Shown here: positions 1-64,000 of the stretch, piece after piece | Position numbering within the stretch: position 1 is the first letter of the stretch | Layout: the number at the start of each line of letters is the position of its first letter | Source: Larkinella humicola | Lineage (GTDB): Bacteria; Bacteroidota; Bacteroidia; Cytophagales; Spirosomataceae | Assembly: GCF_008727875.1 (NCBI RefSeq) | Contig: NZ_VTWS01000009.1 | Coordinates: forward strand, 1-64,000 | Direction: 5' to 3' | DNA: 64,000 nucleotides | Notes under the pieces: model-generated | What the model saw: only the letters and a program-made list of their open reading frames with translations | Databases searched by the model: none | Told to the model about the DNA's origin: nothing | Made by a program: the position numbers and the translations under genes

Positions 1-5
1 GCTAC

Positions 6-102
6 AACCCTGCAAGGGTTGACTCTGGATAACCCCGGATGCAATCCGGGGCACCTGCCCGATCTCCCAGACGCCTGATCCCGCCAGCCCTGGATGCAAT
101 CC
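6..102. repeat. cluster of short GCA-loop palindromes
   Basis: Three small perfect hairpins, each with the loop GCA, lie close together: AACCCT/AGGGTT at 6-20, CCCCGGAT/ATCCGGGG at 33-51 and GGAT/ATCC at 92-102. No reading frame covers them. They resemble the compact intergenic palindromes seen again near 61.2 kb and are probably a repeat family rather than a gene. The element may begin left of the window. Confidence 0.5.
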
Positions 103-166
103 GCTGTTATTCGCAAAAAGACCGTATATTTAGATGTCCCCGATCACTTTAGCGATTTACTAAAAC

Positions 167-1693
167 ATGCGGAGCCGTGCCGATTGGATGGTGTGGTGGC
201 TGGTATTCTGCCTGCCCTGCATCACTATGGCCCAAAATCTGCTTCAGAACGGCAGTTTTGAGGAATACCGAACCTGCCCCCGTCAGGATAATCTATTGGG
301 TGAAGCGGTTCCCTGGTACAATCCCAACGGGGCCACGCCTGATTTTTATCACCAGTGTTTTCCAACGGTTCAAATGGAATTGCCGCCCCGTTCCGGGCAG
401 GGCCTGGCCCGGCTTTTTCTGGATGTAAGCTGGGCTGAATACCTGGCGACACCCCTGAAAAAACCGCTGGTTGCCGACGACTGTTATTTTTTCGAGATGT
501 ACGTCGCGACGCCAACGCCGAACAAATATTTAAGCGGAACGATCGGTGCTTTCTTGTCTGAAAAACCGATCACTTCCCCGGAAAAAGGATTGCTTCCGGC
601 GGATGCTCAGGTGATTGACAATGCCCTGACCACCAGCATTCCAATGTTGCGCTGGGAACGGGTTTCGGGCTACGTTAAAGCCAAAGGCGGGGAGCAATAT
701 TTAACCATCGGGAGTTTCAAAAAACTGCCGGTTTTTCTGGGGTATTTCTACCTGTTCATCGACGACGTTTCGCTGCTCCCGATTAAAATGGACCTCGGAA
801 ACGACACCACGCTTTGTGGTCGGAACAGCACGCTCCTGCTCGATGCCACCACACCCGGTGCCACCGAATACCGCTGGCATGACGGCAGCACGGCACCCAC
901 GTTTCGGGTTACGAAACCGGGCCATTATTCCGTCACGGTCACCACACCCTGCAAAGTCCTGCGCGACACCATCCGGGTGGATTACGCCCTCGATTTCGAC
1001 CTCGGCCGCGACACGATGCTGTGTGCGGGACAAACCCTGACGCTCAAAACGCCCCCCGATGTTCCGCCAACATTCCGCTGGCAGGACGGTTCTTCCACGC
1101 CTACCTACACTGTTAGAGAGGATGGTTTATACACCTTGCGGGTCGAGCAGGCTCGTTGCGTGGCTACCGACAGCATTCAGGTCCGGTTTGTGCCGCCACC
1201 CCGGCTGAATCTGGGGCCGGATCAAAACCTGTGCGGGGCCGAAGTATTTACGATCCGGCCCGACTTTGCCGAGGGGAAATTTAGCTGGCAGGATCAATCC
1301 GAAGCGGTTATCAGAACCGTGGGGCAGTCCGGTTTTTTTCAGGCATCGGTGAGCAACGATTGCGCCACCGTTCGCGATACCGTTCGCATTTCGTATGAAG
1401 ATTGCGGTTGCGTGTTGTATACACCGGATATTTTTACGCCCAACGCCGACGGACAAAACGATGTCTTTCAACCCTTTGGCTGCGGAGACATTACCATTAC
1501 GTCACTGTCGATTTTCAACCGCTGGGGTGAACTGGTTTTCCAGACCGCCGAGCCGCCATTTGCCTGGAACGGGATGTATCAGGGAAAAACCGCACCCGTT
1601 GGCGTGTATGGCTGGCAGATTCGCTACCAGCTTCGGCAGGGCACCGGCGTGCTGGCTGAACAAAAACGGGGCGCACTCAGTCTGACCCGATAG
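167..1693 (+). CDS. type IX-sorted cell-surface protein with gliding-motility-type C-terminal domain
   Basis: 508 aa. A signal peptide ending near CITMAQ is followed by a jelly-roll-like N-terminal part (NGSFEEY motif, about residues 25-205). Three tandem Ig/PKD-like repeats of about 70 residues follow, each opening with an LGxDxxLC-type motif (about 208, 276 and 345). The C-terminal 95 residues carry TPDIFTPNADGQNDVF, FNRWGELVF and WNG, the signature of the type B (CHU_C) sorting domain that sends proteins through the type IX secretion system to the surface. The function beyond an adhesin or structural role is unknown. It stands alone and converges with the subtilase gene. A hairpin overlapping its stop codon probably ends transcription. 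Confidence 0.88.
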   Translation: MRSRADWMVWWLVFCLPCITMAQNLLQNGSFEEYRTCPRQDNLLGEAVPWYNPNGATPDFYHQCFPTVQMELPPRSGQGLARLFLDVSWAEYLATPLKKPLVADDCYFFEMYVATPTPNKYLSGTIGAFLSEKPITSPEKGLLPADAQVIDNALTTSIPMLRWERVSGYVKAKGGEQYLTIGSFKKLPVFLGYFYLFIDDVSLLPIKMDLGNDTTLCGRNSTLLLDATTPGATEYRWHDGSTAPTFRVTKPGHYSVTVTTPCKVLRDTIRVDYALDFDLGRDTMLCAGQTLTLKTPPDVPPTFRWQDGSSTPTYTVREDGLYTLRVEQARCVATDSIQVRFVPPPRLNLGPDQNLCGAEVFTIRPDFAEGKFSWQDQSEAVIRTVGQSGFFQASVSNDCATVRDTVRISYEDCGCVLYTPDIFTPNADGQNDVFQPFGCGDITITSLSIFNRWGELVFQTAEPPFAWNGMYQGKTAPVGVYGWQIRYQLRQGTGVLAEQKRGALSLTR

Positions 1694-1710
1694 TGCGCCC
1701 CGCCTTCTTT
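1668..1710 (+). terminator. hairpin terminator overlapping a stop codon
   Basis: GGGGCGCACT (1668-1677) pairs perfectly with AGTGCGCCCC (1692-1701) across a 14-nt loop, followed by a T-rich tract (TTCTTT). The stop codon TAG at 1691-1693 lies at the foot of the stem. It serves the preceding + strand gene and lies between convergent genes. Confidence 0.65.
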
Positions 1711-1724
1711 ATTCCTTTAAACCG

Positions 1725-3350
1725 TCAGCCTTTTTTCGCAGCCGCTGCGGCTTCTTCGGCCTCGGCCAGTTTGACGGCTTCGTAGAGATTCACGATGGCG
1801 CCGGTTTTCGATAAATCGGTAAAATTGACCAGATCTGTAGACTCAGGGCGAAGCACCTGCCGGTTTTGCACAATGGCCGATTTTTCGATAATCCGCTTCA
1901 GATCACTGTACGTCAGTTTCGGGAAATACGATTTCAGGACGGCGGCAATGCCACTTACGACCGGAGCCGCCATGCTCGTACCGCTCAGGTTGTCATACCC
2001 GTTGCGGGGTGTTGTCGAATAAATGGCCATGCCCGGCGCAAACACATCGACGGTTTTGCGACCGTAGTTGGAAAACGGGGCCACCAGGCTTTCGTTGTTT
2101 TTGGACGTAATGGCTCCCACCGTAATCAGGTTTGGAATGGCCGACCCATCCATAAACCGGTCTGATGGAAAACTGGCGGTCGTATCGAGTAATTTGTTGT
2201 CGTTACCAGCCGCATGAATCAGCAGAACGCCTTTGGAAAGCGCGTACCGCATGGCGTCGTCGACGGCTTTGCGTTGGGGCGACACGTCTTTTCCGAAGCT
2301 CATGTTGATGATCTGAGCACCGTTATTGACCGCATAGCGAATTGCGTTGGCCACATCCTTGTCCCGCTCGTCGCCATCGGGAACGGCCCGAACGGCCATG
2401 ATCTGAACCTGATCGGCCACGCCCTGCACCCCCAGGTTGTTGGTGCGGTCGGCGCCAATGATGCCGGCGACGTGCGTGCCGTGCAGCGCGTCGGGGCCGG
2501 TAATGTCGGGATTGCCGTAGGCGGTTTCGGTTAGATCGTCGGGTTTATCGCCCACAATCGAGCGGCTGTCGAAGTCGGGGTTGTAAGCGTATTCCGCTTT
2601 GCCTTTCAGGTCTTCCAGCCCTCTGGTCAGTTCGGCCTGAATATCTTCGGCCTGCCCGAATCCCTGCGCACTGGTCATTTCATAGAGAGCGGCAGCCGCT
2701 TTCTTCACAAAATCATTGTCGCTGGCCGGATTGCGCAGCGTCGCGGTGTCCAGTTTGGAGACGTTCAGGGCTTTTTTCAGCCCATCGATGATCGTCACCA
2801 GTTGGGTACTGAACGTGCTGTACGAATCGTATTGCTCCTTATACTCAGCGCGTTTCTTCTCCATCTCCGTTTTGTATTTCACAAACTGGTCGAATTCCTT
2901 CTGTTGGGCCGGTTTCAGCGACGACCGGTTTTTGCCTTCATACAAAGGGCGCAGCCGGGCGTATTGCCGGGTTACTTCGGCGGTTTCGTACTGGACGTTC
3001 CGGCCATCTTTCCCACCGATAAAATTCCAGCCGTGGACGTCATCAACGTAGCCGTTTTTATCGTCATCAATCCCGTTGCCGGGAATTTCTTTCGAATTGG
3101 TCCACAGAATTCGTTTTAAATCTTCGTGCGTGGAGTCGATTCCGCCATCGATCACGGCCACGACGACCGGCGTCGGTTTGCGGTTGCTGAGTAACTCGCG
3201 GTAGGTACGATCCGTGCTGATTCCCCAGACGCTGTCGGCTTTCGAATCGAGGTGGAACCATTGGGACGTTTGGGCCTGCCCACGGGCGAAACCAAACAGG
3301 ATGAATGTATAGAGACCCAGGAGTCGGAATACAAACTTTTTGAACGACAT
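1725..3350 (-). CDS. secreted S8 subtilisin-like serine peptidase
   Basis: 541 aa with a signal peptide (cleavage after about GQAQ). The catalytic triad is visible: Asp68 in AVIDGGIDSTHED, His293 in HGTHVAGIIG and Ser459 in GTSMAAP, with the oxyanion Asn383 in HAAGND. About 225 residues separate Asp from His, much more than in a classical subtilisin. The extra segment (about 115-280) is charged and partly coiled-coil-like. The protein ends in an Ala/Glu-rich tail. It is probably an exported endopeptidase or housekeeping protease. It is monocistronic and convergent with the surface-protein gene. Confidence 0.93.
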   Translation of the reverse strand: MSFKKFVFRLLGLYTFILFGFARGQAQTSQWFHLDSKADSVWGISTDRTYRELLSNRKPTPVVVAVIDGGIDSTHEDLKRILWTNSKEIPGNGIDDDKNGYVDDVHGWNFIGGKDGRNVQYETAEVTRQYARLRPLYEGKNRSSLKPAQQKEFDQFVKYKTEMEKKRAEYKEQYDSYSTFSTQLVTIIDGLKKALNVSKLDTATLRNPASDNDFVKKAAAALYEMTSAQGFGQAEDIQAELTRGLEDLKGKAEYAYNPDFDSRSIVGDKPDDLTETAYGNPDITGPDALHGTHVAGIIGADRTNNLGVQGVADQVQIMAVRAVPDGDERDKDVANAIRYAVNNGAQIINMSFGKDVSPQRKAVDDAMRYALSKGVLLIHAAGNDNKLLDTTASFPSDRFMDGSAIPNLITVGAITSKNNESLVAPFSNYGRKTVDVFAPGMAIYSTTPRNGYDNLSGTSMAAPVVSGIAAVLKSYFPKLTYSDLKRIIEKSAIVQNRQVLRPESTDLVNFTDLSKTGAIVNLYEAVKLAEAEEAAAAAKKG

Positions 3351-3562
3351 AGAAAAGAAGGTTAGCAGTTGTCTATTTCTGTTAACAACTGAAACAGAAA
3401 CTGGTTCGCGCTGGTAGCAGTCTAGTATAACGAATCGAAGGCGAATTCCGGTATATTTTACTAATTTTAGCCGGAAGCTGCGTTAATTTCACCCAAATCA
3501 GGGGATAGAGCGGCACGTGATGCCACAATTTGGTGATTTTGAACGTGGAGCTTTCTGCCCCG

Positions 3563-4186
3563 CTATTGCAAAAGATACAGGCCCGGTATCATCAAAAGCA
3601 GTAAACCGGCGTACCAGTATTCCTTGAGTTCTTTCAGGGCCCGCCAGAGCAGGTTGGCAACGGCACCCCGGCTGAGCGACATGACTTCGGCAATGGCCTC
3701 ATTGTCCAGATTTTCGTAAAACCGGAGGTAAATAATCTCCTGCTGCCGCCGGGAAAGCTGAGGAATGAGCTGCTGGAGTTTCCGGACGTAATGCTGGCTG
3801 GTTTCGTCTTCGATGATGGCGGTTTCGATGGGTAAATCACCCACTACAGCGGCATCGAAATCCAGCTCTTCACTTTGTTCCAGCCACTTGTCTCCGGTTT
3901 TCCGCCGGAGAATTCTTCGCCGGATCGAAACCAGCAAATAGAGTTTAACCGAATCCGGTTCGCTGATGGTATGCCGTTTGTCCCAGATTTCCAGAAAGAG
4001 GTCCTGAATGCAATCTTTGATGGCTTCGCGATCGCGGGAAAATTTGCTGCCGTAGCCATACAGGCGTTTGTAGTACCGCTCCGCCAGTTCGCCCAATGCC
4101 ACTTCATCCCCTTCCCTGAACTGATGCCACAGGGCCGCATCGGTTGGCGATTCAGAAGGACGGTTTTGGGAGGATGAGCGAAACAT
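3563..4186 (-). CDS. ECF-type RNA polymerase sigma factor (FecI-like)
   Basis: 207 aa. Region 2 is seen around residues 45-75 (IKDCIQDLFLEIWDKR) and region 4 around 145-185 (QQEIIYLRFYENLDNEAIAEVMSLSRGAVANLL, quoted by its ends QQEIIYLRFY and SRGAVANLL). Spacing is typical of the Bacteroidota expansion of sigma-70 factors linked to SusC/D loci. The last 17 residues (YAGLLLLMIPGLYLLQ) form a hydrophobic tail that could touch the membrane. It is divergent from the fecR-like gene at 4427, whereas such pairs usually run in the same direction. It probably transcribes the SusC/SusD/GH97 genes when released by FecR. The exact inducing glycan is unknown. Confidence 0.9.
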   Translation of the reverse strand: MFRSSSQNRPSESPTDAALWHQFREGDEVALGELAERYYKRLYGYGSKFSRDREAIKDCIQDLFLEIWDKRHTISEPDSVKLYLLVSIRRRILRRKTGDKWLEQSEELDFDAAVVGDLPIETAIIEDETSQHYVRKLQQLIPQLSRRQQEIIYLRFYENLDNEAIAEVMSLSRGAVANLLWRALKELKEYWYAGLLLLMIPGLYLLQ

Positions 4187-4426
4187 ACGGCATGGTACGA
4201 CTAATTTCTGGTGGTAGCAACCGGCAAACGAAAACCATATTCCACCAGGAGCCGCCGGTAAAAGAGGCTATCAACCAGTTTTTACCCGCTCCCGGGGCGT
4301 TCTGGCGGCTACAAAAGTCGGGGTACTTCCGGCATTTATAAAAAAATAAAATGATTTTTTTGATTATTTCCGGCACCATGCTGATTCTCCTTCTCTGAAC
4401 CGCCCTTTTAACGCTCCGCCTTTTTC

Positions 4427-5551
4427 ATGAAGCTCTACCAGCAGGTTGACGATTTTTTGAACGACGCCACCTTCCATGCCTGGATCGACGGCGACCCGGA
4501 CGCGACGGCCTTCTGGACGGCCTGGCGCAGCCAGCACCCGGAACAACGGGCGGTTTTGAATCAGGCCAAAGCACTGGTATACGCCCTGAAACAACAACCG
4601 GTGGATTTGTCGGACGACGAAGTCCGCCAGGAAGTGCAACACCTGGTGGGGCAGTTCCGCCAACGGAAACAGGCCGAGCGGACAAACGACGACGAATCCC
4701 GATCTGAACCCATTGTTTGGTGGGGGCAAAACCGGCGAACCTGGCGGAGTCTGGCCGCTTCGGTTCTCGTGATCATCGGATTGGGCTTGTTGCTGCTGCG
4801 GCCGAAACTCCCTTCACCGACCCATCAGACGGCCTACCGCCCGCCTTTGAGCGCTGGTTCGACGGTGCTTTCAGAAAAAGTGAATACGACCAACGAACCG
4901 CTGACGCTGGTGCTGAGCGATGGGTCGGCCATTACGCTGGAGAAAAACAGCCGCATTCGTTACCCGAAGACGTTTACCGGTTCGTTTCGGGAAGTGTATC
5001 TGTCGGGCGAAGCATTTTTTGAAATTGCCCGGAATCCCGAAAAACCGTTCCTGATCTACGCCAGTGAAACCGTTACCAAAGTGCTGGGGACCAGCTTCCG
5101 CATTCGGGCGTTCGATCACGAACCGGAAGTGGCCGTGGCCGTCCGAACCGGAAAAGTCTCGGTTTTCGCTGAAAAGACGTTCCGGAAAACGAAGACTCAA
5201 ACCCGCAACGGCGTTCTCCTGATGCGAAATCAGGAAGTGGTCTTTAACCGAAAAACCGAACAGTTGCAACGCGGACTGGTCGAAAAACCGGAGCTGGTGG
5301 CTGTTGCCACGCACGTCCAGGAGCTGGATTTTGAAGACGTTCCGGTAACGCAGGTGCTGGCCAGGCTGGAGAAAGCCTACGGCGTCGAGATCGATTATAA
5401 TGAAAATTTGCTGGAAAAATGCCCGATTACTGCTCAATTTTCGGATGAAACGCTGTCCGTAAAACTCGGTTTTATTTGCCAGGCGATTGGTGCAACGTTC
5501 GAAGTAAACGATGGCCGGGTGGCAATCTACAGCCGGGGCTGCGCGCCCTGA
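4427..5551 (+). CDS. FecR-family anti-sigma factor
   Basis: 374 aa. A cytoplasmic N-terminal part (1-105) precedes one membrane span (ASVLVIIGLGLLLL, about 108-125). A periplasmic FecR domain (about 145-240: LVLSDGSAITLEKNSRIRYP, GEAFFEIARNP, TKVLGTSFRIRAF) follows, and then a DUF4974-like C-terminal domain (about 295-370). The family senses a signal from the STN domain of a SusC-type receptor and frees its partner sigma factor. SusC lies 285 bp downstream, so the pair probably forms its trans-envelope switch. The divergent ECF sigma gene is the likely partner. Confidence 0.92.
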   Translation: MKLYQQVDDFLNDATFHAWIDGDPDATAFWTAWRSQHPEQRAVLNQAKALVYALKQQPVDLSDDEVRQEVQHLVGQFRQRKQAERTNDDESRSEPIVWWGQNRRTWRSLAASVLVIIGLGLLLLRPKLPSPTHQTAYRPPLSAGSTVLSEKVNTTNEPLTLVLSDGSAITLEKNSRIRYPKTFTGSFREVYLSGEAFFEIARNPEKPFLIYASETVTKVLGTSFRIRAFDHEPEVAVAVRTGKVSVFAEKTFRKTKTQTRNGVLLMRNQEVVFNRKTEQLQRGLVEKPELVAVATHVQELDFEDVPVTQVLARLEKAYGVEIDYNENLLEKCPITAQFSDETLSVKLGFICQAIGATFEVNDGRVAIYSRGCAP

Positions 5552-5836
5552 CCAGCGATGAATGCTTTTGTGATTTTTAACTTTAAAAACCGCCCCGCAC
5601 TGCCTATGCCAGAATAAAAACTTTACATTCTTCACCGCCTTCGCGAAAACGTCGCTGGGTTGGCGTGTCCGACTGCCTGACCGGTAATGGTTCCAACAGC
5701 ATCGTTCTGACACCCGACCGCGCCCCCCAGCCCGTTCCACCCATTTCCTCATCGGATTGCAAGACGCCCAACAGGGCGTCGATGAGGGATTTTTTGTCCA
5801 TTTCGAACCGAAACGACTCAAAAAACGACCCAATTT

Positions 5837-8800
5837 ATGAAAAATCCAGACTGGATTTCACCCTCCTTTATCAAGCTTATGAAACTTTCCCTCCTCCAGG
5901 TGCTGCTTGCTGCCTGTGTGGTTAGCCTCTCCTTCGCCCGCGATAGCCGGGCTCAGGAAATGCTGAACAAGAAAGTAACCGTACAGGTGGTCGATAAGGA
6001 CATTAAAACCACCCTGAAGTCCATTGGCAAAGCGGCTCAGGTACGGTTTCTGTACAGCTCGCTGCTCATTCAGGCCGACCGGAAAGTAACGTTTACGGCG
6101 GTCGATGAACGGCTGGAAACGATCCTCGATCAACTCCTGACGCCGTTGAAGATTACCTATAAAGTGGAAGGCAAACAGATTCTGCTCACCGCAACACCGG
6201 CCGGCGTGGCAAAACCGCTGTCCGACAACGACATGGCCCAAACCGCCCCGCTCGATCAGTCCGTGTCCGGCACTGTAACCGACGAAAAGGGTGAGGGCTT
6301 GCCGGGTGTCAACCTCATTCAGAAAGGCACCGGCCGGGGAACGACCACCGATAAAGACGGCAAGTTTACGTTTCAGGTATCCGACGGGAAGGCGGTTTTG
6401 GTCGTTAGCTCCATTGGCTACGTAACGCAGGAAATTCCGGTTACCAACCGGCAGGTTCTCACCATTCAGATGGTATCCGATACCAAGGCGCTGAGTGAAG
6501 TTGTCGTGGTGGGTTACGGAACCCAGTCGAAACGAAACGTAACCGGTTCGGTGGCAAAAGTAGACATGAAAGTCACCGAAAACCTGCCCAATACGAACGT
6601 CGCTCAGGCCCTGCGCGGGCGCGTCGCCGGGGTGCAGTTTATCGACAACGGGCGACCGGGACAAAGCGGCAGCATCCTCGTTCGGGGGCGTCGTTCCATC
6701 ACCGCCAGCAACGATCCGCTCATCATTCTGGACGGTATTTTTTTCAACGGCAGTCTGGCCGAAATCAATCCGAACGACATCGAGTCGATGGAAATTCTGA
6801 AAGACGCCAGTGCAGCCGCCATTTACGGTTCCAAAGCCGCCAATGGTGTTATTCTGATTACGTCCAAACGCGGCAAAAGCGACAAGCCGACCATTCGGGT
6901 GAACAGCTATTATGGCGTGGCCGACTGGAGTAACCGCATCAAAATGCTGTCGCCGGAACGCTACCTCCAGAAAACACTGGATTACCGCGCCCAGAGCGGG
7001 CAGGAAGCCAATCCGGCCAACGTGGTCAGTTATCTCCAGAACACCGAAGCCGAGAATTACCGCAATGGCACCGTCACCGATCCCTGGGATGAAATTTCGC
7101 AGAAAGCCGGGGTGCAGTCCTACGACCTGAGCATTGCCGGCCAGTCGGGCCGCACCAACTACCTCGTCTCCGGGGCTTTTGTGAACGAACAGGGGCTGAT
7201 TTACAAGGACATGGCGAAACGCGTTACGCTACGAACCAATCTGGAGACGAAGGTGGCCGACTGGCTGACGGTGGGCACCAATGCCACCTACGCCCGGCGG
7301 GATTTGTCGGGCGTCGATGTGGCCCTCAACTGGGCGGCCCAGATCAGCCCCTTTGCCAAAATGTATTACGATGACGCCAAAACAGACCCGGTCCACTTTC
7401 CGCAGGATGTGCAACTGGTGCCGAACCCCCTTTTCAACTCCATCCGGCGTCAGAATGAAGAAATTTACCACAACCTGTTTTCAAATTTCTACGCCAAAAT
7501 TGAGGTGCCTTTCATCAAGGGACTTAGCTACCGGATCAATTACTCGCCGAATTACCGCTGGCAGCACAACTACACCTTTGAACCGGCGTACCAGCGTTTT
7601 GGCGAGAACATTCTGGCCAATGCCACGAAATACAACGTCGAAATTTTCGACTGGGTGCTGGAAAACATTGCTACCTACAGCCGCCAACTGGGCCGCGATC
7701 ATGCTTTTGATGTAACGCTTTTGTATGGCCGCAACCACAGCCAGTCGGAATCGACCACCGCTACGGCTTCCAATTTCTTCAACGGCGCCAACGGCTGGAA
7801 TAACCTGGGCATCGCCCAAACCCAGCAAACAACAACGGGAGCCTCGGCCATCGACGGTATATCGTCGATGCTGCGGCTGAACTACCATTTCAAAGACCGG
7901 TATCTGCTGACACTCACCGCCCGCCGGGATGGCAGTTCGGTGTTCGGTGCGCAGAACAAGTATGCGACCTTTCCATCGGCCGCCCTGGCCTGGATTGTTT
8001 CCGACGAGCCTTTTCTGAAGTCGATGCCCTTCATCGACCTGCTGAAGTTTCGCGTGTCGTACGGGTCGGTGGGCAACCAGGCGATTTCGCCTTACCAATC
8101 CCTGAGCCGTTCCGGGACGGTCCAGTATGTTTTCGGCGATGGAAGCGCAACGTATAACGGCACCTACCCGTCTGGCATGGCCAACACCGATCTGAAGTGG
8201 GAAACCACCACGTCAGCCAACGTCGCCATTGATTTTGAAATCCTGAAAGGGCGGTTCGGCGGCACACTCGAATACTACAACATGGACACCAAAAACCTGC
8301 TGCTGAACCGTTCATTGCCCTCCGCTACCGGTTTTCAGTCGGTCATCACCAACCTGGGAGCCACCAACAACCGGGGGTTCGAGCTGACGATCAATACCGC
8401 CAACCTTCAGCGGGGTCCTTTTGAATGGAGCAGCAACATCGTGTTTTCGACCAACCGAAACCGCATTGTGCACATCTACAGCCGCGATCTGAACGGCGAC
8501 GACGTAGAGGACAATGATCTGGGCAACAAATGGTTCATCGGTCAGCCCGTGCAGGTTGCGTTCGATTACCTCATCGACGGCGTTTACCAGGAAGGCGATC
8601 AGCTCCCGACCGGTTATAAAGCTGGTTTTTACCGCCTGAAAGACCTGAACGGCGACGGCAAAATCACCACCGACGACCGCACGGTGGTGGGGCGGCTGGA
8701 ACCCAAATACCGCTGGGGGTTGACGAACACGTTCCGCTACAGCAACTTCACGCTGTCGGTTTTTCTGAATGCCATGCAGGGCTGGATCAAAAGTTACAAC

Positions 8801-9154
8801 CAGATGATTCCGAGCAACAATTTTCCGGGGAGTGCGTCGAATTTTCCGGACAACGGCTGGTGGACGGCCGAAAACAAATCGAACACAATGGCATCGCTGG
8901 TGTATACCAATCCATACGGACACGGGTATTACGTCAGCCGCAATTTTGTTCGGGTGCAGGATGTTTCGCTGGCGTATGAGTTGCCGAAAACGCTCCTGAA
9001 TCGCTGGAAAGTCGGAACCATCCGGGCCTACGTCAGCGGCAAAAACCTGCTCACCTTTACGAAGTACCCCGGTTTTGACCCCGAAATCGGTTCCGAAGCC
9101 AGCGGTTATCCCATGTCCCGCACCCTGACCGGCGGTATTAACCTCAGTTTTTAA
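5837..9154 (+). CDS. susC-like: SusC/RagA-family TonB-linked outer-membrane receptor with STN domain
   Basis: 1105 aa. Residues 1-40 are the signal peptide. An STN signalling domain (about 45-125, KVTVQVVDKDIKTTLKSIGK) is followed by a carboxypeptidase-regulatory-like beta domain (about 145-215, VSGTVTDEKGEGLPGVNL). The plug begins at about 222 (VVVGYGTQSKRNVTGSV) and a 22-strand-type barrel follows, ending in an aromatic residue (GGINLSF). Length and order fit SusC proteins that import glycan fragments with a SusD lid. The STN domain fits the nearby FecR/ECF pair. A start at 5837 gives the usual short charged lead before the hydrophobic stretch. susD follows after 34 bp, indicating one operon. 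Confidence 0.95.
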   Translation: MKNPDWISPSFIKLMKLSLLQVLLAACVVSLSFARDSRAQEMLNKKVTVQVVDKDIKTTLKSIGKAAQVRFLYSSLLIQADRKVTFTAVDERLETILDQLLTPLKITYKVEGKQILLTATPAGVAKPLSDNDMAQTAPLDQSVSGTVTDEKGEGLPGVNLIQKGTGRGTTTDKDGKFTFQVSDGKAVLVVSSIGYVTQEIPVTNRQVLTIQMVSDTKALSEVVVVGYGTQSKRNVTGSVAKVDMKVTENLPNTNVAQALRGRVAGVQFIDNGRPGQSGSILVRGRRSITASNDPLIILDGIFFNGSLAEINPNDIESMEILKDASAAAIYGSKAANGVILITSKRGKSDKPTIRVNSYYGVADWSNRIKMLSPERYLQKTLDYRAQSGQEANPANVVSYLQNTEAENYRNGTVTDPWDEISQKAGVQSYDLSIAGQSGRTNYLVSGAFVNEQGLIYKDMAKRVTLRTNLETKVADWLTVGTNATYARRDLSGVDVALNWAAQISPFAKMYYDDAKTDPVHFPQDVQLVPNPLFNSIRRQNEEIYHNLFSNFYAKIEVPFIKGLSYRINYSPNYRWQHNYTFEPAYQRFGENILANATKYNVEIFDWVLENIATYSRQLGRDHAFDVTLLYGRNHSQSESTTATASNFFNGANGWNNLGIAQTQQTTTGASAIDGISSMLRLNYHFKDRYLLTLTARRDGSSVFGAQNKYATFPSAALAWIVSDEPFLKSMPFIDLLKFRVSYGSVGNQAISPYQSLSRSGTVQYVFGDGSATYNGTYPSGMANTDLKWETTTSANVAIDFEILKGRFGGTLEYYNMDTKNLLLNRSLPSATGFQSVITNLGATNNRGFELTINTANLQRGPFEWSSNIVFSTNRNRIVHIYSRDLNGDDVEDNDLGNKWFIGQPVQVAFDYLIDGVYQEGDQLPTGYKAGFYRLKDLNGDGKITTDDRTVVGRLEPKYRWGLTNTFRYSNFTLSVFLNAMQGWIKSYNQMIPSNNFPGSASNFPDNGWWTAENKSNTMASLVYTNPYGHGYYVSRNFVRVQDVSLAYELPKTLLNRWKVGTIRAYVSGKNLLTFTKYPGFDPEIGSEASGYPMSRTLTGGINLSF

Positions 9155-9188
9155 CTCCATTCCTGTCACCCTGAACGGATTTCAACCC

Positions 9189-10856
9189 ATGAAACATACC
9201 CTTTTATTAGCGTCAAAACGGCCTCTGGCCTTGCTGGGAACGCTGCTGCTGGTTTTCTGGGCCAGTGCCTGCAAAGACAATGTACTCGACGAAACACCCC
9301 GCGCCTTTCTGAATCCCGATGTGGTGCTTGTGGATAAAGCCGGTTTTGAAACCGCCATCATCGCCATTCATTCGGCTGCCCGGGACGAACTATTCGGCAC
9401 CGACACCGAGAACCTGCACGCCATGAACATCGGCACGGACGCCTACATGCCGGGGGCCGTATCGACGCTGTTGCGCGACTACAACGTTTCGCTGACGCCG
9501 ACGCTGGCGTCCGTCGATCTGTGGTGGGAATGGGCGTATCTCAAAATGCTGCCGCGGGCCAACATTGTGGTCGATTATGCCGATAAACCGACCGCCAAAT
9601 GGGCGAATGAGGCTGAAAAGAACGCCATTCTGGCCGAAGCACGGTTTTTTCGGGGCTACACCTACTCGATTCTGGCCAATCTGTACGGTGGCGTCCCCTT
9701 GGTGTCGCATGTCGAAACGGCACCCAAGACGGATTATACGCGGGCCAGTCGTCAGGAGGTACTGGAGTTTGCCCGGCAGGATCTCGAATTTGCCTCGCAG
9801 TGGTTGCCCAAAAAACCGGCGGCTCCCGGTCGCATTGTGAAAGCCGCTGCCGACCATTTTCTGAGCGAAGTCTACCTGGCGCTGGGCAACAACGACAAAG
9901 CCATCGAAGCCGCTTCCGCCGTGATCAACGACGGTTCGTACAAGCTCATGACGCAGCGCTTTGGCAGCAAACTGGACAAACCCGGCGATGTTTTTTCGGA
10001 TTTGTTTCGGGATAAAAACCAGAATCTGGCGGCCAATACCGAGACCATCTGGGCCATTCAGTTCGAATACCAGACACCCGGTGGCGTTGCCTACACCAAT
10101 GCAACCAACGCGACCGCTTTCGGCGGAAACAGCAGCATGCGGGCCTGGGGAGCCGGGTATCACAACATCAAAGACCCGGAAGGCAAGTCGGGTATGGTCG
10201 TTTGCGATAGCCTGGGCCGTCCGGTGGGTTGGGTGATGGGAACGCCCTACGCCAGTTACGACGTCTGGAAAGAAGATTGGAACGACATGCGGAATTCGGC
10301 GTACAACATGCGTCGGACGTTCTATTACAACAATGCCTCCTCCCGTTTTTTCGGACAGAAAGTTGATCCCGTGGCGGCCAAAATCGACACGCTGAACTCC
10401 GGCTAGTATTATCCGTATACCCGGAAACTTGAAGGTGATCCGCTGGCCGGAAATACCGCCGGGCGAACGTTCGTGGAGTTTTATAAAATCCGGCTGGCCG
10501 AAACCTACCTGCTCAGGGCCGAAGCCTACATCCGGAAAGGTGACCGGCCAAAAGCCGCCGACGACCTCAACGTGCTGCGCAGCCGGGCCAAAGCCAAACC
10601 GGTTACGGCCGACCGCGCCACGCTCGACTACATTCTGGACGAGCGCGTGCGGGAGTTGATCATGGAAGAGCCCCGCCGTCGAACGCTCATCCGCTTCGGT
10701 TTTCTGGCCAATTCGCCCCTATTGGTGGAGCGAGTGAAGAAGTACAATACCAAAACCGGCAGCAACATCGTCGAAAAACACGAATTATTCCCGATTCCGC
10801 AGAAATTCATCGATGCCAACCTGGATGCCAAAATCGAACAGAATCCGGGGTATTAA
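9189..10856 (+). pseudogene. susD-like: SusD/RagB-family lipoprotein gene interrupted by an in-frame TAG
   Basis: Reading from 9189 gives 405 codons ending at TAG 10404-10406. The same frame continues without another stop to 10856, and the two parts joined make 555 codons, the usual SusD length. The N-terminus has a lipobox (WASACKDN) and TPR-like helices (RFFRGYTYSILANLYGGVPL). The continuation begins YYPYTRKLEGDPLAG and holds the conserved SusD C-terminus (RLAETYLLRAEAYIRKGD, DERVRELIMEEPRR, FPIPQKFIDAN). One base change would restore a sense codon. It is either a recent nonsense mutation, a sequencing error or, less likely, readthrough. Without the C-terminal part the glycan-binding lid should not fold. 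Confidence 0.88.
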
Positions 10857-10884
10857 TTGAAAAACCGTGCCCCGTCAGGCGCAT

Positions 10885-11033
10885 AACAGCGTAGCGTCGG
10901 TAGCAGAAAAACGAATTTCAACGTCCCGCGTGCCGTGAGGTACGCGACAATATACCGCAAGAATGGGTCGCGTACCTCACGGCACGCAAGAGCCACAAAT
11001 CGCCTGACCTACTACTACCGACGCTGCGCTGTT
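10885..11033. repeat. nested palindromic intergenic element
   Basis: A perfect 21-bp inverted repeat (10928-10948 with 10967-10987, 18-nt loop) lies inside an outer 19-bp inverted repeat with one mismatch (10885-10903 with 11015-11033). It lies between the broken susD gene and the GH97 gene and holds no convincing reading frame. It may act as an mRNA-stabilising or attenuating structure, or be a non-autonomous repeat. Confidence 0.65.
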
Positions 11034-11139
11034 AAATCCCTGCGGGATGAATGGCTCACCTTTTTAATCCTTATATTCAACCATCATCGCGAACAATCAG
11101 CGAGATTGGTGTATGTACCCTTTTAAACGTTCAACCTGA

Positions 11140-13002
11140 ATGGCCCGAATTCTTTTCGCTATTTTCTCCCTGACCCTGATCAACTTGGGGCGGGCGCAAA
11201 CGCCGGATTCGCTCCGGATCAGTTCGCCCAACGGCCTGCTCACCTGGTCGATTGGCTTGCGCGACCTGCCGGAATCACCCCAAAGTCCTGTATACGAAAT
11301 AACGTACCGGAACCAGCTCCTGATTCAGCCTTCGCGGCTGGGACTGGGCGGCAATCCCGCTGGCTCCCGGCCGTTGAACTGGGATAAGAACCTGCGGATC
11401 GTGTCGGCGACGAAACGAAGCCAGCAAGCAAACTGGAAACCGGTTTGGGGTGAACGCGCCGAGATTCCGGATCACTACAACGAACTGGTTGTCAGCCTGC
11501 GCAACGGGCCGGGGTCGGGCGGAACGATGCAACTCATCGTCCGGGCGTACGACGAGGGCGTGGCTTTCCGGTATTTTTTCCCGGAAGACCTGCGCATGCA
11601 GATTCTGGATGTTGGGCAGGAAATGACCTTTTTCAACCTGCCGCCGAAAACGAAAGCCCTCTACACCGATCATGCGCAGGGGAGCTACGAAGAACGGAAC
11701 GTAGAGAACTGGACGAAAGCCGCCCAGATGCCGCTCACCCTGAAACTCGACAACGGAACCTGGGCCTGCATCACACAAGCCGAGCAGAGCAGTTATCCGC
11801 TGGTGCGGCTCAAAACCGCCGGTCTGAACCAACTCGTCAGCCAACTGGCGGGCGAAATCACCGAAGCTTCGCCCTTTGCCAGTTCGTGGCGGGTGGTGAT
11901 GGCAGCCGACCGCCCCGGCGATCTGCTGGAACACAACTACCTGATTCAGAACCTCAATCCGCCGAATGAAATCAAGGACGTGAGCTGGATCAAACCGGGA
12001 AAAGTGATGCGGGAAGTGACGCTGTCGACCACCGGGGCCAAAAATCTGGTTGATTTTGCGGTGGAGCAAAACATCGACTACCTGCATTTCGACGCGGGCT
12101 GGTACGGCCACGAATACGAAATTGCGTCGGACGCCACCAGGGTGTCGGTCGATCCACGCCGGAATCCGAAAGGCGATCTGGATTTGCCCGAAGCCATTCG
12201 GTATGCCAAATCGAAGGGGAAGAAAGTCATTTTGTACGTCAACCACCGCGCCCTCGAACGGCAACTGGATACGCTGCTGCCGCTCTACCAACGCTGGGGC
12301 GTTGCCGGCATCAAATACGGTTTTGTGCATACGGGCTCGCACCACTGGACGGTCTGGCTGCACGACGCCATCCGCAAAGCCGCCAAACACCACCTGGTGC
12401 TGGACATCCACGACGAATATAGCCCGACCGGTTTCAGCCGGACGTATCCGAACCTGCTGACGCAGGAAGGCGTGCGGGGTAACGAAGAATGGCCCAATGC
12501 GACCCACAACACGGTTTTGCCCTTCACGCGGTACATTGCCGGAGCCGCCGATTATACGTTCTGCTTCAACCAGCCGCGGTTGACCAACACCAAAGGCCAC
12601 CAACTGGCGTTGCCGGTGATTTATTTCAGTCCGCTTCAGTATTTGTACTGGTACGGCAAACCGGCCGATTTCCCGGATCGGCAGGAAATTGAATTCTGGA
12701 AAGACCTCCCGACGGTTTGGGATGAAACGAAAGTGCTGGATGGAACGCCCGGTCAGTATGTGTCGGTGGCCCGGCGGAAAGGAAATGACTGGTTTCTCGG
12801 CACCATTACCAGCACCGAAGCCCGGAAAATCGACCTGTCGCTGGCCTTTCTGGAACCGGGGAAACAGTATTCGCTCTCGGTGTATGAAGACGATGGAACC
12901 GGAAAGATCCGGAAGCAAACCCGCACCGTCACGTCGAAAGACCGCCTGACTGCCAATCTGTTACCCTCCGGCGGGCAGGCGGTGGTCTTGAAAAGAAACT
13001 AA
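11140..13002 (+). CDS. glycoside hydrolase family 97 protein (SusB-like)
   Basis: 620 aa with a signal peptide (NLGRAQ). An N-terminal beta-sandwich (about 25-270) precedes a TIM-barrel catalytic domain (about 285-530) and a C-terminal beta domain. Family-typical blocks are IDYLHFDAGWYG (about 310), AGIKYGF (about 390), DIHDEYSPTG (about 421-430) and QEGVRGNEEWP (about 443-453). The last two carry probable catalytic and calcium-binding carboxylates. GIKYGF has Gly where, as I recall, retaining GH97 alpha-galactosidases have the Asp nucleophile, which favours the inverting SusB alpha-glucosidase type. It follows susC/susD and probably cleaves the imported alpha-glucan fragments in the periplasm. 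Confidence 0.9.
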   Translation: MARILFAIFSLTLINLGRAQTPDSLRISSPNGLLTWSIGLRDLPESPQSPVYEITYRNQLLIQPSRLGLGGNPAGSRPLNWDKNLRIVSATKRSQQANWKPVWGERAEIPDHYNELVVSLRNGPGSGGTMQLIVRAYDEGVAFRYFFPEDLRMQILDVGQEMTFFNLPPKTKALYTDHAQGSYEERNVENWTKAAQMPLTLKLDNGTWACITQAEQSSYPLVRLKTAGLNQLVSQLAGEITEASPFASSWRVVMAADRPGDLLEHNYLIQNLNPPNEIKDVSWIKPGKVMREVTLSTTGAKNLVDFAVEQNIDYLHFDAGWYGHEYEIASDATRVSVDPRRNPKGDLDLPEAIRYAKSKGKKVILYVNHRALERQLDTLLPLYQRWGVAGIKYGFVHTGSHHWTVWLHDAIRKAAKHHLVLDIHDEYSPTGFSRTYPNLLTQEGVRGNEEWPNATHNTVLPFTRYIAGAADYTFCFNQPRLTNTKGHQLALPVIYFSPLQYLYWYGKPADFPDRQEIEFWKDLPTVWDETKVLDGTPGQYVSVARRKGNDWFLGTITSTEARKIDLSLAFLEPGKQYSLSVYEDDGTGKIRKQTRTVTSKDRLTANLLPSGGQAVVLKRN

Positions 13003-13107
13003 CGGAATGGGCTTAAAAAAACGGGAAATCCAGACAGGACGGTTTTATTCATCATGGCTTGTATCAAAATAAATAAAGGACATGATGCGGTTCTGATTTA
13101 TTCTTGT

Positions 13108-13115
13108 TACCTTTG
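13108..13115 (+). promoter_or_regulatory. candidate -7 box of the cold-shock gene
   Basis: TACCTTTG matches the Bacteroidota sigma-70 -7 consensus TAnnTTTG exactly and lies 29 bp before the cold-shock start codon. I do not see a good -33 TTTG at the expected distance, so only half of the promoter is supported. Confidence 0.45.
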
Positions 13116-13143
13116 GTGAAATTTTAAAATACAATACAATATA

Positions 13144-13335
13144 ATGCAAACAGGAACTGTTAAATTTTTTAATGAACTCAAAGGTTTTGGGTTTATTACC
13201 CCTTCGGATTCAGACAAAGACATCTTTGTTCACGTATCAGGTTTGATTGACGAAGTTCGCGAGAACGACAAAGTTCAATTTGAAGTTGAGCAAGGTAAAA
13301 AAGGTTTGAATGCCGTTAACGTAGAGGTTATTTAA
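13144..13335 (+). CDS. csp: CspA-family cold-shock protein
   Basis: 63 aa, a complete cold-shock domain. RNP1 is KGFGFITP (residues 13-20) and RNP2 is DIFVHVSGL (27-35). The family binds single-stranded RNA or DNA and melts RNA structure, acting in the cytoplasm. The protein is acidic and lacks any extra C-terminal domain. The gene is monocistronic, with a -7 box upstream and a clear hairpin terminator 30 bp after the stop. It lies inside the carbohydrate locus without an obvious functional link to it. Confidence 0.97.
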   Translation: MQTGTVKFFNELKGFGFITPSDSDKDIFVHVSGLIDEVRENDKVQFEVEQGKKGLNAVNVEVI

Positions 13336-13364
13336 TCGAAAGATATAATAATTTGAAACGCTTG

Positions 13365-13397
13365 AAAAACATGCTTCCCGGCATGTTTTTTTTTGTT
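13365..13397 (+). terminator. Rho-independent terminator of the cold-shock gene
   Basis: AAAACATGC (13366-13374) pairs with GCATGTTTT (13381-13389) across a 6-nt loop and runs straight into a long T tract. Confidence 0.9.
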
Positions 13398-13414
13398 TTA
13401 TGCCTTCCCATTTT

Positions 13415-13503
13415 ACTTCGAAATTCGGTGTTCGGTGTTCACTATTCGATATTCATTTCAACTTAATATCGAATAGTGAATAACGAACACCGAATTTCGA
13501 AGT
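13415..13503. repeat. 39-bp near-perfect inverted repeat
   Basis: Positions 13415-13453 and 13465-13503 are reverse complements over 39 bp with two adjacent-region mismatches and an 11-bp loop. The arms are AT-rich and built of similar short words (TTCGGTGTTCGGTGTTC). It follows the cold-shock terminator and precedes the PHP/GDPD gene. It could be a repeat element, an extra terminator or a processed hairpin RNA. Confidence 0.7.
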
Positions 13504-13582
13504 TAGTACCGAATAACGAAGTGGAAGAGGTTAGAAAACGCCCTCAAATCCCTTTCCCGGTTGCATCCTCATTTATGCTCCC

Positions 13583-15505
13583 ATGCGACCGGTTTTCCTC
13601 TTTCTTTTCCTTCTGTTGTTCATTCCGCTTGCCCAGGCCCAGCACTGGTATAAAGGCAACCTCCACACGCACTCGCTCTGGAGCGACGGCGACGATTATC
13701 CCGAAATGATCATGGACTGGTACAAGGCCAACGGCTACCAGTTCATCGGTTTGTCGGATCACAACACCTTTCAGGAAGGCGAAAAATGGATCAAAGTGCC
13801 GCGCGCTCCCGACCGTCGGCGCACCTTCGAACGGTATTTGCGCACCTTCGGCCCCGATTGGGTGAAATACCAGACCGGCCCGAATGATTCCCTGAAAGTG
13901 CGGCTGAAGAACCTCAGCGAATACCGCAGCTATTTCGAAGAACCGGAGAAATTCCTGATTCTCAAGAGCGAAGAAGTTTCGACGGGTTACCAGGGCAAGC
14001 CCATTCACATCAACATGACCAACCTCCAGAACCTGCTGAAACCGCTGCCGGGCAACAGCGTAGCCGAGGTCATGCAGAACAACATCGACGCGGTGGTAGC
14101 GCAACGGCGGCAAACAGGCCAGCCCATGTTTCCCCACATCAACCACCCCAATTTTCATTACGCCATTACGGCCAACGACCTGATGCAACTCCGGCACGAG
14201 CGGTTTTTCGAGGTCTTCAACGGCCACCCGCAGGTGCACAACTACGGCGACAGCACCCGCGAAGGCACCGAGGCCATGTGGGACAAAATCAACCTGACAT
14301 TTCTGCGCCAGGGTCGACCGCTGATGCTCGGCCTTGCCACCGACGACAGTCATAATTATAATTTCTTCGGACCCACCTACAGCAATTCGGGGCGGGGTTG
14401 GGTGATGGTGAACGCGCCCGAGCTAAAACCCAACACGATTGTGGAAGCTCTGGAAGCAGGCCGGTTTTACGCGACCACGGGGGTTACCTTCGAAAGTCTG
14501 ACGCAAACCGCTACGACGGTGGCCTTCAAGATCAAAACCGAACCGGATGTCACCTACCGAATTCAGTTCATCGGGATTCGGAAAGGGCAGGAAAAGGCGG
14601 AAATTCTCCGTGAGTTGACCGGTACGGAAGCCAGCTACACGTTAACCGATGAGTTGTTGGTGCGGGCCAAAGTCATTTCGACCAAACCTAAATTCAATCC
14701 GTTTGAACCGGGTGATGTCGAAACTGCCTGGACGCAGCCGATGGCTCCGTTGCAGACTCCGCAGCCGCTCGCCAGCGTGGTGCCACTGCCCAACGCCCAC
14801 GCCCACAATGATTATGAGCAATCGCGCCCGCTTTGGGATGCGCTGGATCACGGTTTTACGAGTGTAGAAGCTGATGTGTATGCGCACCAGGACACGCTGT
14901 ATGTCGCCCACAACCGCCCGGCTTTCTGGAACACGGATAAGTCACTCGAAAATCTGTACCTGCGCCCGCTGGCCGAGCGAATTCGCCAAAACGGCGGGAA
15001 AGTGTATGCCAACTACAGCGGCCCGGTTTACCTGATGATCGACTTCAAAACCGGAGCCGACAGCACCTACCGGGCTTTGGAGAAGGTGTTGCAACGCTAT
15101 CGGTCGATTCTGACCACCTGCAAGGGAAACCGCTGCCAGCCGGGTGCTGTCACGGTTTTTATTTCCGGAAACCGCCCCATCGAAACCGTAAAAAGAGCCA
15201 AAGAGCGTTTGGTAGGCATCGACGGACGGGCCGCCGATCTGGGCAAGGGATTCAGCCGCGACCTGATGCCGGTGGTGAGCGATGCCTATGGCAACCAGCT
15301 TCAATGGCGCGGACAAGGGCCGATGCCGGACGAGCAGTTTCAAAAACTCCGGCAACTGGTTCAGCGGGTTCACGCCGAGGGGAAGAAACTGCGGCTCTGG
15401 GCCTGTCCCGAAGATCCGGCGGTGTGGGCCAAACTCCGCGAAGCCGGTGCCGATTTTCTGAGCACCGATCAACTGGAACTGGCACGGGATTTTTTGTTGA
15501 AATAG
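13583..15505 (+). CDS. fusion of a PHP-like metallophosphoesterase and a GDPD-like phosphodiesterase domain
   Basis: 640 aa with a signal peptide (PLAQAQ). Residues about 20-290 resemble the PHP fold, with metal-binding motifs NLHTHSLWSDG, LSDHNTF, HINHPNFHY and TDDSHN. A linker beta domain (about 295-395) follows. Residues about 405-640 resemble the PI-PLC/GDPD superfamily (NAHAHNDYEQSRPL, SVEADVYAHQDTLYVAHNR, MIDFKTGADS, and a Trp-rich end with LSTDQL). Both halves keep their metal ligands, so the enzyme may remove two kinds of phosphate ester or phosphodiester outside the cytoplasm. The substrate is unknown. It probably forms a transcription unit with the GH5-like gene 58 bp downstream. 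Confidence 0.8.
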   Translation: MRPVFLFLFLLLFIPLAQAQHWYKGNLHTHSLWSDGDDYPEMIMDWYKANGYQFIGLSDHNTFQEGEKWIKVPRAPDRRRTFERYLRTFGPDWVKYQTGPNDSLKVRLKNLSEYRSYFEEPEKFLILKSEEVSTGYQGKPIHINMTNLQNLLKPLPGNSVAEVMQNNIDAVVAQRRQTGQPMFPHINHPNFHYAITANDLMQLRHERFFEVFNGHPQVHNYGDSTREGTEAMWDKINLTFLRQGRPLMLGLATDDSHNYNFFGPTYSNSGRGWVMVNAPELKPNTIVEALEAGRFYATTGVTFESLTQTATTVAFKIKTEPDVTYRIQFIGIRKGQEKAEILRELTGTEASYTLTDELLVRAKVISTKPKFNPFEPGDVETAWTQPMAPLQTPQPLASVVPLPNAHAHNDYEQSRPLWDALDHGFTSVEADVYAHQDTLYVAHNRPAFWNTDKSLENLYLRPLAERIRQNGGKVYANYSGPVYLMIDFKTGADSTYRALEKVLQRYRSILTTCKGNRCQPGAVTVFISGNRPIETVKRAKERLVGIDGRAADLGKGFSRDLMPVVSDAYGNQLQWRGQGPMPDEQFQKLRQLVQRVHAEGKKLRLWACPEDPAVWAKLREAGADFLSTDQLELARDFLLK

Positions 15506-15563
15506 ACCTGAGAGCAAAGACAAGAGAGTATAGATAGCCCTTTATCCATTCGACTCCTGAACC

Positions 15564-16973
15564 ATGAGAAACCGGTTTCTAGCGACCCTTGCCTTAACTA
15601 GCCTAACGGGCTGGCTTTCAGCGCAACCCATCCGTTTGCACCCCGACAATCCGCATTATTTCAGCTACCAGGGCAAACCCACGGTGTTGATTACGTCGGG
15701 CGAACATTACGGAGCGGTTCTGAACCTGGATTTTGATTTCATTACGTACCTCAACACGCTTCAAAAAGACGGTTTGAACCTGACCCGCACCTTCACCGGA
15801 GCCTACCGCGAAGCCCCCGGCGACTTCGGGATCGAACACAACACGATGGCACCGGAAACGGGGCGGTTTGTTTGTCCGTGGCCCCGCAGCGAACAGGCTG
15901 GCTACGCGTTGGGTGGCAACAAGTTTGACCTTTCGCGTTGGGATGAGGCTTATTTCAACCGGTTGAAGGACTTTGTGGGAGCCGCTGAAAAACGCGGCAT
16001 TATTGTCGAACTGGCGCTCTTCTGTCCGTTTTACGAAGAAAAAATGTGGGTCATCAGTCCGATGAATGCCGCTAACAACGTCAATTCGGTTGGAACGGTC
16101 GGGCGGAACGACGTCTACACGCTCGACAAAAACGGGGGTTTGCTGGCCATTCAGGAAGCCATGGTGCGGAAAATCGTGACCGAGTTGAACGGTTTCAGCA
16201 ATGTGCTGTTTGAAATCTGCAACGAACCGTATTTTGGCGGGGTACAACTAAACTGGCAGCACCACATCGCCGACCTCATTGTGGAAACCGAGACCAGTTT
16301 ACCCAACAAACACCTCATTACGCAGAACATCGCCAATGGTTCGGCCAAAATCGAAAAGCCGCATCCGGCCGTGTCGGTTTTTAACTTTCACTACGCAACG
16401 CCACCCAAAGCGGTCCCGCTCAATTACGGGCTGAACAAAGTCCTGGGCGACAACGAAACCGGTTTTAAAGGCACTGCCGACTCCACCTACCGCAAGGAAG
16501 GCTGGGAGTTTTTGCTGGCCGGGGGCGGTCTCTACAACAACCTCGATTATTCGTTCACGTCCGTTCAACCCAACGGAACCTACACGCCGGGGCCGAAATC
16601 GCCCGGTGGGGGCAGTCCGGCGTTTCGGAAGCAACTGGGTGTTCTGAAAGACTTTATGCAAGGGCTGGATTTCGTTCGGATGAAACCGGATACGGTTTTG
16701 CCGGGCGGTTCGTTGCCGTCGCGGGTGCGGGTTCACGCCCTCAGCGAAACCGGGAAACAGTATGCCCTGTACGTCTACAACGGCAATCATCCGAAACAGC
16801 CCGAGTCGATGGACCTGACGCTGAATCTACCCGCCGGTCGCTACACGGTCACCTACGTTGAGCCGGAAACCGGCCGGAAGCAGAAGAAAACACTTCGGCA
16901 TTCCGGCGGTTTGGCAACGCTTAAAACTCCGGCTTTCGGGGCCGATCTGGCTCTGGCCGTAAAGACCCGTTAA
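15564..16973 (+). CDS. secreted GH5-like (clan GH-A) glycoside hydrolase
   Basis: 469 aa with a signal peptide (GWLSAQ). A TIM-barrel region spans about 25-370. FEICNEPYF (about 218-226) carries the Asn-Glu pair of the clan A acid/base, and GDNETGF (about 293) is a plausible nucleophile strand. The C-terminal 90 residues look like a beta-sandwich (YALYVYNGNHPKQPESMDL). The exact family and substrate cannot be given from sequence alone. Proteins of this kind often stand in Bacteroidota glycan loci. Its stop codon overlaps the stop of the convergent gene at 16970 by 4 bp. Confidence 0.75.
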   Translation: MRNRFLATLALTSLTGWLSAQPIRLHPDNPHYFSYQGKPTVLITSGEHYGAVLNLDFDFITYLNTLQKDGLNLTRTFTGAYREAPGDFGIEHNTMAPETGRFVCPWPRSEQAGYALGGNKFDLSRWDEAYFNRLKDFVGAAEKRGIIVELALFCPFYEEKMWVISPMNAANNVNSVGTVGRNDVYTLDKNGGLLAIQEAMVRKIVTELNGFSNVLFEICNEPYFGGVQLNWQHHIADLIVETETSLPNKHLITQNIANGSAKIEKPHPAVSVFNFHYATPPKAVPLNYGLNKVLGDNETGFKGTADSTYRKEGWEFLLAGGGLYNNLDYSFTSVQPNGTYTPGPKSPGGGSPAFRKQLGVLKDFMQGLDFVRMKPDTVLPGGSLPSRVRVHALSETGKQYALYVYNGNHPKQPESMDLTLNLPAGRYTVTYVEPETGRKQKKTLRHSGGLATLKTPAFGADLALAVKTR

Positions 16974-18097
16974 TTCAGCAGAATTTTTTTGGCATACTTA
17001 AACTGATTCGTGCGCATCTGGACGATTTTCAGGACCGGCGTGGCCAGCCCCGAGGGCGTTACGTGGAGCACATACCGGGTGGCACTGACCTTTTCAATTG
17101 TTCCCAGATTCGGAATTCCCTGCAAATCCACCACCGTAAACGCGGGGTCCGGTGCATTGGTTTTCACTTCGATCCGGCCCCGTTCCAGCGCCAGTACCTC
17201 AAAATAGAAGCCGTCGGCATCGTACGTCAGCCCCAGGATTTTCGATAATGCAAACCGGCCGTCGCGGTCGACCTGCCGCAAGCGGTAATAATTCGTTCCC
17301 TTTTGCGGAGCTTCATCCGTAAAACCGTATACCTGCATCGATTCGGAGAACCCTTTGGAAACGACTCGCCCAATGGCTTCAAAGGATTGAGCGTCGGTGC
17401 TGCGTTCCACGACAAAATAAGCACTGTTGGATTCAAAAGTAGTTTGCCAGCCCAGCAGCATCTGGTGCTCGACCCGCTTGCCGCTGAACGACGCCAGCCG
17501 CACGGGCATGGCCGCAGCATCGTCCCAATTGAAATTGGAAATGAAAATAAACTGTCGTTTCGGGTCGACCCAATCCGGTCCGGCACAGTATTGAATGGTC
17601 ACTTCGGTCACCGGACTGCTAAACGTAATCGAGTTGACCGCATTGTTAACGTTACTGTTGATTCCCGTGATGGTATTGCCGCTGACGGTATTGGTTGCCG
17701 CCGATCCGATAACCGGATTAACCGGCGTTCCTCCGTTGCTGCCCGAAACCGTCACCTCGTCCTGATACTGGCTGTCGCCATCGATCCGGTCGATATCGAG
17801 TAGGTTGAAATTCAGGTTACTGACGGGCTGCGAAAAGGTAATTTTGACGGAAATACAATTGCCATTCGTGGGAAAGTTGGCATTTAGCTCCAGCCCGTTG
17901 GCGCTCGGGCGGGGATAATCGAGGTAAAAGGAACTCGTCAGGCCGGTTATATCGACCGTGGCATTGACCGGAATATTCCCGATGTTGGTATAGGTATTCG
18001 TTAACTCCCCATCCGGATAGGTATTCCAATTGAGGTCCTGGGCCCAACCCACCGATACTGATAGCCAAAAAATGGCTAATCGTACAAATTGTCTCAT
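16970..18097 (-). CDS. type IX-sorted secreted protein, paralogue A
   Basis: 375 aa. The signal peptide ends at VGWAQ. An N-terminal beta-rich domain (about 20-190: DLNWNTYPDGELTNTY, SVKITFSQPVSNLNFNL, VTIQYCAGP) precedes a conserved segment starting AAAMPVRLASFSGKRVE (about 192), a linker that often precedes type IX sorting tails. The last 70 residues look like a type A sorting domain (LKIVQMRTNQFKYAKKILLN). The homologue at 23008 matches along its whole length. The block 17140-17527 is almost identical to 23181-23568, while the ends have diverged. The N-terminal function is not recognised. Confidence 0.8.
   Translation of the reverse strand: MRQFVRLAIFWLSVSVGWAQDLNWNTYPDGELTNTYTNIGNIPVNATVDITGLTSSFYLDYPRPSANGLELNANFPTNGNCISVKITFSQPVSNLNFNLLDIDRIDGDSQYQDEVTVSGSNGGTPVNPVIGSAATNTVSGNTITGINSNVNNAVNSITFSSPVTEVTIQYCAGPDWVDPKRQFIFISNFNWDDAAAMPVRLASFSGKRVEHQMLLGWQTTFESNSAYFVVERSTDAQSFEAIGRVVSKGFSESMQVYGFTDEAPQKGTNYYRLRQVDRDGRFALSKILGLTYDADGFYFEVLALERGRIEVKTNAPDPAFTVVDLQGIPNLGTIEKVSATRYVLHVTPSGLATPVLKIVQMRTNQFKYAKKILLN
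17140..17527 (-). repeat. 388-bp near-identical block, copy 1
   Basis: Aligned without gaps to 23181-23568 (offset 6041 bp), it differs at six positions by my reading. Both copies have the same orientation and the same place in paralogous genes, flanking the hsd cassette. Confidence 0.9.
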
Positions 18098-18102
18098 GAT
18101 GC

Positions 18103-18123
18103 TTAATGTTTATTTGTGTGTAC
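18103..18123 (+). repeat. 21-bp inverted repeat, left border of the hsd cassette
   Basis: Reverse complement of 22981-23001 with one mismatch. It starts TTAATGTTTATTTG and lies 5 bp beyond the start codon of paralogue A. I see no flanking target duplication. Confidence 0.75.
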
Positions 18124-18450
18124 ATGCGAATTAACAATTATTCAGGTTAAACACAAGCAAAAGTCAAATACCGTAGGAGAAAAAGACAAAAAGGCGTCAG
18201 AGAATGTACCAGAGGGATTCATCTTGTAAACAACAAAGAGAGGTTTGGCCCGACTCAGTAGCTCCAGCGAATCATAACCACAGTTACCCCATGTAACTTT
18301 TTTCGGAAAATGAGGGTACAGAATACCGCGTTCCGCTTTGTTTTTCGCAGGCATCCTCTTTAGATTGGGCCATTGATCCATTTTAACCCCTGCGGTTTCG
18401 CAGCCTAACCGGCTTTTTAGTTCCGGCCCCACAAACCGGAAAACGACTCT
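18124..18450. other. intergenic region upstream of hsdM
   Basis: About 330 bp without a supported gene. It must carry the promoter of the hsd operon and that of the leftward paralogue A. I could not identify a convincing -33/-7 pair or any operator. Confidence 0.5.
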
Positions 18451-19899
18451 ATGAAACCTATTTCCAACGACATCATCGCCCGGCTCTGGAATCTCTGTAA
18501 TGTGCTGAAAGACGATGGCGTGACGTATCACCAATACGTTACTGAGCTGACCTACCTGCTCTTTTTCAAGATGGCGAAGGAAACCGGTACAGAAGGGCAG
18601 ATTCCGAAGGGCCACCGCTGGGACAACCTGATTGCCAAACCAAAACCGGAACGACTTGAAGCCTATAAAATTACCCTGATTCACCTGGGCGCACACGGGG
18701 AGCAGATTGTGAAGGAAATCTTCAGCAATGCCAGCTCGGTCATCAAAAAACCAGCGACTCTCTCCGCGCTGGTAGATGGAATCGATAAACTAGCCTGGTA
18801 CAATGCCGGCCGGGAAGATCTGGGGGACATTTACGAAGGACTGCTGGAAAAGAGCGCGAACGAAAAGAAGTCGGGAGCTGGTCAGTATTTCACCACCCGC
18901 TCGCTGATCGACAGCCTGGTGACGGTGATGAAACCCACGCTGGACGATCTGATTCAGGATCCGGCGGCCGGAACGGGCGGTTTCCTGATCGCAGCCAATC
19001 ATTACATTCGTGAACACCAGAATCCGGAAAACTGGAACAAAAACCAGCTTGAAAAATACCGCACCCGGACTTTTTTTGGCATGGAACATGTGCAGGATAC
19101 GCATCGACTGGCACTCATGAATCTATTTCTCCACGGTATTGATTTCAACCCCGATGCGGGTGGTGTTCATTACGGCGATACGCTGTCGCCCGACGGTCAG
19201 AAGCTGCCGGGGGCCACGTTGATTCTCTCCAATCCGCCTTTTGGCAACAAAAAAGGCGGGGGATTGCCCGAGCGCACCGATCTCCCCTACCCGACCAGCA
19301 ACAAGCAGTTCTGTTTTTTACAGCACATTTACCGGGGCCTCAAACCGGGTGGCCGGGCTGCCGTCGTATTGCCCGACAACGCGCTTTTCGAAGGCAACAT
19401 CGGAAAACAGATTCGGGCCGATTTAATGGATAAATGCAATCTCCACACCATTTTGCGTCTGCCGACGGGCATTTTTTATGCCCAGGGCGTAAAAACCTGC
19501 GTGATTTTCTTCACAAGAGGCCACACCGATCAGGGTAATACGAAAGAAGTCTGGGTGTATGATTTGCGGGCGAACATGCCGCAATACGGAAAACGCACGC
19601 TCCTGACCCGGAACCACTTTTCCGAATTTGAAGCCGCCTTTGGCGACGATCCGCTGGGGCGTCCGGAGGCTCTGTCCCGGCGACGGGACGATACCGGCAT
19701 CACCAACCGCTTCCGCCGGTTTAGCCGCGAGTGGATCGCGCAGCACAACGACAACCTGGATATTTCGTGGCTCAAGGACGAAAGTGAAGAACTGCCGGAA
19801 CCGGGCGTGCTGGCGTTGGAAGTGATGGAAGAACTGGAGGGGGCGCTGGAAGAATTGCGGGAAATCATGGAGGAGTTGGGAGAGGAGGTGGAGGTATGA
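18451..19899 (+). CDS. hsdM: type I restriction-modification DNA methyltransferase subunit
   Basis: 482 aa. An N-terminal helical domain (SNDIIARLWNLCNVLKDDG, about 5-120) precedes the N6-adenine methyltransferase core with the SAM motif DPAAGTGGFL (170-179) and catalytic NPPFG (261-265). Length and order fit HsdM. The C-terminus is a very acidic helix (EELEGALEELREIMEELGEE). hsdS starts inside its stop codon (ATGA overlap), and a purine-rich stretch (AGGAGGTGGAGG) in the 3' end can serve as the hsdS ribosome site. With HsdS it should methylate adenine at a bipartite target. Confidence 0.95.
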   Translation: MKPISNDIIARLWNLCNVLKDDGVTYHQYVTELTYLLFFKMAKETGTEGQIPKGHRWDNLIAKPKPERLEAYKITLIHLGAHGEQIVKEIFSNASSVIKKPATLSALVDGIDKLAWYNAGREDLGDIYEGLLEKSANEKKSGAGQYFTTRSLIDSLVTVMKPTLDDLIQDPAAGTGGFLIAANHYIREHQNPENWNKNQLEKYRTRTFFGMEHVQDTHRLALMNLFLHGIDFNPDAGGVHYGDTLSPDGQKLPGATLILSNPPFGNKKGGGLPERTDLPYPTSNKQFCFLQHIYRGLKPGGRAAVVLPDNALFEGNIGKQIRADLMDKCNLHTILRLPTGIFYAQGVKTCVIFFTRGHTDQGNTKEVWVYDLRANMPQYGKRTLLTRNHFSEFEAAFGDDPLGRPEALSRRRDDTGITNRFRRFSREWIAQHNDNLDISWLKDESEELPEPGVLALEVMEELEGALEELREIMEELGEEVEV

Positions 19900-21449
19900 G
19901 CGACGTACCACAGGGCTGGACCAGGGTCGATCTGGGCGCAATCAACGAATTCGCGTCGCTGGTGATCAACCCGGCCAGTCAACCCGATGTCATTTTTGAA
20001 CTCTACAGCGTACCGGCCTTTCCAACCCGTCAGCCTGAACGGCTCCCCGGCGCGGCCATTGGTTCCGTCAAACAACTGGTAGAGCCCGACGACATTCTGA
20101 TCTGCAAGATCAACCCCCGGATCAACCGCGTCTGGCGGGTGATGCCGAAAGGCGAGTTCCGGCAAATTGCATCGTCCGAATGGATTGTGGTGCGGTTACC
20201 GGTTTTATCGCCTGATTTTTTACGGTATTATTTCAGCACGCCGGTTTTCCGCGAACTGATTTGCCGGGGGGTCACGGGCGTTGGGGGGTCGCTCACCCGG
20301 GCGCAACCCAAGCGAGTAGCCACCTTGCCGGTTTTGATTGCCCCGCTCCGGGAGCAGCACCGGATTGTGAACAAAATCGGGGCTACTCTCGCCCGAATCG
20401 AAGCCTGCCGCGACCGTCTGGACCGCGTGCTGGGCCTGCTGAAAAACCTGCGCCAGTCGATTCTATCGGCGGCTATTTCCGGAAAACTCACAGAGAAATG
20501 GCGCGGAAAAGACCTTTCGGACTGGACACTGGAGCGGGCAGACGCGGTTTGCGCGAAAGTTCAAAACGGCGGTACCCCCGCAGAAGGTTTCCTCGACCAC
20601 CCCAATATTCCGTTTTTAAAGGTTTATAATATTGTCAATCAGTCGATTGACTTCACTTCCAGACCGCAGTTCATTTCGACGGCATCGCACGACAAGGCCC
20701 TGAAAAGGTCGCAAACCGTGCCGGGGGATGTGCTGATGAACATCGTGGGGCCACCGCTGGGGAAGGTTGCCATCGTGCCCGATACCTATCCCGAATGGAA
20801 CATCAACCAGGCCCTGACGCTCTTCCGGCCTGGCCCGCGAATCACAAGCGGCTGGCTGTATTACCTGCTTTGCAAAGGTGATAACCTGGCGTCCATCCTG
20901 CACGAGACGCGCGGGTCGGCGGGGCAGATCAACATTTCGCTTTCCCAATGCCGCCATTTCAGGTTTCCGGTGCCGCCCGTTGCCGAGCAGCACGAAATTG
21001 TCCGCCGGGTAGACGCCCTGTTTGCGTATGCCGATGCCCTGGAAGCCCGCTGCGTGGCGGCCCGGGCAAAAATTGAGCGGTTGCCGGCCGCCACCCTGGA
21101 TAGCGCCTTTCGCGGACACTTGGTCCCGCAAGATCCGGAAGATGAACCCACTGGCTTGCTTCTCCAGCGCATGCAGGCCGACAAAACCGCCCGATTCCAG
21201 ACGACGCCCTTGCCCAAACGTACCCGAAAACCCAGAATGACCCCACTCTCACCCGAAACCGTGCTGGAATCCATTCGCTTCCTGCCGGATGGACCGTTTA
21301 CGTTCGACGAACTGCGCCGTCAGCTCGCCGTTGAATACGATGCCTTGAAAGAAGCGGTTTTTACGCTTCTCTCCGAAAAACAACCGGCACTGAAACAGGT
21401 CTTTGACCCCGAAAAACAGGCCATGACCCTGATCCGGATAAACCCATGA
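19896..21449 (+). CDS. hsdS: type I restriction-modification specificity subunit with C-terminal extension
   Basis: 517 aa. Two target-recognition domains (about 1-150 and 205-355) alternate with two conserved helices (about 155-205, PLREQHRIVNKIGATLARIE; about 365-430, PPVAEQHEIVRRVDALFAYAD). This half-by-half symmetry is the hallmark of HsdS. Beyond the second helix a basic linker (TPLPKRTRKPRM) leads to about 70 extra residues (440-517: TVLESIRFLPDGPFTFDELRRQL by its start) that look like a small winged-helix domain, not part of a normal HsdS. It overlaps hsdM by 4 bp and the ATPase gene by 4 bp, so the three are translationally coupled. Confidence 0.93.
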   Translation: MSDVPQGWTRVDLGAINEFASLVINPASQPDVIFELYSVPAFPTRQPERLPGAAIGSVKQLVEPDDILICKINPRINRVWRVMPKGEFRQIASSEWIVVRLPVLSPDFLRYYFSTPVFRELICRGVTGVGGSLTRAQPKRVATLPVLIAPLREQHRIVNKIGATLARIEACRDRLDRVLGLLKNLRQSILSAAISGKLTEKWRGKDLSDWTLERADAVCAKVQNGGTPAEGFLDHPNIPFLKVYNIVNQSIDFTSRPQFISTASHDKALKRSQTVPGDVLMNIVGPPLGKVAIVPDTYPEWNINQALTLFRPGPRITSGWLYYLLCKGDNLASILHETRGSAGQINISLSQCRHFRFPVPPVAEQHEIVRRVDALFAYADALEARCVAARAKIERLPAATLDSAFRGHLVPQDPEDEPTGLLLQRMQADKTARFQTTPLPKRTRKPRMTPLSPETVLESIRFLPDGPFTFDELRRQLAVEYDALKEAVFTLLSEKQPALKQVFDPEKQAMTLIRINP

Positions 21450-22933
21450 AGCTTTTACGCATTCACATCATTTCAGCCGATACGTGTGGCGGACTGCTCG
21501 ATGGACTCGACCTTTCGTTGCGCTCTCAAATGGATGAGCAAACAACTTTCACTCCCCTGTGTCTGCTGGGTGCCAACGGAACCGGCAAGTCGCAGTTGCT
21601 CCAGGTGCTGGCCGAAATGTTTCAGTCGGCCTTTCATGCCGTGGTGTGTCAGGAAGAACGCATTGAAGGAAACCCCGGTTTGCAGTTCGAAGTCGACTAC
21701 CTGATCCGCCCCCACGGCAGCCCGGCAACGGTTCACGTCCGGATTTCGCGCCGGGCGCAAACCAAACGCCGTCCGGTGGTGACGATTCGGAAGCTAGTGG
21801 ACGGAGCCTGGATAAACTGCGAACTGACCGCGCCCGAAACGAAGGAATTGCTACCCGGCAAGGTGGTTGGGTATTCGTCCGGGGATAACGAGACGCTGAG
21901 TTTGCCTTTCCTGCTCAGCCGGAGTGGGTATGCGGAGGAAGTACGCGAGAGCGCGATCGACCGTGCCACCCCGCCAACCGGTATTCAGGATACACGCCTG
22001 ATGCTGATCGACTACGGAACGCACCTGGAAGTGCTGGTTGCCAATCTGCTGCTGGGCAGTGATGAACAGCGTTCCGCCCTGCTGAAACACGCCCACCTGG
22101 ACGACCTCCATTCCTTTCGATGCAGCATTCAACTGGCCCACGGAGCAGCTCCCCGTGCACCGGCCCGCGCGGGCAAGCAGTCGAAACGAAAAGGCATTCA
22201 GCTCACGGATGAACTCGAAGAATACCTGACCCGACTGCAACGCTGTGCCACCTGCTACCAGTACGATGACAAAACCGAAACCTACACCTTTGATTTTCTG
22301 GTCGATACCGAAACCAAAACCGCCTTTCGGTTTTTCTGGAAAACCGCCTTCGACCTGTATTCGGCATTTCACAAGCTCGCCATGCTGAATGATCTCGTGA
22401 TTCCCAAACACGCCCGCGAACGGTTTAGCAAGGAAACCAAAGCGCGTCGGTTTGCCTCGCGGTTGCCGGAGCCGCAGGATGAAGACAAGGTTTTCCGTTT
22501 TGAACGGGTGAACTTCCACGCCCGGAATCATACCGCTATTGTCGATTATGTGTCTCTTTCCGACGGCGAACATCAACTGGCCCAGCTTCTGGGCACCTTC
22601 AGCATGATTTCGTTTTCGAATGTCCTCTTCTTGCTGGACGAACCCGAATCGCACTTTAATCCGGTCTGGCGAATGAACCTGATGGATCGGCTGCGGGAAT
22701 TGCCGACGTCGGACGGAAAGCGCAGCGATCACGCGGAAACCATCCGGCAGGACTGCCTCATCACCACCCATTCGCCCTACCTTCCCGCCGATCTCCCCAA
22801 AGAAAAGGTCTTCATTTTCAGCCGGGCGCCCCTCACCCGGAAAGTAGAAGTGAACCTCCCGGATCAGGAAACCTACGGAGCCACGTTCGACGCGATTCTC
22901 CGGTCGTGTTTCGGCGTTCACACCAGCCCTTGA
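21446..22933 (+). CDS. restriction system-associated AAA/ABC-type ATPase
   Basis: 495 aa. Walker A is GANGTGKS (42-49), an ABC-like signature VSLSDGEHQLAQ lies at about 368-379, Walker B is FLLDEPESHF (about 394-403), and an H-loop-like ITTHSPYLP follows at about 440. The layout is that of SMC/OLD-like ATPases found beside type I systems. The family often accompanies hsdMSR loci, and its biochemical role is not settled as far as I know. Its start overlaps the hsdS stop, so it belongs to the operon. No nuclease domain is evident in it. No hsdR gene lies within the window. Confidence 0.85.
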   Translation: MKLLRIHIISADTCGGLLDGLDLSLRSQMDEQTTFTPLCLLGANGTGKSQLLQVLAEMFQSAFHAVVCQEERIEGNPGLQFEVDYLIRPHGSPATVHVRISRRAQTKRRPVVTIRKLVDGAWINCELTAPETKELLPGKVVGYSSGDNETLSLPFLLSRSGYAEEVRESAIDRATPPTGIQDTRLMLIDYGTHLEVLVANLLLGSDEQRSALLKHAHLDDLHSFRCSIQLAHGAAPRAPARAGKQSKRKGIQLTDELEEYLTRLQRCATCYQYDDKTETYTFDFLVDTETKTAFRFFWKTAFDLYSAFHKLAMLNDLVIPKHARERFSKETKARRFASRLPEPQDEDKVFRFERVNFHARNHTAIVDYVSLSDGEHQLAQLLGTFSMISFSNVLFLLDEPESHFNPVWRMNLMDRLRELPTSDGKRSDHAETIRQDCLITTHSPYLPADLPKEKVFIFSRAPLTRKVEVNLPDQETYGATFDAILRSCFGVHTSP

Positions 22934-22942
22934 GCAATACGC

Positions 22943-22977
22943 ATAAAAACACCCTGTCAGCAAAACCGGCAGGGTGT
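22943..22977 (-). terminator. hairpin terminator between the ATPase gene and paralogue B
   Basis: ACACCCTG (22949-22956) pairs with CAGGGTGT (22970-22977). Read on the minus strand, the hairpin is followed by TTTTTATGC, so it should end paralogue B transcripts. It may also slow the rightward hsd transcript. Confidence 0.7.
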
Positions 22978-22980
22978 CTG

Positions 22981-23001
22981 GTATACACAAATAAACATTA
23001 A
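22981..23001 (-). repeat. 21-bp inverted repeat, right border of the hsd cassette
   Basis: Partner of 18103-18123 (20 of 21 positions complementary). It starts GTATACACAAATAAAC and lies 6 bp from the stop codon of paralogue B. Confidence 0.75.
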
Positions 23002-23007
23002 TTCAAG

Positions 23008-24141
23008 TTATTCATTCAGCAGCACGCGTTTGGCGTAGCCGAACTGGTTCGTTCGCATCTGGACGATTTTCAGGGCCGGTGTAACCAGACCCGAGGGCGT
23101 TACCTGCAAAACATACCGCGTTGCGCCCACTTTTTCAACCGAACCCAGGTTGCCAATGCCCCGTATATCCACCACCGCAAACGCGGGGTCCGGCGCATTG
23201 GTTTTCACTTCGATCCGGCCCCGTTCCAGCGCCAGTACCTCAAAATAGAAGCCGTCGGCATCGTACGTCAGCCCCAGGATTTTCGATAATGCAAACCGGC
23301 CGTCGCGGTCGACCTGCCGCAAGCGGTAATAATTCGTTCCCTTTTGCGGAGCTTCATCCGTAAAACCGTATACCTGCATCGATTCGGAGAACCCTTTGGA
23401 AACGACTCGCCCAATGGCTTCAAAGGATTGAGCGTCGGTGCTGCGTTCCACGACAAAATAAGCACTGTTGGATTCGAAGGTGGTTTGCCAGCCCAGCAGC
23501 ATCTGGTGCTCGACCCGCTTGCCACTGAACGACGCCAGCCGCACCGGCATGGCCGCAGCATCGTCCCAGGTAAAGTCGCCAATGTAAATTTCCTGCGATT
23601 CGGGAAGAGCAAAAGCCGGTCCGGCGCAGTACTGAATGGTTACTTCGGTGACCGGGCTGCTGAACGTGACCAGATTCTGGGCTAAAGCAACGTCACTGTT
23701 CGTTCCCGTGACGGTATTGCCGCTGACCGTGTTGGTAGCCGCCGACCCAATACTCGGACTAACCGGTGTTCCCCCGTTGCTACCCGAAACCGTTACAACG
23801 TCCTGATAGTCACTATCCCCATCTGCGTAATCAATATCGATCAGATTGAAATTCAGGTTACTGACGGGCTGCGAAAACGTAATTTTCACCGAAACACAAT
23901 TGCCGCTGGCGGGAAAATCAGCCGCAAGCCGCAGGCCCGTCGGACGGCCGTTGGGTTCATTCGCATTGAGCGACGACGTACTGCCGGTCGTCTCAACTCC
24001 CACACTGACCGGAGCATTGCCAACCGTCGGATAGGTATGATTGAGCGAGCCATCCGGAAAGGTATTCCAATCCAAATCCTGCGCCGATCCCACCAGGCTG
24101 AACAGGATGAAAGAAAACAGAAGTAGAAATCGTGTCTTCAT
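23008..24141 (-). CDS. type IX-sorted secreted protein, paralogue B
   Basis: 377 aa, homologous along its length to paralogue A at 16970. The signal peptide ends VGSAQ. The N-terminal beta-rich domain (about 20-190) keeps SVKITFSQPVSNLNFNL, VTVSGSNGGTPV and VTIQYCAGP. The centre (about 192-305) is identical in protein sequence to A, and the type A-like sorting tail (LKIVQMRTNQFGYAKRVLLNE) differs at several residues. This pattern of diverged ends with an identical middle suggests recent gene conversion. The role of the N-terminal domain is unknown. Confidence 0.8.
   Translation of the reverse strand: MKTRFLLLFSFILFSLVGSAQDLDWNTFPDGSLNHTYPTVGNAPVSVGVETTGSTSSLNANEPNGRPTGLRLAADFPASGNCVSVKITFSQPVSNLNFNLIDIDYADGDSDYQDVVTVSGSNGGTPVSPSIGSAATNTVSGNTVTGTNSDVALAQNLVTFSSPVTEVTIQYCAGPAFALPESQEIYIGDFTWDDAAAMPVRLASFSGKRVEHQMLLGWQTTFESNSAYFVVERSTDAQSFEAIGRVVSKGFSESMQVYGFTDEAPQKGTNYYRLRQVDRDGRFALSKILGLTYDADGFYFEVLALERGRIEVKTNAPDPAFAVVDIRGIGNLGSVEKVGATRYVLQVTPSGLVTPALKIVQMRTNQFGYAKRVLLNE
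23181..23568 (-). repeat. 388-bp near-identical block, copy 2
   Basis: Second copy of the block at 17140-17527, in the same orientation. The two copies are direct repeats enclosing the 4.5-kb hsd operon. Confidence 0.9.
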
Positions 24142-24480
24142 CGAAATAGTTGTTTGTAGTTACAAGCAAGTAATCGTTTTTTATTTATATACGCAAGGAA
24201 ACGACAAAATTTTGACCGAAAACGGATGGAAAGCGTTCCGAAACAAGAATTTACGGACTGATAATCAGATTGTACCGGTTACGAAGCTGGTGGTTTCGAT
24301 CAAAATGGGCACGCAATCCAGCCCATTTTGGAAGTTACTAAGACGATACGTCTGCGCAGCAACAGAAACAGGCCTGTAACGGGCGGCATCCAGTGGATGC
24401 TGCCCGTTGCAGGCCTGTTTCTGTTGACTCAAAATCCGACGAACCCGTATCTATCTTTTGACCGGTTTAGAAAACCGCTT
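24142..24480. other. intergenic region with two hairpins
   Basis: No gene is supported here. A 10-bp perfect inverted repeat lies at 24301-24310/24321-24330, and a much longer hairpin at 24360-24426 is listed separately. The promoter of paralogue B must lie near 24150-24200 but I could not define it. Confidence 0.6.
24360..24426. repeat. 33-bp hairpin with wobble-compatible mismatches
   Basis: Positions 24360-24392 and 24394-24426 are reverse complements apart from two positions. Both of these would form G-U pairs in the + strand RNA. The effective loop is AGT. It lies about 55 bp past the stop of the GH2 gene (minus strand) and has no T tract, so it looks like a repeat element or RNA-end protector more than a classic terminator. 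Confidence 0.7.
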
Positions 24481-26415
24481 TCATTTGAACAGGGGCGCGT
24501 GAATTTCCCGCAGTGTTTCTATCGGAATCTTGATGATTTCCCGGTCGTAGGTTAGCAACCCGTTGACCTCGCCTTCCACATCCGTCGTCTGGGTATACAC
24601 CGCTGCGGAAACGCCATTTTTCTGGTACATTTCCACCATTTTGGCGTATTTGGTGCGATACGCCTTCAAAACCGCATCCTTATCCTGATACGTCTGATAC
24701 CCCCAGTTCCGTTTGTTGGGGTCCCACAAATGCCCGGTGATCGGCCAGCCGATGCCTCCAAACTCACCAACGACAATGACGCGGTCTTTTTTGGGCTCCG
24801 GAATATTCGGCACTTCTTCATACGTATGAATGTCGAAAAAATCGCCCGCGCCCAGGTCCGACCAGCCGCTGGCGGCATTCACCAACCGACTGGGATCGAG
24901 TGCCTTCACCCAATCCGCCAGCCGAACGTTGTCGTACTGCCCCCAGCCTTCGTTGTGTACCACCCAGGTCACAATGCTGGGGTGATTGTGCAGCCGGTTC
25001 ATCATCCGGCGCAGTTCCAGTTCAAACTGCTCCTTGCCTTTCGACCGGCGCAACGGTTCGACGACCTCCTGGCGGCCCATGTCCTGGCCGCTCAAAAAAC
25101 CGGACGGCATGTCCTGCCAGACCAGCAAACCCAGGCGGTCGCAGTGGTAATAATACCGGTCGGGTTCCACCTTGATGTGTTTCCGCAGCATGTTGAACCC
25201 GGACTTTTTCAGAAAATCCAGCTCAAAAATCATCGCTTCATCCGACGGGGGCGTCAGCAAACTCCCCGGCCACCAGCCCTGATCGAGCGGGCCGTTCTGG
25301 AATACCGGTTTGTTATTCAGCAACATCATGGGCTGCCCGGCGATTTTTCCCGGCCCCATTGACATTTTCCGCATCGCAAAATAACTCGTTATGGCATCGA
25401 CGGCGTTGCCCGTTACCTCGGCTTTGGCATAAGCCGACCGTTCGGCGTCGTTGTGGCGCGGGCGGTTGCGGTTTTCGGTTCCGGGAAAGGGGTCTTTCAC
25501 CGTCACCAGTTCCGCCTTGAAATTGTAGAGAAACGGACTGTCGGGCGACCAGACCTTGGGGTTTTTGATGGGCAAATAGGCCACCCGTCCCGACCGAACC
25601 AAGAGGCTCGCAACGGTTTGGGTTCCGTCCAGCGCCGTCAGCCGGATGGCGCTCGTTGGGCTGGTGATGGGGCGGTTTAACAGCACTTCCACGCGCAACC
25701 GGCTGGAATCCAGTTCCGGCGTAAGCCGAACTTCTTCAATGTAAGCGGGGTTGGGAACCGGTTCGAGCCAGACCGTTTGCCAGATGCCTGACACCGGGGT
25801 ATACCAGATGCCATTGGGATTAAAAACCTGCTTGCCACGCGGTTGTTCGCCGTCGGTGGTGGGGTCCGTCACGCCCAGAACCAGTTGATTCTGACCCGAT
25901 TTCAGAAAATCCGTAATATCGAACTCAAACGCATCCGAGCCGCCGACGTGTGATCCAACCAATCCGCCGTTGACCCACAGATTGCATTCATAATCCACCG
26001 CGCCGAAGTGCAGCAACACCCGCTGCCCGTTCCAGTCGGTGGGGATCGTCACATTCCGGCGATACCACAGCCGCTGGTCGGATTTCAGTGATTTCGTAAC
26101 CTTTGAAAGCGTCGATTCCACGCAGAAGGGCACCAGAATTTGCCCGTCGAAATTGGAAGGTTGACTTTCAGTTTTGGGCCGGATGGCGTATTCCCACATT
26201 CCGTTCAGGTTCTGCCAGTTGGCCCGTGTCAGTTGCGGTCGGGGGTAGTCGCGCCAGGCGTTTTCGGGCGTCACCTGCTTTTCCCAGCGACTCAGAATGG
26301 CCGCCGTGGCCGGACCGGTGGCGTTGGTTTGCGCCCGAACGGACGGAAGGAGAAGCGTTGCGAAGAATAGACAATACGTGACACGGTCGAACGTGTGTCG
26401 AATCAGGTGTTTCAT
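24481..26415 (-). CDS. secreted glycoside hydrolase family 2 protein (beta-galactosidase/glucuronidase-like)
   Basis: 644 aa from ATG 26415, chosen because the signal peptide (TLLLPSVRAQ) begins there and a -7 box overlaps the longer alternative start at 26439. The jelly-roll sugar-binding domain (about 40-210, NLWVNGGLVGSHVGG) is followed by an Ig-like domain and a TIM barrel with GFNMLRKHIKVEPDRYYYHCD. VHNEGWGQ (about 488) carries the acid/base Glu and VGEFGGIGW (about 548) the nucleophile Glu. The protein is shorter than LacZ and lacks its C-terminal domain. The substrate is probably a beta-linked glycan. Confidence 0.92.
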   Translation of the reverse strand: MKHLIRHTFDRVTYCLFFATLLLPSVRAQTNATGPATAAILSRWEKQVTPENAWRDYPRPQLTRANWQNLNGMWEYAIRPKTESQPSNFDGQILVPFCVESTLSKVTKSLKSDQRLWYRRNVTIPTDWNGQRVLLHFGAVDYECNLWVNGGLVGSHVGGSDAFEFDITDFLKSGQNQLVLGVTDPTTDGEQPRGKQVFNPNGIWYTPVSGIWQTVWLEPVPNPAYIEEVRLTPELDSSRLRVEVLLNRPITSPTSAIRLTALDGTQTVASLLVRSGRVAYLPIKNPKVWSPDSPFLYNFKAELVTVKDPFPGTENRNRPRHNDAERSAYAKAEVTGNAVDAITSYFAMRKMSMGPGKIAGQPMMLLNNKPVFQNGPLDQGWWPGSLLTPPSDEAMIFELDFLKKSGFNMLRKHIKVEPDRYYYHCDRLGLLVWQDMPSGFLSGQDMGRQEVVEPLRRSKGKEQFELELRRMMNRLHNHPSIVTWVVHNEGWGQYDNVRLADWVKALDPSRLVNAASGWSDLGAGDFFDIHTYEEVPNIPEPKKDRVIVVGEFGGIGWPITGHLWDPNKRNWGYQTYQDKDAVLKAYRTKYAKMVEMYQKNGVSAAVYTQTTDVEGEVNGLLTYDREIIKIPIETLREIHAPLFK

Positions 26416-26436
26416 GGGATTCAGGAAGTTGATCTG

Positions 26437-26444
26437 CAAAGATA
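26437..26444 (-). promoter_or_regulatory. candidate -7 box of the GH2 gene
   Basis: TATCTTTG on the minus strand matches TAnnTTTG exactly, 22 bp before ATG 26415. Its position rules against translation starting at 26439. No clear -33 element is seen. Confidence 0.5.
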
Positions 26445-26494
26445 GAATACTTTCCGTTGCTCAGACATTCGCCGGACAAGCAATGCCCGCCGGG

Positions 26495-27979
26495 TCAACG
26501 GATGGCGAAGGAATACAGATCAGCATCCCGAACGTTGAATTTCAACCGAATTTTCCGATCGCCCAGTTCTTTGACGGTTTTGCCGTTTTTCCAGCTTACC
26601 AGGCCATCGATTTGATCGCCGACCAACAATTCCGACTCTTCAAAACCGGCAATGGCCTTGCCATTATCATCCAAAACCGCCACTTTCACGTAACCCACCG
26701 ACGAAGTTGCGTAATTAGCGACCAGGTTATTTCCCTGAAGAACAAGCGGTTTCGTCACGACGCTTCCTTCTGTATAACCGCCATGCAGGGAAGCAAAACC
26801 GTCCGTACGCAGGGTCATGCGCTCCAGAAAAACCGCCTTGGTGCCGTAGGCCCGGGTGACGAAAAATGACATTTCGGCTGGACCGGTTGCAATGACGCCC
26901 ATCGCCGGAATGTTACTCCGCGCTCCCCAGTTTTTCTGCTCGGAACCCGGCCGGACAAACGACTCCATGAATTTCCGGTTGTAAACTGTTCCGCCCCTGG
27001 AAGTCATAAAAACGCCATCGGCAACGCCCTTCCACTGGGTTTTGTCAGTCCCGTTTTCGATCAACTGTGCATCCGAAAGCACTTTTAACTGGGGTGAAAA
27101 GCGGAAAGGCATGGAAATCAGAAGCTGGGGTGCTCTGAAATAGGGTTGTGTGGTGTTGGTGTACAGATGTTCCCGTGCGGTGTCGCCGAAGGTCATCATT
27201 TCCGGTTTTGACCAATGGATGAAATCGCGGGACGTGGACCGGGCAATGGACCGAATGCCGCCAATGGGATACAGTTCACCCGGTTTTCCACCCGTCCAGG
27301 CGCGGAGGTAGATAGCGTAAACTTTTTCCTCAGGCACCCACGTCAGTACATTCTGGGAGTCCAGTGCATAATCATGGAACAAAGCCGCGGTATCCCTGGC
27401 GTAGCGTTTCCAGTGAATGCCATCCGGCGAAACATACCGGAACAGCCCGCTGGACGGAATTTTGGTGTTCGACTCTCCGCCAACAGCTTTGTACCGTTCG
27501 TCGGCCGGAACACCGGGCCGGTTGTCGTAAAGCACCGCCAGATTATGCGTACTCCGCTGAGGATTGTCGCCCAGCGCCACGTTGTTCTCCAGCGTGCCGT
27601 TCACCTTGAAAAGCTTCAGTTTCGGTTTCATCCAGTGAATACCGTCCTGACTTTCAGCGTAACACGTAACCTGCTGATCACCTTTGCCTTCATAGCCGGC
27701 CAGCCCCCGGTAATATAGCTGAAAGCGGTCACCGGCGTTCACAACGGACACGTACGTACAAAACTGTCCTTCCCAGGGTTCGGTAAATTGCAGCACTTTT
27801 CCGGCCGAAACCGGAGTTCCCAGACGCAGTTCCAGGTTGGTGCGTGTGTCGATCAGGTAATCGTCGACAAACAGCTCCCGCTGGTTTCGGAGAATAATGG
27901 GTTGGTTTTGGGCAAATCCAACGAAAGACGCACAAAATGAACCGATAAGAATCACGGTTCGAACACTGAAAAAGGTCAT
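26495..27979 (-). CDS. secreted beta-propeller glycosidase-like protein (GH32/GH43-like fold)
   Basis: 494 aa from ATG 27979, chosen because the signal peptide (SFVGFAQ) begins there. The frame is open for 100 codons further upstream but that part overlaps the M28 gene and looks non-coding. RELFVDDYLI opens the mature protein. Repeating blade motifs such as YYRGLAGYEG, CYAESQDGIHW, FRYVSPDGIHWKRY and SRDFIHWSKPEMM resemble five-bladed propeller glycosidases. The catalytic acids cannot be assigned with confidence. It lies 77 bp after the M28 gene, with a hairpin between them. Confidence 0.7.
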   Translation of the reverse strand: MTFFSVRTVILIGSFCASFVGFAQNQPIILRNQRELFVDDYLIDTRTNLELRLGTPVSAGKVLQFTEPWEGQFCTYVSVVNAGDRFQLYYRGLAGYEGKGDQQVTCYAESQDGIHWMKPKLKLFKVNGTLENNVALGDNPQRSTHNLAVLYDNRPGVPADERYKAVGGESNTKIPSSGLFRYVSPDGIHWKRYARDTAALFHDYALDSQNVLTWVPEEKVYAIYLRAWTGGKPGELYPIGGIRSIARSTSRDFIHWSKPEMMTFGDTAREHLYTNTTQPYFRAPQLLISMPFRFSPQLKVLSDAQLIENGTDKTQWKGVADGVFMTSRGGTVYNRKFMESFVRPGSEQKNWGARSNIPAMGVIATGPAEMSFFVTRAYGTKAVFLERMTLRTDGFASLHGGYTEGSVVTKPLVLQGNNLVANYATSSVGYVKVAVLDDNGKAIAGFEESELLVGDQIDGLVSWKNGKTVKELGDRKIRLKFNVRDADLYSFAIR

Positions 27980-28006
27980 GGTAACGGGTCGGGTTAGTGG
28001 CAGATG

Positions 28007-28044
28007 CCTTCGGGCAATCAAAAATCTCCTCAACTGCCCGAAGG
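28007..28044. other. intercistronic hairpin
   Basis: CCTTCGGGCA (28007-28016) and TGCCCGAAGG (28035-28044) are perfectly complementary across an 18-nt loop. No T tract follows on the minus strand. It could be an mRNA-processing or attenuation site between the M28 and propeller genes. Confidence 0.5.
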
Positions 28045-28056
28045 TACCAAAAACCG

Positions 28057-30246
28057 CTATTTTTTCCCTCCGCCCAGGGTCGCCGGATTGCCCGAAGCCA
28101 TGCCTTCCACCAGCGTTCCCAACCGGTCGCTCAGGGTTTGGATGGCTTTCTTGTAGCGGGATTCCAGATCGGGCAGGTTGGCGGTCGATTTCAGCGACGC
28201 TTCGTAGAGCAGGCCCGGCAGCATCCACGACGCATACCCGCTGTTCGGATCTGAAGAAGCATACAACGAGCGATACCACGATCCGAATGCCATGCCTTTG
28301 GGGTCGATGAACGACTGTTCCAGTTGGCGCATGGTTTTGTTCAGTTCCGCCAGTTTATCGGTGCGACCCGCCTGTAAATAATTCTGGCGGGCGGTTTCGG
28401 CCGCTTCGGCATTCTTTTTCAGATCGACCACCGCTGTCAGCAACGGTTCGATGGAATAGGTCGGCGAATACGCTTTGATGGCTTTTTCGGCGGCTTTCAA
28501 ATGCGTCGACAGATCGTTGGCGTAGCGCACCAGATCATAGGGCAGCACGTCGGCATTCGCCAGGCGCAGCGTCATGGTTCCCACCACCTGCTCCACCATC
28601 GGCCCCATTTTGTAGGTCGGATCGGCAAATTTATCGTAGAAAAACAGGTCGTCGTAGGACGAATGGTAGAGCGTCGGGCCACCCGTTCCGGCGTTCAGCG
28701 ACGGAATGCCGACGTGCATGTAGGGCGCAATGTGATCCGAACCACCACCCAGGTTGCCGATGACCGGCTCGTTGACGACCGTAGCCGGTGCTGATGAAGC
28801 AATGCCAACCGTGCTGCCACCCCGACGACCGCCCTGCCCCAGCCAATGCTCATAGACGGTTTTGTTGGAATCAGGATATTGAACAGCCTGCGTGGCTTCA
28901 ATCAGAATCTTTTTCAGGGACGGCGACGCGCTGGCTCCGAAATTCCGGCCCGACACGGCAGCATCGTAATTCATGTAGGCAACGGCTTTCTGCGTCAGTT
29001 CATCCCGAAACTGCTCCGCCCATTCCGCCGAGCCGATAACGCCGAACTCTTCGGCATCCCAGTGCGCTATTTTGATCGTTCGCCGGGGTTTTTGACCGGT
29101 TTTTGCCAGTTTGCCCAACGATTCGGTCAGACTCAGCAACATCGCCGTGCCGCTGTTGGGATCGGTAGCCCCGAACGACCAGGCGTCGTAATGGCACCCG
29201 GCAATGATCCATTCGTCGGGAAATTCCGTTCCAACCATTGTTCCAACCACTTCATAAATTCGGGTGATGGCTTTTTCCTGCTTCACCATCAGCCGCACTT
29301 TCAGGGCCGAACCGCCTTCCAGACGGTACGTAAACGGCAAACCGCCCTGCCAGCCCGTCGGAACGGCCTTGCTGCCCGTCATGCGTTTCAGAATTTCGGT
29401 GGCCGAACCGTACGGAATGGGCGTCACCGGAATGGTGTGCAGGGCAACATCCTTCGGATCGAGCCGTTTGATTTTGGTTTTTCCGTCGATCGGCAACGCG
29501 GGTTCGCCGGGCGTCAGCGGGTCGCCGGTGTACGGAACCGTCAGCAACGATCCGCGCTGAATGACGCTCTCGCTGGGTTGCGGTCCTTCCGGAAACGTCA
29601 AACCTTTGGTGTAGCCGTTGTCGGCCGGATCGGTGTAAATGATCACCCCGGCAGCTCCGGCGGCCTGGGCAAACAGGGCTTTGTAGCCCCGGAAATTACC
29701 GCCATAACGCGCCATGACGATTTTTCCCTGCACCGAAATACCCATTGCCTTCAGTTGCTCGAAGTCTTCCTTGCGTCCGTAGTTGGCGTAAACGATTTCC
29801 GCCGTGACGTCGCCCGAACCGGAATAGGCATTCCAGCCCGGCATCAGGCGCGGGTCTTTGGCGTATTTGTCCTCCGCAAAAAGATACTCCCGAATGTTCA
29901 GCGGCTGGCGAATGGGTTCTACCAGTTCGACGGCAATTTCGCCCGGACCTTTGGGTAAATAAATGTCGTGCGGGTAAATATCGACCTGCCAGCCCGCTTT
30001 CCGCATGGTTTCGGCGATATAGTCCCGAACTTTCTCATTTTCGGGCGTTCCGGCCACGTGGGGCACGCTGCTCAGCATTTCGAGGTGCTTTTTAAAAGCT
30101 GCCGACGACTGGTGTTTCTTGAATTCGGCTTCCGCTTTTTCCTCAGTGGCCTGACGAGCGGGGGTAAAACCGGTAAATTTTTGGGCCTGTGCCGCGGTCA
30201 GACTCAACGCCAGCCAAAGCACTGAGCAAACGGAGTTGTGTTTCAT
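28057..30246 (-). CDS. secreted M28-family metallopeptidase (glutamate carboxypeptidase II-like)
   Basis: 729 aa with a signal peptide (TAAQAQ). A PA domain (about 120-270) is inserted in the N-terminal half. The zinc-peptidase core follows: CHYDAWSFGATDPNSG, HWDAEEFGVIGSAEW (metal ligand and catalytic Glu) and GGSDHIAPYMHVGIP. A transferrin-receptor-like helical dimerisation domain closes the protein (about 590-710). Domain order and length fit the GCPII/NAALADase group, which removes C-terminal acidic residues from peptides. It is probably periplasmic. Its start is divergent from the DUF885 gene. Confidence 0.92.
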   Translation of the reverse strand: MKHNSVCSVLWLALSLTAAQAQKFTGFTPARQATEEKAEAEFKKHQSSAAFKKHLEMLSSVPHVAGTPENEKVRDYIAETMRKAGWQVDIYPHDIYLPKGPGEIAVELVEPIRQPLNIREYLFAEDKYAKDPRLMPGWNAYSGSGDVTAEIVYANYGRKEDFEQLKAMGISVQGKIVMARYGGNFRGYKALFAQAAGAAGVIIYTDPADNGYTKGLTFPEGPQPSESVIQRGSLLTVPYTGDPLTPGEPALPIDGKTKIKRLDPKDVALHTIPVTPIPYGSATEILKRMTGSKAVPTGWQGGLPFTYRLEGGSALKVRLMVKQEKAITRIYEVVGTMVGTEFPDEWIIAGCHYDAWSFGATDPNSGTAMLLSLTESLGKLAKTGQKPRRTIKIAHWDAEEFGVIGSAEWAEQFRDELTQKAVAYMNYDAAVSGRNFGASASPSLKKILIEATQAVQYPDSNKTVYEHWLGQGGRRGGSTVGIASSAPATVVNEPVIGNLGGGSDHIAPYMHVGIPSLNAGTGGPTLYHSSYDDLFFYDKFADPTYKMGPMVEQVVGTMTLRLANADVLPYDLVRYANDLSTHLKAAEKAIKAYSPTYSIEPLLTAVVDLKKNAEAAETARQNYLQAGRTDKLAELNKTMRQLEQSFIDPKGMAFGSWYRSLYASSDPNSGYASWMLPGLLYEASLKSTANLPDLESRYKKAIQTLSDRLGTLVEGMASGNPATLGGGKK

Positions 30247-30370
30247 AGATGAGCAGGTTGTTCAGGTTAACAGGCCTAAAAGTTACAGAATAGTTGGCAA
30301 AAATCGTTTTTGGCCGAATATTTTCCGGTTTTTATTATACAATAACTACTTTAGTGAATTGAAACCACCG

Positions 30371-32125
30371 ATGAAACCGTCCATGAAACCACCGTTTACC
30401 CGTTCTTTCCTTTCCTTCCTGCTTTTTGTCGGCCCACTGGTGGCATTCGCTCAACCGAATCCGGCGAACGGATTATACCGGCAAACGAGCGATGTTCATC
30501 ATCTGCTGACGAACTACGAAGCCGATCGGGGCAGTCTCAGCCGGTTTTACACCCTTGAAAATTCGCCCGAACGGCGGGAGCGTTTCAAGACGTTTCATGC
30601 TGATTACCTGCGGCAATTGCAGCAACTGGATTTCGACCGGATGAGCACCGACAGCCGGGTGGATTACCTGCTGTTTCAACGCAACCTGAAGAAAGCGCTT
30701 CAGGAATTAGCAGACGAAGAACGCGAGGTTAACCAGACCAAAGACTGGTTTCCGTTTGCGGACAAAATCTACGCGCTGGAAAAACTCCGTCGGCGCGGAA
30801 TGCCGCTGGTGGCCGAGCAGGTGGCTGCGGACCTGAACGCCATTGGAAAACAGATCATCACGGTTCGGAAGGTGGTGGAGAAAACCGAAAAGATCGAACC
30901 GGCGCAGGCCCGACGCGCCGAAGGAACCGCCAAAGGCTTGCAGGCTGCCCTGAAAAGCGTCTTTACGTTCTACAACGCCTACGACCCGCAATTTAGCTGG
31001 TGGGTGCCCGAACCGTACCGAAAAACCGATAGTCTGTTGACAACCTATACGGCTTTGCTGACCAAAAAAGTCAGAGAGGCCGCGCCGACCAAAGACGACG
31101 GCAGCGGTATTTCGGGCATTGCCGTGGGTCGTGAAGAACTGCTCCGGCAGCTTCAGTTTGAACTCATTCCGTATTCGCCGGAAGAACTGATCGACATTGC
31201 CAACCGCGAATTTGCGTGGTGCGACCGGGAGTTGCTGAAAGCTTCGCAGGAGATGGGGTTTGGCGCGGACTGGAAAGCCGCTCAGGAAAAAGTCAAAAAT
31301 ACCGCCGTTCCGGCTGGCAAACAGCCTGAACTGATCTTACGGCTGTATGATGAATCCATTGCGTTCCTGAAAAAAAACGACCTGGTGACCATTCCGCCCA
31401 TCGCCGAAGAAACCTGGCGAATGAACATGATGGCAGCCGCCCGGCAGAAGGTGTCACCGTTCTTTCTGGGGGGCGAATCCATCCTGATTTCGTATCCGAC
31501 GAACACCATGGAGCACGAGGATAAGCTGATGAGTATGCGGGGCAACAATCCGCACTTTTCGCGCTCGACGGTTCACCACGAACTGATTGCCGGACACCAT
31601 CTCCAGGGGTTTATGAACAACCGCTATAAGACCTACCGCAATTTCGACACACCCTTCTGGACGGAGGGCTGGGCCTTGTATTGGGAAATGATTCTGTGGG
31701 ACATGAAGTTTCCGCAGTCGCCCGAAGACCGGATCGGGATGTTGTTCTGGCGGATGCACCGCTGCGCCCGCATCATTTTTTCGCTCAATTACCACCTCGG
31801 CAAATGGTCCCCGCAGCAGTGCATCGACTTTCTGGTGGACCGGGTTGGCCACGAGCGGGCTAATGCCGAGGGCGAAGTGCGCCGGTCGTTCGTGGGCGGT
31901 TATCCCCCGCTCTACCAACTGGCTTACATGACGGGCGGTTTTCAGTTTTACGGCCTGAAAAAGGAATTCGTGGACAGTAAAAAAATGACCTACAAGCAAT
32001 TCCACGACGCCATTTTGCAACTCAACGCCATGCCGGTCGAAATGATCCGGGCCATTCTGACCAATCAGAAACTGAGCAAAGATTTCAAGACCTCCTGGCG
32101 GTTTTATGAGAAAGACGGGAAGTAA
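30371..32125 (+). CDS. secreted DUF885-family putative metallopeptidase
   Basis: 584 aa from ATG 30371, where the signal peptide begins (SFLLFVGPLVAFAQ). The frame is open further upstream to 30236 but that part crosses into the start of the divergent gene. The conserved zinc-like motif HHELIAGHHLQGFMN and TEGWALYWE define the DUF885 family, thought to be M32/M2-like helical zinc peptidases. Glu in TEGWALYWE is the probable third ligand. The substrate is unknown. It forms a divergent pair with the M28 gene (124 bp between starts), so the two may be co-regulated peptidases. Confidence 0.85.
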   Translation: MKPSMKPPFTRSFLSFLLFVGPLVAFAQPNPANGLYRQTSDVHHLLTNYEADRGSLSRFYTLENSPERRERFKTFHADYLRQLQQLDFDRMSTDSRVDYLLFQRNLKKALQELADEEREVNQTKDWFPFADKIYALEKLRRRGMPLVAEQVAADLNAIGKQIITVRKVVEKTEKIEPAQARRAEGTAKGLQAALKSVFTFYNAYDPQFSWWVPEPYRKTDSLLTTYTALLTKKVREAAPTKDDGSGISGIAVGREELLRQLQFELIPYSPEELIDIANREFAWCDRELLKASQEMGFGADWKAAQEKVKNTAVPAGKQPELILRLYDESIAFLKKNDLVTIPPIAEETWRMNMMAAARQKVSPFFLGGESILISYPTNTMEHEDKLMSMRGNNPHFSRSTVHHELIAGHHLQGFMNNRYKTYRNFDTPFWTEGWALYWEMILWDMKFPQSPEDRIGMLFWRMHRCARIIFSLNYHLGKWSPQQCIDFLVDRVGHERANAEGEVRRSFVGGYPPLYQLAYMTGGFQFYGLKKEFVDSKKMTYKQFHDAILQLNAMPVEMIRAILTNQKLSKDFKTSWRFYEKDGK

Positions 32126-32152
32126 ACGGTTTTGTGGTTCAGACAGACAGTC

Positions 32153-34216
32153 TTACGGCTTTTTCGGAACAATCAGGAAAGGGTAGCTAAATGATCCGAT
32201 GGTGGTTTCGGGGAACCCGGTTTCGGCAACGGACGACCGGGCCATCACCTGAGCCCGGCCAAACAGGAGTTCCAGCACATTTTTGACGCCCCTCATGCTC
32301 AAATTGCCCCGTTCACGCATTTTAATGACATTACGCAAGTCAAATTTTTCGAGGGATGCCAGCACTTTGAACGTTTCGCTTCCGTAGGGCGCAGAAATTG
32401 CCACGCGGCTCGGAATGATCAGGCTTTGCTTCGGTTCAAGTCGGTATTGGTCGGGCGTATCGGGCGTGTTTGGTCGGGGAAAAATAACCGACACGATGCC
32501 GTCGGGTTGAATGTCGATCACGGAATAATAAACCGGTAAATCGCCGGCATTGATCATGCGCACCGAAATCCACCCCGGCGGCAACGCCAGCAACCCATTC
32601 TGAAGAAACGGCTGCCGACTGGTGGTATCGTTGGCGTCGCGGCTTTGGGGTTTGTTGGGAAGGATTTCCATCCGAACGTCGATACCGGGATACGATGGAT
32701 TGAAATTTTGCAGAAATGTGGCCTGTACATAATCCTGAATCCGGAGACTCACCCTCTCTGCCCCGCCCGGTTCATCCAGTTTTATCAAGTCGCCAAATTG
32801 CGTTCCATCAGACATTCGCTTCACGGCCACCCGCGAAAATCCCGCGGAATCGCGCTGGCAGAGTTGCAAGTCGGGCGTCGTCCGGTCAAATTTCACCAGC
32901 GGCAGTTTAGCCAATGAAGCCTGCATCTGTTGCCGCAAGGCGGGTCGCTGCAGGCTGTCGAGACTAACCCGAACCGTTAGATCGCCAAAAGTCCGCTCCT
33001 GCAGAAACACCCAGTATTCACTCTCCAGACCCGGAGGAAGCGGTTTGGCCAGGTTGATGGTCGTCGAAAACAGCGTACCGGTCGCTACGGTGCCCGAAAC
33101 GGCCTTCGTAGCCATCGCGGGATTTTGGGTTCCGGCCGGGCAAACGCGGACGGTTGTTCCGGGATAAATCATTTCCAACCGGCCCGCCGGAATGGTCAAC
33201 TGGCGCCGGTTTTCAGCCATTTCGCTGATCGTGTAATAGGCTTGCTGCTCCACCACCTGCCCTCCAAACAGTTGCCGGTCCACATCCCCTTCCACTTCGG
33301 GGTGCTGACTTTTGCCCATGCGCAGCAACTCCGTAACAATCCGGTTGAATAATAACCGGTAGGTCTCCCCCGGCCGAAGGTTCGTCATCGATCGGGTGAA
33401 CGCGTAGGAGAGTGATCCGGCGGGCATTTTGGTTGCCGTAATGCACTCCTGATTGACTTCATTGGCCCGGGCTGCCGAGATCACGACGTAGGGTGCCATA
33501 TCGGTCTGGCTGGCGGGGCGGTTGTAGGTCGCAGCCAAAAAAGGGCGCGGTTTTGGCGCAACCGGGGGGGCGGTTTTGGTTTTATGATTTGCCAGATACA
33601 TCGGCTTTTTGTTGCCTCGCAAGAGGAACGGGCCATCGTTTCCGCGCGTAATGGTGCCGGAATGACAGGCATCAGCAATCAGCAGGACGTCGCCATCGGC
33701 CCCCAGTTTGGTACGAAGGCGGTTGATGGATTCGCCCAGGTCTTCATCGCGCAGGTGCTGGCTTCCGTCATACGCTGCAAATTCACCGGTCGTATCGCTC
33801 GGTGCGCCGTAACACACGATGGCTTCGTCGAGGGCATCCAGTTCATCGCTGTCATTATCATTAATCTGCTGGCCGTGGCTGGAGAAATGAATGACCACAA
33901 TATCCCCTTTCTGGCTATGGGCAATCAGGGTGTCTACGGCCGCCAGAATACCTTTCCGGGTCGCTTGGGCGTCGCGCAGCACAACGATGTCCGTAAAATT
34001 TTGCCGTTTCAGCGCGCCCTGAATCAGCAACACATCGTTGGCCGAATTGATATCCGGCCAGTCGGTGTTGCCCCGGTTTTTGTTGGTTTCGTTCGGATAG
34101 TCGCCAATGGCAACAATGAGGGCGCGTTTGGTCTGGGCCAGCGCGGGCGTCGTTGCCAGCACCAACGCAGCTAAAACCGCCAGAACCGAATACGGGATAA
34201 ATTGACGAAGATCCAT
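32153..34216 (-). CDS. exported caspase-like cysteine peptidase with DUF4384-like domain
   Basis: 687 aa with a signal peptide ending TPALAQ. The caspase-like (C14, metacaspase type I) domain spans about 30-290, with KRALIVAIGDYP, catalytic His114 in HFSSHGQQ and Cys184 in ADACHSG. The middle part is unassigned. About 545-640 (PVYYSVIDIQPDGIVSVIFPRP by its start) resembles DUF4384, common behind bacterial caspases. The domain should act in the periplasm or outside the cell. It is preceded by the shared TGTTAC-N17-GAATAA promoter (34255-34283). The TPR-caspase gene lies 104 bp upstream in the same direction with its own copy of the promoter. Confidence 0.9.
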   Translation of the reverse strand: MDLRQFIPYSVLAVLAALVLATTPALAQTKRALIVAIGDYPNETNKNRGNTDWPDINSANDVLLIQGALKRQNFTDIVVLRDAQATRKGILAAVDTLIAHSQKGDIVVIHFSSHGQQINDNDSDELDALDEAIVCYGAPSDTTGEFAAYDGSQHLRDEDLGESINRLRTKLGADGDVLLIADACHSGTITRGNDGPFLLRGNKKPMYLANHKTKTAPPVAPKPRPFLAATYNRPASQTDMAPYVVISAARANEVNQECITATKMPAGSLSYAFTRSMTNLRPGETYRLLFNRIVTELLRMGKSQHPEVEGDVDRQLFGGQVVEQQAYYTISEMAENRRQLTIPAGRLEMIYPGTTVRVCPAGTQNPAMATKAVSGTVATGTLFSTTINLAKPLPPGLESEYWVFLQERTFGDLTVRVSLDSLQRPALRQQMQASLAKLPLVKFDRTTPDLQLCQRDSAGFSRVAVKRMSDGTQFGDLIKLDEPGGAERVSLRIQDYVQATFLQNFNPSYPGIDVRMEILPNKPQSRDANDTTSRQPFLQNGLLALPPGWISVRMINAGDLPVYYSVIDIQPDGIVSVIFPRPNTPDTPDQYRLEPKQSLIIPSRVAISAPYGSETFKVLASLEKFDLRNVIKMRERGNLSMRGVKNVLELLFGRAQVMARSSVAETGFPETTIGSFSYPFLIVPKKP

Positions 34217-34254
34217 AGAAAAAAGACTTAGGTTGAAAGAACGTATTCAGTGGG

Positions 34255-34283
34255 TTATTCCGAAAACCGGGCAAAAAGTAACA
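34255..34283 (-). promoter_or_regulatory. shared ECF-type promoter, caspase gene 1
   Basis: Minus strand: TGTTAC, 17 bp, GAATAA. The downstream hexamer ends 38 bp before the start codon at 34216. The two bases before GAATAA are CG. Confidence 0.8.
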
Positions 34284-34319
34284 GGTGCGAACGGCCGAAA
34301 TGGGTTAAGAGTAGCGGTT

Positions 34320-37300
34320 TTATTTCTTTTCCGGGCAATAGGTTCGCATCAAGTTCATAAACCCGGTGTCCGGTTTGATGGGATCAAAATCGGGATTGGT
34401 CAGAATGACGCTGGCATCGGTGCCGAAGCCTTGTTTAAAGGCTTTCTCCAAGTGGGGTAACGCTTCTTTTGTATTGCCTTGCCGGGCAAACCAGCGGGCG
34501 TAGAAATAGGGCGCTTCCCACAGGTTGACCGTGGCTATTTTTTCGAGCCGCTGCCCCCACTGCCAGGCTTCGGCATACCGGTTTTGGCGCAAGAGGGCAA
34601 CGGCCAGTGTCTGCGTAGCCCGCACGTTGATCGAGTCCATGCGCAGCACGGCCCTTGCTTCGGTTTCACCTGCGACGGCATCACCCGATCGGACCTGAGC
34701 TGTAGCTAATAAATTATGGTAATCTATATTATATGGCTTCAACCGAATGGCCTCCTGTAAAGTAGGTATTGCTTTGGCTGGTTGACCCAGATCGATATGA
34801 GCTAATCCAATTTGGAACTGATAATTGTCGTTATCACTACCTTCTGGCTTGGTGGCAATTGCTTTCGCGTACCAATGGATAATTTGATCATACTGGTTCC
34901 GATCAATAGAAATGTGACCCATAATTGCGTAAGCTATCGCCAGGCGTTCAATCACTTTATGGTCTCGTTGTGCAGCTATTGGATAAGCGGCTGTATCAAT
35001 GGCAAGCACACGGCTACACATTTCAAAAGCCAAGTCATTCTTTCTGAGCTTATTGTAGTATAACCAGGCCGCTTCAATAGGGTAAGTGGAGTTAGCGCTA
35101 TCAACGTAAGCGGCTTGGCGGTAAGCTTCGGCCGCTGGTTGATATTGGCCGACAATCTTCTGGATTTTTCCCATAAAAGCCAGTGCCTGGACATTTTTAG
35201 GATTCAACCGAATGGCCTCTGTAAAGGCGGCAAGAGCCTCTGGATATTTATTTTGTTTAGCCAGTATTCCACCTCTTAAAAACCATTGAGCATCATCTTT
35301 GGGGTTAAGTCTCTGAACCTGTTGACAAAGTGCCAAAGCTTCATCGTCATGATGCCCAACCATTACCAATGTCATAGCTAACTTTAACAGAACTTCCGGC
35401 TGATCAGGTATCAGAGCAACGGCCCGGCGATAGATACTTTCTGCTGCAATATATTTTCTATTAGAAAAATAGAGGTTACCTAGCTCTACAGATACATCAT
35501 CCCCTTCAGTACTCAGCGAGTCGGCCAGTTGAAAGCAATGCCAGGCTTGTAATGTATCGTTTAGGGCTAAATATACCCTACCCAACCTAAATTGGGAACT
35601 GGCAAAGGATGGATTGATCAACATCGCTTGTTTAGCAAAAAGCAAAGCGGCAGAATAATTCTTGTTTTCGAACTCAAGGTCATAGCGCACTAGCAATCCG
35701 ATTAGATTTCCCGGATTCAAGCGTAAACTAACTTGCGAATTTTCATCAGCCCATTGCCTGTCCATAGTTTGTTTGGTCTTTTCGTATCGTCGCAGATAAG
35801 CGAAGGCTATCATAGCATGCGAAAGGCCATCGGATGAGTTAAGTCGAAAATAACGCTCATAGGCATCAATACTTTCATTCCATCTTTGCTGTATAAAGTA
35901 GTTCAAGCCAATTTCAGCCAGTGCAAAAGCATAGGTCGAGTCCATTTTTAGCAAGTCTCGCGCTATACTGATTGCCTTGTCATGTTGACCAATCTTTCGG
36001 TATATGTCAATCTTAGCTGTTTGTATTTCATTTAGCCTTCCTTTATACTGTCTTTCATAACCTTCTATTCCTTTTTGCCGATGAAATTCAGTACGTTTTT
36101 CATCTTTTGATTCATGATAAAATTTAGCTAATCCAGCATGGCTCATGGGACTGGAAGCATCAAGTTTCAGGGCTTGTTCATAATACTTTTTGGCCTTACT
36201 AAATTGATTTCTTGTCAAATACTGTTCTCCTATTAAATTTAGTACAGCTACGCTGTTCGGCAATAATTCCAGGCATTTTTCCATATATATCATTGAGGAA
36301 TCGAGCTGCGTTAAAACAAAACTTGTCATACTCATTTCCCAATACGTATACGGCATATTCGGCTCCAATCTAGCCGATTCCCGGAAGCGATTCATAGCCA
36401 TCAGGGTCAGGCTATCGTTGAATTCGATCCGATTCCTTTTCGTGGTCAACAACCGTTTCCCTTCCAGAAATAATCGCCGGGCTGTCAGGTTCTGAATCAG
36501 GTTGTGATTATTCCCCAGCAGCACGATAGAGGTATCGATTTCAGCAATGGCGGAGTCGAGCTGGGCGATAGACGCAGGAAGTTCATATAGCCGAATCTCC
36601 TGCAACAGAGGCCGTAGCAACCCTTCCGTGCGAACTTGCAAAGCCGCCACGAGGTTTCGCGTCATCAGACCCCGCAATTTAGCGTTGTTGCGGGCGGGGA
36701 GTTGCCGCAGGTAATCCAGTGCCGACTGCCCGGCGGGGTGCAGCAGATGCCGGGCGGTGAGGGCCTGCTCAAACTGCTTATAGACCCGCTGTGTGGTCGA
36801 GTCGAGGCCCCGGAGCAGGTCGGCTTCAAAGCCCTTGGTTTGGGTGGCCGTCAGCAGGGAATAGTCGCGGGTTTTGCGCTGTTGATAAACCCGCAACGAG
36901 TCGGAATTGACGGTTCCGATGGACATATCGCCCTCGCCACCCAGCAGTTCCGGATGCTGGACGTGGGGTCGGGCGGTTTTGGGAACCGTGGTTTTCAGGT
37001 ATACCTCCAGTTCCGATTTGGTGACGATACGATCCTTGTCGCTGTCGGCCATGCCCATCAGGCCATCGACCAGGCAGTAGGAAAACAGCCCCCGGCCATT
37101 GCCGAATTCAACCCCTTCGATGGCCAGTTCACCCGGCTCACAGGACAGGATTTTGACCTGCCCCGCCCACTCCTTGCCCAGACCCAGCATCGTCCGGCTT
37201 TGGCCCACACTTCCGCCCATCAGCGCAAACGCCCCCGACCGGCAGGCATCGGCCACAAATACCACCTCGGCCCCGGCTGCGGTTAGTTCGTCGAGCCAGC

Positions 37301-37790
37301 GTTTCATCTCCCGCAGGTAGCACTTGTCAAACGTTGCGTTATAGTCCTGGCGGGAAGCTCCGTAGAGCATCAGCATGGCGTTTTCGGCACTGTCGGTTCG
37401 GGTTTCGATGTCACCGTGTCCGGCAAAATAGACATACACCCGATCACCGGTTTTCACCTTTTTTTTGACCGTTGTCAGGGCGTCGGTCAGGTTGATCAAC
37501 GTAGCCTGCCGGTTGATCAGCGTCTCGACCTGCGACGCGGGTACGCCCGCCGACCGGACGAGGTAATCGGCAAAAACGAGCGCATCCCGGTCCGCAAACC
37601 GCAGCGACGGCAGGAACTGGTAGGTCGAAATTCCCACCACCACACCGTAGGCCGTCGTGCCGACGCCAGATGCTGTCTGAGTCGTCTCGGCCTTGCCGCC
37701 CCGGTTGGTAGACGGTGGCTGGGCGAAGACGGAAGTAATTAAGAGCCAAAAAATAAAGGATTGAAGGAGCAGAGAAAGTCGGGTGAGCAT
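34320..37790 (-). CDS. exported caspase-like peptidase fused to a long TPR array
   Basis: 1156 aa with a signal peptide (TSVFAQ). The caspase-like domain (about 45-300) has YGVVVGISTYQFLP, catalytic His125 in YFAGHGD and Cys183 in VADACRSGA, then an EF-hand-like DSDKDRIVTKSELEVYL segment (about 250). Residues about 460-1140 are a run of TPR motifs (for example KKYYEQALKLDASSPMSHAG, EALAAFTEAIRLNPKNVQAL). The TPR-coding stretch (roughly 34.7-36.4 kb) is visibly more AT-rich than the peptidase-coding end. It has its own shared promoter at 37815-37843. TPRs probably bind the partner or substrate. Confidence 0.9.
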   Translation of the reverse strand: MLTRLSLLLQSFIFWLLITSVFAQPPSTNRGGKAETTQTASGVGTTAYGVVVGISTYQFLPSLRFADRDALVFADYLVRSAGVPASQVETLINRQATLINLTDALTTVKKKVKTGDRVYVYFAGHGDIETRTDSAENAMLMLYGASRQDYNATFDKCYLREMKRWLDELTAAGAEVVFVADACRSGAFALMGGSVGQSRTMLGLGKEWAGQVKILSCEPGELAIEGVEFGNGRGLFSYCLVDGLMGMADSDKDRIVTKSELEVYLKTTVPKTARPHVQHPELLGGEGDMSIGTVNSDSLRVYQQRKTRDYSLLTATQTKGFEADLLRGLDSTTQRVYKQFEQALTARHLLHPAGQSALDYLRQLPARNNAKLRGLMTRNLVAALQVRTEGLLRPLLQEIRLYELPASIAQLDSAIAEIDTSIVLLGNNHNLIQNLTARRLFLEGKRLLTTKRNRIEFNDSLTLMAMNRFRESARLEPNMPYTYWEMSMTSFVLTQLDSSMIYMEKCLELLPNSVAVLNLIGEQYLTRNQFSKAKKYYEQALKLDASSPMSHAGLAKFYHESKDEKRTEFHRQKGIEGYERQYKGRLNEIQTAKIDIYRKIGQHDKAISIARDLLKMDSTYAFALAEIGLNYFIQQRWNESIDAYERYFRLNSSDGLSHAMIAFAYLRRYEKTKQTMDRQWADENSQVSLRLNPGNLIGLLVRYDLEFENKNYSAALLFAKQAMLINPSFASSQFRLGRVYLALNDTLQAWHCFQLADSLSTEGDDVSVELGNLYFSNRKYIAAESIYRRAVALIPDQPEVLLKLAMTLVMVGHHDDEALALCQQVQRLNPKDDAQWFLRGGILAKQNKYPEALAAFTEAIRLNPKNVQALAFMGKIQKIVGQYQPAAEAYRQAAYVDSANSTYPIEAAWLYYNKLRKNDLAFEMCSRVLAIDTAAYPIAAQRDHKVIERLAIAYAIMGHISIDRNQYDQIIHWYAKAIATKPEGSDNDNYQFQIGLAHIDLGQPAKAIPTLQEAIRLKPYNIDYHNLLATAQVRSGDAVAGETEARAVLRMDSINVRATQTLAVALLRQNRYAEAWQWGQRLEKIATVNLWEAPYFYARWFARQGNTKEALPHLEKAFKQGFGTDASVILTNPDFDPIKPDTGFMNLMRTYCPEKK

Positions 37791-37814
37791 AGCGCAAATG
37801 CTGGTCTTTTTTGA

Positions 37815-37843
37815 TTATTCCGTTGGTGCTTAAGAATGTAACA
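37815..37843 (-). promoter_or_regulatory. shared ECF-type promoter, TPR-caspase gene
   Basis: Minus strand: TGTTAC, 17 bp, GAATAA, with CG before GAATAA as at caspase gene 1. The downstream hexamer ends 24 bp before the start codon. Confidence 0.82.
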
Positions 37844-37879
37844 AAACCACAAAATTGATTTTACGCTGAATCAAACGCC

Positions 37880-40800
37880 TTACTCCACCAGCACAAAAGC
37901 CGCCCACTTGAACGGTTCCTTCGGATACCGGCTCCGCATCTGGCTTTGGGCATAGTCGTAAGCTGCGGGGACAGAGCCTTTTTCGAGTAGTTGACCGTAA
38001 AAGAGGGTCATGTATTCGGCGGTTTCCTGGTCAGACACCCGCCAGAGGCTCATCAGCAGATACCGCGCTCCGGCCATCTTCACGGCCCGTTGCAGGCCAT
38101 AAACTCCCTCGCTGCCCTTCACCTGCCCCAGCCCCGTTTCGCAGGCGCTCAACACCACCAGTTCGGTGCCGCGCAGGTTCAGGTTCGACAGTTCGTAAGC
38201 GGTCAGAATGCCGTCATCGACGCCCTCGATGGGCGTCCCCCCTTTCCAGACGTAGTTGGCTCCGGCCATCACCAGCCCCGACCGCAGCAACGGATTCTCC
38301 GAAAACTGAAACCGGTTGCGTTCGTCGCTAACGAGCGCTATTCCGTCGGCTTTGGGTTTGGGCAGATCGGGAAAGAAAAAACCGTGGGTGGCAATGTGCA
38401 GGATTTTCGGCGAGTGACCCGACAACGCTTTTACACTGCCTTCCGTAGCGGTTTCTTTGGTTAGGTAAGTAGTTTGAGTAGGGGGCAGTATCCGGCGCAG
38501 GTTATCCACTTCGGCCTGGGTGCCGGGCAAATAATCCCAGGTGCCGGAGCGGGTCGCTTCGCGCAGGGCCAGTCGCTGCTGAACCTCCTTCAGACGGGTC
38601 TGCCGAACCAACCCCACACTGTCGGCATCGTAGGTAATGCCGCCGTAGAGACTGGTTTTGAGGGTATTTTTAGCCAGCGGCTGCTCGGTTTGGGCTGTAC
38701 GCAAGGCTACCACGCGGGTGCTGCCCACCTGCCGAATCCGGAAGCGGTCGGCCATGCGCTGGCTGGTGTCGGCGGGGTTGGGCAGGGCCGCCAGCGCGAT
38801 TTGGTGCAGCCGCCCGGCGGGGGAAACAAATACGGTTTTGACGCCCTGTAAGAGGGAATCGAGCGGTTGCCAGATAAGTCGCGAAAGGGCGAGTCCTTTT
38901 CCTAATTGAGCGCTACCGTTGCCGGTTTCGGCCACACCGCCCCGGTACAACCCATTGATGTCGGAAGGAGATGCGGTTCCGGCAGTGAGCAATTGATCAA
39001 ATTGTCGTTGCTCGCCCAAAAACACGAACTTGGGTTGGGTATAACCGGGTCTCAGCACCAGAGCGGCATAAAGAGTGCTGTCGGTCGGGCGTTTATGGTA
39101 ATATCGAAAGGAAACGAACTCGATGGCGACTTCATCGGGCTTGAGAGCTTGCTGAATCTGGGGCCATTCTATGCGCAAGGAAGTGAAGGCCTGGCCGTAT
39201 TCGGGCAAACGCAAAACGAGTTGCTGCTCTAAGTCGGCGGCTTTACGCTGGAGCGAATCTACGCCCTGTTGCTTGGTTAAGGGTAGTGTGAGCTGGCGGT
39301 TTAGAATTATTTTGGTACTTCTGAGTTGACTATCAATACGGATGGTTACACTGTCTTTGGTTTGAGTGAGGAGAGTATTCAGTAATTGAGAAGCCATTAG
39401 GCCCATGCCTTTGCTAAGTAGGGCGTCGTTATAATTTTGTCCGAGTAGAACCGTATTCTTTTTAGGTGATTCAAATCCGAGGGAGTAAACCGCTTCTGAA
39501 AAATCAAGTTTTTCTTGAAACTGAACCAATCCTGACTCATTGAGCATATATACGTTTTGAAGAAGCTGAACTTTATATCGCTGCTGTGCTTCTAAAATCA
39601 TTGGGATCGCTAGCTCATATTGTTCCATTGATTTATATACCAATGCCAAACGAAGGAGCGAACTAATGTAAGTTGGATGAGCCCTATCTACTGCTTTTTC
39701 AAGAATATTTTTCGACTCTTCAAAATTTATTCTTGCTTTTTCAAATTCACCTAACATAACATACGAAGTACCTATAATTCTCAATGTCTCAGCGTAGAGC
39801 GGATGGCCCTTACCCACCACTTTTACAATAATAGGAAGGGCCTCTTTCAATACAGGCACTGTTTCTTCGTAATAACCATAGGCTTGAAATAACATAACAA
39901 ATTTTATCAGCGCTAATGTGTACTGAAAACTATTGGACAGATCGGGTATGTTTTTTGCGAGTGTGCGAAAATCCTCAAAAAGATGCAACGATTCATCATC
40001 TTGCCCCATGTATCCTTGCAGTAAGCCCAAATCTGCTAGCACCATAGCATAGTCAGGATGTAATTTACTTAACGCTCTTTCCCTAATCGTTAAACATTCC
40101 TTTAAAATTGGAATAGCTTTTTCATTCTGACCGATGATTTGATAAAAATCAGCCAAATTAAACAGCACATCAGCATACCTATTATTTAATTTCCCTAATG
40201 AGTTTTCAACAATAGATAAGGATTCCAGATAAAATGGCAAAACTTTCTCATATTGCCCCATCTCTACGTGCATCTTCGCCAAATTAAACAGCGAAACTGC
40301 ATAGTTGATATGATTTTGCCCAAGTTTACTTTTAATAATTATCCGGGCATTTTCGTAGAGATCTGTTGCTTTTTCAAATTGATACGTCTTGACATAAATG
40401 CCGGCCAGATTACCCATTGCACTAGCCAAAACAAGGCTGTCTTTTCCCGCTACGCGCTTCACAATAGCCAGAGATTCTTCTGCTAATCCGATCCCTTTCT
40501 TATAATTATCCAGGTTAACGTTTATTACAGCTACTAAATTCAGGGTAGTGGCATAGTCAATATGCTCCTTGCCAAAATTTTTATATCTGATTTCTAACGC
40601 TTCCGTCGCGAACGTCAGCGCTTCTTGATATTGACCCATACTCCGGGCGAGCGCAGCTATATTTGTCAGGATCATCGCGTAATTCGGATGAAGTTTTCCC
40701 GACAGTTGCTCCTGAATTTTCAGAGACTCTTTATACAATGGCAAAGCTTTGTTAAACTGTCCGGTTTGCTCATACGATAAAGCGAGGTTATTTAGATCAG

Positions 40801-41464
40801 CGGCATAGTCAGCATTCATCTTACCAACTGTTCTAAGACGGACATCCAGAATTTTCTCAGCGACGGGTACTGCGCTCAAGAAGAGACGCCTGTTTACTAA
40901 AGTGGTTAATTGCGAGGTTAGCGTATCCAAATCCACGCGTCGTCCCTTTTCAAACCAGAATTTATGATTTACACCATCTTTATTCCAAACTTGTGCCAGC
41001 CCTTCCATTAACCCATTTTTATAGGAAATAACTGAACTCGGACCACCACTGGGATACCAGGTGTAGGTAGTGTCTTGTTCTTTCTTCAAGTAAATAGTTG
41101 AAAGTCTGCTCCGGTTTCCATTCGGATAATACCAGATACAAATCCCCTCCATTATTTCCTCTGGGATTATTTGAACCATTTTCCCTTCCCACTGCTTTGA
41201 ACCAGAACGGTAAAAATCACGGGTTATACCGATGGGCTTGCCCGCTTTGTTAAAAGAAATTAGACGATAATAAGCGATACTGTCCGGCAGAGCTGTTTCT
41301 TTCCAGGTTTTCGTATAAGTAATAACCCAATTACCTACACGTTGTCCAGCAGCATTACGCAAATTTGGAGCAGATGGAATGGGCGGGTCAATCTGAGCCT
41401 GCACCAGCAGCGGTAGCAACAAAAAAAGAAGTCCGAATCGACCTGACAGAGAAAGTGTTGGCAT
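37880..41464 (-). CDS. exported MORN-like/TPR/CHAT peptidase
   Basis: 1194 aa with a signal peptide (PLLVQAQ). Residues about 85-175 have MORN/YwqK-like repeats (GICIWYYPNGNRSRLSTIY, GGPSSVISYKNGLMEGLAQVW by their starts). Residues about 185-640 are kinesin-light-chain-type TPRs of 42 residues (YAADLNNLALSYEQTGQFNK). A CHAT domain fills about 850-1194, with catalytic His1027 in HIATHGFFFP and Cys1108 in VLSACETGLGQ. CHAT proteases are separase/caspase relatives. The TPR-coding DNA (about 39.3-41.3 kb) is AT-rich. The shared promoter lies 20 bp upstream. A protein-binding protease is the safest reading. Confidence 0.9.
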   Translation of the reverse strand: MPTLSLSGRFGLLFLLLPLLVQAQIDPPIPSAPNLRNAAGQRVGNWVITYTKTWKETALPDSIAYYRLISFNKAGKPIGITRDFYRSGSKQWEGKMVQIIPEEIMEGICIWYYPNGNRSRLSTIYLKKEQDTTYTWYPSGGPSSVISYKNGLMEGLAQVWNKDGVNHKFWFEKGRRVDLDTLTSQLTTLVNRRLFLSAVPVAEKILDVRLRTVGKMNADYAADLNNLALSYEQTGQFNKALPLYKESLKIQEQLSGKLHPNYAMILTNIAALARSMGQYQEALTFATEALEIRYKNFGKEHIDYATTLNLVAVINVNLDNYKKGIGLAEESLAIVKRVAGKDSLVLASAMGNLAGIYVKTYQFEKATDLYENARIIIKSKLGQNHINYAVSLFNLAKMHVEMGQYEKVLPFYLESLSIVENSLGKLNNRYADVLFNLADFYQIIGQNEKAIPILKECLTIRERALSKLHPDYAMVLADLGLLQGYMGQDDESLHLFEDFRTLAKNIPDLSNSFQYTLALIKFVMLFQAYGYYEETVPVLKEALPIIVKVVGKGHPLYAETLRIIGTSYVMLGEFEKARINFEESKNILEKAVDRAHPTYISSLLRLALVYKSMEQYELAIPMILEAQQRYKVQLLQNVYMLNESGLVQFQEKLDFSEAVYSLGFESPKKNTVLLGQNYNDALLSKGMGLMASQLLNTLLTQTKDSVTIRIDSQLRSTKIILNRQLTLPLTKQQGVDSLQRKAADLEQQLVLRLPEYGQAFTSLRIEWPQIQQALKPDEVAIEFVSFRYYHKRPTDSTLYAALVLRPGYTQPKFVFLGEQRQFDQLLTAGTASPSDINGLYRGGVAETGNGSAQLGKGLALSRLIWQPLDSLLQGVKTVFVSPAGRLHQIALAALPNPADTSQRMADRFRIRQVGSTRVVALRTAQTEQPLAKNTLKTSLYGGITYDADSVGLVRQTRLKEVQQRLALREATRSGTWDYLPGTQAEVDNLRRILPPTQTTYLTKETATEGSVKALSGHSPKILHIATHGFFFPDLPKPKADGIALVSDERNRFQFSENPLLRSGLVMAGANYVWKGGTPIEGVDDGILTAYELSNLNLRGTELVVLSACETGLGQVKGSEGVYGLQRAVKMAGARYLLMSLWRVSDQETAEYMTLFYGQLLEKGSVPAAYDYAQSQMRSRYPKEPFKWAAFVLVE

Positions 41465-41483
41465 ACAAACAGGAATTTCATCT

Positions 41484-41512
41484 ATATTCGCTAATTCGGT
41501 GAAATAGTAACA
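41484..41512 (-). promoter_or_regulatory. shared ECF-type promoter, CHAT gene 1
   Basis: Minus strand: TGTTAC, 17 bp, GAATAT. The downstream hexamer ends 19 bp before the start codon. It sits in the 64-bp gap to the divergent CHAT gene. Confidence 0.75.
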
Positions 41513-41528
41513 TCAAAACCCGTTTTTT

Positions 41529-44315
41529 TTGATCCGCCATTCTTTTCTGCCGCTCCGAGCCTGGCTGCTGCTTTTACTCGCCCCGCTGGGGATGCTCCCT
41601 GCCCTGGCGCAGTCGGCAGAGGCTCTGCAACGGGAGGGCAACGCCATCTACCGCACCGGGCCCGCCAAAGCCCTCCGGCTCTTCGGGCAGGCGCGGCAAC
41701 TGGCGCTCCGGCACAAACAACCCGACCGGGTCGCCAATATTCTCGTAGACGAGGCCACGGTGTATAATGTGATGTACGACAACTACCCCCAGGCCACCAC
41801 GATTTGCCGGGCCGGTCTTCAACTTAGCCCGCTGGCCGACAGCACCCGGTTTAAACTCTGGGCCAGTTTGGGTGAGTTGTACCACCTGCGAAACCGCCCC
41901 GACTCGCTGAACTGGTTCTGGCAACGCGCCAACGCCCTGCTGACGGCCCGGCACGCCCTCGAACGGGAAACACCTGCCTACGTAGCTGTATTCTGGAGTA
42001 ACCAGGGTATGGCTTACCTGGAACAAGGCGACTACCGACGGGCTGAAACCTGTTTTCAGAAACGGCTCCTGCTACTGGCCAACCAGAATACCCTTACCCG
42101 TCAGGCCATCGCTGAAAATCAGTTCGCTTATTTCTACCTCCAAACAAACCAGCCTGCTCTCGCTGACTCGCTCTTTCGCGCATCGCTACAACATTACACC
42201 GCTCCGGATCTCACGCGGGGATGGTTACTGCTGGGTCTGATTGAGTGTCGATTACACCAAAAGCGGACCGATTCGGTCTTGCTGTTCGTGCGTGAAGCGA
42301 GGCAATGCGTACGACGCGCGGGGGCCGATGGAGCCGAACTGGCTGCTTACCTCAATCAGTCCCTGGGTAAGTACCGGGAACAAAAAAACCAGCTAGTTGA
42401 GGCCGAGGGTTTGTTTGCCCGGTCGTTGGTAATGAGCCAACGGCTGGCGGCATCGTACCGGTTACAGTGGCGTGGTTTGATGGCGATGAGTCGGATTGCC
42501 CGGCAGCAGAACGACCTGCCCGGCGCACTGGCCTTTGCCCAGCGGGCTATCCAGCAGGCCAGCATCCGGTTTCAAAGCGCCGACCTGAGCCAGAATCCCG
42601 CCCCCGGTGATTTTTTAAATGGACCTGACCTCTTCGAATCGCTCTGTCAGAAAGCCCGCTTGCTCCGATCGGCGCGTGAAATCCCCAACCACCTGCGCCT
42701 GGCCGACCAAACTTTTGAGCGGGCCTTTGCCCTCAGCGACCTGTTGCAGGGGTCATACAGTTCAGAACTGACCAAATTATTTGTGCAGGAAAAACTCCGC
42801 CCAGCCTATCGCGAAGCCGTCGCTGTCGCCTACGCCCGTTACCGGCAGCAGCCCGACCCCGCCACGCTCGCAACCTTGCTGCACCGGCAGGAACAGGGCA
42901 ACGCGTCGGTTTTGCACGAACTGCTCCAAACATTGCAAAAACCGTATGCCAACGCGCCCCCGCACCTGATTGAAGCTCTGCAACAGGCCAAAAGCCGGTT
43001 ATCGGAGGCCAAAACCGTCTGGGTCGAACGCAATCAGGCGGGTATACCGCAATCCATTGATCCTGACCTGGTCAACGCCGAACTGGCCTGGAGCCGCGCC
43101 TACCAGAAGCTACAGCCCTACAGTCGGCATCTCCCCACGCAACCCAATGAACTAAAGCACCTGCAAAGCCGCCTGGATCGCCAAACCGCCTTCTTACAGT
43201 ACAGCCTTACGCCCGACTCGCTGCTGCTGACGGTGGTGAAGGCGAATACGGTTCGGGTGCAGTTGTTGCCCATTAGCGGAGCCGACCTGAACCGGCTGAG
43301 TGTCCTCCTCCGGCGCGAAGCCTACCGCAATCCCGACCCGTTTCAATACGCCGGTCAGGCCACGGCGCGGGCCTTGTTCGAGCGGCTCCTGGGTCCCGTC
43401 TGGACGGATTTACAAGGCATCACCCGACTGATGATCGTGCGCGACGGGCCGCTGCACTACGTTCCCTTTGAGGTGCTGGAAACGGGCCTTCGCCCGGATG
43501 ATTACCTGCTGCGCTATGCTGCCATCACCTACGCGTACGCGATGAACCGGGTAGCCGAAGGCCAGGGATCTCGCCCGGACGGGAATCCATCGGTGCTGAG
43601 TATGGCGCCATTTGCCGTAACAAAAACCGCCCTGGCAACCGTTCGGCAATGGGGCTACGAACCCCTGGCGGGGTCAGATGTTGAAGCCGAGGTGTTGTCG
43701 GGAACCCATTCAACGGCAAACAACGCCAGCAAAAGCACTTTTCTGGCCCTGCTTCCCCAGCACCAGTTGCTGCACCTGGCCACCCATGCCGAAGCCAGCG
43801 ATACCGACCCCGGTAATTCCAACATTGCGTTTTTCCCCGCCGATTCGTCGCACCGGCTCTATGCCCACGAACTGGATTTACTGGATTTGCGGCACATCCG
43901 GTTGGCGGTGCTGAGTGCCTGCCGCACCGGAAGCGGCCAATTCCACGAGGGCGAAGGACTCCTGAGCCTCAGCCGGGCTTTCGCTTCTGCCGGTTGCCCG
44001 CAGGTGATTACCTCGCTCTGGAATGCCAACGACGGTACCACGGCGACCCTGACACGACTGTTTTATGAAGAACTCCGGCGCGGCCAACCGACGGATGTAG
44101 CCCTGCAACAGGCCAAGCTCCGGTTTCTGATGATGCAGGCGACGGCAGGCGCATTTACCCCACCGCATTTTTGGGCTCACCTGATCCTGATGGGCAACCA
44201 CCAGCCCGTTTACCCCGGCCCGTCCGGGTGGCCCTGGGGCTGGCTGGGGATGGGCATTACGGTTTTTCTGGGTTTTACTACGTATATACTATACCGTTAC
44301 TATCGATTACGCTAA
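41529..44315 (+). CDS. exported TPR/CHAT peptidase with C-terminal membrane span
   Basis: 928 aa. Translation probably starts at TTG 41529, because the signal peptide (LLLLLAPLGMLPALAQ) begins there and the first in-frame ATG lies inside its hydrophobic core. TPR-like helices (about 30-460) precede the CHAT domain (about 590-895) with catalytic His753 in HLATHAEA and Cys798 in VLSACRTGSGQ. One membrane helix (about 902-922, LGMGITVFLGFTTYILY) ends in a basic tail (RYYRLR), which would anchor the protein with the protease in the periplasm. It is divergent from the other CHAT gene and lacks the shared promoter. Its stop overlaps the convergent anti-sigma gene. Confidence 0.85.
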   Translation: MIRHSFLPLRAWLLLLLAPLGMLPALAQSAEALQREGNAIYRTGPAKALRLFGQARQLALRHKQPDRVANILVDEATVYNVMYDNYPQATTICRAGLQLSPLADSTRFKLWASLGELYHLRNRPDSLNWFWQRANALLTARHALERETPAYVAVFWSNQGMAYLEQGDYRRAETCFQKRLLLLANQNTLTRQAIAENQFAYFYLQTNQPALADSLFRASLQHYTAPDLTRGWLLLGLIECRLHQKRTDSVLLFVREARQCVRRAGADGAELAAYLNQSLGKYREQKNQLVEAEGLFARSLVMSQRLAASYRLQWRGLMAMSRIARQQNDLPGALAFAQRAIQQASIRFQSADLSQNPAPGDFLNGPDLFESLCQKARLLRSAREIPNHLRLADQTFERAFALSDLLQGSYSSELTKLFVQEKLRPAYREAVAVAYARYRQQPDPATLATLLHRQEQGNASVLHELLQTLQKPYANAPPHLIEALQQAKSRLSEAKTVWVERNQAGIPQSIDPDLVNAELAWSRAYQKLQPYSRHLPTQPNELKHLQSRLDRQTAFLQYSLTPDSLLLTVVKANTVRVQLLPISGADLNRLSVLLRREAYRNPDPFQYAGQATARALFERLLGPVWTDLQGITRLMIVRDGPLHYVPFEVLETGLRPDDYLLRYAAITYAYAMNRVAEGQGSRPDGNPSVLSMAPFAVTKTALATVRQWGYEPLAGSDVEAEVLSGTHSTANNASKSTFLALLPQHQLLHLATHAEASDTDPGNSNIAFFPADSSHRLYAHELDLLDLRHIRLAVLSACRTGSGQFHEGEGLLSLSRAFASAGCPQVITSLWNANDGTTATLTRLFYEELRRGQPTDVALQQAKLRFLMMQATAGAFTPPHFWAHLILMGNHQPVYPGPSGWPWGWLGMGITVFLGFTTYILYRYYRLR

Positions 44316-45007
44316 GGTGCCAGTTTTTTCCAGCGAATTTGCCACCAGACCTTCCAGCGATCGGTTCGATTGATGGGATACACCGGCTCCCCCGACTGGT
44401 CGAGCAACTGAAACGTCGCATCGGCATTGTCGGGCTGGTTGTTGAGAAGATACGCGTTCAGCAGGTGCCACTGCACCGCCTGCCGGAAATACGGCCGCAG
44501 GCTGTCAGCCCGCGACAGCGTCTCCAGCGAGGGAATGGCCATTTCGGGTTGCCCATTGGCCAGAAACGCCTGCGCATCGAAAAAGTCGCGGTAAAACGCC
44601 CGCTGCCGGGGGGTCAGGTCGGTCTCCTGCAAATCGTCGCCCGACGCCCGGTAGCGTTGGGTTAGCGTCACGTCGTCGCGGTAGCTTTGCAGATCAACCC
44701 GGTCGAAAGTCAGGTACGCCAGTCCCAACCCGATCAAAACCATTCCGCTCACCACGACCCGCCCCAGGCGCCACCGGCGGAGTGGCTGGCGGTGCGCCAA
44801 TTCGTGCCGGACGGTTTTCCGAACGGTATGTTCCAAACTTAAGATCCTCAGGGCCTCATCGGCGGTTTGCAGCCGGAGAGCGGTTTCCCGGAAGTCGGCA
44901 TCGCGGGCCAGTTCCTGTTCAAAAACCAGCCGCTCGGCATCCGGTAATTTGTTCTGGTAGTAGGCTTCGATCCATTCCCATTGTTGTACTTGATCGGTTG
45001 GTCGCAT
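44312..45007 (-). CDS. putative membrane anti-sigma factor
   Basis: 231 aa. An N-terminal helical cytoplasmic part (WIEAYYQNKLPDAERLVFEQELARD by its start; about 1-88) has the look of anti-sigma domains without a zinc motif. One membrane helix (VVVSGMVLIGLGLAYLTF, about 83-100) follows, then a helical TPR-like periplasmic domain (about 125-210: RAFYRDFFDAQAFLANGQPE). It lies 97 bp downstream of the ECF sigma gene on the same strand, so the pair is probably an operon. The periplasmic part could sense the state of the exported proteases. The role is inferred from position and layout. Confidence 0.68.
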   Translation of the reverse strand: MRPTDQVQQWEWIEAYYQNKLPDAERLVFEQELARDADFRETALRLQTADEALRILSLEHTVRKTVRHELAHRQPLRRWRLGRVVVSGMVLIGLGLAYLTFDRVDLQSYRDDVTLTQRYRASGDDLQETDLTPRQRAFYRDFFDAQAFLANGQPEMAIPSLETLSRADSLRPYFRQAVQWHLLNAYLLNNQPDNADATFQLLDQSGEPVYPINRTDRWKVWWQIRWKKLAP

Positions 45008-45104
45008 AACAGATGTGGTTTGTGGGGAGCGGGCCGAAGCCCATGCTCCTGGTGTTTTTAGTCAATCATCCGTTCGGAATCAGAACGGTTTCGGTACGGG
45101 CAAA

Positions 45105-45659
45105 TCACTCAGCCCGACCGTTTTTTTTGCGCAGGATTTCACCCAGTCGCAGCATACAGCGGTATTTCCGCACTTTAGCCGCTTCCATCGTGATCTCCAG
45201 CAGGCGGGCAATCTCTTCCATGGAATAGCCCTCCCAGTAAAACAGTTTGAGTAGTCGCTGGCAGGCCTGACCCAGCCGCGCCAGAGCCTCTTCCAGATCC
45301 GGGAGCCGACGGTCTTCGGTGAATGCGTCGCTGGTCCGGTTTTCATCAAGATCGCCGGGTACGACCACCGACCGTCTTTGCAGCGTTCTCAGCCATTTAT
45401 TCCGCACAATGGTCGTCGCATACGCATCCAGCGCTACATCGGGCCGAACCTGATAGCTGCCCGACCGGACCTGCTGCCAAACAGCCAGCACCGTATCCTG
45501 CACCACATCATCAACATCCGAACGGGTTCCGCTGTTGCCCAGCACCATGCGCCGGGCAATCACGTTGACCCGCCGGGTTAGCAGGCGGATCGCACCGGCC
45601 AGTCGGCGCGGGTCGTCTGAGCAGAGGTCTTCGTAGAGCTTTTGGTCCTGGCTGGTCAT
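45105..45659 (-). CDS. ECF RNA polymerase sigma factor, probable regulator of the caspase/CHAT genes
   Basis: 184 aa. Region 2 covers about 25-95 (DVDDVVQDTVLAVWQQV, TTIVRNKWLRTLQRR) and region 4 about 125-175 (ACQRLLKLFYWEGYSMEEIARLLEITMEAAKVRKYRC, quoted by its ends ACQRLLKLFY and MEAAKVRKYRC). Its own promoter (45686-45714) has the TGTTAC-N17-GAATAG signal found before the caspase, CHAT and M48 genes, which suggests positive autoregulation. The anti-sigma-like gene follows on the same strand. This is the most likely factor recognising the shared promoters, but the sigma-like gene at 46115 is an alternative. Confidence 0.9.
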   Translation of the reverse strand: MTSQDQKLYEDLCSDDPRRLAGAIRLLTRRVNVIARRMVLGNSGTRSDVDDVVQDTVLAVWQQVRSGSYQVRPDVALDAYATTIVRNKWLRTLQRRSVVVPGDLDENRTSDAFTEDRRLPDLEEALARLGQACQRLLKLFYWEGYSMEEIARLLEITMEAAKVRKYRCMLRLGEILRKKNGRAE

Positions 45660-45685
45660 GCGGCAGCGAATTGGGTTTCACACAC

Positions 45686-45714
45686 CTATTCCGCGATAGC
45701 CGAGGAATGTAACA
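45686..45714 (-). promoter_or_regulatory. shared ECF-type promoter, sigma-factor gene (autoregulation)
   Basis: Minus strand: TGTTAC, 17 bp, GAATAG, with CG before GAATAG. The downstream hexamer ends 26 bp before the start codon at 45659. Confidence 0.82.
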
Positions 45715-45849
45715 TTTTTTTCAGGCGGGTTGTGATTTTTTTTTCGAAGCCGGGCATACACCCTCGAAACCCTGCTTCGAAAGCTTTTAGCGGACGTCCC
45801 GGAGCCGGTTTTCACCAACCAATAAACGACCCGTAAAAGGGTATCGGCT

Positions 45850-46038
45850 ATGCAAAAAAAGACCAAAGCTTCGGCTATGGGCTGGATGGGCATGTGCGGA
45901 TTGGTGGTGATGCTGGCGATGAGTGCCTGCGAATCGGTGGCGGTTGAACCCGCTCCGGCCGAAACGCAGCCCACTGTCCGCGTGACTTCCGCCGACGAAG
46001 ACCCACCAGACCGACCTGGCAAGCCGCCCGGGCGGTAA
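45850..46038 (+). CDS. small putative lipoprotein
   Basis: 62 aa. A basic start (MQKKTKAS) leads to a hydrophobic stretch and a lipobox-like LAMSAC (Cys at about residue 27), then an acidic, Pro-rich tail of about 35 residues. A strong terminator directly after the stop supports it as a real expressed unit. No function is recognised. It lies between the two sigma/anti-sigma pairs, in front of the second one. Confidence 0.6.
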   Translation: MQKKTKASAMGWMGMCGLVVMLAMSACESVAVEPAPAETQPTVRVTSADEDPPDRPGKPPGR

Positions 46039-46043
46039 AAACC

Positions 46044-46085
46044 AGCCGCCACATTACGGGAGTGTAATGTGGTGGCTTTTTCTTT
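46044..46085 (+). terminator. terminator after the small lipoprotein gene
   Basis: AGCCGCCACATTAC (46044-46057) pairs with GTAATGTGGTGGCT (46064-46077), with one G-U pair, and is followed by TTTTTCTTT. Confidence 0.9.
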
Positions 46086-46114
46086 ACTTTGTGGCTTAAT
46101 CGCTCCTGTTTCTG

Positions 46115-47086
46115 ATGGCTGCCCCCCCGCGCACTCCCGACGACCTCCCGCTGTATCTATCACAGATCGAACCCGTTATTGCTCAGACCCTGGCGACTGA
46201 CTTTGCCCATTTGCCGGAAACAGCTATCGACCTGATTACGGGCAAGACGCTTGAGACGGCGCTCCACATCCGGCGCGTGGCCACCAAACAGCGGCTGCAC
46301 CAGGCCGCTTTTGCGCAGCGGCTGACCCGGGAGCAGGCGCAGGTCTGGCTGGCCGTACACGGTACATCCCGAAAGCAGGCGGAAGCCATGAACCAGATCA
46401 TGGCCGAAAATCAGGCCACCGTCCAGCGGTTTTTAGGGGCCTACACCTTTCGGACCACCGACCAGCAACAAGAGGTTCTGAACGACAGTTTCAGGGTGTT
46501 TTTTGAAATGATCGCCAACCAAAAACCGGTGGTGGCCCTCATCTCAACCGTCGTGAAGGGAATTGCCCGCTATAAGGCCCTAAAACAATTGGGCATCAAT
46601 CGAAAAGATTCGTGGCAATGGCTCGAAACAACCTATGAATCGGATGGAGACGACGACATCGGAACCTTCGACTACCCCGTCCCACCCGATGACAGTCAGG
46701 AACCAGACAGTGTCGATCTTCACCTGCGGTTCGAAGAGGTTGTCCGGGAAAATACAACACCAGGTCGACCCGATGAGGAAAGACCCCTCCTCAAACGAAT
46801 TGACTATGCCGAACTCCAGCGCTCCATTGCTGATTGTTTCAAGAAGTTACAGGACCGACGGCAATTGTTGCTTCGGCTCAAATACGCATTCTGGAAAGGC
46901 TATGACAAAGGGCCGCTAAGCGACGAACAGATAGACAGCAGTTTCGACAAACTAAGCATGGAACAAATCGCCGAACTGGCAGGCTACAAGGATTCCCGAA
47001 TGGCTACCTCAAGACTATATGAGACCCGGCAAAAGATTTATGATTGCCTGAAAAGCAAACTTAACATTACCCCTTCAGCCCAATGA
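46115..47086 (+). CDS. divergent sigma-70-like regulator
   Basis: 323 aa, longer than normal ECF factors. The N-terminal 90 residues are helical and unlike region 2. About 95-190 (ERFLGAYTFRTTDQQQEVLND-like helical segment, IARYKALKQLGINRKDSWQWL by its start) may be a degenerate region 2. The C-terminus (about 245-315: LQDRRQLLLRLKYAFWKGYD, MEQIAELAGYKDSRMATSRL) looks like region 4 with its helix-turn-helix. It overlaps the next gene by 4 bp (ATGA), which encodes a membrane protein of anti-sigma layout. I infer a second sigma/anti-sigma pair, but the region 2 assignment is weak. Confidence 0.6.
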   Translation: MAAPPRTPDDLPLYLSQIEPVIAQTLATDFAHLPETAIDLITGKTLETALHIRRVATKQRLHQAAFAQRLTREQAQVWLAVHGTSRKQAEAMNQIMAENQATVQRFLGAYTFRTTDQQQEVLNDSFRVFFEMIANQKPVVALISTVVKGIARYKALKQLGINRKDSWQWLETTYESDGDDDIGTFDYPVPPDDSQEPDSVDLHLRFEEVVRENTTPGRPDEERPLLKRIDYAELQRSIADCFKKLQDRRQLLLRLKYAFWKGYDKGPLSDEQIDSSFDKLSMEQIAELAGYKDSRMATSRLYETRQKIYDCLKSKLNITPSAQ

Positions 47087-47715
47087 TTACGGACGAAAAT
47101 AAATGGACCTTTATCGAGGCATTCCTGGCCGGAAAACTTGATGCGTCGGCGCAAGCCCTGGTCCGGCAGAAGATGGACGAGGACCCGGTTTTTCGAACCG
47201 ATGTGCTGATTCAACAGGCGCTTAACCGCGAAATCGAAGCGCAGAAACAGGCCGAAGACCGCGAAATCGTAGCGCAGTTCATGGCGAACCGGCCGAAGCG
47301 AGGCATCGTGAAGCCGCTGCCGGTACCGATTTGGCGACAAACCTGGTTCCGGGCCGCAGCCGTCCTCGTTCTGGTGGTGGGCTTAGGCTGGCTGGCCTAC
47401 AACAACCGCGCTCCGGAAATGCTGGCGGTTGAAATTCCATATGACCAACGAGACTTTGGGATGGCAACTGACAGCTCAGTTAACCGAACGACTTTTTCGG
47501 TTGAATTCAACAGCCGGGGGCCGTCGGGGGGCGAATACAGCAGCGGTGAAGGCCGTATCCAGCTTTTCCTGCCTGAGCTGCCTGCCGATGCAAAACAATG
47601 GATTCTGAGCGATCGGCGTGAGGGCGACTATTTGCTCAGAACGCCCCAGGGAAAATCCTACCAGCTTGATAAACAAACCTCTGGCGAACGAAAACCGCTT
47701 TCACCGATTAATTAG
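47083..47715 (+). CDS. putative membrane anti-sigma factor of the second pair
   Basis: 210 aa. A helical N-terminal part (FIEAFLAGKLDASAQALVRQ, about 1-85, with the same 'IEAxLxGKL' opening as many Bacteroidota anti-sigma proteins) is followed by one membrane helix (AAAVLVLVVGLGWLAY, about 103-119) and a small extracytoplasmic domain of about 85 residues. Translation is coupled to the sigma-like gene. Its end overlaps the end of the convergent M48 gene by 8 bp. The role is inferred from layout and position. Confidence 0.65.
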   Translation: MITDENKWTFIEAFLAGKLDASAQALVRQKMDEDPVFRTDVLIQQALNREIEAQKQAEDREIVAQFMANRPKRGIVKPLPVPIWRQTWFRAAAVLVLVVGLGWLAYNNRAPEMLAVEIPYDQRDFGMATDSSVNRTTFSVEFNSRGPSGGEYSSGEGRIQLFLPELPADAKQWILSDRREGDYLLRTPQGKSYQLDKQTSGERKPLSPIN

Positions 47716-49300
47716 TTTCGGCCGCCACCCAGCCCGCCAGCCGACTGTCGCGGTATTCCAGAAAAAGCCACCGTTTGGCACTCCGAAATCCGTAGAAAAC
47801 CGTGTTCCGGGCACCGGCGATAACGGTCGCCGGTGCCCCATACCGTTTTAGCTGACTGGCCGGACTACCGATGGCGAATCCTTTCAGTGCCAGTCGGCTG
47901 CTTTTCAAGACCCGGTGCATCCGCACTGTCGGCGACGAATTCCTGGTTGGCTCGTCGGCAATCGGCAGCAAGTAGCTGGTCAGCGAGTCGGTTCGGGCGA
48001 TCCGGGCGGCCTTTGAAACGCCGGGGAGTTGTTCCATCGGCGGAAGTTTGGGCAAATTCTTCGGATCTGGCCAGGCCGGAATGGGCGTCTGTTTCTCCGA
48101 TTTTGCATCCCGGTCCCGAACGAAGCCGTCCAGCCACTGTTTCCAGCCGGGTTGCAGACCTTTTTCAAAATACGACAGATTTTCGGCTGCCCGAAAAGCC
48201 CCCTGTGTTACCGCCAGCTTGAACGACTTCCTGGCTTCGTCAGTCTGACCGAGGTCGGCCTGAACGATGCCCAACATCAGATGGGCATTGGCCGACAGCG
48301 GTTTCTGCAAATTGGCCAGCGTTTGCCGGGCCTCGCCGGAATTGTTGAGCAGATACTCCGCAATGGACAGGTTGAGCCCGGCCGTCTGGTGCGTGGGTTG
48401 TTCCGACAAAGCGATTCGGAAAAGGGTCCGGGCTTCGGTCAACAGTTGCCGAAACGGCAATGAGCGATCGCGTCGCAGCACGGTCAGCAGCCGGTTATCG
48501 CTATCGAATTCGACCGGAAATTTAAACCGCAGCCGGGGATTTTCCGTTTCTAGAGGCATCAGGGCCAGCGCCTGATTGAGTTTGATTGCTCCCAGATTGT
48601 TGCGCGTTGCAGCACTCGGATACCGTTTGATTAACCCGACAAAAGCATTGCTGGCGGATTCATAATCGCGCAAAAGGTAACTGATTTCGCCGACCTCGAA
48701 CAGTTGCGCCAGTTCCCGTACCCGGTCGGTGGTGTCGGCCACCATTTTTAAGCGTTGCTGCTTGCTGAGATACCCCGTCAATTGACCGGGTACGAAAGCG
48801 TCGTAAAACCGGGTATAGACTTCCGGGGCCAGTGAAAAAGCATCGTAGCCCGACAGATAAGCCATAAATACCCCCGAACGATCGGCGAGGGCTTCCTGAT
48901 TTTCGAACGAATTGGGGTTGCTGTTTGGCACTTCCAACGGCGAAAAGAATTCCTTTTTACTGCCGTGCCGATACTGAAAATGACCCAGTTCATGCCCCAG
49001 CAAACAGGCCAGTGCCGCATCGGCATCGGCACCAAAGCCCCCGCAGAGCGACAGCACATCGTCACCCAGTTCGATTCGGGTCGGATTGTCGGGTCGGTAT
49101 CTCAACCGGCCTTCGACACCGGTTTGTCGCCGTGGCAGAAGCTTCAGCACGGGCGCATCGGGCGGATTGCCAATGGTCCGGAGCAGCCGGGCATAAACGC
49201 GGTGCATCAAAACCGTTTGATCGACCGGTTTTTTCGGGGGTGATACGGGAAAAAGCAGGCTAACTGCCAGTACAAAGTGCATGAAAAAGGGCTGGCCCAT
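47708..49300 (-). CDS. exported M48-like zinc metallopeptidase with TPR region
   Basis: 530 aa with a signal peptide (residues 1-20, VLAVSLLFPVS). The zinc motif HELGH (103-107, in CLLGHELGHFQYRHG) and the downstream EALADRSG (about 133-140, third ligand Glu) fit M48-type peptidases. Helical TPR-like repeats span about 200-370, and a small C-terminal domain with LFLEYRDSRLAGWV ends the protein. This is the Oma1/BepA-like plan, in which a periplasmic zinc protease carries TPRs for envelope quality control. The gene has the shared promoter (49340-49368), interleaved with that of the divergent WD40-caspase gene. Confidence 0.85.
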   Translation of the reverse strand: MGQPFFMHFVLAVSLLFPVSPPKKPVDQTVLMHRVYARLLRTIGNPPDAPVLKLLPRRQTGVEGRLRYRPDNPTRIELGDDVLSLCGGFGADADAALACLLGHELGHFQYRHGSKKEFFSPLEVPNSNPNSFENQEALADRSGVFMAYLSGYDAFSLAPEVYTRFYDAFVPGQLTGYLSKQQRLKMVADTTDRVRELAQLFEVGEISYLLRDYESASNAFVGLIKRYPSAATRNNLGAIKLNQALALMPLETENPRLRFKFPVEFDSDNRLLTVLRRDRSLPFRQLLTEARTLFRIALSEQPTHQTAGLNLSIAEYLLNNSGEARQTLANLQKPLSANAHLMLGIVQADLGQTDEARKSFKLAVTQGAFRAAENLSYFEKGLQPGWKQWLDGFVRDRDAKSEKQTPIPAWPDPKNLPKLPPMEQLPGVSKAARIARTDSLTSYLLPIADEPTRNSSPTVRMHRVLKSSRLALKGFAIGSPASQLKRYGAPATVIAGARNTVFYGFRSAKRWLFLEYRDSRLAGWVAAETN

Positions 49301-49327
49301 GTGAAAACGGTTTTTTTTCGGCGAACC

Positions 49328-49356
49328 TGTTACATTTCTTTATTCCGCAAGAATAA
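49328..49356 (+). promoter_or_regulatory. shared ECF-type promoter, WD40-caspase gene
   Basis: Plus strand: TGTTAC, 17 bp, GAATAA. It overlaps the minus-strand promoter at 49340-49368, so both cannot be occupied at once. The start codon lies 182 bp downstream, giving a long leader with a strong hairpin. Confidence 0.8.
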
Positions 49357-49368
49357 CCAAATGTAACA
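49340..49368 (-). promoter_or_regulatory. shared ECF-type promoter, M48 peptidase gene
   Basis: Minus strand: TGTTAC, 17 bp, GAATAA, preceded by CG. The downstream hexamer ends 39 bp before the start codon at 49300. A TACATTTG string inside it also fits TAnnTTTG, so sigma-70 use is not excluded. Confidence 0.8.
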
Positions 49369-49412
49369 CCCGCCACACCACGGTTTTCCGATTTTATCCA
49401 TATCCATTGAAA

Positions 49413-49449
49413 CACCCCCCGGTTTCGGTCTCTACGAAGCCGGGGGGTG
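49413..49449 (+). other. GC-rich leader hairpin before the WD40-caspase gene
   Basis: CACCCCCCGG (49413-49422) pairs perfectly with CCGGGGGGTG (49440-49449). The stem continues inward for five more pairs, one of them G-U, closing a loop of seven. It lies between the promoter and the start codon, has no T tract, and could affect transcript stability or translation. Confidence 0.6.
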
Positions 49450-49537
49450 GATCGATTGGCAGAATTCAATTCATTTTTATCTTGTAGCGTATTTCCACCC
49501 AACGGACGCCCAACCTGAATCTTACCAACTAAGCACT

Positions 49538-52500
49538 ATGAAACGCCTGATTCTGCTCATTCTGTTTTTATATCTTGTGCTGGCTCCGCTCATCACGTAC
49601 AGCCAAAAACCGGAGCTAGTGGTGCCGGTTGGGCATACGGATAATTCTATTTCACATGCCTTTTCACCGGATGGAAGGTATGTACTGACTGGATCAATGG
49701 ACAACACCATGAAGCTGTGGGAGGTTAGCAGCGGAAAGCTACTGCATAATTTTGAAGGACATTTAAATCCGGTATCATCCATTGCTTTCTCTCCCGATGG
49801 TCGCTTTGCTCTTTCCGGATCAATGGACAACACCATGAAGTTGTGGGAGGTTAGCAGCGGCCGATTGGTGCACAATTTTTATACCCACTCAAATGGCGTT
49901 TTTTTTAACGTTTCCTCCATTGCTTTTTCCCCCGATGGGCGATATGCCCTGTCCGGATCATGGGATAATACGATGGAACTGTGGGAGGTCAAAAGCGGCC
50001 GATTCCTGCATATATTTAAGGGTCATACTCAAGAGATAAATATAGTAGCTTTTTCGCCCGATGGGCGATATGCATTGTCTGGATCAAGCGACCGGACTTT
50101 GAAGCTATGGGATGTGAGCAGTGGAAATATCATTCGTAATTTTGAAGGCCATTCAGATAAAGTTACTTCAATGGCTTTCTCAACCGACGGTCGTTTTGTT
50201 GTATCCGGATCAGGTGACAAAACCCTCAAAATCTGGGACATTGATACAGGCAAACCAATTCACACTTTTTATGGACATACGGATGATGTAACTTATGTTG
50301 CTTTCTCACCCGATGGTCGCCATATACTGTCTGCATCAGCAGAGAATTTATTTTTATGGGAAGTGAACAGTGGGAAGTTACTACACACTAACATAAAATA
50401 TGCGGGTTTGGCAACCTCCAGGATTCTTTGGCCGGATGTCCACTATGACTCGTCTTCATTCTACAGAAATTTAAAATCTTGGCAAATCAACAGTGAACGG
50501 TTATACCGCAGTTTTCAGGGCAATTCGAAGAAAATTGAATTCGTGGCTTTCTCCCCTGATGGTCGCCATATCTTGGCCGGATCAGGGAAGGAGGATGATA
50601 ATCTGAAGATTTGGGAGGTGAACAGTGGACGACTAATTCGTAGTTTCGGGAGCAATTCAAGCGAGATTCAGTCCATCGCGATCTCCCCCGATAGTCGCTT
50701 TGCTCTGACCGGATTACGGGACAGTACTTTCAAAATCTGGGACATTAATACGGGTAAACCGATTCACACTTTTACTGGACATACAGGTAGAGTTAGATCC
50801 GTAAATTTCTCCCCTAATGGTCGTTATGCCCTGTCCGGATCATGGGATAATACGATGAAGCTGTGGGACATTAATACGGGTAAACCAATTCACACTTTTA
50901 AAGGTCATAAGGATGGGGTTAATTCTGTAGCTTTCTCCCCCAATGGTCGCCATGTCTTGTCCGGATCAGGTCACGACTCCTTAAAGCTTTGGGATGTGAG
51001 CAGTGGCCAGTTAATTCGCAGTTTTGAGCAAACCCAAATCTCTTTAAGTCAGACACCAATAGCATTCTCCCCCGATGGTCGCCATATACTGTCTTCATCA
51101 CATGGTGGACGTCTAAAGCTATGGGATGTAAATAGTGGCCAGTTAATTCGTAGTTTTGAGGGCCATTCTAACAAAATTAGCTCGGTTGCTTTCTCCCCCA
51201 ATAGTCACTATGCCTTATCGGGATCAAATGATAAAACTCTCAAAATGTGGGAAGTTAACACCGGCAAACCGATTCACACTTTTAGTCATTCAGGGATTGT
51301 AACAACTGTTTGCTTTTCACCCGACGGTCGTTTTATTCTGTCTGGATCATGGGACAAAACGCTCAAAATCTGGAACGTAGTCACAGGCAAAGAAATCGCT
51401 ACCCTCATCGCTGTCGACTCCACCGATTGGGTTGTCACAACCCCTGCCGGGCTGTTCGATGCCTCGCCGGGAGCCATGGACCTCATGCACTACGTGGTCA
51501 ACGACTACACGGACCAGAATGAACCCTGGAAAGTGATTGAACTCAATCAACTCAAACAACGCTACTACCAACCGGGTTTACTGCCTATTTTGATGGGTTT
51601 TAGTCAAGAACCGCTCCGTCAGGTGCCCGCATTTGAGAATGTTAATCTACCACCCAGCATCCAGCTTTCTCTGAAAGGCGAAGCTCTTACGGTCAAACTC
51701 ATAAACCGCAGGGGTGGTATTGGCCGGATTGCCGTCTTTATCAACGGAGCCGAGGTGGTTGACGATTTACGCGCCAATCCGCAGCGTGATGTCAACCAGA
51801 ATGTCCTCACGCTCACCCTGCCGCTGACCCGGTTTGCCAATCGATTCGATATGCTGAACACCATCCGGGTGGTGGCCGCCAACGGAGCAAACTGGCTCAA
51901 CAGCCGCCCCGCCGAAATCAGGTACCGGACTGGTGGTACGACAAGGGGAGGCATAGCCGAAAAGCCATCATCGCCGGGCGTTCGCAAAACCGCGCGGCTG
52001 CGGGCCGTGGTGGTCGGCACGTCCAACGTCGGACTGCACTTTGCCCATACCGATGCCGAGCAGATTGCGAATGGTCTGCAACTGGCCGCCACCGAACTGC
52101 TCGGCCCGACGAATGTAAGCGTGCAACGGCTCGTTACCAAGCCGGGCGCACCACCCCAGTCCACCAAAGCCGACATTGTAAAAGCGTTGGAAGCCGCCCA
52201 GAAAACCCGGCCGGAGGATCTGTTTGTACTACACCTGTCGGGCCATGCCATCAACTACGGCGGGCAGGATGGCGATTTGTATTACCTCACCGCCGGGGCC
52301 ACCTCGGCCGACGCCAGTTACCTCACCGATCCCGCTATCCGACAGACCTACGCCCTGTCGAGTCAGGAGCTGACCCAGTTTCTCAACCTAATCCCGGCCC
52401 GGAAGAAGCTCCTGATTCTGGATGTGTGCGCGGCTGGAAAAGGCGCAGAGAAGCTGCTCGTCGCGGCCCGTGACATTCCCGCCAGCCAGATCCGGGCACT

Positions 52501-53158
52501 GGATCGACTCCAGGAGCGAACCGGTTTTTACGTGCTGGCCGGTTCGGCGGCTGATGCCGTCAGCTACGAAGCCAGCGTGTATGGGCAGGGGTTACTCACC
52601 TACGCCCTCCTGAAAGGCTTGCGGGGTGCGGCCCTGCGCCGGGAAGGTTCCGAGGAGTTCGTGGACGTAGAAAAGTGGCTGGGCTACGCCGTGGAGCAGG
52701 TTCCGCTGCTGGCCAAAGGCATTGGTGGTATCCAGCAGCCGTTCTACCGGGGAATTCAGAACCAGCGCAGTTTCGATGTGGGGCGGGTGACGGAGGAGGT
52801 GAAAGCTAAAATCCGGATATCCGAACCCAAACCGGTACTGCTGGTCAGAAGCTTTCAGGAAGAAACGCAGTTTGACGACGTGCTGGATTTGAAGAACAAG
52901 GTCGAAAATGCCCTGAACGACCTGATCGCCACGCGGGGCGCCGACGCGCCGGTGCTCACGATGGAGGCCAAAGACTATCCGGGAGCTTACACCCTGAGCG
53001 GTCGCTACACGCTGCGGGGCGAGGAGATTTCGGTGTCGTGTAAAGTATTTAGGGCCACCGTTGCGGTGGGCGAATTTGTGGTAACGGGGACAAAAAGCAA
53101 GCTACCCGAGCTGGCGCAGTCGGTGCTGACCCGGGCGCAGGCCCTGGTGAAACCGTGA
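49538..53158 (+). CDS. exported WD40-repeat/caspase-like peptidase
   Basis: 1206 aa with a signal peptide (APLITYSQ). About 13-14 WD40 repeats (about 25-620) share the core AFSPDGRxxLSGSxDxTLKLWDVxSG. Some are almost identical in DNA, so they expanded recently. After a linker beta domain (about 690-800) comes a caspase-like domain (about 820-1070: VVVGTSNVG, His903 in LHLSGHAINYGG, Cys964 in ILDVCAAGKG). A C-terminal domain (about 1095-1206) resembles TolB-N/CsgG-type folds, weakly. The WD40-coding part is AT-rich, the peptidase part GC-rich. The propeller probably acts as sensor or substrate receptor for the protease. Confidence 0.9.
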   Translation: MKRLILLILFLYLVLAPLITYSQKPELVVPVGHTDNSISHAFSPDGRYVLTGSMDNTMKLWEVSSGKLLHNFEGHLNPVSSIAFSPDGRFALSGSMDNTMKLWEVSSGRLVHNFYTHSNGVFFNVSSIAFSPDGRYALSGSWDNTMELWEVKSGRFLHIFKGHTQEINIVAFSPDGRYALSGSSDRTLKLWDVSSGNIIRNFEGHSDKVTSMAFSTDGRFVVSGSGDKTLKIWDIDTGKPIHTFYGHTDDVTYVAFSPDGRHILSASAENLFLWEVNSGKLLHTNIKYAGLATSRILWPDVHYDSSSFYRNLKSWQINSERLYRSFQGNSKKIEFVAFSPDGRHILAGSGKEDDNLKIWEVNSGRLIRSFGSNSSEIQSIAISPDSRFALTGLRDSTFKIWDINTGKPIHTFTGHTGRVRSVNFSPNGRYALSGSWDNTMKLWDINTGKPIHTFKGHKDGVNSVAFSPNGRHVLSGSGHDSLKLWDVSSGQLIRSFEQTQISLSQTPIAFSPDGRHILSSSHGGRLKLWDVNSGQLIRSFEGHSNKISSVAFSPNSHYALSGSNDKTLKMWEVNTGKPIHTFSHSGIVTTVCFSPDGRFILSGSWDKTLKIWNVVTGKEIATLIAVDSTDWVVTTPAGLFDASPGAMDLMHYVVNDYTDQNEPWKVIELNQLKQRYYQPGLLPILMGFSQEPLRQVPAFENVNLPPSIQLSLKGEALTVKLINRRGGIGRIAVFINGAEVVDDLRANPQRDVNQNVLTLTLPLTRFANRFDMLNTIRVVAANGANWLNSRPAEIRYRTGGTTRGGIAEKPSSPGVRKTARLRAVVVGTSNVGLHFAHTDAEQIANGLQLAATELLGPTNVSVQRLVTKPGAPPQSTKADIVKALEAAQKTRPEDLFVLHLSGHAINYGGQDGDLYYLTAGATSADASYLTDPAIRQTYALSSQELTQFLNLIPARKKLLILDVCAAGKGAEKLLVAARDIPASQIRALDRLQERTGFYVLAGSAADAVSYEASVYGQGLLTYALLKGLRGAALRREGSEEFVDVEKWLGYAVEQVPLLAKGIGGIQQPFYRGIQNQRSFDVGRVTEEVKAKIRISEPKPVLLVRSFQEETQFDDVLDLKNKVENALNDLIATRGADAPVLTMEAKDYPGAYTLSGRYTLRGEEISVSCKVFRATVAVGEFVVTGTKSKLPELAQSVLTRAQALVKP

Positions 53159-53163
53159 GGAGT

Positions 53164-53179
53164 CCCGGGCTTTCCCGGG
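53164..53179 (+). other. short palindrome after the WD40-caspase gene
   Basis: CCCGGG at 53164-53169 and 53174-53179 with a 4-nt spacer lies just after the stop codon. There is no T tract, so its role as a terminator is doubtful. Confidence 0.35.
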
Positions 53180-53237
53180 TTAACTGGCGGGCGTGACGTG
53201 TAGGCAAAAAAAGGTTGTAAAATTTTTCCGGACGGGT

Positions 53238-53266
53238 TGTTACATTTTACCCCCCCTCCTGAATAA
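53238..53266 (+). promoter_or_regulatory. shared ECF-type promoter, beta-sandwich operon
   Basis: Plus strand: TGTTAC, 17 bp, GAATAA. The downstream hexamer ends 33 bp before the start codon at 53300. It probably drives the genes from 53300 to about 56682. Confidence 0.82.
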
Positions 53267-53299
53267 CCTACTAAACAACCAAACATTTTGCTAAGTCCC

Positions 53300-54007
53300 A
53301 TGAAAAAGCCCGCTATTTTCGCCCTGATTTTAACCCTGTTGTGTGGTTCTCTGTTCGCCCAAAAGACCCCGGTCACCAAGCCCGAAGAGACCGAAAAACC
53401 CGCCGTACCGACAACACCCCAAACCCAGAAGGTGCAGGACTACAGCTCGGCCCTGAGCCTGGCCCGCTACGGTTATGCCACGAAAAACGCGTTGTGTCTG
53501 ATTACGGCTGCCGACATGATGTACAAGCTGAATGTCAGCCCCCTGCCCGCCAGCGCCCGTCAGAACCCCTACGAATCGGCGCCGACGGATTCCAAACCCG
53601 CCAAACCCGACCTGGCCAATCCTGAACAACTGCTGATCGACGCCCGACGGCTGGCCAAAGGCGATGCGACCGTGCTGGCCCTGGCAAACCGGGTGAAGCC
53701 TGCTCTGCCCACCCGGGGCGCTGTTGGTGGCCCCAAGCGCAGCACGACCAGCGTTTCTGCCAACTCGGTCGACGTGTTCCAAATTCGGTTTCGCGGGTAT
53801 GAGTCGGCCATCGTAGCCCTGCGGGGTGATGGCGACACGGATCTCGACCTGTATATCTACGACGACAACGGCAATCTGATTGCCCGCGATGACGATTACA
53901 CCGACGGCTGTGTGGCCTCCTGGACACCGCGCTACACCGGTCTGTTTACCATCCGCGTCAAAAACCGGGGGAGCGTTTACAACCGCTACACCCTGGCCAC
54001 CAACTGA
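53300..54007 (+). CDS. exported protein with PPC-like C-terminal domain
   Basis: 235 aa from ATG 53300, where the signal peptide starts (LTLLCGSLFAQ). Residues about 25-140 are low-complexity at first (Thr/Pro/Lys) and then helical (YSSALSLARYGYATKNALCL). The C-terminal 85 residues (VDVFQIRFRGYES, GDTDLDLYIYDDNGNLIARDD, TGLFTIRVKNRG) look like a bacterial pre-peptidase C-terminal beta-sandwich. It has the shared promoter and heads a run of four genes with short gaps. The function is unknown. Being co-regulated with the proteases, it may be a substrate, inhibitor or scaffold. Confidence 0.78.
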   Translation: MKKPAIFALILTLLCGSLFAQKTPVTKPEETEKPAVPTTPQTQKVQDYSSALSLARYGYATKNALCLITAADMMYKLNVSPLPASARQNPYESAPTDSKPAKPDLANPEQLLIDARRLAKGDATVLALANRVKPALPTRGAVGGPKRSTTSVSANSVDVFQIRFRGYESAIVALRGDGDTDLDLYIYDDNGNLIARDDDYTDGCVASWTPRYTGLFTIRVKNRGSVYNRYTLATN

Positions 54008-54038
54008 TTATATACCCACATCCAAAACGAACACGATC

Positions 54039-55172
54039 ATGAAACATAGTCTATTTTTCGCCCTGCTGATCGGCATTCTGCTGGGTTGCAAAAAACAAGG
54101 GGAGCCTGATCCCGTTGCCCCTACCCCCGTTGTGCCTACACCCGTTGTTCCTACACCTGTTGACCCGATTAGTACACCCCAAAAGGTTACCGGCGAGTGG
54201 GTGGCGGCCCAGGGTGGGGGGGGCGGTTTCAATAACTTCGATACCTTCAAAAATTACCAGTTCAATTTTGAGGTAAAAAACGCGAATCAGGATGTGATTG
54301 TCGGACTTACCTCGTCCGACATCAATGTAGCCTATGCCTTGTTCGACCCGCTGGGACAGCGTATCGATGTGAGCGGGCAATCGCGGAGTATGTCGAAACT
54401 GCACAAACTCAACACCGGAAAACACCGCGTGGTGGTTACCTCCGACCGGCGGGCCGTGGGCAAATTTGAACTTACAATGCTGGGGGTGAACGGTGAACCC
54501 GTCCGAATACCGTCGCAGCTTCTGCAATCGGAGACCCAGAACTGGGGAACGCTGGGTGGTGGCGGTCTCGATAAATCATTTAAGAATCATTTCTACACGT
54601 TTGACATTACCGACGATAACACCAGCATCGATGTTGAACTGGAATCGCCCGATACGGATATTTCGCTGCATTTATATGATGAATTGGGGCAACTTGTTAC
54701 AAAGGAATACGGTAACCGCTACGGATTCAAAATTATTGCCGCGAAAAAAGGCACTTACACGGTTATGGCTGGTACCCGTGAGCGGGGAAGCATCGGAAGT
54801 TATCGCCTGAACGTATTCGGCAAAGTAGGTAACCTGAAACGGGTGGTCTCACAGTCGACAACGGTATCGGGAAATTGGGCCTCAGGTGCCGCATTCGATA
54901 CCTATACGATCCAGATTACCAATACTAATTCGCCACTGGATATAAATCTCTCCTCGGCCGACATCGACGTTCGGATAAACTTGCAGAACAGCGTCGGTCA
55001 GCAACTTGACAACACCTGCTGTGCGGTCAAGTCAACGTATCTCGCGATTGAAAAAGTAACACAGGGTACCTACCGGATCATGGTGCAATCGTATCCTTCT
55101 GCAACCAGACGGGGCCCTGGCAACTACACCCTCACGGTTCACGGCCAGTTCACCGATTTCAAAAAGATGTAA
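54039..55172 (+). CDS. lipoprotein with three PPC-like beta-sandwich repeats
   Basis: 377 aa from ATG 54039. The lipobox is LLGC (Cys about 18). A Pro/Val/Thr linker with repeated TPVVP follows. Three homologous domains of about 95 residues then appear (about 50-150, 165-260, 265-370). Each begins near a GxW motif (GEWVAAQGGGG, NWGTLGGGG, GNWASGAAFD) and contains D-I-N/S-x-x-L/Y-x-D-x-x-G-Q. These resemble PPC domains like that in the preceding gene. The protein should be tethered to a membrane outside the cytoplasm. It lies 31 bp after the preceding gene, in one operon. No enzymatic motif is visible. Confidence 0.78.
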   Translation: MKHSLFFALLIGILLGCKKQGEPDPVAPTPVVPTPVVPTPVDPISTPQKVTGEWVAAQGGGGGFNNFDTFKNYQFNFEVKNANQDVIVGLTSSDINVAYALFDPLGQRIDVSGQSRSMSKLHKLNTGKHRVVVTSDRRAVGKFELTMLGVNGEPVRIPSQLLQSETQNWGTLGGGGLDKSFKNHFYTFDITDDNTSIDVELESPDTDISLHLYDELGQLVTKEYGNRYGFKIIAAKKGTYTVMAGTRERGSIGSYRLNVFGKVGNLKRVVSQSTTVSGNWASGAAFDTYTIQITNTNSPLDINLSSADIDVRINLQNSVGQQLDNTCCAVKSTYLAIEKVTQGTYRIMVQSYPSATRRGPGNYTLTVHGQFTDFKKM

Positions 55173-55193
55173 CTTCTCTAAACAAGCCCACAA

Positions 55194-55952
55194 ATGAAAA
55201 AGTCCTTAACATTAGTGATGATCCTGCTCGCCCTCAGTCTGCCGGTTGCCGTTCGCGCCCAGACCAAAGCGCGGGTTCTGAAAACACCGGCTGCGGCCCC
55301 TGCCAGAAAACCGGCACCGCGCACGCCCGGCACCCCCGCTGCAGACCGGGCCAATTCGTCGAAACTTCCCCAGAAAACTACTCCGCCCCCACCACCGCCA
55401 CCCACTCCGCCACCGGCTCCACCAAGTACGACGACCCAGTCGTCGCCCGTCCGGGGGTATGCCTGGAAATCGAGCCGCTCGCCCAGCTATGGCTACAAAA
55501 AAGGCGACAACCTGCTGAACATCGGCGTTGGGCTGTCATCGTATTACTACGGCAACCCCCTCGGCATTTCGTATGAAGCGGGTATCGACAAGGATTTCAG
55601 CGTCGGTGCTCAACTGGATTACAACTCCGGCAATTACGGCAATTACTACTACAACAGCTCCCGCTGGCGGTATACCGCCACTTATCTGGGTCTCCGTGGG
55701 TCTTTTCACGTCAACCGGCTCCTGAAGTTGAACACCCAGAAGGTCGACCTCTACGCCGGGCTGGGGTTGGGCTACCGCAGCTTCCGGTGGAATGATTCGG
55801 CGTATGGCTACGGGTACGATGCCCGCAGCGGGCTATTCCTGAACTACTTTATTGGCGGCAAATACTACTTCAGCCCGAAAGTTGGTGCCTTTTTGGAACT
55901 GGGCTACACCGGCCTGTCGTCGTCGCGGGTTGGGCTTTCGGTCAAATTTTAA
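55194..55952 (+). CDS. outer-membrane beta-barrel-like protein with Pro-rich linker
   Basis: 252 aa with a signal peptide (PVAVRAQ). Residues about 25-85 are Ala/Pro/Thr-rich with a run of prolines (about 62-78). The C-terminal 160 residues alternate polar and aromatic residues in strand-like blocks (LLNIGVGLSSYYYG, YTATYLGLRGSFHVN, YAGLGLGYRSFRW) and end with KF, as expected for an eight-strand-type barrel. It lies 21 bp after the lipoprotein gene. The Pro-rich arm could span to peptidoglycan or bind partners. Confidence 0.75.
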   Translation: MKKSLTLVMILLALSLPVAVRAQTKARVLKTPAAAPARKPAPRTPGTPAADRANSSKLPQKTTPPPPPPPTPPPAPPSTTTQSSPVRGYAWKSSRSPSYGYKKGDNLLNIGVGLSSYYYGNPLGISYEAGIDKDFSVGAQLDYNSGNYGNYYYNSSRWRYTATYLGLRGSFHVNRLLKLNTQKVDLYAGLGLGYRSFRWNDSAYGYGYDARSGLFLNYFIGGKYYFSPKVGAFLELGYTGLSSSRVGLSVKF

Positions 55953-55983
55953 GGACACCAGGACGATCAAACGGTTTTGACGG

Positions 55984-56682
55984 ATGAATAGTTACAAGAA
56001 AATTGCCATTGGGATAGTCGCTCTGGTCGTGTTGTGGCATCTCGTTGTGGCCATGACCAACCAAATTACGGTCTGCGGCCTGTTTTTGTCGAAACCGGCT
56101 GACCCAGGGTATGGGTGGGCCGACAGCGGCAATGCCGATGCCCGGTTTTTCTGGCAAATCACCGGCGTAAAATGGCTGGCGGGCATCAAACATCCGGAGT
56201 TCAATGCCGAAACGACCCCAACCCAGGGCGACTGGAAACCACTTCCGGGCTATCAATTTACCGATCAAGCAAAAGGGCTGGAAACCCACTGGGAAGCCGG
56301 TTTACTGCACTCGGATTACATGGCCTGGTCCGACGAAGTAGAGGGCAAATGGATTCCCGTCACCGGATACCGATTTGTTTATCAGGGTGATACATTTATC
56401 GAGTCGGTTTGGGATCCAGGCAAACGATACGATGATTTGAAGGTTATTTCGCTGCCGGAAAAAGACCAGTACAAACCCTTTGCGGGCTATACGTTTCTCG
56501 AACCGGGTCAATCGCTTAAGGTGGTCTGGACACCCGGGCTGGTCAATTCCGATAATCCGAGACTAATCGCGGGCACGAAAGAAGGCACCTGGAAGGTCAA
56601 CCATACGCCGTCCCGGCGGTCCGGTGAGGTGCCCTGGGTGGTTAAAAAGATTGCCGAGCGGGTCATTATTCACGCTTTCTAA
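55984..56682 (+). CDS. membrane-anchored protein with internal repeats, not recognised
   Basis: 232 aa. One N-terminal membrane helix (IAIGIVALVVLWHLVVAM, about 7-24) is followed by an extracytoplasmic region. At least three imperfect repeats of about 45 residues share W-x-P-x-x-GY-x-F and W-x-x-G motifs (DWKPLPGYQF, KWIPVTGYRF, QYKPFAGYTF). I do not recognise a family. It lies 31 bp after the barrel gene and before a strong terminator, so it is probably the last gene of the operon that begins at 53300. Confidence 0.72.
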   Translation: MNSYKKIAIGIVALVVLWHLVVAMTNQITVCGLFLSKPADPGYGWADSGNADARFFWQITGVKWLAGIKHPEFNAETTPTQGDWKPLPGYQFTDQAKGLETHWEAGLLHSDYMAWSDEVEGKWIPVTGYRFVYQGDTFIESVWDPGKRYDDLKVISLPEKDQYKPFAGYTFLEPGQSLKVVWTPGLVNSDNPRLIAGTKEGTWKVNHTPSRRSGEVPWVVKKIAERVIIHAF

Positions 56683-56719
56683 TTTGGCCACAGGAACATT
56701 CGATCCGGAGATAATCCAC

Positions 56720-56776
56720 CAAAAAGCACAACGCGAATCGGGCACAGAATGCCGGATTCGCGTTGTGCTTTTTGTA
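56720..56776 (+). terminator. strong terminator closing the beta-sandwich operon
   Basis: A perfect 20-bp stem (56720-56739 with 56755-56774) ends in CTTTTTG. A smaller GGC/GCC pairing lies in the loop. Confidence 0.9.
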
Positions 56777-56889
56777 ATAACCGGGGTCTTCTGCGGAATC
56801 GTAGCCGAAAATTTGGGACACTTCCGCTTTCGTTTTATCTTTAAAGCGCACTTCATCTACTTTTCTACGCTAAAAACGGTTACTAACCC

Positions 56890-59295
56890 ATGAGACAAAA
56901 AATCACCGCCCTGGTTGCGGTATGCATGACCCTGACCGTCCGAATCTGGGCGCAGGCTCCTTCAACGACGCCTTACAAGGCCAATGACCGCTTTGAACAG
57001 CTTGGCCCCCAACTCCCCACCCCCAACACTTTCCGGACGGCCACCGGTGCACCGGGCCGGGATTTTTTCCAGAACCGGGCCGATTACGACATCAAGGTGG
57101 AACTGGACGACGCGAACCAGAAAATCATTGGCTCAGAACGGATTACGTACTACAACAACTCGCCTGACGCCCTGAAATACCTCTGGCTCCAGTTGGATCA
57201 GAACCTGTTTGAGAAGAATTCAACGGCCAACTTAACCACCCGGTCGGCGGTTTCGACCAGCGGTAGCAACCTGACCCGGTTGCACAACCTCAACAATGCC
57301 GAGCCCGGTGCCCAGGTCGATCCCCAAAAAGAATATGGCCATAAAATAACCGCCGTTCGGGACGCGACCGGCAAACCGCTGAAGTATACCATCAACGGAA
57401 CCATGATGCGGATCGATCTCTCCGCTCCGCTGAAACCGGGTCAGAATTTCGTATTCGGCGTCGACTGGAATTACAACATCACGGCTTATTATGGGCGGAG
57501 CGGCTACGAATTTTTCGAGAACGATGGCAACCGGAATTACTTCATTGCCCACTGGTTTCCGCGTTTGTGCGCCTACGACGACGTGAACGGCTGGCAGAAC
57601 AAGCAATTTCTGGGACAGGGCGAGTTCACGCTGATTTTTGGCAATTACAAAGTGGCCATCACCGTTCCCAACGACCACATCGTGGGGTCGACCGGCGAAT
57701 GTCTGAACTACAAGCAGGTGCTGACGCCCACGCAGTTCCAGCGGTTGCAGAAAGCATCGACCTCGAAAATGCCCCTTAAAATTGTGACGCAGGACGAAGC
57801 CATCGCGGCTGAAAAAGGCAAACCAACCGGCAAGAAAACCTGGATTTACAAAGCCGACAACGTCCGGGATTTCGCCTTTGCCTCATCGCGCAAATTCATC
57901 TGGGATGCCATGCAAACCGACGTGTATGGCAATGGGAAGAAAATCTGGAGCATGTCGTTCTACCCCAAAGAAGGCAATCCGCTCTGGGAACAATATTCGA
58001 CCCGCGCCGTCGAACACACGCTGAAGTCGTACGGAAACCGCACGATTCAATACCCGTATCCAGTCGCCATTTCGTGCCACGCCACGCGCTACGGCGGCAT
58101 GGAGTACCCGATGATCAGCTTCAACGGCGGTCGGCCTGAACCCGACGGCACGTATTCGCCCGGAACCAAAGCTGGCATGATTGGGGTCATTATTCACGAA
58201 GTGGGTCACAACTTTTTCCCGATGATCGTCAACTCCGACGAGCGGCAATGGACCTGGATGGACGAAGGACTGAACAGTTTTTGCCAGTATCTGGCCGAAA
58301 AAGAATGGGACTATAACTTCCTGAGCGGCTATGGCGAACCGCAACGCATTGTGCCCTATATGAAATCGGACCCGGCCACGCTGTCGCCCATCATGACCTC
58401 GTCGGACAACATCATCCAGTTTGGCCCGAATGCCTACGATAAGCCCGCCGTAGCGCTGAACATTCTGCGCGAAACCGTCATGGGCCGCGAACTGTTCGAC
58501 TACGCTTTCAAGGAATATGCACGCCGGTGGGCCTTCAAGAATCCTACCCCGGCCGATTTCTTCCGCACCATGGAAGACGCTTCCGGTGTCGATCTGGACT
58601 GGTTCTGGAAAGGCTGGTTCTACGGCGTCGAACCCGTCGATCAGGATCTGGTCGAAGTCGACTGGTTTACGCTCAACACCCAGAATCCCGAAATCGAGAA
58701 AGCCCTGGCCCGTTCCGAGGCTGAAGCGAAAGCCAAAACCATGAGCAAGATTCGCGACGCGGCCACGAAAGACCAAACCGTAGTCGCCAAGGACTCGACG
58801 ATGCGCGATTTCTACAATAGCTACGACCCGTTTGCGGTGACGGATGCGGACAAGAAGAGATACCAGGATTATCTGGCGTCGCTCAACGAGGAGGAGCGCA
58901 AGACGCTCGACTCGAAGAATAATTTTTATACGCTGACGCTGAAGAACAAGGGCGGTTTGCCGATGCCGGTGATCATTCGGATGCAGTTTGAGGACGGTAC
59001 GGATTCGGTGGCGCGGTTTCCGGCGGAGATCTGGCGGTTCAACGATGCGCAGATCAACAAGGTGATTGCGACCACGAAGAAGGTGACGCAGTGGACGCTC
59101 GATCCGTTCCAGGAAATCGCCGACATCGACACAGACAACAATTCATTCCCGCGCCAGGCACAAAAACCGACGCGTTTCCAGTTGTATAAACAGCAGGCTG
59201 GTGGCCGTGGGGGCGCGCAGGGACCAAACCCGATGCAGCAACAGCGGCAAGAGACGCAACCACCGGCTACGCAGGGCGGAGCGCCTAGAAGGTAA
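56890..59295 (+). CDS. secreted M1-family zinc metallopeptidase
   Basis: 801 aa with a signal peptide (RIWAQ). An N-terminal beta domain (about 50-260) precedes a thermolysin-like core with HEVGHNFFP (about 436-444) and MDEGLNSF (about 457-464), the HExxH-18-E zinc site of the M1/gluzincin group. A helical domain follows and the end is low-complexity (Gln/Pro/Gly-rich). The classical GxMEN motif appears as GGMEYPMI. It should release N-terminal residues from peptides in the periplasm. It lies after the terminator at 56.7 kb and lacks the shared promoter, so it is probably separate from the caspase regulon. Confidence 0.9.
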   Translation: MRQKITALVAVCMTLTVRIWAQAPSTTPYKANDRFEQLGPQLPTPNTFRTATGAPGRDFFQNRADYDIKVELDDANQKIIGSERITYYNNSPDALKYLWLQLDQNLFEKNSTANLTTRSAVSTSGSNLTRLHNLNNAEPGAQVDPQKEYGHKITAVRDATGKPLKYTINGTMMRIDLSAPLKPGQNFVFGVDWNYNITAYYGRSGYEFFENDGNRNYFIAHWFPRLCAYDDVNGWQNKQFLGQGEFTLIFGNYKVAITVPNDHIVGSTGECLNYKQVLTPTQFQRLQKASTSKMPLKIVTQDEAIAAEKGKPTGKKTWIYKADNVRDFAFASSRKFIWDAMQTDVYGNGKKIWSMSFYPKEGNPLWEQYSTRAVEHTLKSYGNRTIQYPYPVAISCHATRYGGMEYPMISFNGGRPEPDGTYSPGTKAGMIGVIIHEVGHNFFPMIVNSDERQWTWMDEGLNSFCQYLAEKEWDYNFLSGYGEPQRIVPYMKSDPATLSPIMTSSDNIIQFGPNAYDKPAVALNILRETVMGRELFDYAFKEYARRWAFKNPTPADFFRTMEDASGVDLDWFWKGWFYGVEPVDQDLVEVDWFTLNTQNPEIEKALARSEAEAKAKTMSKIRDAATKDQTVVAKDSTMRDFYNSYDPFAVTDADKKRYQDYLASLNEEERKTLDSKNNFYTLTLKNKGGLPMPVIIRMQFEDGTDSVARFPAEIWRFNDAQINKVIATTKKVTQWTLDPFQEIADIDTDNNSFPRQAQKPTRFQLYKQQAGGRGGAQGPNPMQQQRQETQPPATQGGAPRR

Positions 59296-59403
59296 AAAAA
59301 GGAATTTCAAATGTGAAATGATGAATACTAAATGTAAAAGTGAAGAGCGCCGGGCTACTTTTACATTTAATATTCATCATTTCACATTTGAAATTCCTTT
59401 TTT
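59294..59403. repeat. 47-bp near-perfect inverted repeat between convergent genes
   Basis: Arms 59295-59341 and 59357-59403 are complementary with one mismatch and enclose a 15-bp loop. They overlap the stop codons of both flanking genes. The outermost A/T runs make it a bidirectional terminator in RNA. The stem is far longer than termination needs. Confidence 0.8.
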
Positions 59404-61180
59404 AATTGATTTGTGCCTCACCGACCACCGGTGTTTCGGGCCGACGTTCGCCGATTTGTTGCCGCCACATGGCGTAGTACAAGCCTTTCTGGTCGAGCAG
59501 TTCGGCATGGGAGCCGGTTTCGGCAATTTTGCCTTTTTCCAGCACAATGATCGTATCGGCGTGCATAATGGTCGAAAGGCGGTGGGCAATGAGAATGGTG
59601 ATCTGTTCGCGCCGGGCCGAAATGCTGCGAACGGTGTCTGAAATGGCCTCTTCCGTCAGCGAATCCAGCGCCGAGGTGGCTTCATCGAAAATCAACAGCC
59701 GGGGATGCCGGATCAGGGCGCGGGCGATGGAAATCCGCTGTTTTTCACCCCCGGATAGTTTCATGCCGCCCTCGCCCAAAACCGTCTGAATGCCCTTTTC
59801 GGAGCGGGCAATAAGTTGATCGCAGGAGGCTTTGTGAAGGGCTTCCAGGATGTCCTGGTCGGTGGCATCGGGTTTCACAAACAGCATATTTTCTTTGATC
59901 GTACCGGCAAACAGTTGCGTATCCTGCGTCACAAAGCCGATCTGCCGGCGCATCGGGTTGTAGCGAATCTGACTCGCCGGCACGTCATTAAAGTAAATTT
60001 CCCCCGAAACCGGTTTATACAATCCCAGCAGCAGCTTCACCAGCGTCGATTTTCCCGAACCCGAAGGCCCCACAAAAGCAACCGTTTCGCCCATGCCGAC
60101 CCGGAACGAAATGCCGTCCATCGCGTTCTGTTTAGCGGTTTGGTGTCGAAAAACGACGTTGTCGAACCGCAGGTGTTCCAGAACGCCAAAGTCGATGGAA
60201 TCGTCGGGCCGCCGTTCGATGGATTTGTGCATCAGGTTGTCGAAAAGTCCCAGCGAGGATTCGGCTTCGCGGTACGACAGGATGATGTTGCCCAAATCCT
60301 GCAAGGGCGCAAAGATGGCCGTGGAGATGAACTGCATCGAAATGAGTTCGCCGGTGGTCAGCACATCCCGAAAAATGAGCCACAGCAAGGCAAACAAAAT
60401 CGACTGTTTCAGTACGTTCAGGGTAGTTCCCTGCAAAAACGACAACGTACGAACCTGTTTGGTTTTTTCCATTTCGAGGTCGTAGATCCGTTGCGTATAC
60501 TGCTTGAGTCGCCGGATTTCCGGAAACGTCAGCCCCAGACTCCGCACCAGTTCGATGTTGCGCAGGGATTCGGTGATGGCTCCGGCCAACTTCACGGTTT
60601 GCCGGTTGACGGCCTTCTGAACGGTTTTGATTTTCTTGCTGAGCAGTCCGGTCAAACCGCCCAACACCAGAATTCCGATGACGAAAATGGGAATCAGCGC
60701 CCAGTGTTTGGTGACGGCATACCAGATCAGAAAACCCATCCCGACGATGGATGAAAACAGGATGTTGATGAAGGCATTAATAAACTTCTCGGTATCCGTC
60801 CGTACTTTCTGCAACAGGGCGACGGTTTCGCCACTTCGCTGTTCCTCGAATTCTTGAAAGGACAACCGCAGCGTTTGTTTCAGTCCGTCGTTAAAAACCT
60901 GCGTACCAAACCGTTGCACGACCAGCCGCATGAAATATTCCTGAAACGATTTGGCCAGCCGCGCCAGCGTGGCGATGCCGACGGCAATCAGCAGCCAGAA
61001 CAAAACGCCTTTCACCAGCTCGGTTTCGGGCCGCACCGCCGGTTTGGTCGCGTATTCGTCGATGATCTTTCCAAAAATCAACGGATCGATCATCATCAGA
61101 ATCTGACTGACACCCGCCAGCAGCAGCGACAAACCCACCAGCCACCGGTGCGGTTTCAAATACATCCACAGAATACCCAT
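59402..61180 (-). CDS. ABC exporter, fused permease and ATPase
   Basis: 592 aa from ATG 61180, chosen because the membrane domain begins there (MGILWMYLKPHRWLVG). The extra upstream codons lie next to a palindromic repeat. Six membrane helices fill about 1-310. The ATPase domain has Walker A GPSGSGKST (about 380), Q-loop FVTQDTQ, signature LSGGEKQ, Walker B LLIFDEATSALD and H-loop IAHRLST. Its plan is that of MsbA/lipid or peptide half-exporters that work as dimers. The substrate is unknown. It converges with the M1 gene across the long hairpin. Confidence 0.93.
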   Translation of the reverse strand: MGILWMYLKPHRWLVGLSLLLAGVSQILMMIDPLIFGKIIDEYATKPAVRPETELVKGVLFWLLIAVGIATLARLAKSFQEYFMRLVVQRFGTQVFNDGLKQTLRLSFQEFEEQRSGETVALLQKVRTDTEKFINAFINILFSSIVGMGFLIWYAVTKHWALIPIFVIGILVLGGLTGLLSKKIKTVQKAVNRQTVKLAGAITESLRNIELVRSLGLTFPEIRRLKQYTQRIYDLEMEKTKQVRTLSFLQGTTLNVLKQSILFALLWLIFRDVLTTGELISMQFISTAIFAPLQDLGNIILSYREAESSLGLFDNLMHKSIERRPDDSIDFGVLEHLRFDNVVFRHQTAKQNAMDGISFRVGMGETVAFVGPSGSGKSTLVKLLLGLYKPVSGEIYFNDVPASQIRYNPMRRQIGFVTQDTQLFAGTIKENMLFVKPDATDQDILEALHKASCDQLIARSEKGIQTVLGEGGMKLSGGEKQRISIARALIRHPRLLIFDEATSALDSLTEEAISDTVRSISARREQITILIAHRLSTIMHADTIIVLEKGKIAETGSHAELLDQKGLYYAMWRQQIGERRPETPVVGEAQIN

Positions 61181-61201
61181 AAATTCACATCCAATATTCG
61201 T

Positions 61202-61403
61202 ACCAGCCTGAAAGGCTGTAATCATTAGACCCGGGCATCGCCCGGGGAACGCCGGATGTGATCATTATCATCCATACCCCAAACCCCGGGTAATCCCCCG
61301 ATCCCGGATGATTCTCACCCCCCGGGCGATAAACCAAACCCCGGACGATAACCCAAACCCCGGGTGATGCCCGGGGCTAGTGATGGCAGCCTTTCAGGCT
61401 GGT
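61202..61403. repeat. 200-bp palindrome-bounded repeat element
   Basis: A perfect 17-bp inverted repeat (61202-61218 with 61387-61403) extends inward imperfectly to about 46 bp, including CCCGGGC/GCCCGGG hairpins with 3-nt loops. The inside holds at least three degenerate copies of an ACCCCGG(G/A)-type unit about 20 bp apart. No reading frame is convincing. It resembles a MITE- or BIME-like element. I see no clear target duplication. Confidence 0.7.
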
Positions 61404-61587
61404 TGGTAAGTAGACTCGAAAACCGGTGGTTTTGTTCGGCTGGGTTTCTGAACAGGCCACGGAACAAATAGGAGATAAAAATGGATTTATTAGCTATTTT
61501 TTCATGAAAAATTCGTCCTTTTTGAAATTTTAATACTGATTAAACAGAATACGCTTTCTTTGCCGAACTGTACGCCCAAAATAGACA
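61404..61587. other. intergenic region before the DUF1611 gene
   Basis: About 180 bp, AT-rich towards its end, without a supported gene. It should hold the promoter of the following operon. I could not fix the boxes with confidence. Confidence 0.4.
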
Positions 61588-62658
61588 ATGAACGATCGTG
61601 CTTTACTCCTAACCAATGGATTGCTGGCCTCACCGGATGCGAAAACCGCCCACGGACTCATTCGGGACAGCGAACGCTACACCATCGCCGGTGTGATTGA
61701 CCCTCCGACCGCTGGCCGTGACGCGGGTGAAGTACTGGATGGGAAACCCCGTCAGATTCCGGTATTTGCCTCGCTGGAGGAGGCCTTGGCCGCCGTTGGG
61801 CCCGTGCAATGTGGCATTGTGGGCGTCGCTACCGTCGGCGGTGTTTTGCCGGAAGAGATTCTGACGTTGATCAAAACGTGCCTGCAAAACGGGTTGTCGG
61901 TTGTCAATGGCCTCCATGATTTGCTGAACGACCGACCTGAACTGGTGGCGCTGGCGGCAGAATACCGTGCCAACCTGATTGATATTCGGAAACCCAAATC
62001 CCGCGCCGAACTGCATTTCTGGTCGGGCGATGTTTTCAAGATTACCGCCCCCATCATTGCCGTGCTGGGCATGGACTGCGCGATGGGCAAGCGAACCACC
62101 ACCCGGCTGCTGACCCAGGCCTGCCAGGCAGCCGGACTCCATGCGCAGATGATTTATACCGGCCAAACCGGCTGGCTCCAGGGCGGAAAATACGGTTTTA
62201 TTTTCGACTCGACGCTCAACGATTTCATTTCCGGCGAAATCGAACACGCCCTCGTGTCGTGCTGGCAGGAAACCGGTGCCGATGTGCTGGTGATCGAAGG
62301 CCAATCGTCGTTGCGGAATCCCAGCGGCCCGTGTGGATTGGAATTTATGGTTTCGGGCAATGCAAAACACGTTGTCCTGATGCACGCGCCCAAACGCACG
62401 TATTTCGATTATGACGAGCATTGGGGCAAAATTCCGTCGGTGGAATCGGAAATCGAAATCATCCAAAAGTTCGGATCTGAGGTGATAGCACTAGCTTTAA
62501 ACACGGAAAATTGCACCCTGGAAGAAACCAAGCAGTTTCAACAGGAATACACCGAACGGCTAGGCATTCCGGTGTTGCTGCCCCTCCAGGAAGGCCTGGC
62601 GCCGGTGGTTCCGATCATCCGTCAACTTGTTGAAAAAACCGTTCATCATGCAGATTAA
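61588..62658 (+). CDS. DUF1611-family P-loop protein (DgcN-like)
   Basis: 356 aa, cytoplasmic. An N-terminal Rossmann-like part (about 1-125) is followed by a P-loop domain with GMDCAMGKRTTT (about 162-173) and IEGQSSLRNPSG. This is the DUF1611 family. Members paired with a dipeptide-epimerase gene have been described as DgcN, an acetyltransferase for D-glutamate in some proteobacteria and archaea. That name is an inference from the gene pair, and a role with cell-wall peptides is equally possible. The next gene starts 11 bp before its stop, so translation is coupled. Confidence 0.8.
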   Translation: MNDRALLLTNGLLASPDAKTAHGLIRDSERYTIAGVIDPPTAGRDAGEVLDGKPRQIPVFASLEEALAAVGPVQCGIVGVATVGGVLPEEILTLIKTCLQNGLSVVNGLHDLLNDRPELVALAAEYRANLIDIRKPKSRAELHFWSGDVFKITAPIIAVLGMDCAMGKRTTTRLLTQACQAAGLHAQMIYTGQTGWLQGGKYGFIFDSTLNDFISGEIEHALVSCWQETGADVLVIEGQSSLRNPSGPCGLEFMVSGNAKHVVLMHAPKRTYFDYDEHWGKIPSVESEIEIIQKFGSEVIALALNTENCTLEETKQFQQEYTERLGIPVLLPLQEGLAPVVPIIRQLVEKTVHHAD

Positions 62659-63721
62659 ATCCATCCGGGCCTACCGCCGGGACCTGGCACTCACGAAACC
62701 GTATACGATTGCCTACCAGACGATTTCGGCCGTTGAGAACATCTTTCTGACCGTCGAATTAGCCAACGGCATCATCGGCGTTGGGGCCGCCAACCCGTCG
62801 CCGGAAGTGGTCGGCGAATCGCCGGATCAGACGTTCGCCAATCTGCAAAGTGACAGCATTGCCCGGTTTGTGGGCCGCGACATTCGCCATGCGTTTCAGT
62901 TGATCGACGAAGCCGGGCAGCAGTTTCCAAATCTGCCCGGCACACTGGCGGCTTTCGACATTGCCCTCCACGATGCCCTCGGGCAGTTTCTGGGCATTCC
63001 GGTGGTCGAGCTGTACGGACAAAAAGTCAGGGCCTTACCCACTTCCATCACGATTGGGATCATGCCGATTGCCGAAACGCTGGAAGCCGCGCGCGAATAC
63101 ATTCAGCAGGGTTTCCGGGTGTTGAAAGTCAAAACCGGACTCGACGTCGCCGAAGACATCGGACGAATCCGAAAACTTCGGGAACAGTTTGGCCCCGACA
63201 TCGTGCTGCGCGTCGATGCCAATCAGGGGTATACCGTCGATCAGTTGATTCAGTTTATCGGACAGACCGACGACGCCAGCGTCGAACTGATCGAGCAACC
63301 GTTGCCGGTGGGAACGGAGGAAGAACTCCGCTCACTGCCGTTGCCTCTTCGCCAGCGCCTGGCCGCCGATGAATCGCTGAAAGGGGGTGAGGCCGCGCTG
63401 AAACTGGCGCAGGAGCCGCAACCGTTCGGGATTTTCAACATCAAACTCATGAAGTGCGGGGGAATCCGGGGCGCATTCGACATCGCGACGGTGGCCCGGC
63501 TGAGCCAGATTGAGCTGTTCTGGGGCTGCAACGACGAGAGTATTGTCAGCATTGCGGCCGCTTTGCACGCGGCTTTTGCCTGTCCACATACCCGCTACCT
63601 CGATCTGGACGGCAGCCTGGACCTCGCCGAAGACGTTGTCAAGGGCGGTTTTAGCATTGAAAATGGCCTGATGCGGCCCACCGGATTGCCCGGTTTGGGA
63701 CTCACCGACTTAACCCTGTAA
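62648..63721 (+). CDS. enolase-superfamily epimerase (L-Ala-D/L-Glu epimerase / DgcA-like)
   Basis: 357 aa from ATG 62648, where homology begins (MQIKSIRAYRRDLALTKPY). The capping domain is about 1-120. The barrel carries the base LKVKTG (about 160), metal ligands in RVDANQGY (about 188), LIEQPLP (about 216) and AADESLKGG (about 240), and the second Lys in FNIKLMKCGG (about 263). This is the muconate-lactonising/dipeptide-epimerase subgroup. It should epimerise an acidic dipeptide from peptidoglycan or, if the DgcN/DgcA analogy holds, N-acetyl-glutamate. It overlaps the DUF1611 gene and is followed by a permease gene after 3 bp. Confidence 0.88.
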   Translation: MQIKSIRAYRRDLALTKPYTIAYQTISAVENIFLTVELANGIIGVGAANPSPEVVGESPDQTFANLQSDSIARFVGRDIRHAFQLIDEAGQQFPNLPGTLAAFDIALHDALGQFLGIPVVELYGQKVRALPTSITIGIMPIAETLEAAREYIQQGFRVLKVKTGLDVAEDIGRIRKLREQFGPDIVLRVDANQGYTVDQLIQFIGQTDDASVELIEQPLPVGTEEELRSLPLPLRQRLAADESLKGGEAALKLAQEPQPFGIFNIKLMKCGGIRGAFDIATVARLSQIELFWGCNDESIVSIAAALHAAFACPHTRYLDLDGSLDLAEDVVKGGFSIENGLMRPTGLPGLGLTDLTL

Positions 63722-63724
63722 CCG

Positions 63725-64000
63725 ATGAAACCAGCCCCTAAATTAGCCCGGGTATTGAGCTTGCCCACTGCTATTGTACTGGTGATCAGCGTCATGGTAG
63801 GATCGGGCGTATTCAAGAAAATCGCCCCGATGGCCGACGCCCTGCAGTCGCCCGGTCTGATTCTGCTTTGCTGGCTGCTGGCGGGGCTGGTGAGTCTGGC
63901 CGGTGCGCTGACCAATGCTGAAATGGCGGGCATGTTTCCGAATTCGGGGGGCGAATACATCTATTACCAGAAAGTCTACAACCGCTTTTTTGCCTTTATC
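63725..64000 (+). CDS. APC-family amino-acid permease, 5' part only
   Basis: The first 92 codons are present and the gene runs off the window. The start MKPAPKLARVLSLPTA leads into the first helix with the APC motif VMVGSGVFKK. The second helix (GLILLCWLLAGLVSLAG) and NAEMAGMFPNSGGEY are typical of amino-acid/polyamine/organocation carriers. It lies 3 bp after the epimerase gene and is probably the importer of that pathway's substrate. Confidence 0.88.
   Translation, partial: MKPAPKLARVLSLPTAIVLVISVMVGSGVFKKIAPMADALQSPGLILLCWLLAGLVSLAGALTNAEMAGMFPNSGGEYIYYQKVYNRFFAFI

Follow-up and report, generated by a model that had tools for sequence, protein, structure and literature searches.

TGTTAC-N17-GAATA as a likely promoter of a dedicated ECF sigma factor in a caspase/CHAT gene cluster of Larkinella humicola

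Related sigma factor and protease systems

Few regulators or functions are known for exported bacterial caspase homologues. Tt-RpoE1 of Thermoanaerobacter tengcongensis (PMC3397946) is encoded with its cognate anti-sigma factor and activates its own gene, and its experimentally shown -35 element is tGTTAC, within tGTTAC-N16-CGTC. The Larkinella locus has a comparable gene pair, putative self-activation and the same -35 element. Because most of its nine sites read TGTTAC-N16-[G/C]GAATA, the -10 element starts in the same register as in the Tt-RpoE1 promoter. However, this element is CGTC there and GNATA in Larkinella, and caspase-like genes were not found in the sections of PMC3397946 bearing on Tt-RpoE1.

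The CASP/Craspase system (Csx29 TPR-CHAT, Csx30, CASP-sigma; PMC10028731) likewise combines a TPR-CHAT protease, a sigma inhibitor and an ECF sigma factor in one locus, with sigma motifs within that locus, and its CHAT protease cleaves the sigma inhibitor. In contrast to this RNA-guided system, which is tied to Cas7-11, the Larkinella locus encodes an apparently exported CHAT protein and an inhibitor with a membrane segment. A close relationship with Csx29 is not supported: a single-sequence phmmer search of the CHAT protein against the PDB (no profile search) gave no Craspase chain among 16 matches, all of them designed or consensus repeat proteins by name. In RseA/RsiW-type regulated proteolysis (PMC10028731), a membrane anti-sigma factor holds the sigma factor until proteolysis frees it, but the proteases named there for the first cut include DegS. 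No CHAT protease acting at this step was found in the open-licence PMC literature searched.

EACC2-caspase neighbourhoods, which include ECF sigma and DUF1822 TPR genes (PMC8195603), resemble the present cluster in that an ECF sigma gene lies close to caspase genes whose partner domains vary. Conversely, Pfam and NCBIfam scans of the Larkinella proteins (first 25 rows for long repeat proteins) gave no EACC2, DUF1822 or TRADD-N, and section 9 of PMC8195603 describes no promoter motif. The SM6 motif of Flavobacterium psychrophilum (PMC9723704), from the same phylum, is an ECF-type promoter with a sigma/anti-sigma pair in its regulon, but its -10 element carries CGT and the regulon includes T9SS components. 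An autoregulated ECF regulon is in itself an already known kind of circuit. No description of this regulon or of the gene triad discussed below was found in the open-licence PMC literature searched, which does not prove that none exists.

The signal and the genes it precedes

The window, that is, the whole stretch of DNA analysed, comprises 64,000 nt of Larkinella humicola (GCF_008727875.1, contig NZ_VTWS01000009.1, positions 1-64,000, forward strand). Its cluster contains the following genes.

32153-34216 (-): caspase (C14) protein, 687 aa, signal-peptide-like start
34320-37790 (-): caspase + TPR protein, 1156 aa, TPR part hypervariable
37880-41464 (-): TPR-CHAT protein, 1194 aa, TPR part hypervariable
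41529-44315 (+): TPR-CHAT protease of the conserved triad, 928 aa, signal-peptide-like start, C-terminal hydrophobic stretch
44312-45007 (-): anti-sigma candidate, 231 aa, one hydrophobic segment
45105-45659 (-): ECF sigma factor, 184 aa, likely reader of the signal
45850-46038 (+): small lipoprotein-like ORF, 62 aa, between the two sigma genes
46115-47086 (+): diverged second sigma-like protein, 323 aa, alternative candidate for reading the signal
47083-47715 (+): second anti-sigma-like protein, 210 aa, weak match
47708-49300 (-): M48-like (HELGH) TPR protein, 530 aa
49538-53158 (+): WD40-caspase protein, 1206 aa, WD40 part hypervariable
53300-54007 (+): PPC/beta-sandwich operon, first gene
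54039-55172 (+): PPC-domain protein, start set at an internal ATG of ORF 53880-55172
55194-55952 (+): next gene of the apparent PPC/beta-sandwich operon, without Pfam or NCBIfam match
55984-56682 (+): last gene of this apparent operon, without Pfam or NCBIfam match

The signal TGTTAC-N17-GAATA occurs at seven places in the window.

34256-34283 (-): before the caspase gene 32153-34216, gap 39 bp
37816-37843 (-): before the caspase-TPR gene 34320-37790, gap 25 bp
41485-41512 (-): before the TPR-CHAT gene 37880-41464, gap 20 bp
45687-45714 (-): before the ECF sigma gene 45105-45659 (putative autoregulation), gap 27 bp
49341-49368 (-): before the M48-like TPR gene 47708-49300, gap 40 bp
49328-49355 (+): toward the WD40-caspase gene 49538-53158, gap 182 bp
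53238-53265 (+): before the PPC/beta-sandwich operon, gap 34 bp

The original prediction, made without database searches, had named seven exact sites with a spacing of exactly 17, six of them 19-40 bp before a start codon. All seven held, each with the spacing of 17, although the predicted intervals overshoot the -10 end by one base; measured from that end, six gaps are 20-40 bp and the seventh is 182 bp. The mean expectation is 0.01 exact sites (about 0.03 had been predicted at equal base use), and none of 100 shuffles reached seven. The genes served were also named correctly, namely three caspase-domain proteins, one TPR-CHAT protein, one M48-like TPR protein, the PPC/beta-sandwich operon and the ECF sigma factor, with the reservation that the M48 match (Pfam, 17.1 bits) falls below its cut-off of 20.3. 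The caspases match Pfam C14 with E 1.8e-15 and, on fragments, 2.7e-8 and 1.1e-10. They do not meet the cut-off of 140 for EACC1-associated caspases (NCBIfam NF047832; 53.6, 45.9 and 16.1 bits). Single PADLOC models for anti-phage defence applied to 10 proteins matched two as caspase, two as TPR and one as HEAT-ARM; systems were not called. Export of the cluster proteins is inferred from signal-peptide-like N-termini judged by eye.

A scan of the whole 7.86-Mb genome, as suggested with the original prediction, showed that the motif is not random genome-wide. Only nine exact N17 sites were found, all on contig C20 and all adjoining genes of the caspase-like/CHAT/M48-like type. The two outside the window, which had been missed, lie at and serve another WD40-caspase locus, roughly 110 kb distant. 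One exact N16 match elsewhere (contig C13) is without support. Allowing up to two mismatches gives 17 matches in the window, where 9.3 would be expected. Across the genome, a tolerance of up to one mismatch yields 77 matches, and the reversed pattern yields 81. As such tolerant counts equal the background or little more, the signal resides in the exact matches.

The predicted difference from the vegetative TTTG/TAnnTTTG promoter of Bacteroidota also held: TAnnTTTG is absent from the -7 place at all nine sites, and one match to it overlaps the -35 element and spacer of the M48 site. We consider it very likely that TGTTAC-N17-GAATA is a promoter, an inference from sequence alone, without transcription start or binding data. 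The two boxes could instead form the site of a DNA-binding regulator, since fixed spacing and strong conservation are equally compatible with an operator, and the divergent pair at 49341-49368 (-) and 49328-49355 (+) overlaps as an inverted repeat. However, a single site shows no palindrome and no direct repeat, and within the window every site is aimed at a gene. The position 20-40 bp ahead of six of the seven starts, the spacing of 16-17 bp, the lack of a correctly placed TAnnTTTG and the identity of the first box with a shown ECF -35 element (PMC3397946) make the operator explanation very improbable.

The sigma factor and conservation of the signal in relatives

The 45105-45659 product is an ECF (group IV) sigma factor by its matches to Pfam Sigma70_r2 (39.3 bits, cut-off 24) and Sigma70_r4_2 (31.2 bits, cut-off 25.7) and to TIGR02937 (68.3 bits, cut-off 42.9). 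Its gene is carried by eight of the 222 family genomes searched, Larkinella humicola included. The signal precedes it within one mismatch in all eight, six times as an exact N17 site and twice as CGTTAC-N16-GAATA. In 6/8 carriers, several further orthologous genes are preceded by it as well. The caspase gene of the two N16 genomes showed no signal upstream. Conservation before the same genes and the sigma gene, for which a comparison of related genomes had been suggested, is thus shown. A further 13 loci with 24-38% identity, found in a scan of named genomes besides L. punicea and L. knui, were taken as other ECF factors.

Between G000 and three relatives (G003, G249 and G267), 95/99 motif positions are identical, compared with 350/603 positions of spacer and flanks. 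This count covers nine pairs, treats positions as independent and uses alignment on the motif, which favours the motif. It leaves out the G003 M48 site (TGTTAC kept, GTATC instead of the second box), and adding this by hand gives 104/110; the -10 element of the M48 promoter has drifted in both G249 and G003. At the distal double promoter, the arm without a gene in front of it has been disrupted in G000 and in G006, though not at the same place, whereas the gene-facing arm is intact in both. Exact-site counts alone are uninformative, because 121 of 149 related genomes have at least one site and numbers for the reversed pattern are similarly small; only position before orthologous genes informs. 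Five genus members without the sigma gene have 2, 0, 4, 1 and 1 exact sites (4, 1, 0, 1 and 3 for the reversed pattern).

These data bear on the possibility that the sites merely travelled along when genes were duplicated together with their upstream DNA and that they share no function. In its favor, the two WD40-caspase loci have a common layout of double promoter, WD40-caspase gene, signal and next unit. However, most columns outside the boxes stay below 0.8 bits over the nine sites (exceptions are the A/T-rich positions 7-10 and single columns 19, 33, 35 and 36), the flanks have changed while the boxes stayed, and the gene-less arm has decayed. Duplication without function is thereby all but excluded.

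More distant loci came from a search of 390 genomes drawn from a larger order, from which the best 14 of 24 looser anti-sigma rows were examined; their ORF tables omit ORFs below 90 aa. In five of the 14, a match within one mismatch-like change lies 21-29 bp before the sigma start, with a score equalled in 2/258 other upstream regions. The other nine have no strong match before the sigma gene, and several additional copies lie without a clear gene start close behind. The lineage-specific patterns were picked after the loci had been viewed, so finding one pattern site per locus is circular; G074 was outside that test.

The -35 base appears to follow a residue of the sigma factor. It is G in 13 loci with Arg and T in three with His or Asn (16 rows; six rows without an assigned signal were excluded), and this Arg, a recognition-helix residue, aligns with a known -35-reading Arg. 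The T-type signals are weak by matrix, with rank 0.12 in G190 and G074, and in G209 the matrix preferred another place. The residue change was recognized only in hindsight and could represent one event or two.

A second candidate reader, overlooked in the original prediction, is the sigma-like protein 46115-47086, which would make the 45105 sigma gene merely one target in a cascade. The gene occurs in exactly the same 8/222 genomes, so that co-occurrence cannot separate the two; it adjoins its own anti-sigma-like gene (47083-47715), and its profile picks up ECF sigma factors encoded at distant loci, with a best E of 4.9e-9. Against this reading, no signal copy precedes the 46115 gene, while many ECF factors self-regulate (PMC10028731). 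Its putative recognition helix in G000 is unlike that of the other seven, yet both boxes are retained at the nine sites of G000 and G006. Furthermore, searching the 14 distant loci with its profile gives no separate relative, although diverged ORFs of 383-409 aa stand at the equivalent place in four of them and could be missed relatives. The -35 change accompanies a change in the first, 45105-type sigma. We therefore regard 46115 as an unlikely reader. The AlphaFold2 model of this protein (mean pLDDT 37, three-row alignment) was too poor for fold comparison.

A putative sigma/anti-sigma/CHAT switch

The genes for the sigma factor, the anti-sigma candidate and an exported TPR-CHAT protein adjoin in 8/8 close and 13/14 distant loci examined, a neighbourhood in other genera that the original prediction lacked. 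The anti-sigma candidate, encoded just downstream of the sigma gene, has a short N-terminal part. In each of 22 homologues, a single hydrophobic region averages at least 1.6 over 19 residues, and the strongest window reaches 1.70 or more. The match to a known anti-sigma profile is weak (NF052375, 19.4 bits, cut-off 100), and an AlphaFold2 model (mean pLDDT 49, three-row alignment) was too poor for fold comparison. A membrane anti-sigma factor is a probable assignment, resting on this match and on context, with sigma binding inferred. The triad protease matches Pfam CHAT at 184.4 bits, with the His and Cys in 21/21 homologues. The C-terminal hydrophobic stretch is weak in the window's protein (1.33) and below 1.6 in 7/21, and no signal copy is aimed at the gene. 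The window gave no Rfam match at gathering thresholds, including for a conserved block upstream of the sigma promoter.

We propose that TGTTAC-N17-GAATA is the -35/-10 promoter of the dedicated ECF sigma factor 45105-45659, within a sigma/anti-sigma/CHAT switch over variable exported effectors (probability about 0.8, as one reading). What the sequence itself shows is a rare, conserved signal that precedes the sigma gene, together with a conserved gene neighbourhood; that this sigma factor reads the signal and directs transcription from it is a likely inference. It would turn on its own gene and eight other genomic sites, mainly for exported caspase-like, CHAT and M48-like proteins. The membrane anti-sigma 44312-45007 would most likely keep it inactive. 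The exported, probably membrane-anchored TPR-CHAT protein 41529-44315, the best candidate for the sensor of an envelope signal, may cut the anti-sigma outside the membrane, freeing the sigma factor and switching the effectors on. Binding of the anti-sigma to sigma, its cleavage by CHAT and any role in defence or self-recognition are inferred.

The predicted autoregulated ECF regulon of exported caspase-fold proteases is supported by the genome specificity of the signal, its conservation before the same genes and the sigma gene, the lack of TAnnTTTG and the residue/-35 covariation, although this remains inference without transcript or protein data. One dedicated switch appears to govern exported caspase-like proteases with recognition parts that vary strongly between close relatives, probably tuned by the membrane-bound inhibitor and exported protease encoded alongside. 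As this protease set is tied to one proposed switch that expression of one sigma factor could activate, its function becomes testable. The triad also suggests that CASP logic, in which CHAT cuts a sigma inhibitor, may exist as a CRISPR-free membrane signalling pathway. A bolder reading, no more than possible, casts the exported, membrane-anchored CHAT as the protease that makes the first, signal-dependent cut in an ECF anti-sigma factor. The freed sigma would then call up exported caspase-like proteases with fast-diversifying TPR/WD40 recognition parts, directed outside the cytoplasm at phages, rival cells or non-kin. This would be a new kind of extracytoplasmic recognition system.

The hypervariable repeats, also absent from the original prediction, are the TPR parts of 34320-37790 and 37880-41464 and the WD40 part of 49538-53158. 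Near-constant caspase domains joined to such repeats resemble the variable recognition proteins of immunity or kin recognition. One comparison used mechanical ORFs of at least 200 aa, some of which are probably not genes. Relative to the sister strain, the repeats of these three effectors are 31-50% identical, whereas the two caspase domains are 99.5 and 96% and the CHAT domain 81% identical.

The signal in the genome and its conservation in relatives

The window contains seven exact copies of TGTTAC-N17-GAATA against 0.01 expected; these are the seven sites named in the original prediction. The complete assembly of 7.86 Mb in 20 contigs contains nine exact sites with spacing 17, every one on the window's contig, C20. 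The two additional sites belong to a second, distal locus, where they stand upstream of what looks like a lipoprotein unit of two genes and of a WD40-caspase ORF of 1287 aa.

Signals and locus on contig C20 outside the window
159170-159197 (-): additional signal
163319-163346 (-): additional signal
157758-163346: second locus (L015/L016), with a double promoter, the WD40-caspase gene, a signal and the lipoprotein unit

When one mismatch is allowed, the genome contains 77 matches, compared with 81 for the reversed pattern; we therefore trust exact sites only, unless their context supports them.

The ECF sigma factor gene was found in 4 of 9 genomes of the genus and in 8 of 222 of the family, the window's own genome being counted in both searches. 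The signal, within one mismatch, precedes the sigma gene in all eight. In six it is exact with spacing 17 and recurs upstream of several further orthologous genes; the other two read CGTTAC-N16-GAATA. In these two it was seen only at the sigma gene and at the M48 double promoter (which in the window consists of overlapping signals at 49341-49368 (-) and 49328-49355 (+)), and none was seen before their caspase gene. Conservation upstream of orthologous clusters, which the original prediction had proposed as a check, also held: both boxes stand out from their surroundings in the alignment, with 95/99 motif positions identical between lineages against 350/603 in the spacer and flank (Fisher 3.1e-16). 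This count is anchored on the motif, treats positions as independent and leaves out a drifted M48 site in one relative (G003). Within the genus, the five genomes that lack the sigma gene have 2, 0, 4, 1 and 1 exact sites, and 4, 1, 0, 1 and 3 matches to the reversed pattern.

Two non-coding elements were also observed in this region; the first matched no Rfam family at the gathering threshold.

45755-45815: strongly conserved block, upstream of the sigma promoter and just ahead of a small lipoprotein-like ORF (45850-46038, +)
46045-46085: hairpin with a trailing T run, resembling a terminator, located after the small lipoprotein ORF and before the second sigma-like gene; conserved in several relatives

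The putative reader of the signal

The ECF factor Tt-RpoE1 reads the −35 hexamer tGTTAC, as established by binding and in vitro transcription (PMC3397946), and this is the same hexamer as the first box of the Larkinella signal. Distant loci were taken as the best 14 of 24 looser relatives of the anti-sigma candidate. In 13 of the 14 the adjoining sigma gene shows 25-31% identity; in G028 it was placed by alignment only. Four of these loci (G279, G254, G025, G050) carry TGTTAC-N17-G[CT]ATA and a fifth (G029) TGTAAC-N16-GAATA, 21-29 bp upstream of the sigma start, with scores that 2 of 258 other upstream regions reach. Three more (G190, G209, G074) carry TTTTAC-N17-G[CT]ATT, 24-30 bp from the sigma start. 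The latter were recognised by position and are weak by matrix (rank 0.12 in G190 and G074; in G209 the matrix preferred another place). No signal was assigned before the sigma gene in the remaining six.

Each lineage's own pattern occurs in 2-3 copies per locus in the seven loci tested, against shuffle means of 0-0.08; the observed number was reached by none of 60 shuffles in six loci and by one of 60 in G209. These patterns were chosen after the loci had been seen, and several of the additional copies are not closely followed by a clear gene start.

The residue aligned with R167 of the sigma factor is Arg in all 13 loci with a −35 G; of the three with a −35 T, two have His and one has Asn. 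In E. coli sigma-E the −35 G is read by R176 (PMC3397946), which we take, from our own alignment, to be the counterpart of R167. We infer from sequence alone that the sigma factor reads the signal, although this covariation is a strong hint and not proof, because the tree is compatible with one or two events. Alternatively, the second sigma-like protein (46115-47086, +) could be the reader, as it occurs in the same eight genomes. However, its putative recognition helix in the window's genome is unlike that of the other seven, and yet the sites of this genome and of L. punicea (G006) keep both boxes.

At 46985-47030, the region of this helix, it looks as though a short patch had been replaced. 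Own variants of the signal also stand before other genes at L192 (G029), L181 (G190) and L184 (G209); one such gene in G190 and G209 encodes a signal-peptide-bearing protein of 245-251 aa.

The triad of sigma, putative anti-sigma and CHAT genes

45105-45659 (-): ECF sigma factor
44312-45007 (-): anti-sigma candidate
41529-44315 (+): TPR-CHAT protease, putatively exported

These three genes adjoin in 8/8 close genomes and, with no intervening ORF of 90 aa or more, in 13 of the 14 looser loci; the exception is G013, where the triad neighbourhood is absent within 20 kb. In nine of the 13 the CHAT and anti-sigma genes are convergent neighbours. In the other four (G279, G254, G025, G050) the CHAT gene lies on the other side, beside the sigma gene and 412-741 bp off, and the link is therefore not a single frozen operon. 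All 21 of 21 CHAT proteins retain the His and Cys of this domain. Their C-terminal hydrophobic stretch reaches a Kyte-Doolittle value of at least 1.6 in 14 and 1.2-1.5 in the other seven, including the window's own. Each of the 22 anti-sigma candidates shows one hydrophobic region and no more (threshold 1.6).

In CASP, a TPR-CHAT protease (Csx29) cleaves an inhibitor of an ECF factor (PMC10028731). The likeness lies in a TPR-CHAT protease beside an ECF sigma inhibitor; a single-sequence phmmer search of PDB showed no close kinship between the triad CHAT protein and a solved Craspase chain. By analogy, we propose that the triad protease would cut the anti-sigma protein on the outside, a cleavage that is inferred. 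An autoregulated ECF regulon with its cognate anti-sigma factor is of an already known kind, and caspase genes near ECF genes have been described (PMC8195603). The promoter, the regulon and a membrane anti-sigma factor with a CHAT protease next to it were not found in the literature searched.

Variable effectors and the distal WD40-caspase locus

Compared with L. punicea, 31 aligned mechanical ORFs of the window have a median identity of 96%, and five fall below 80%.

ORFs below 80% identity to L. punicea
5837-9154: 25.1%; looks like a non-orthologous match
37880-41464: TPR-CHAT protein, 48.7%
49538-53158: WD40-caspase, 68.9%
34320-37790: caspase-TPR protein, 70.5%
15618-16247: 79.3%; probably not a gene

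The divergence of the three effectors lies mainly in the repeats. Identity is 31.1% over residues 1-700 of the TPR-CHAT protein and 81.1% in its CHAT domain, 50.1% over residues 35-620 of the WD40-caspase and 96.0% in its caspase domain, and 48.7% over residues 401-1000 of the caspase-TPR protein and 99.5% in its caspase domain. By comparison, identity is unremarkable in the caspase domain of the protein encoded at 32153-34216 (97.2%) and in the triad protein's CHAT domain (99.6%). The repeat parts differ between these two species about as much as between the window's genome and another genus. Variable repeats joined to a near-constant protease under one stress-type sigma factor suggest, as a possible inference, recognition of a changing target, which might be phages, rivals or kin markers. 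The repeat divergence could also have come about without selection, by recombination or replacement.

In a relative, G249, the distal WD40-caspase has an orthologue with 76% identity that sits within the main cluster, immediately after the other WD40-caspase gene; the copy in the window's genome is about 110 kb away, with signals of its own. No gene lies close to the distal double promoter on its plus side, and this arm is broken, in the −10 box in the window's genome and in the −35 box in L. punicea, whereas the gene-serving arm is intact in both.

At L107 (L. knui) and L133 (G249) an additional lipoprotein-like gene, of roughly 240-260 aa, separates the WD40-caspase gene from the double promoter; the corresponding gap in the window, ahead of the gene at 49538-53158, is merely 182 bp.
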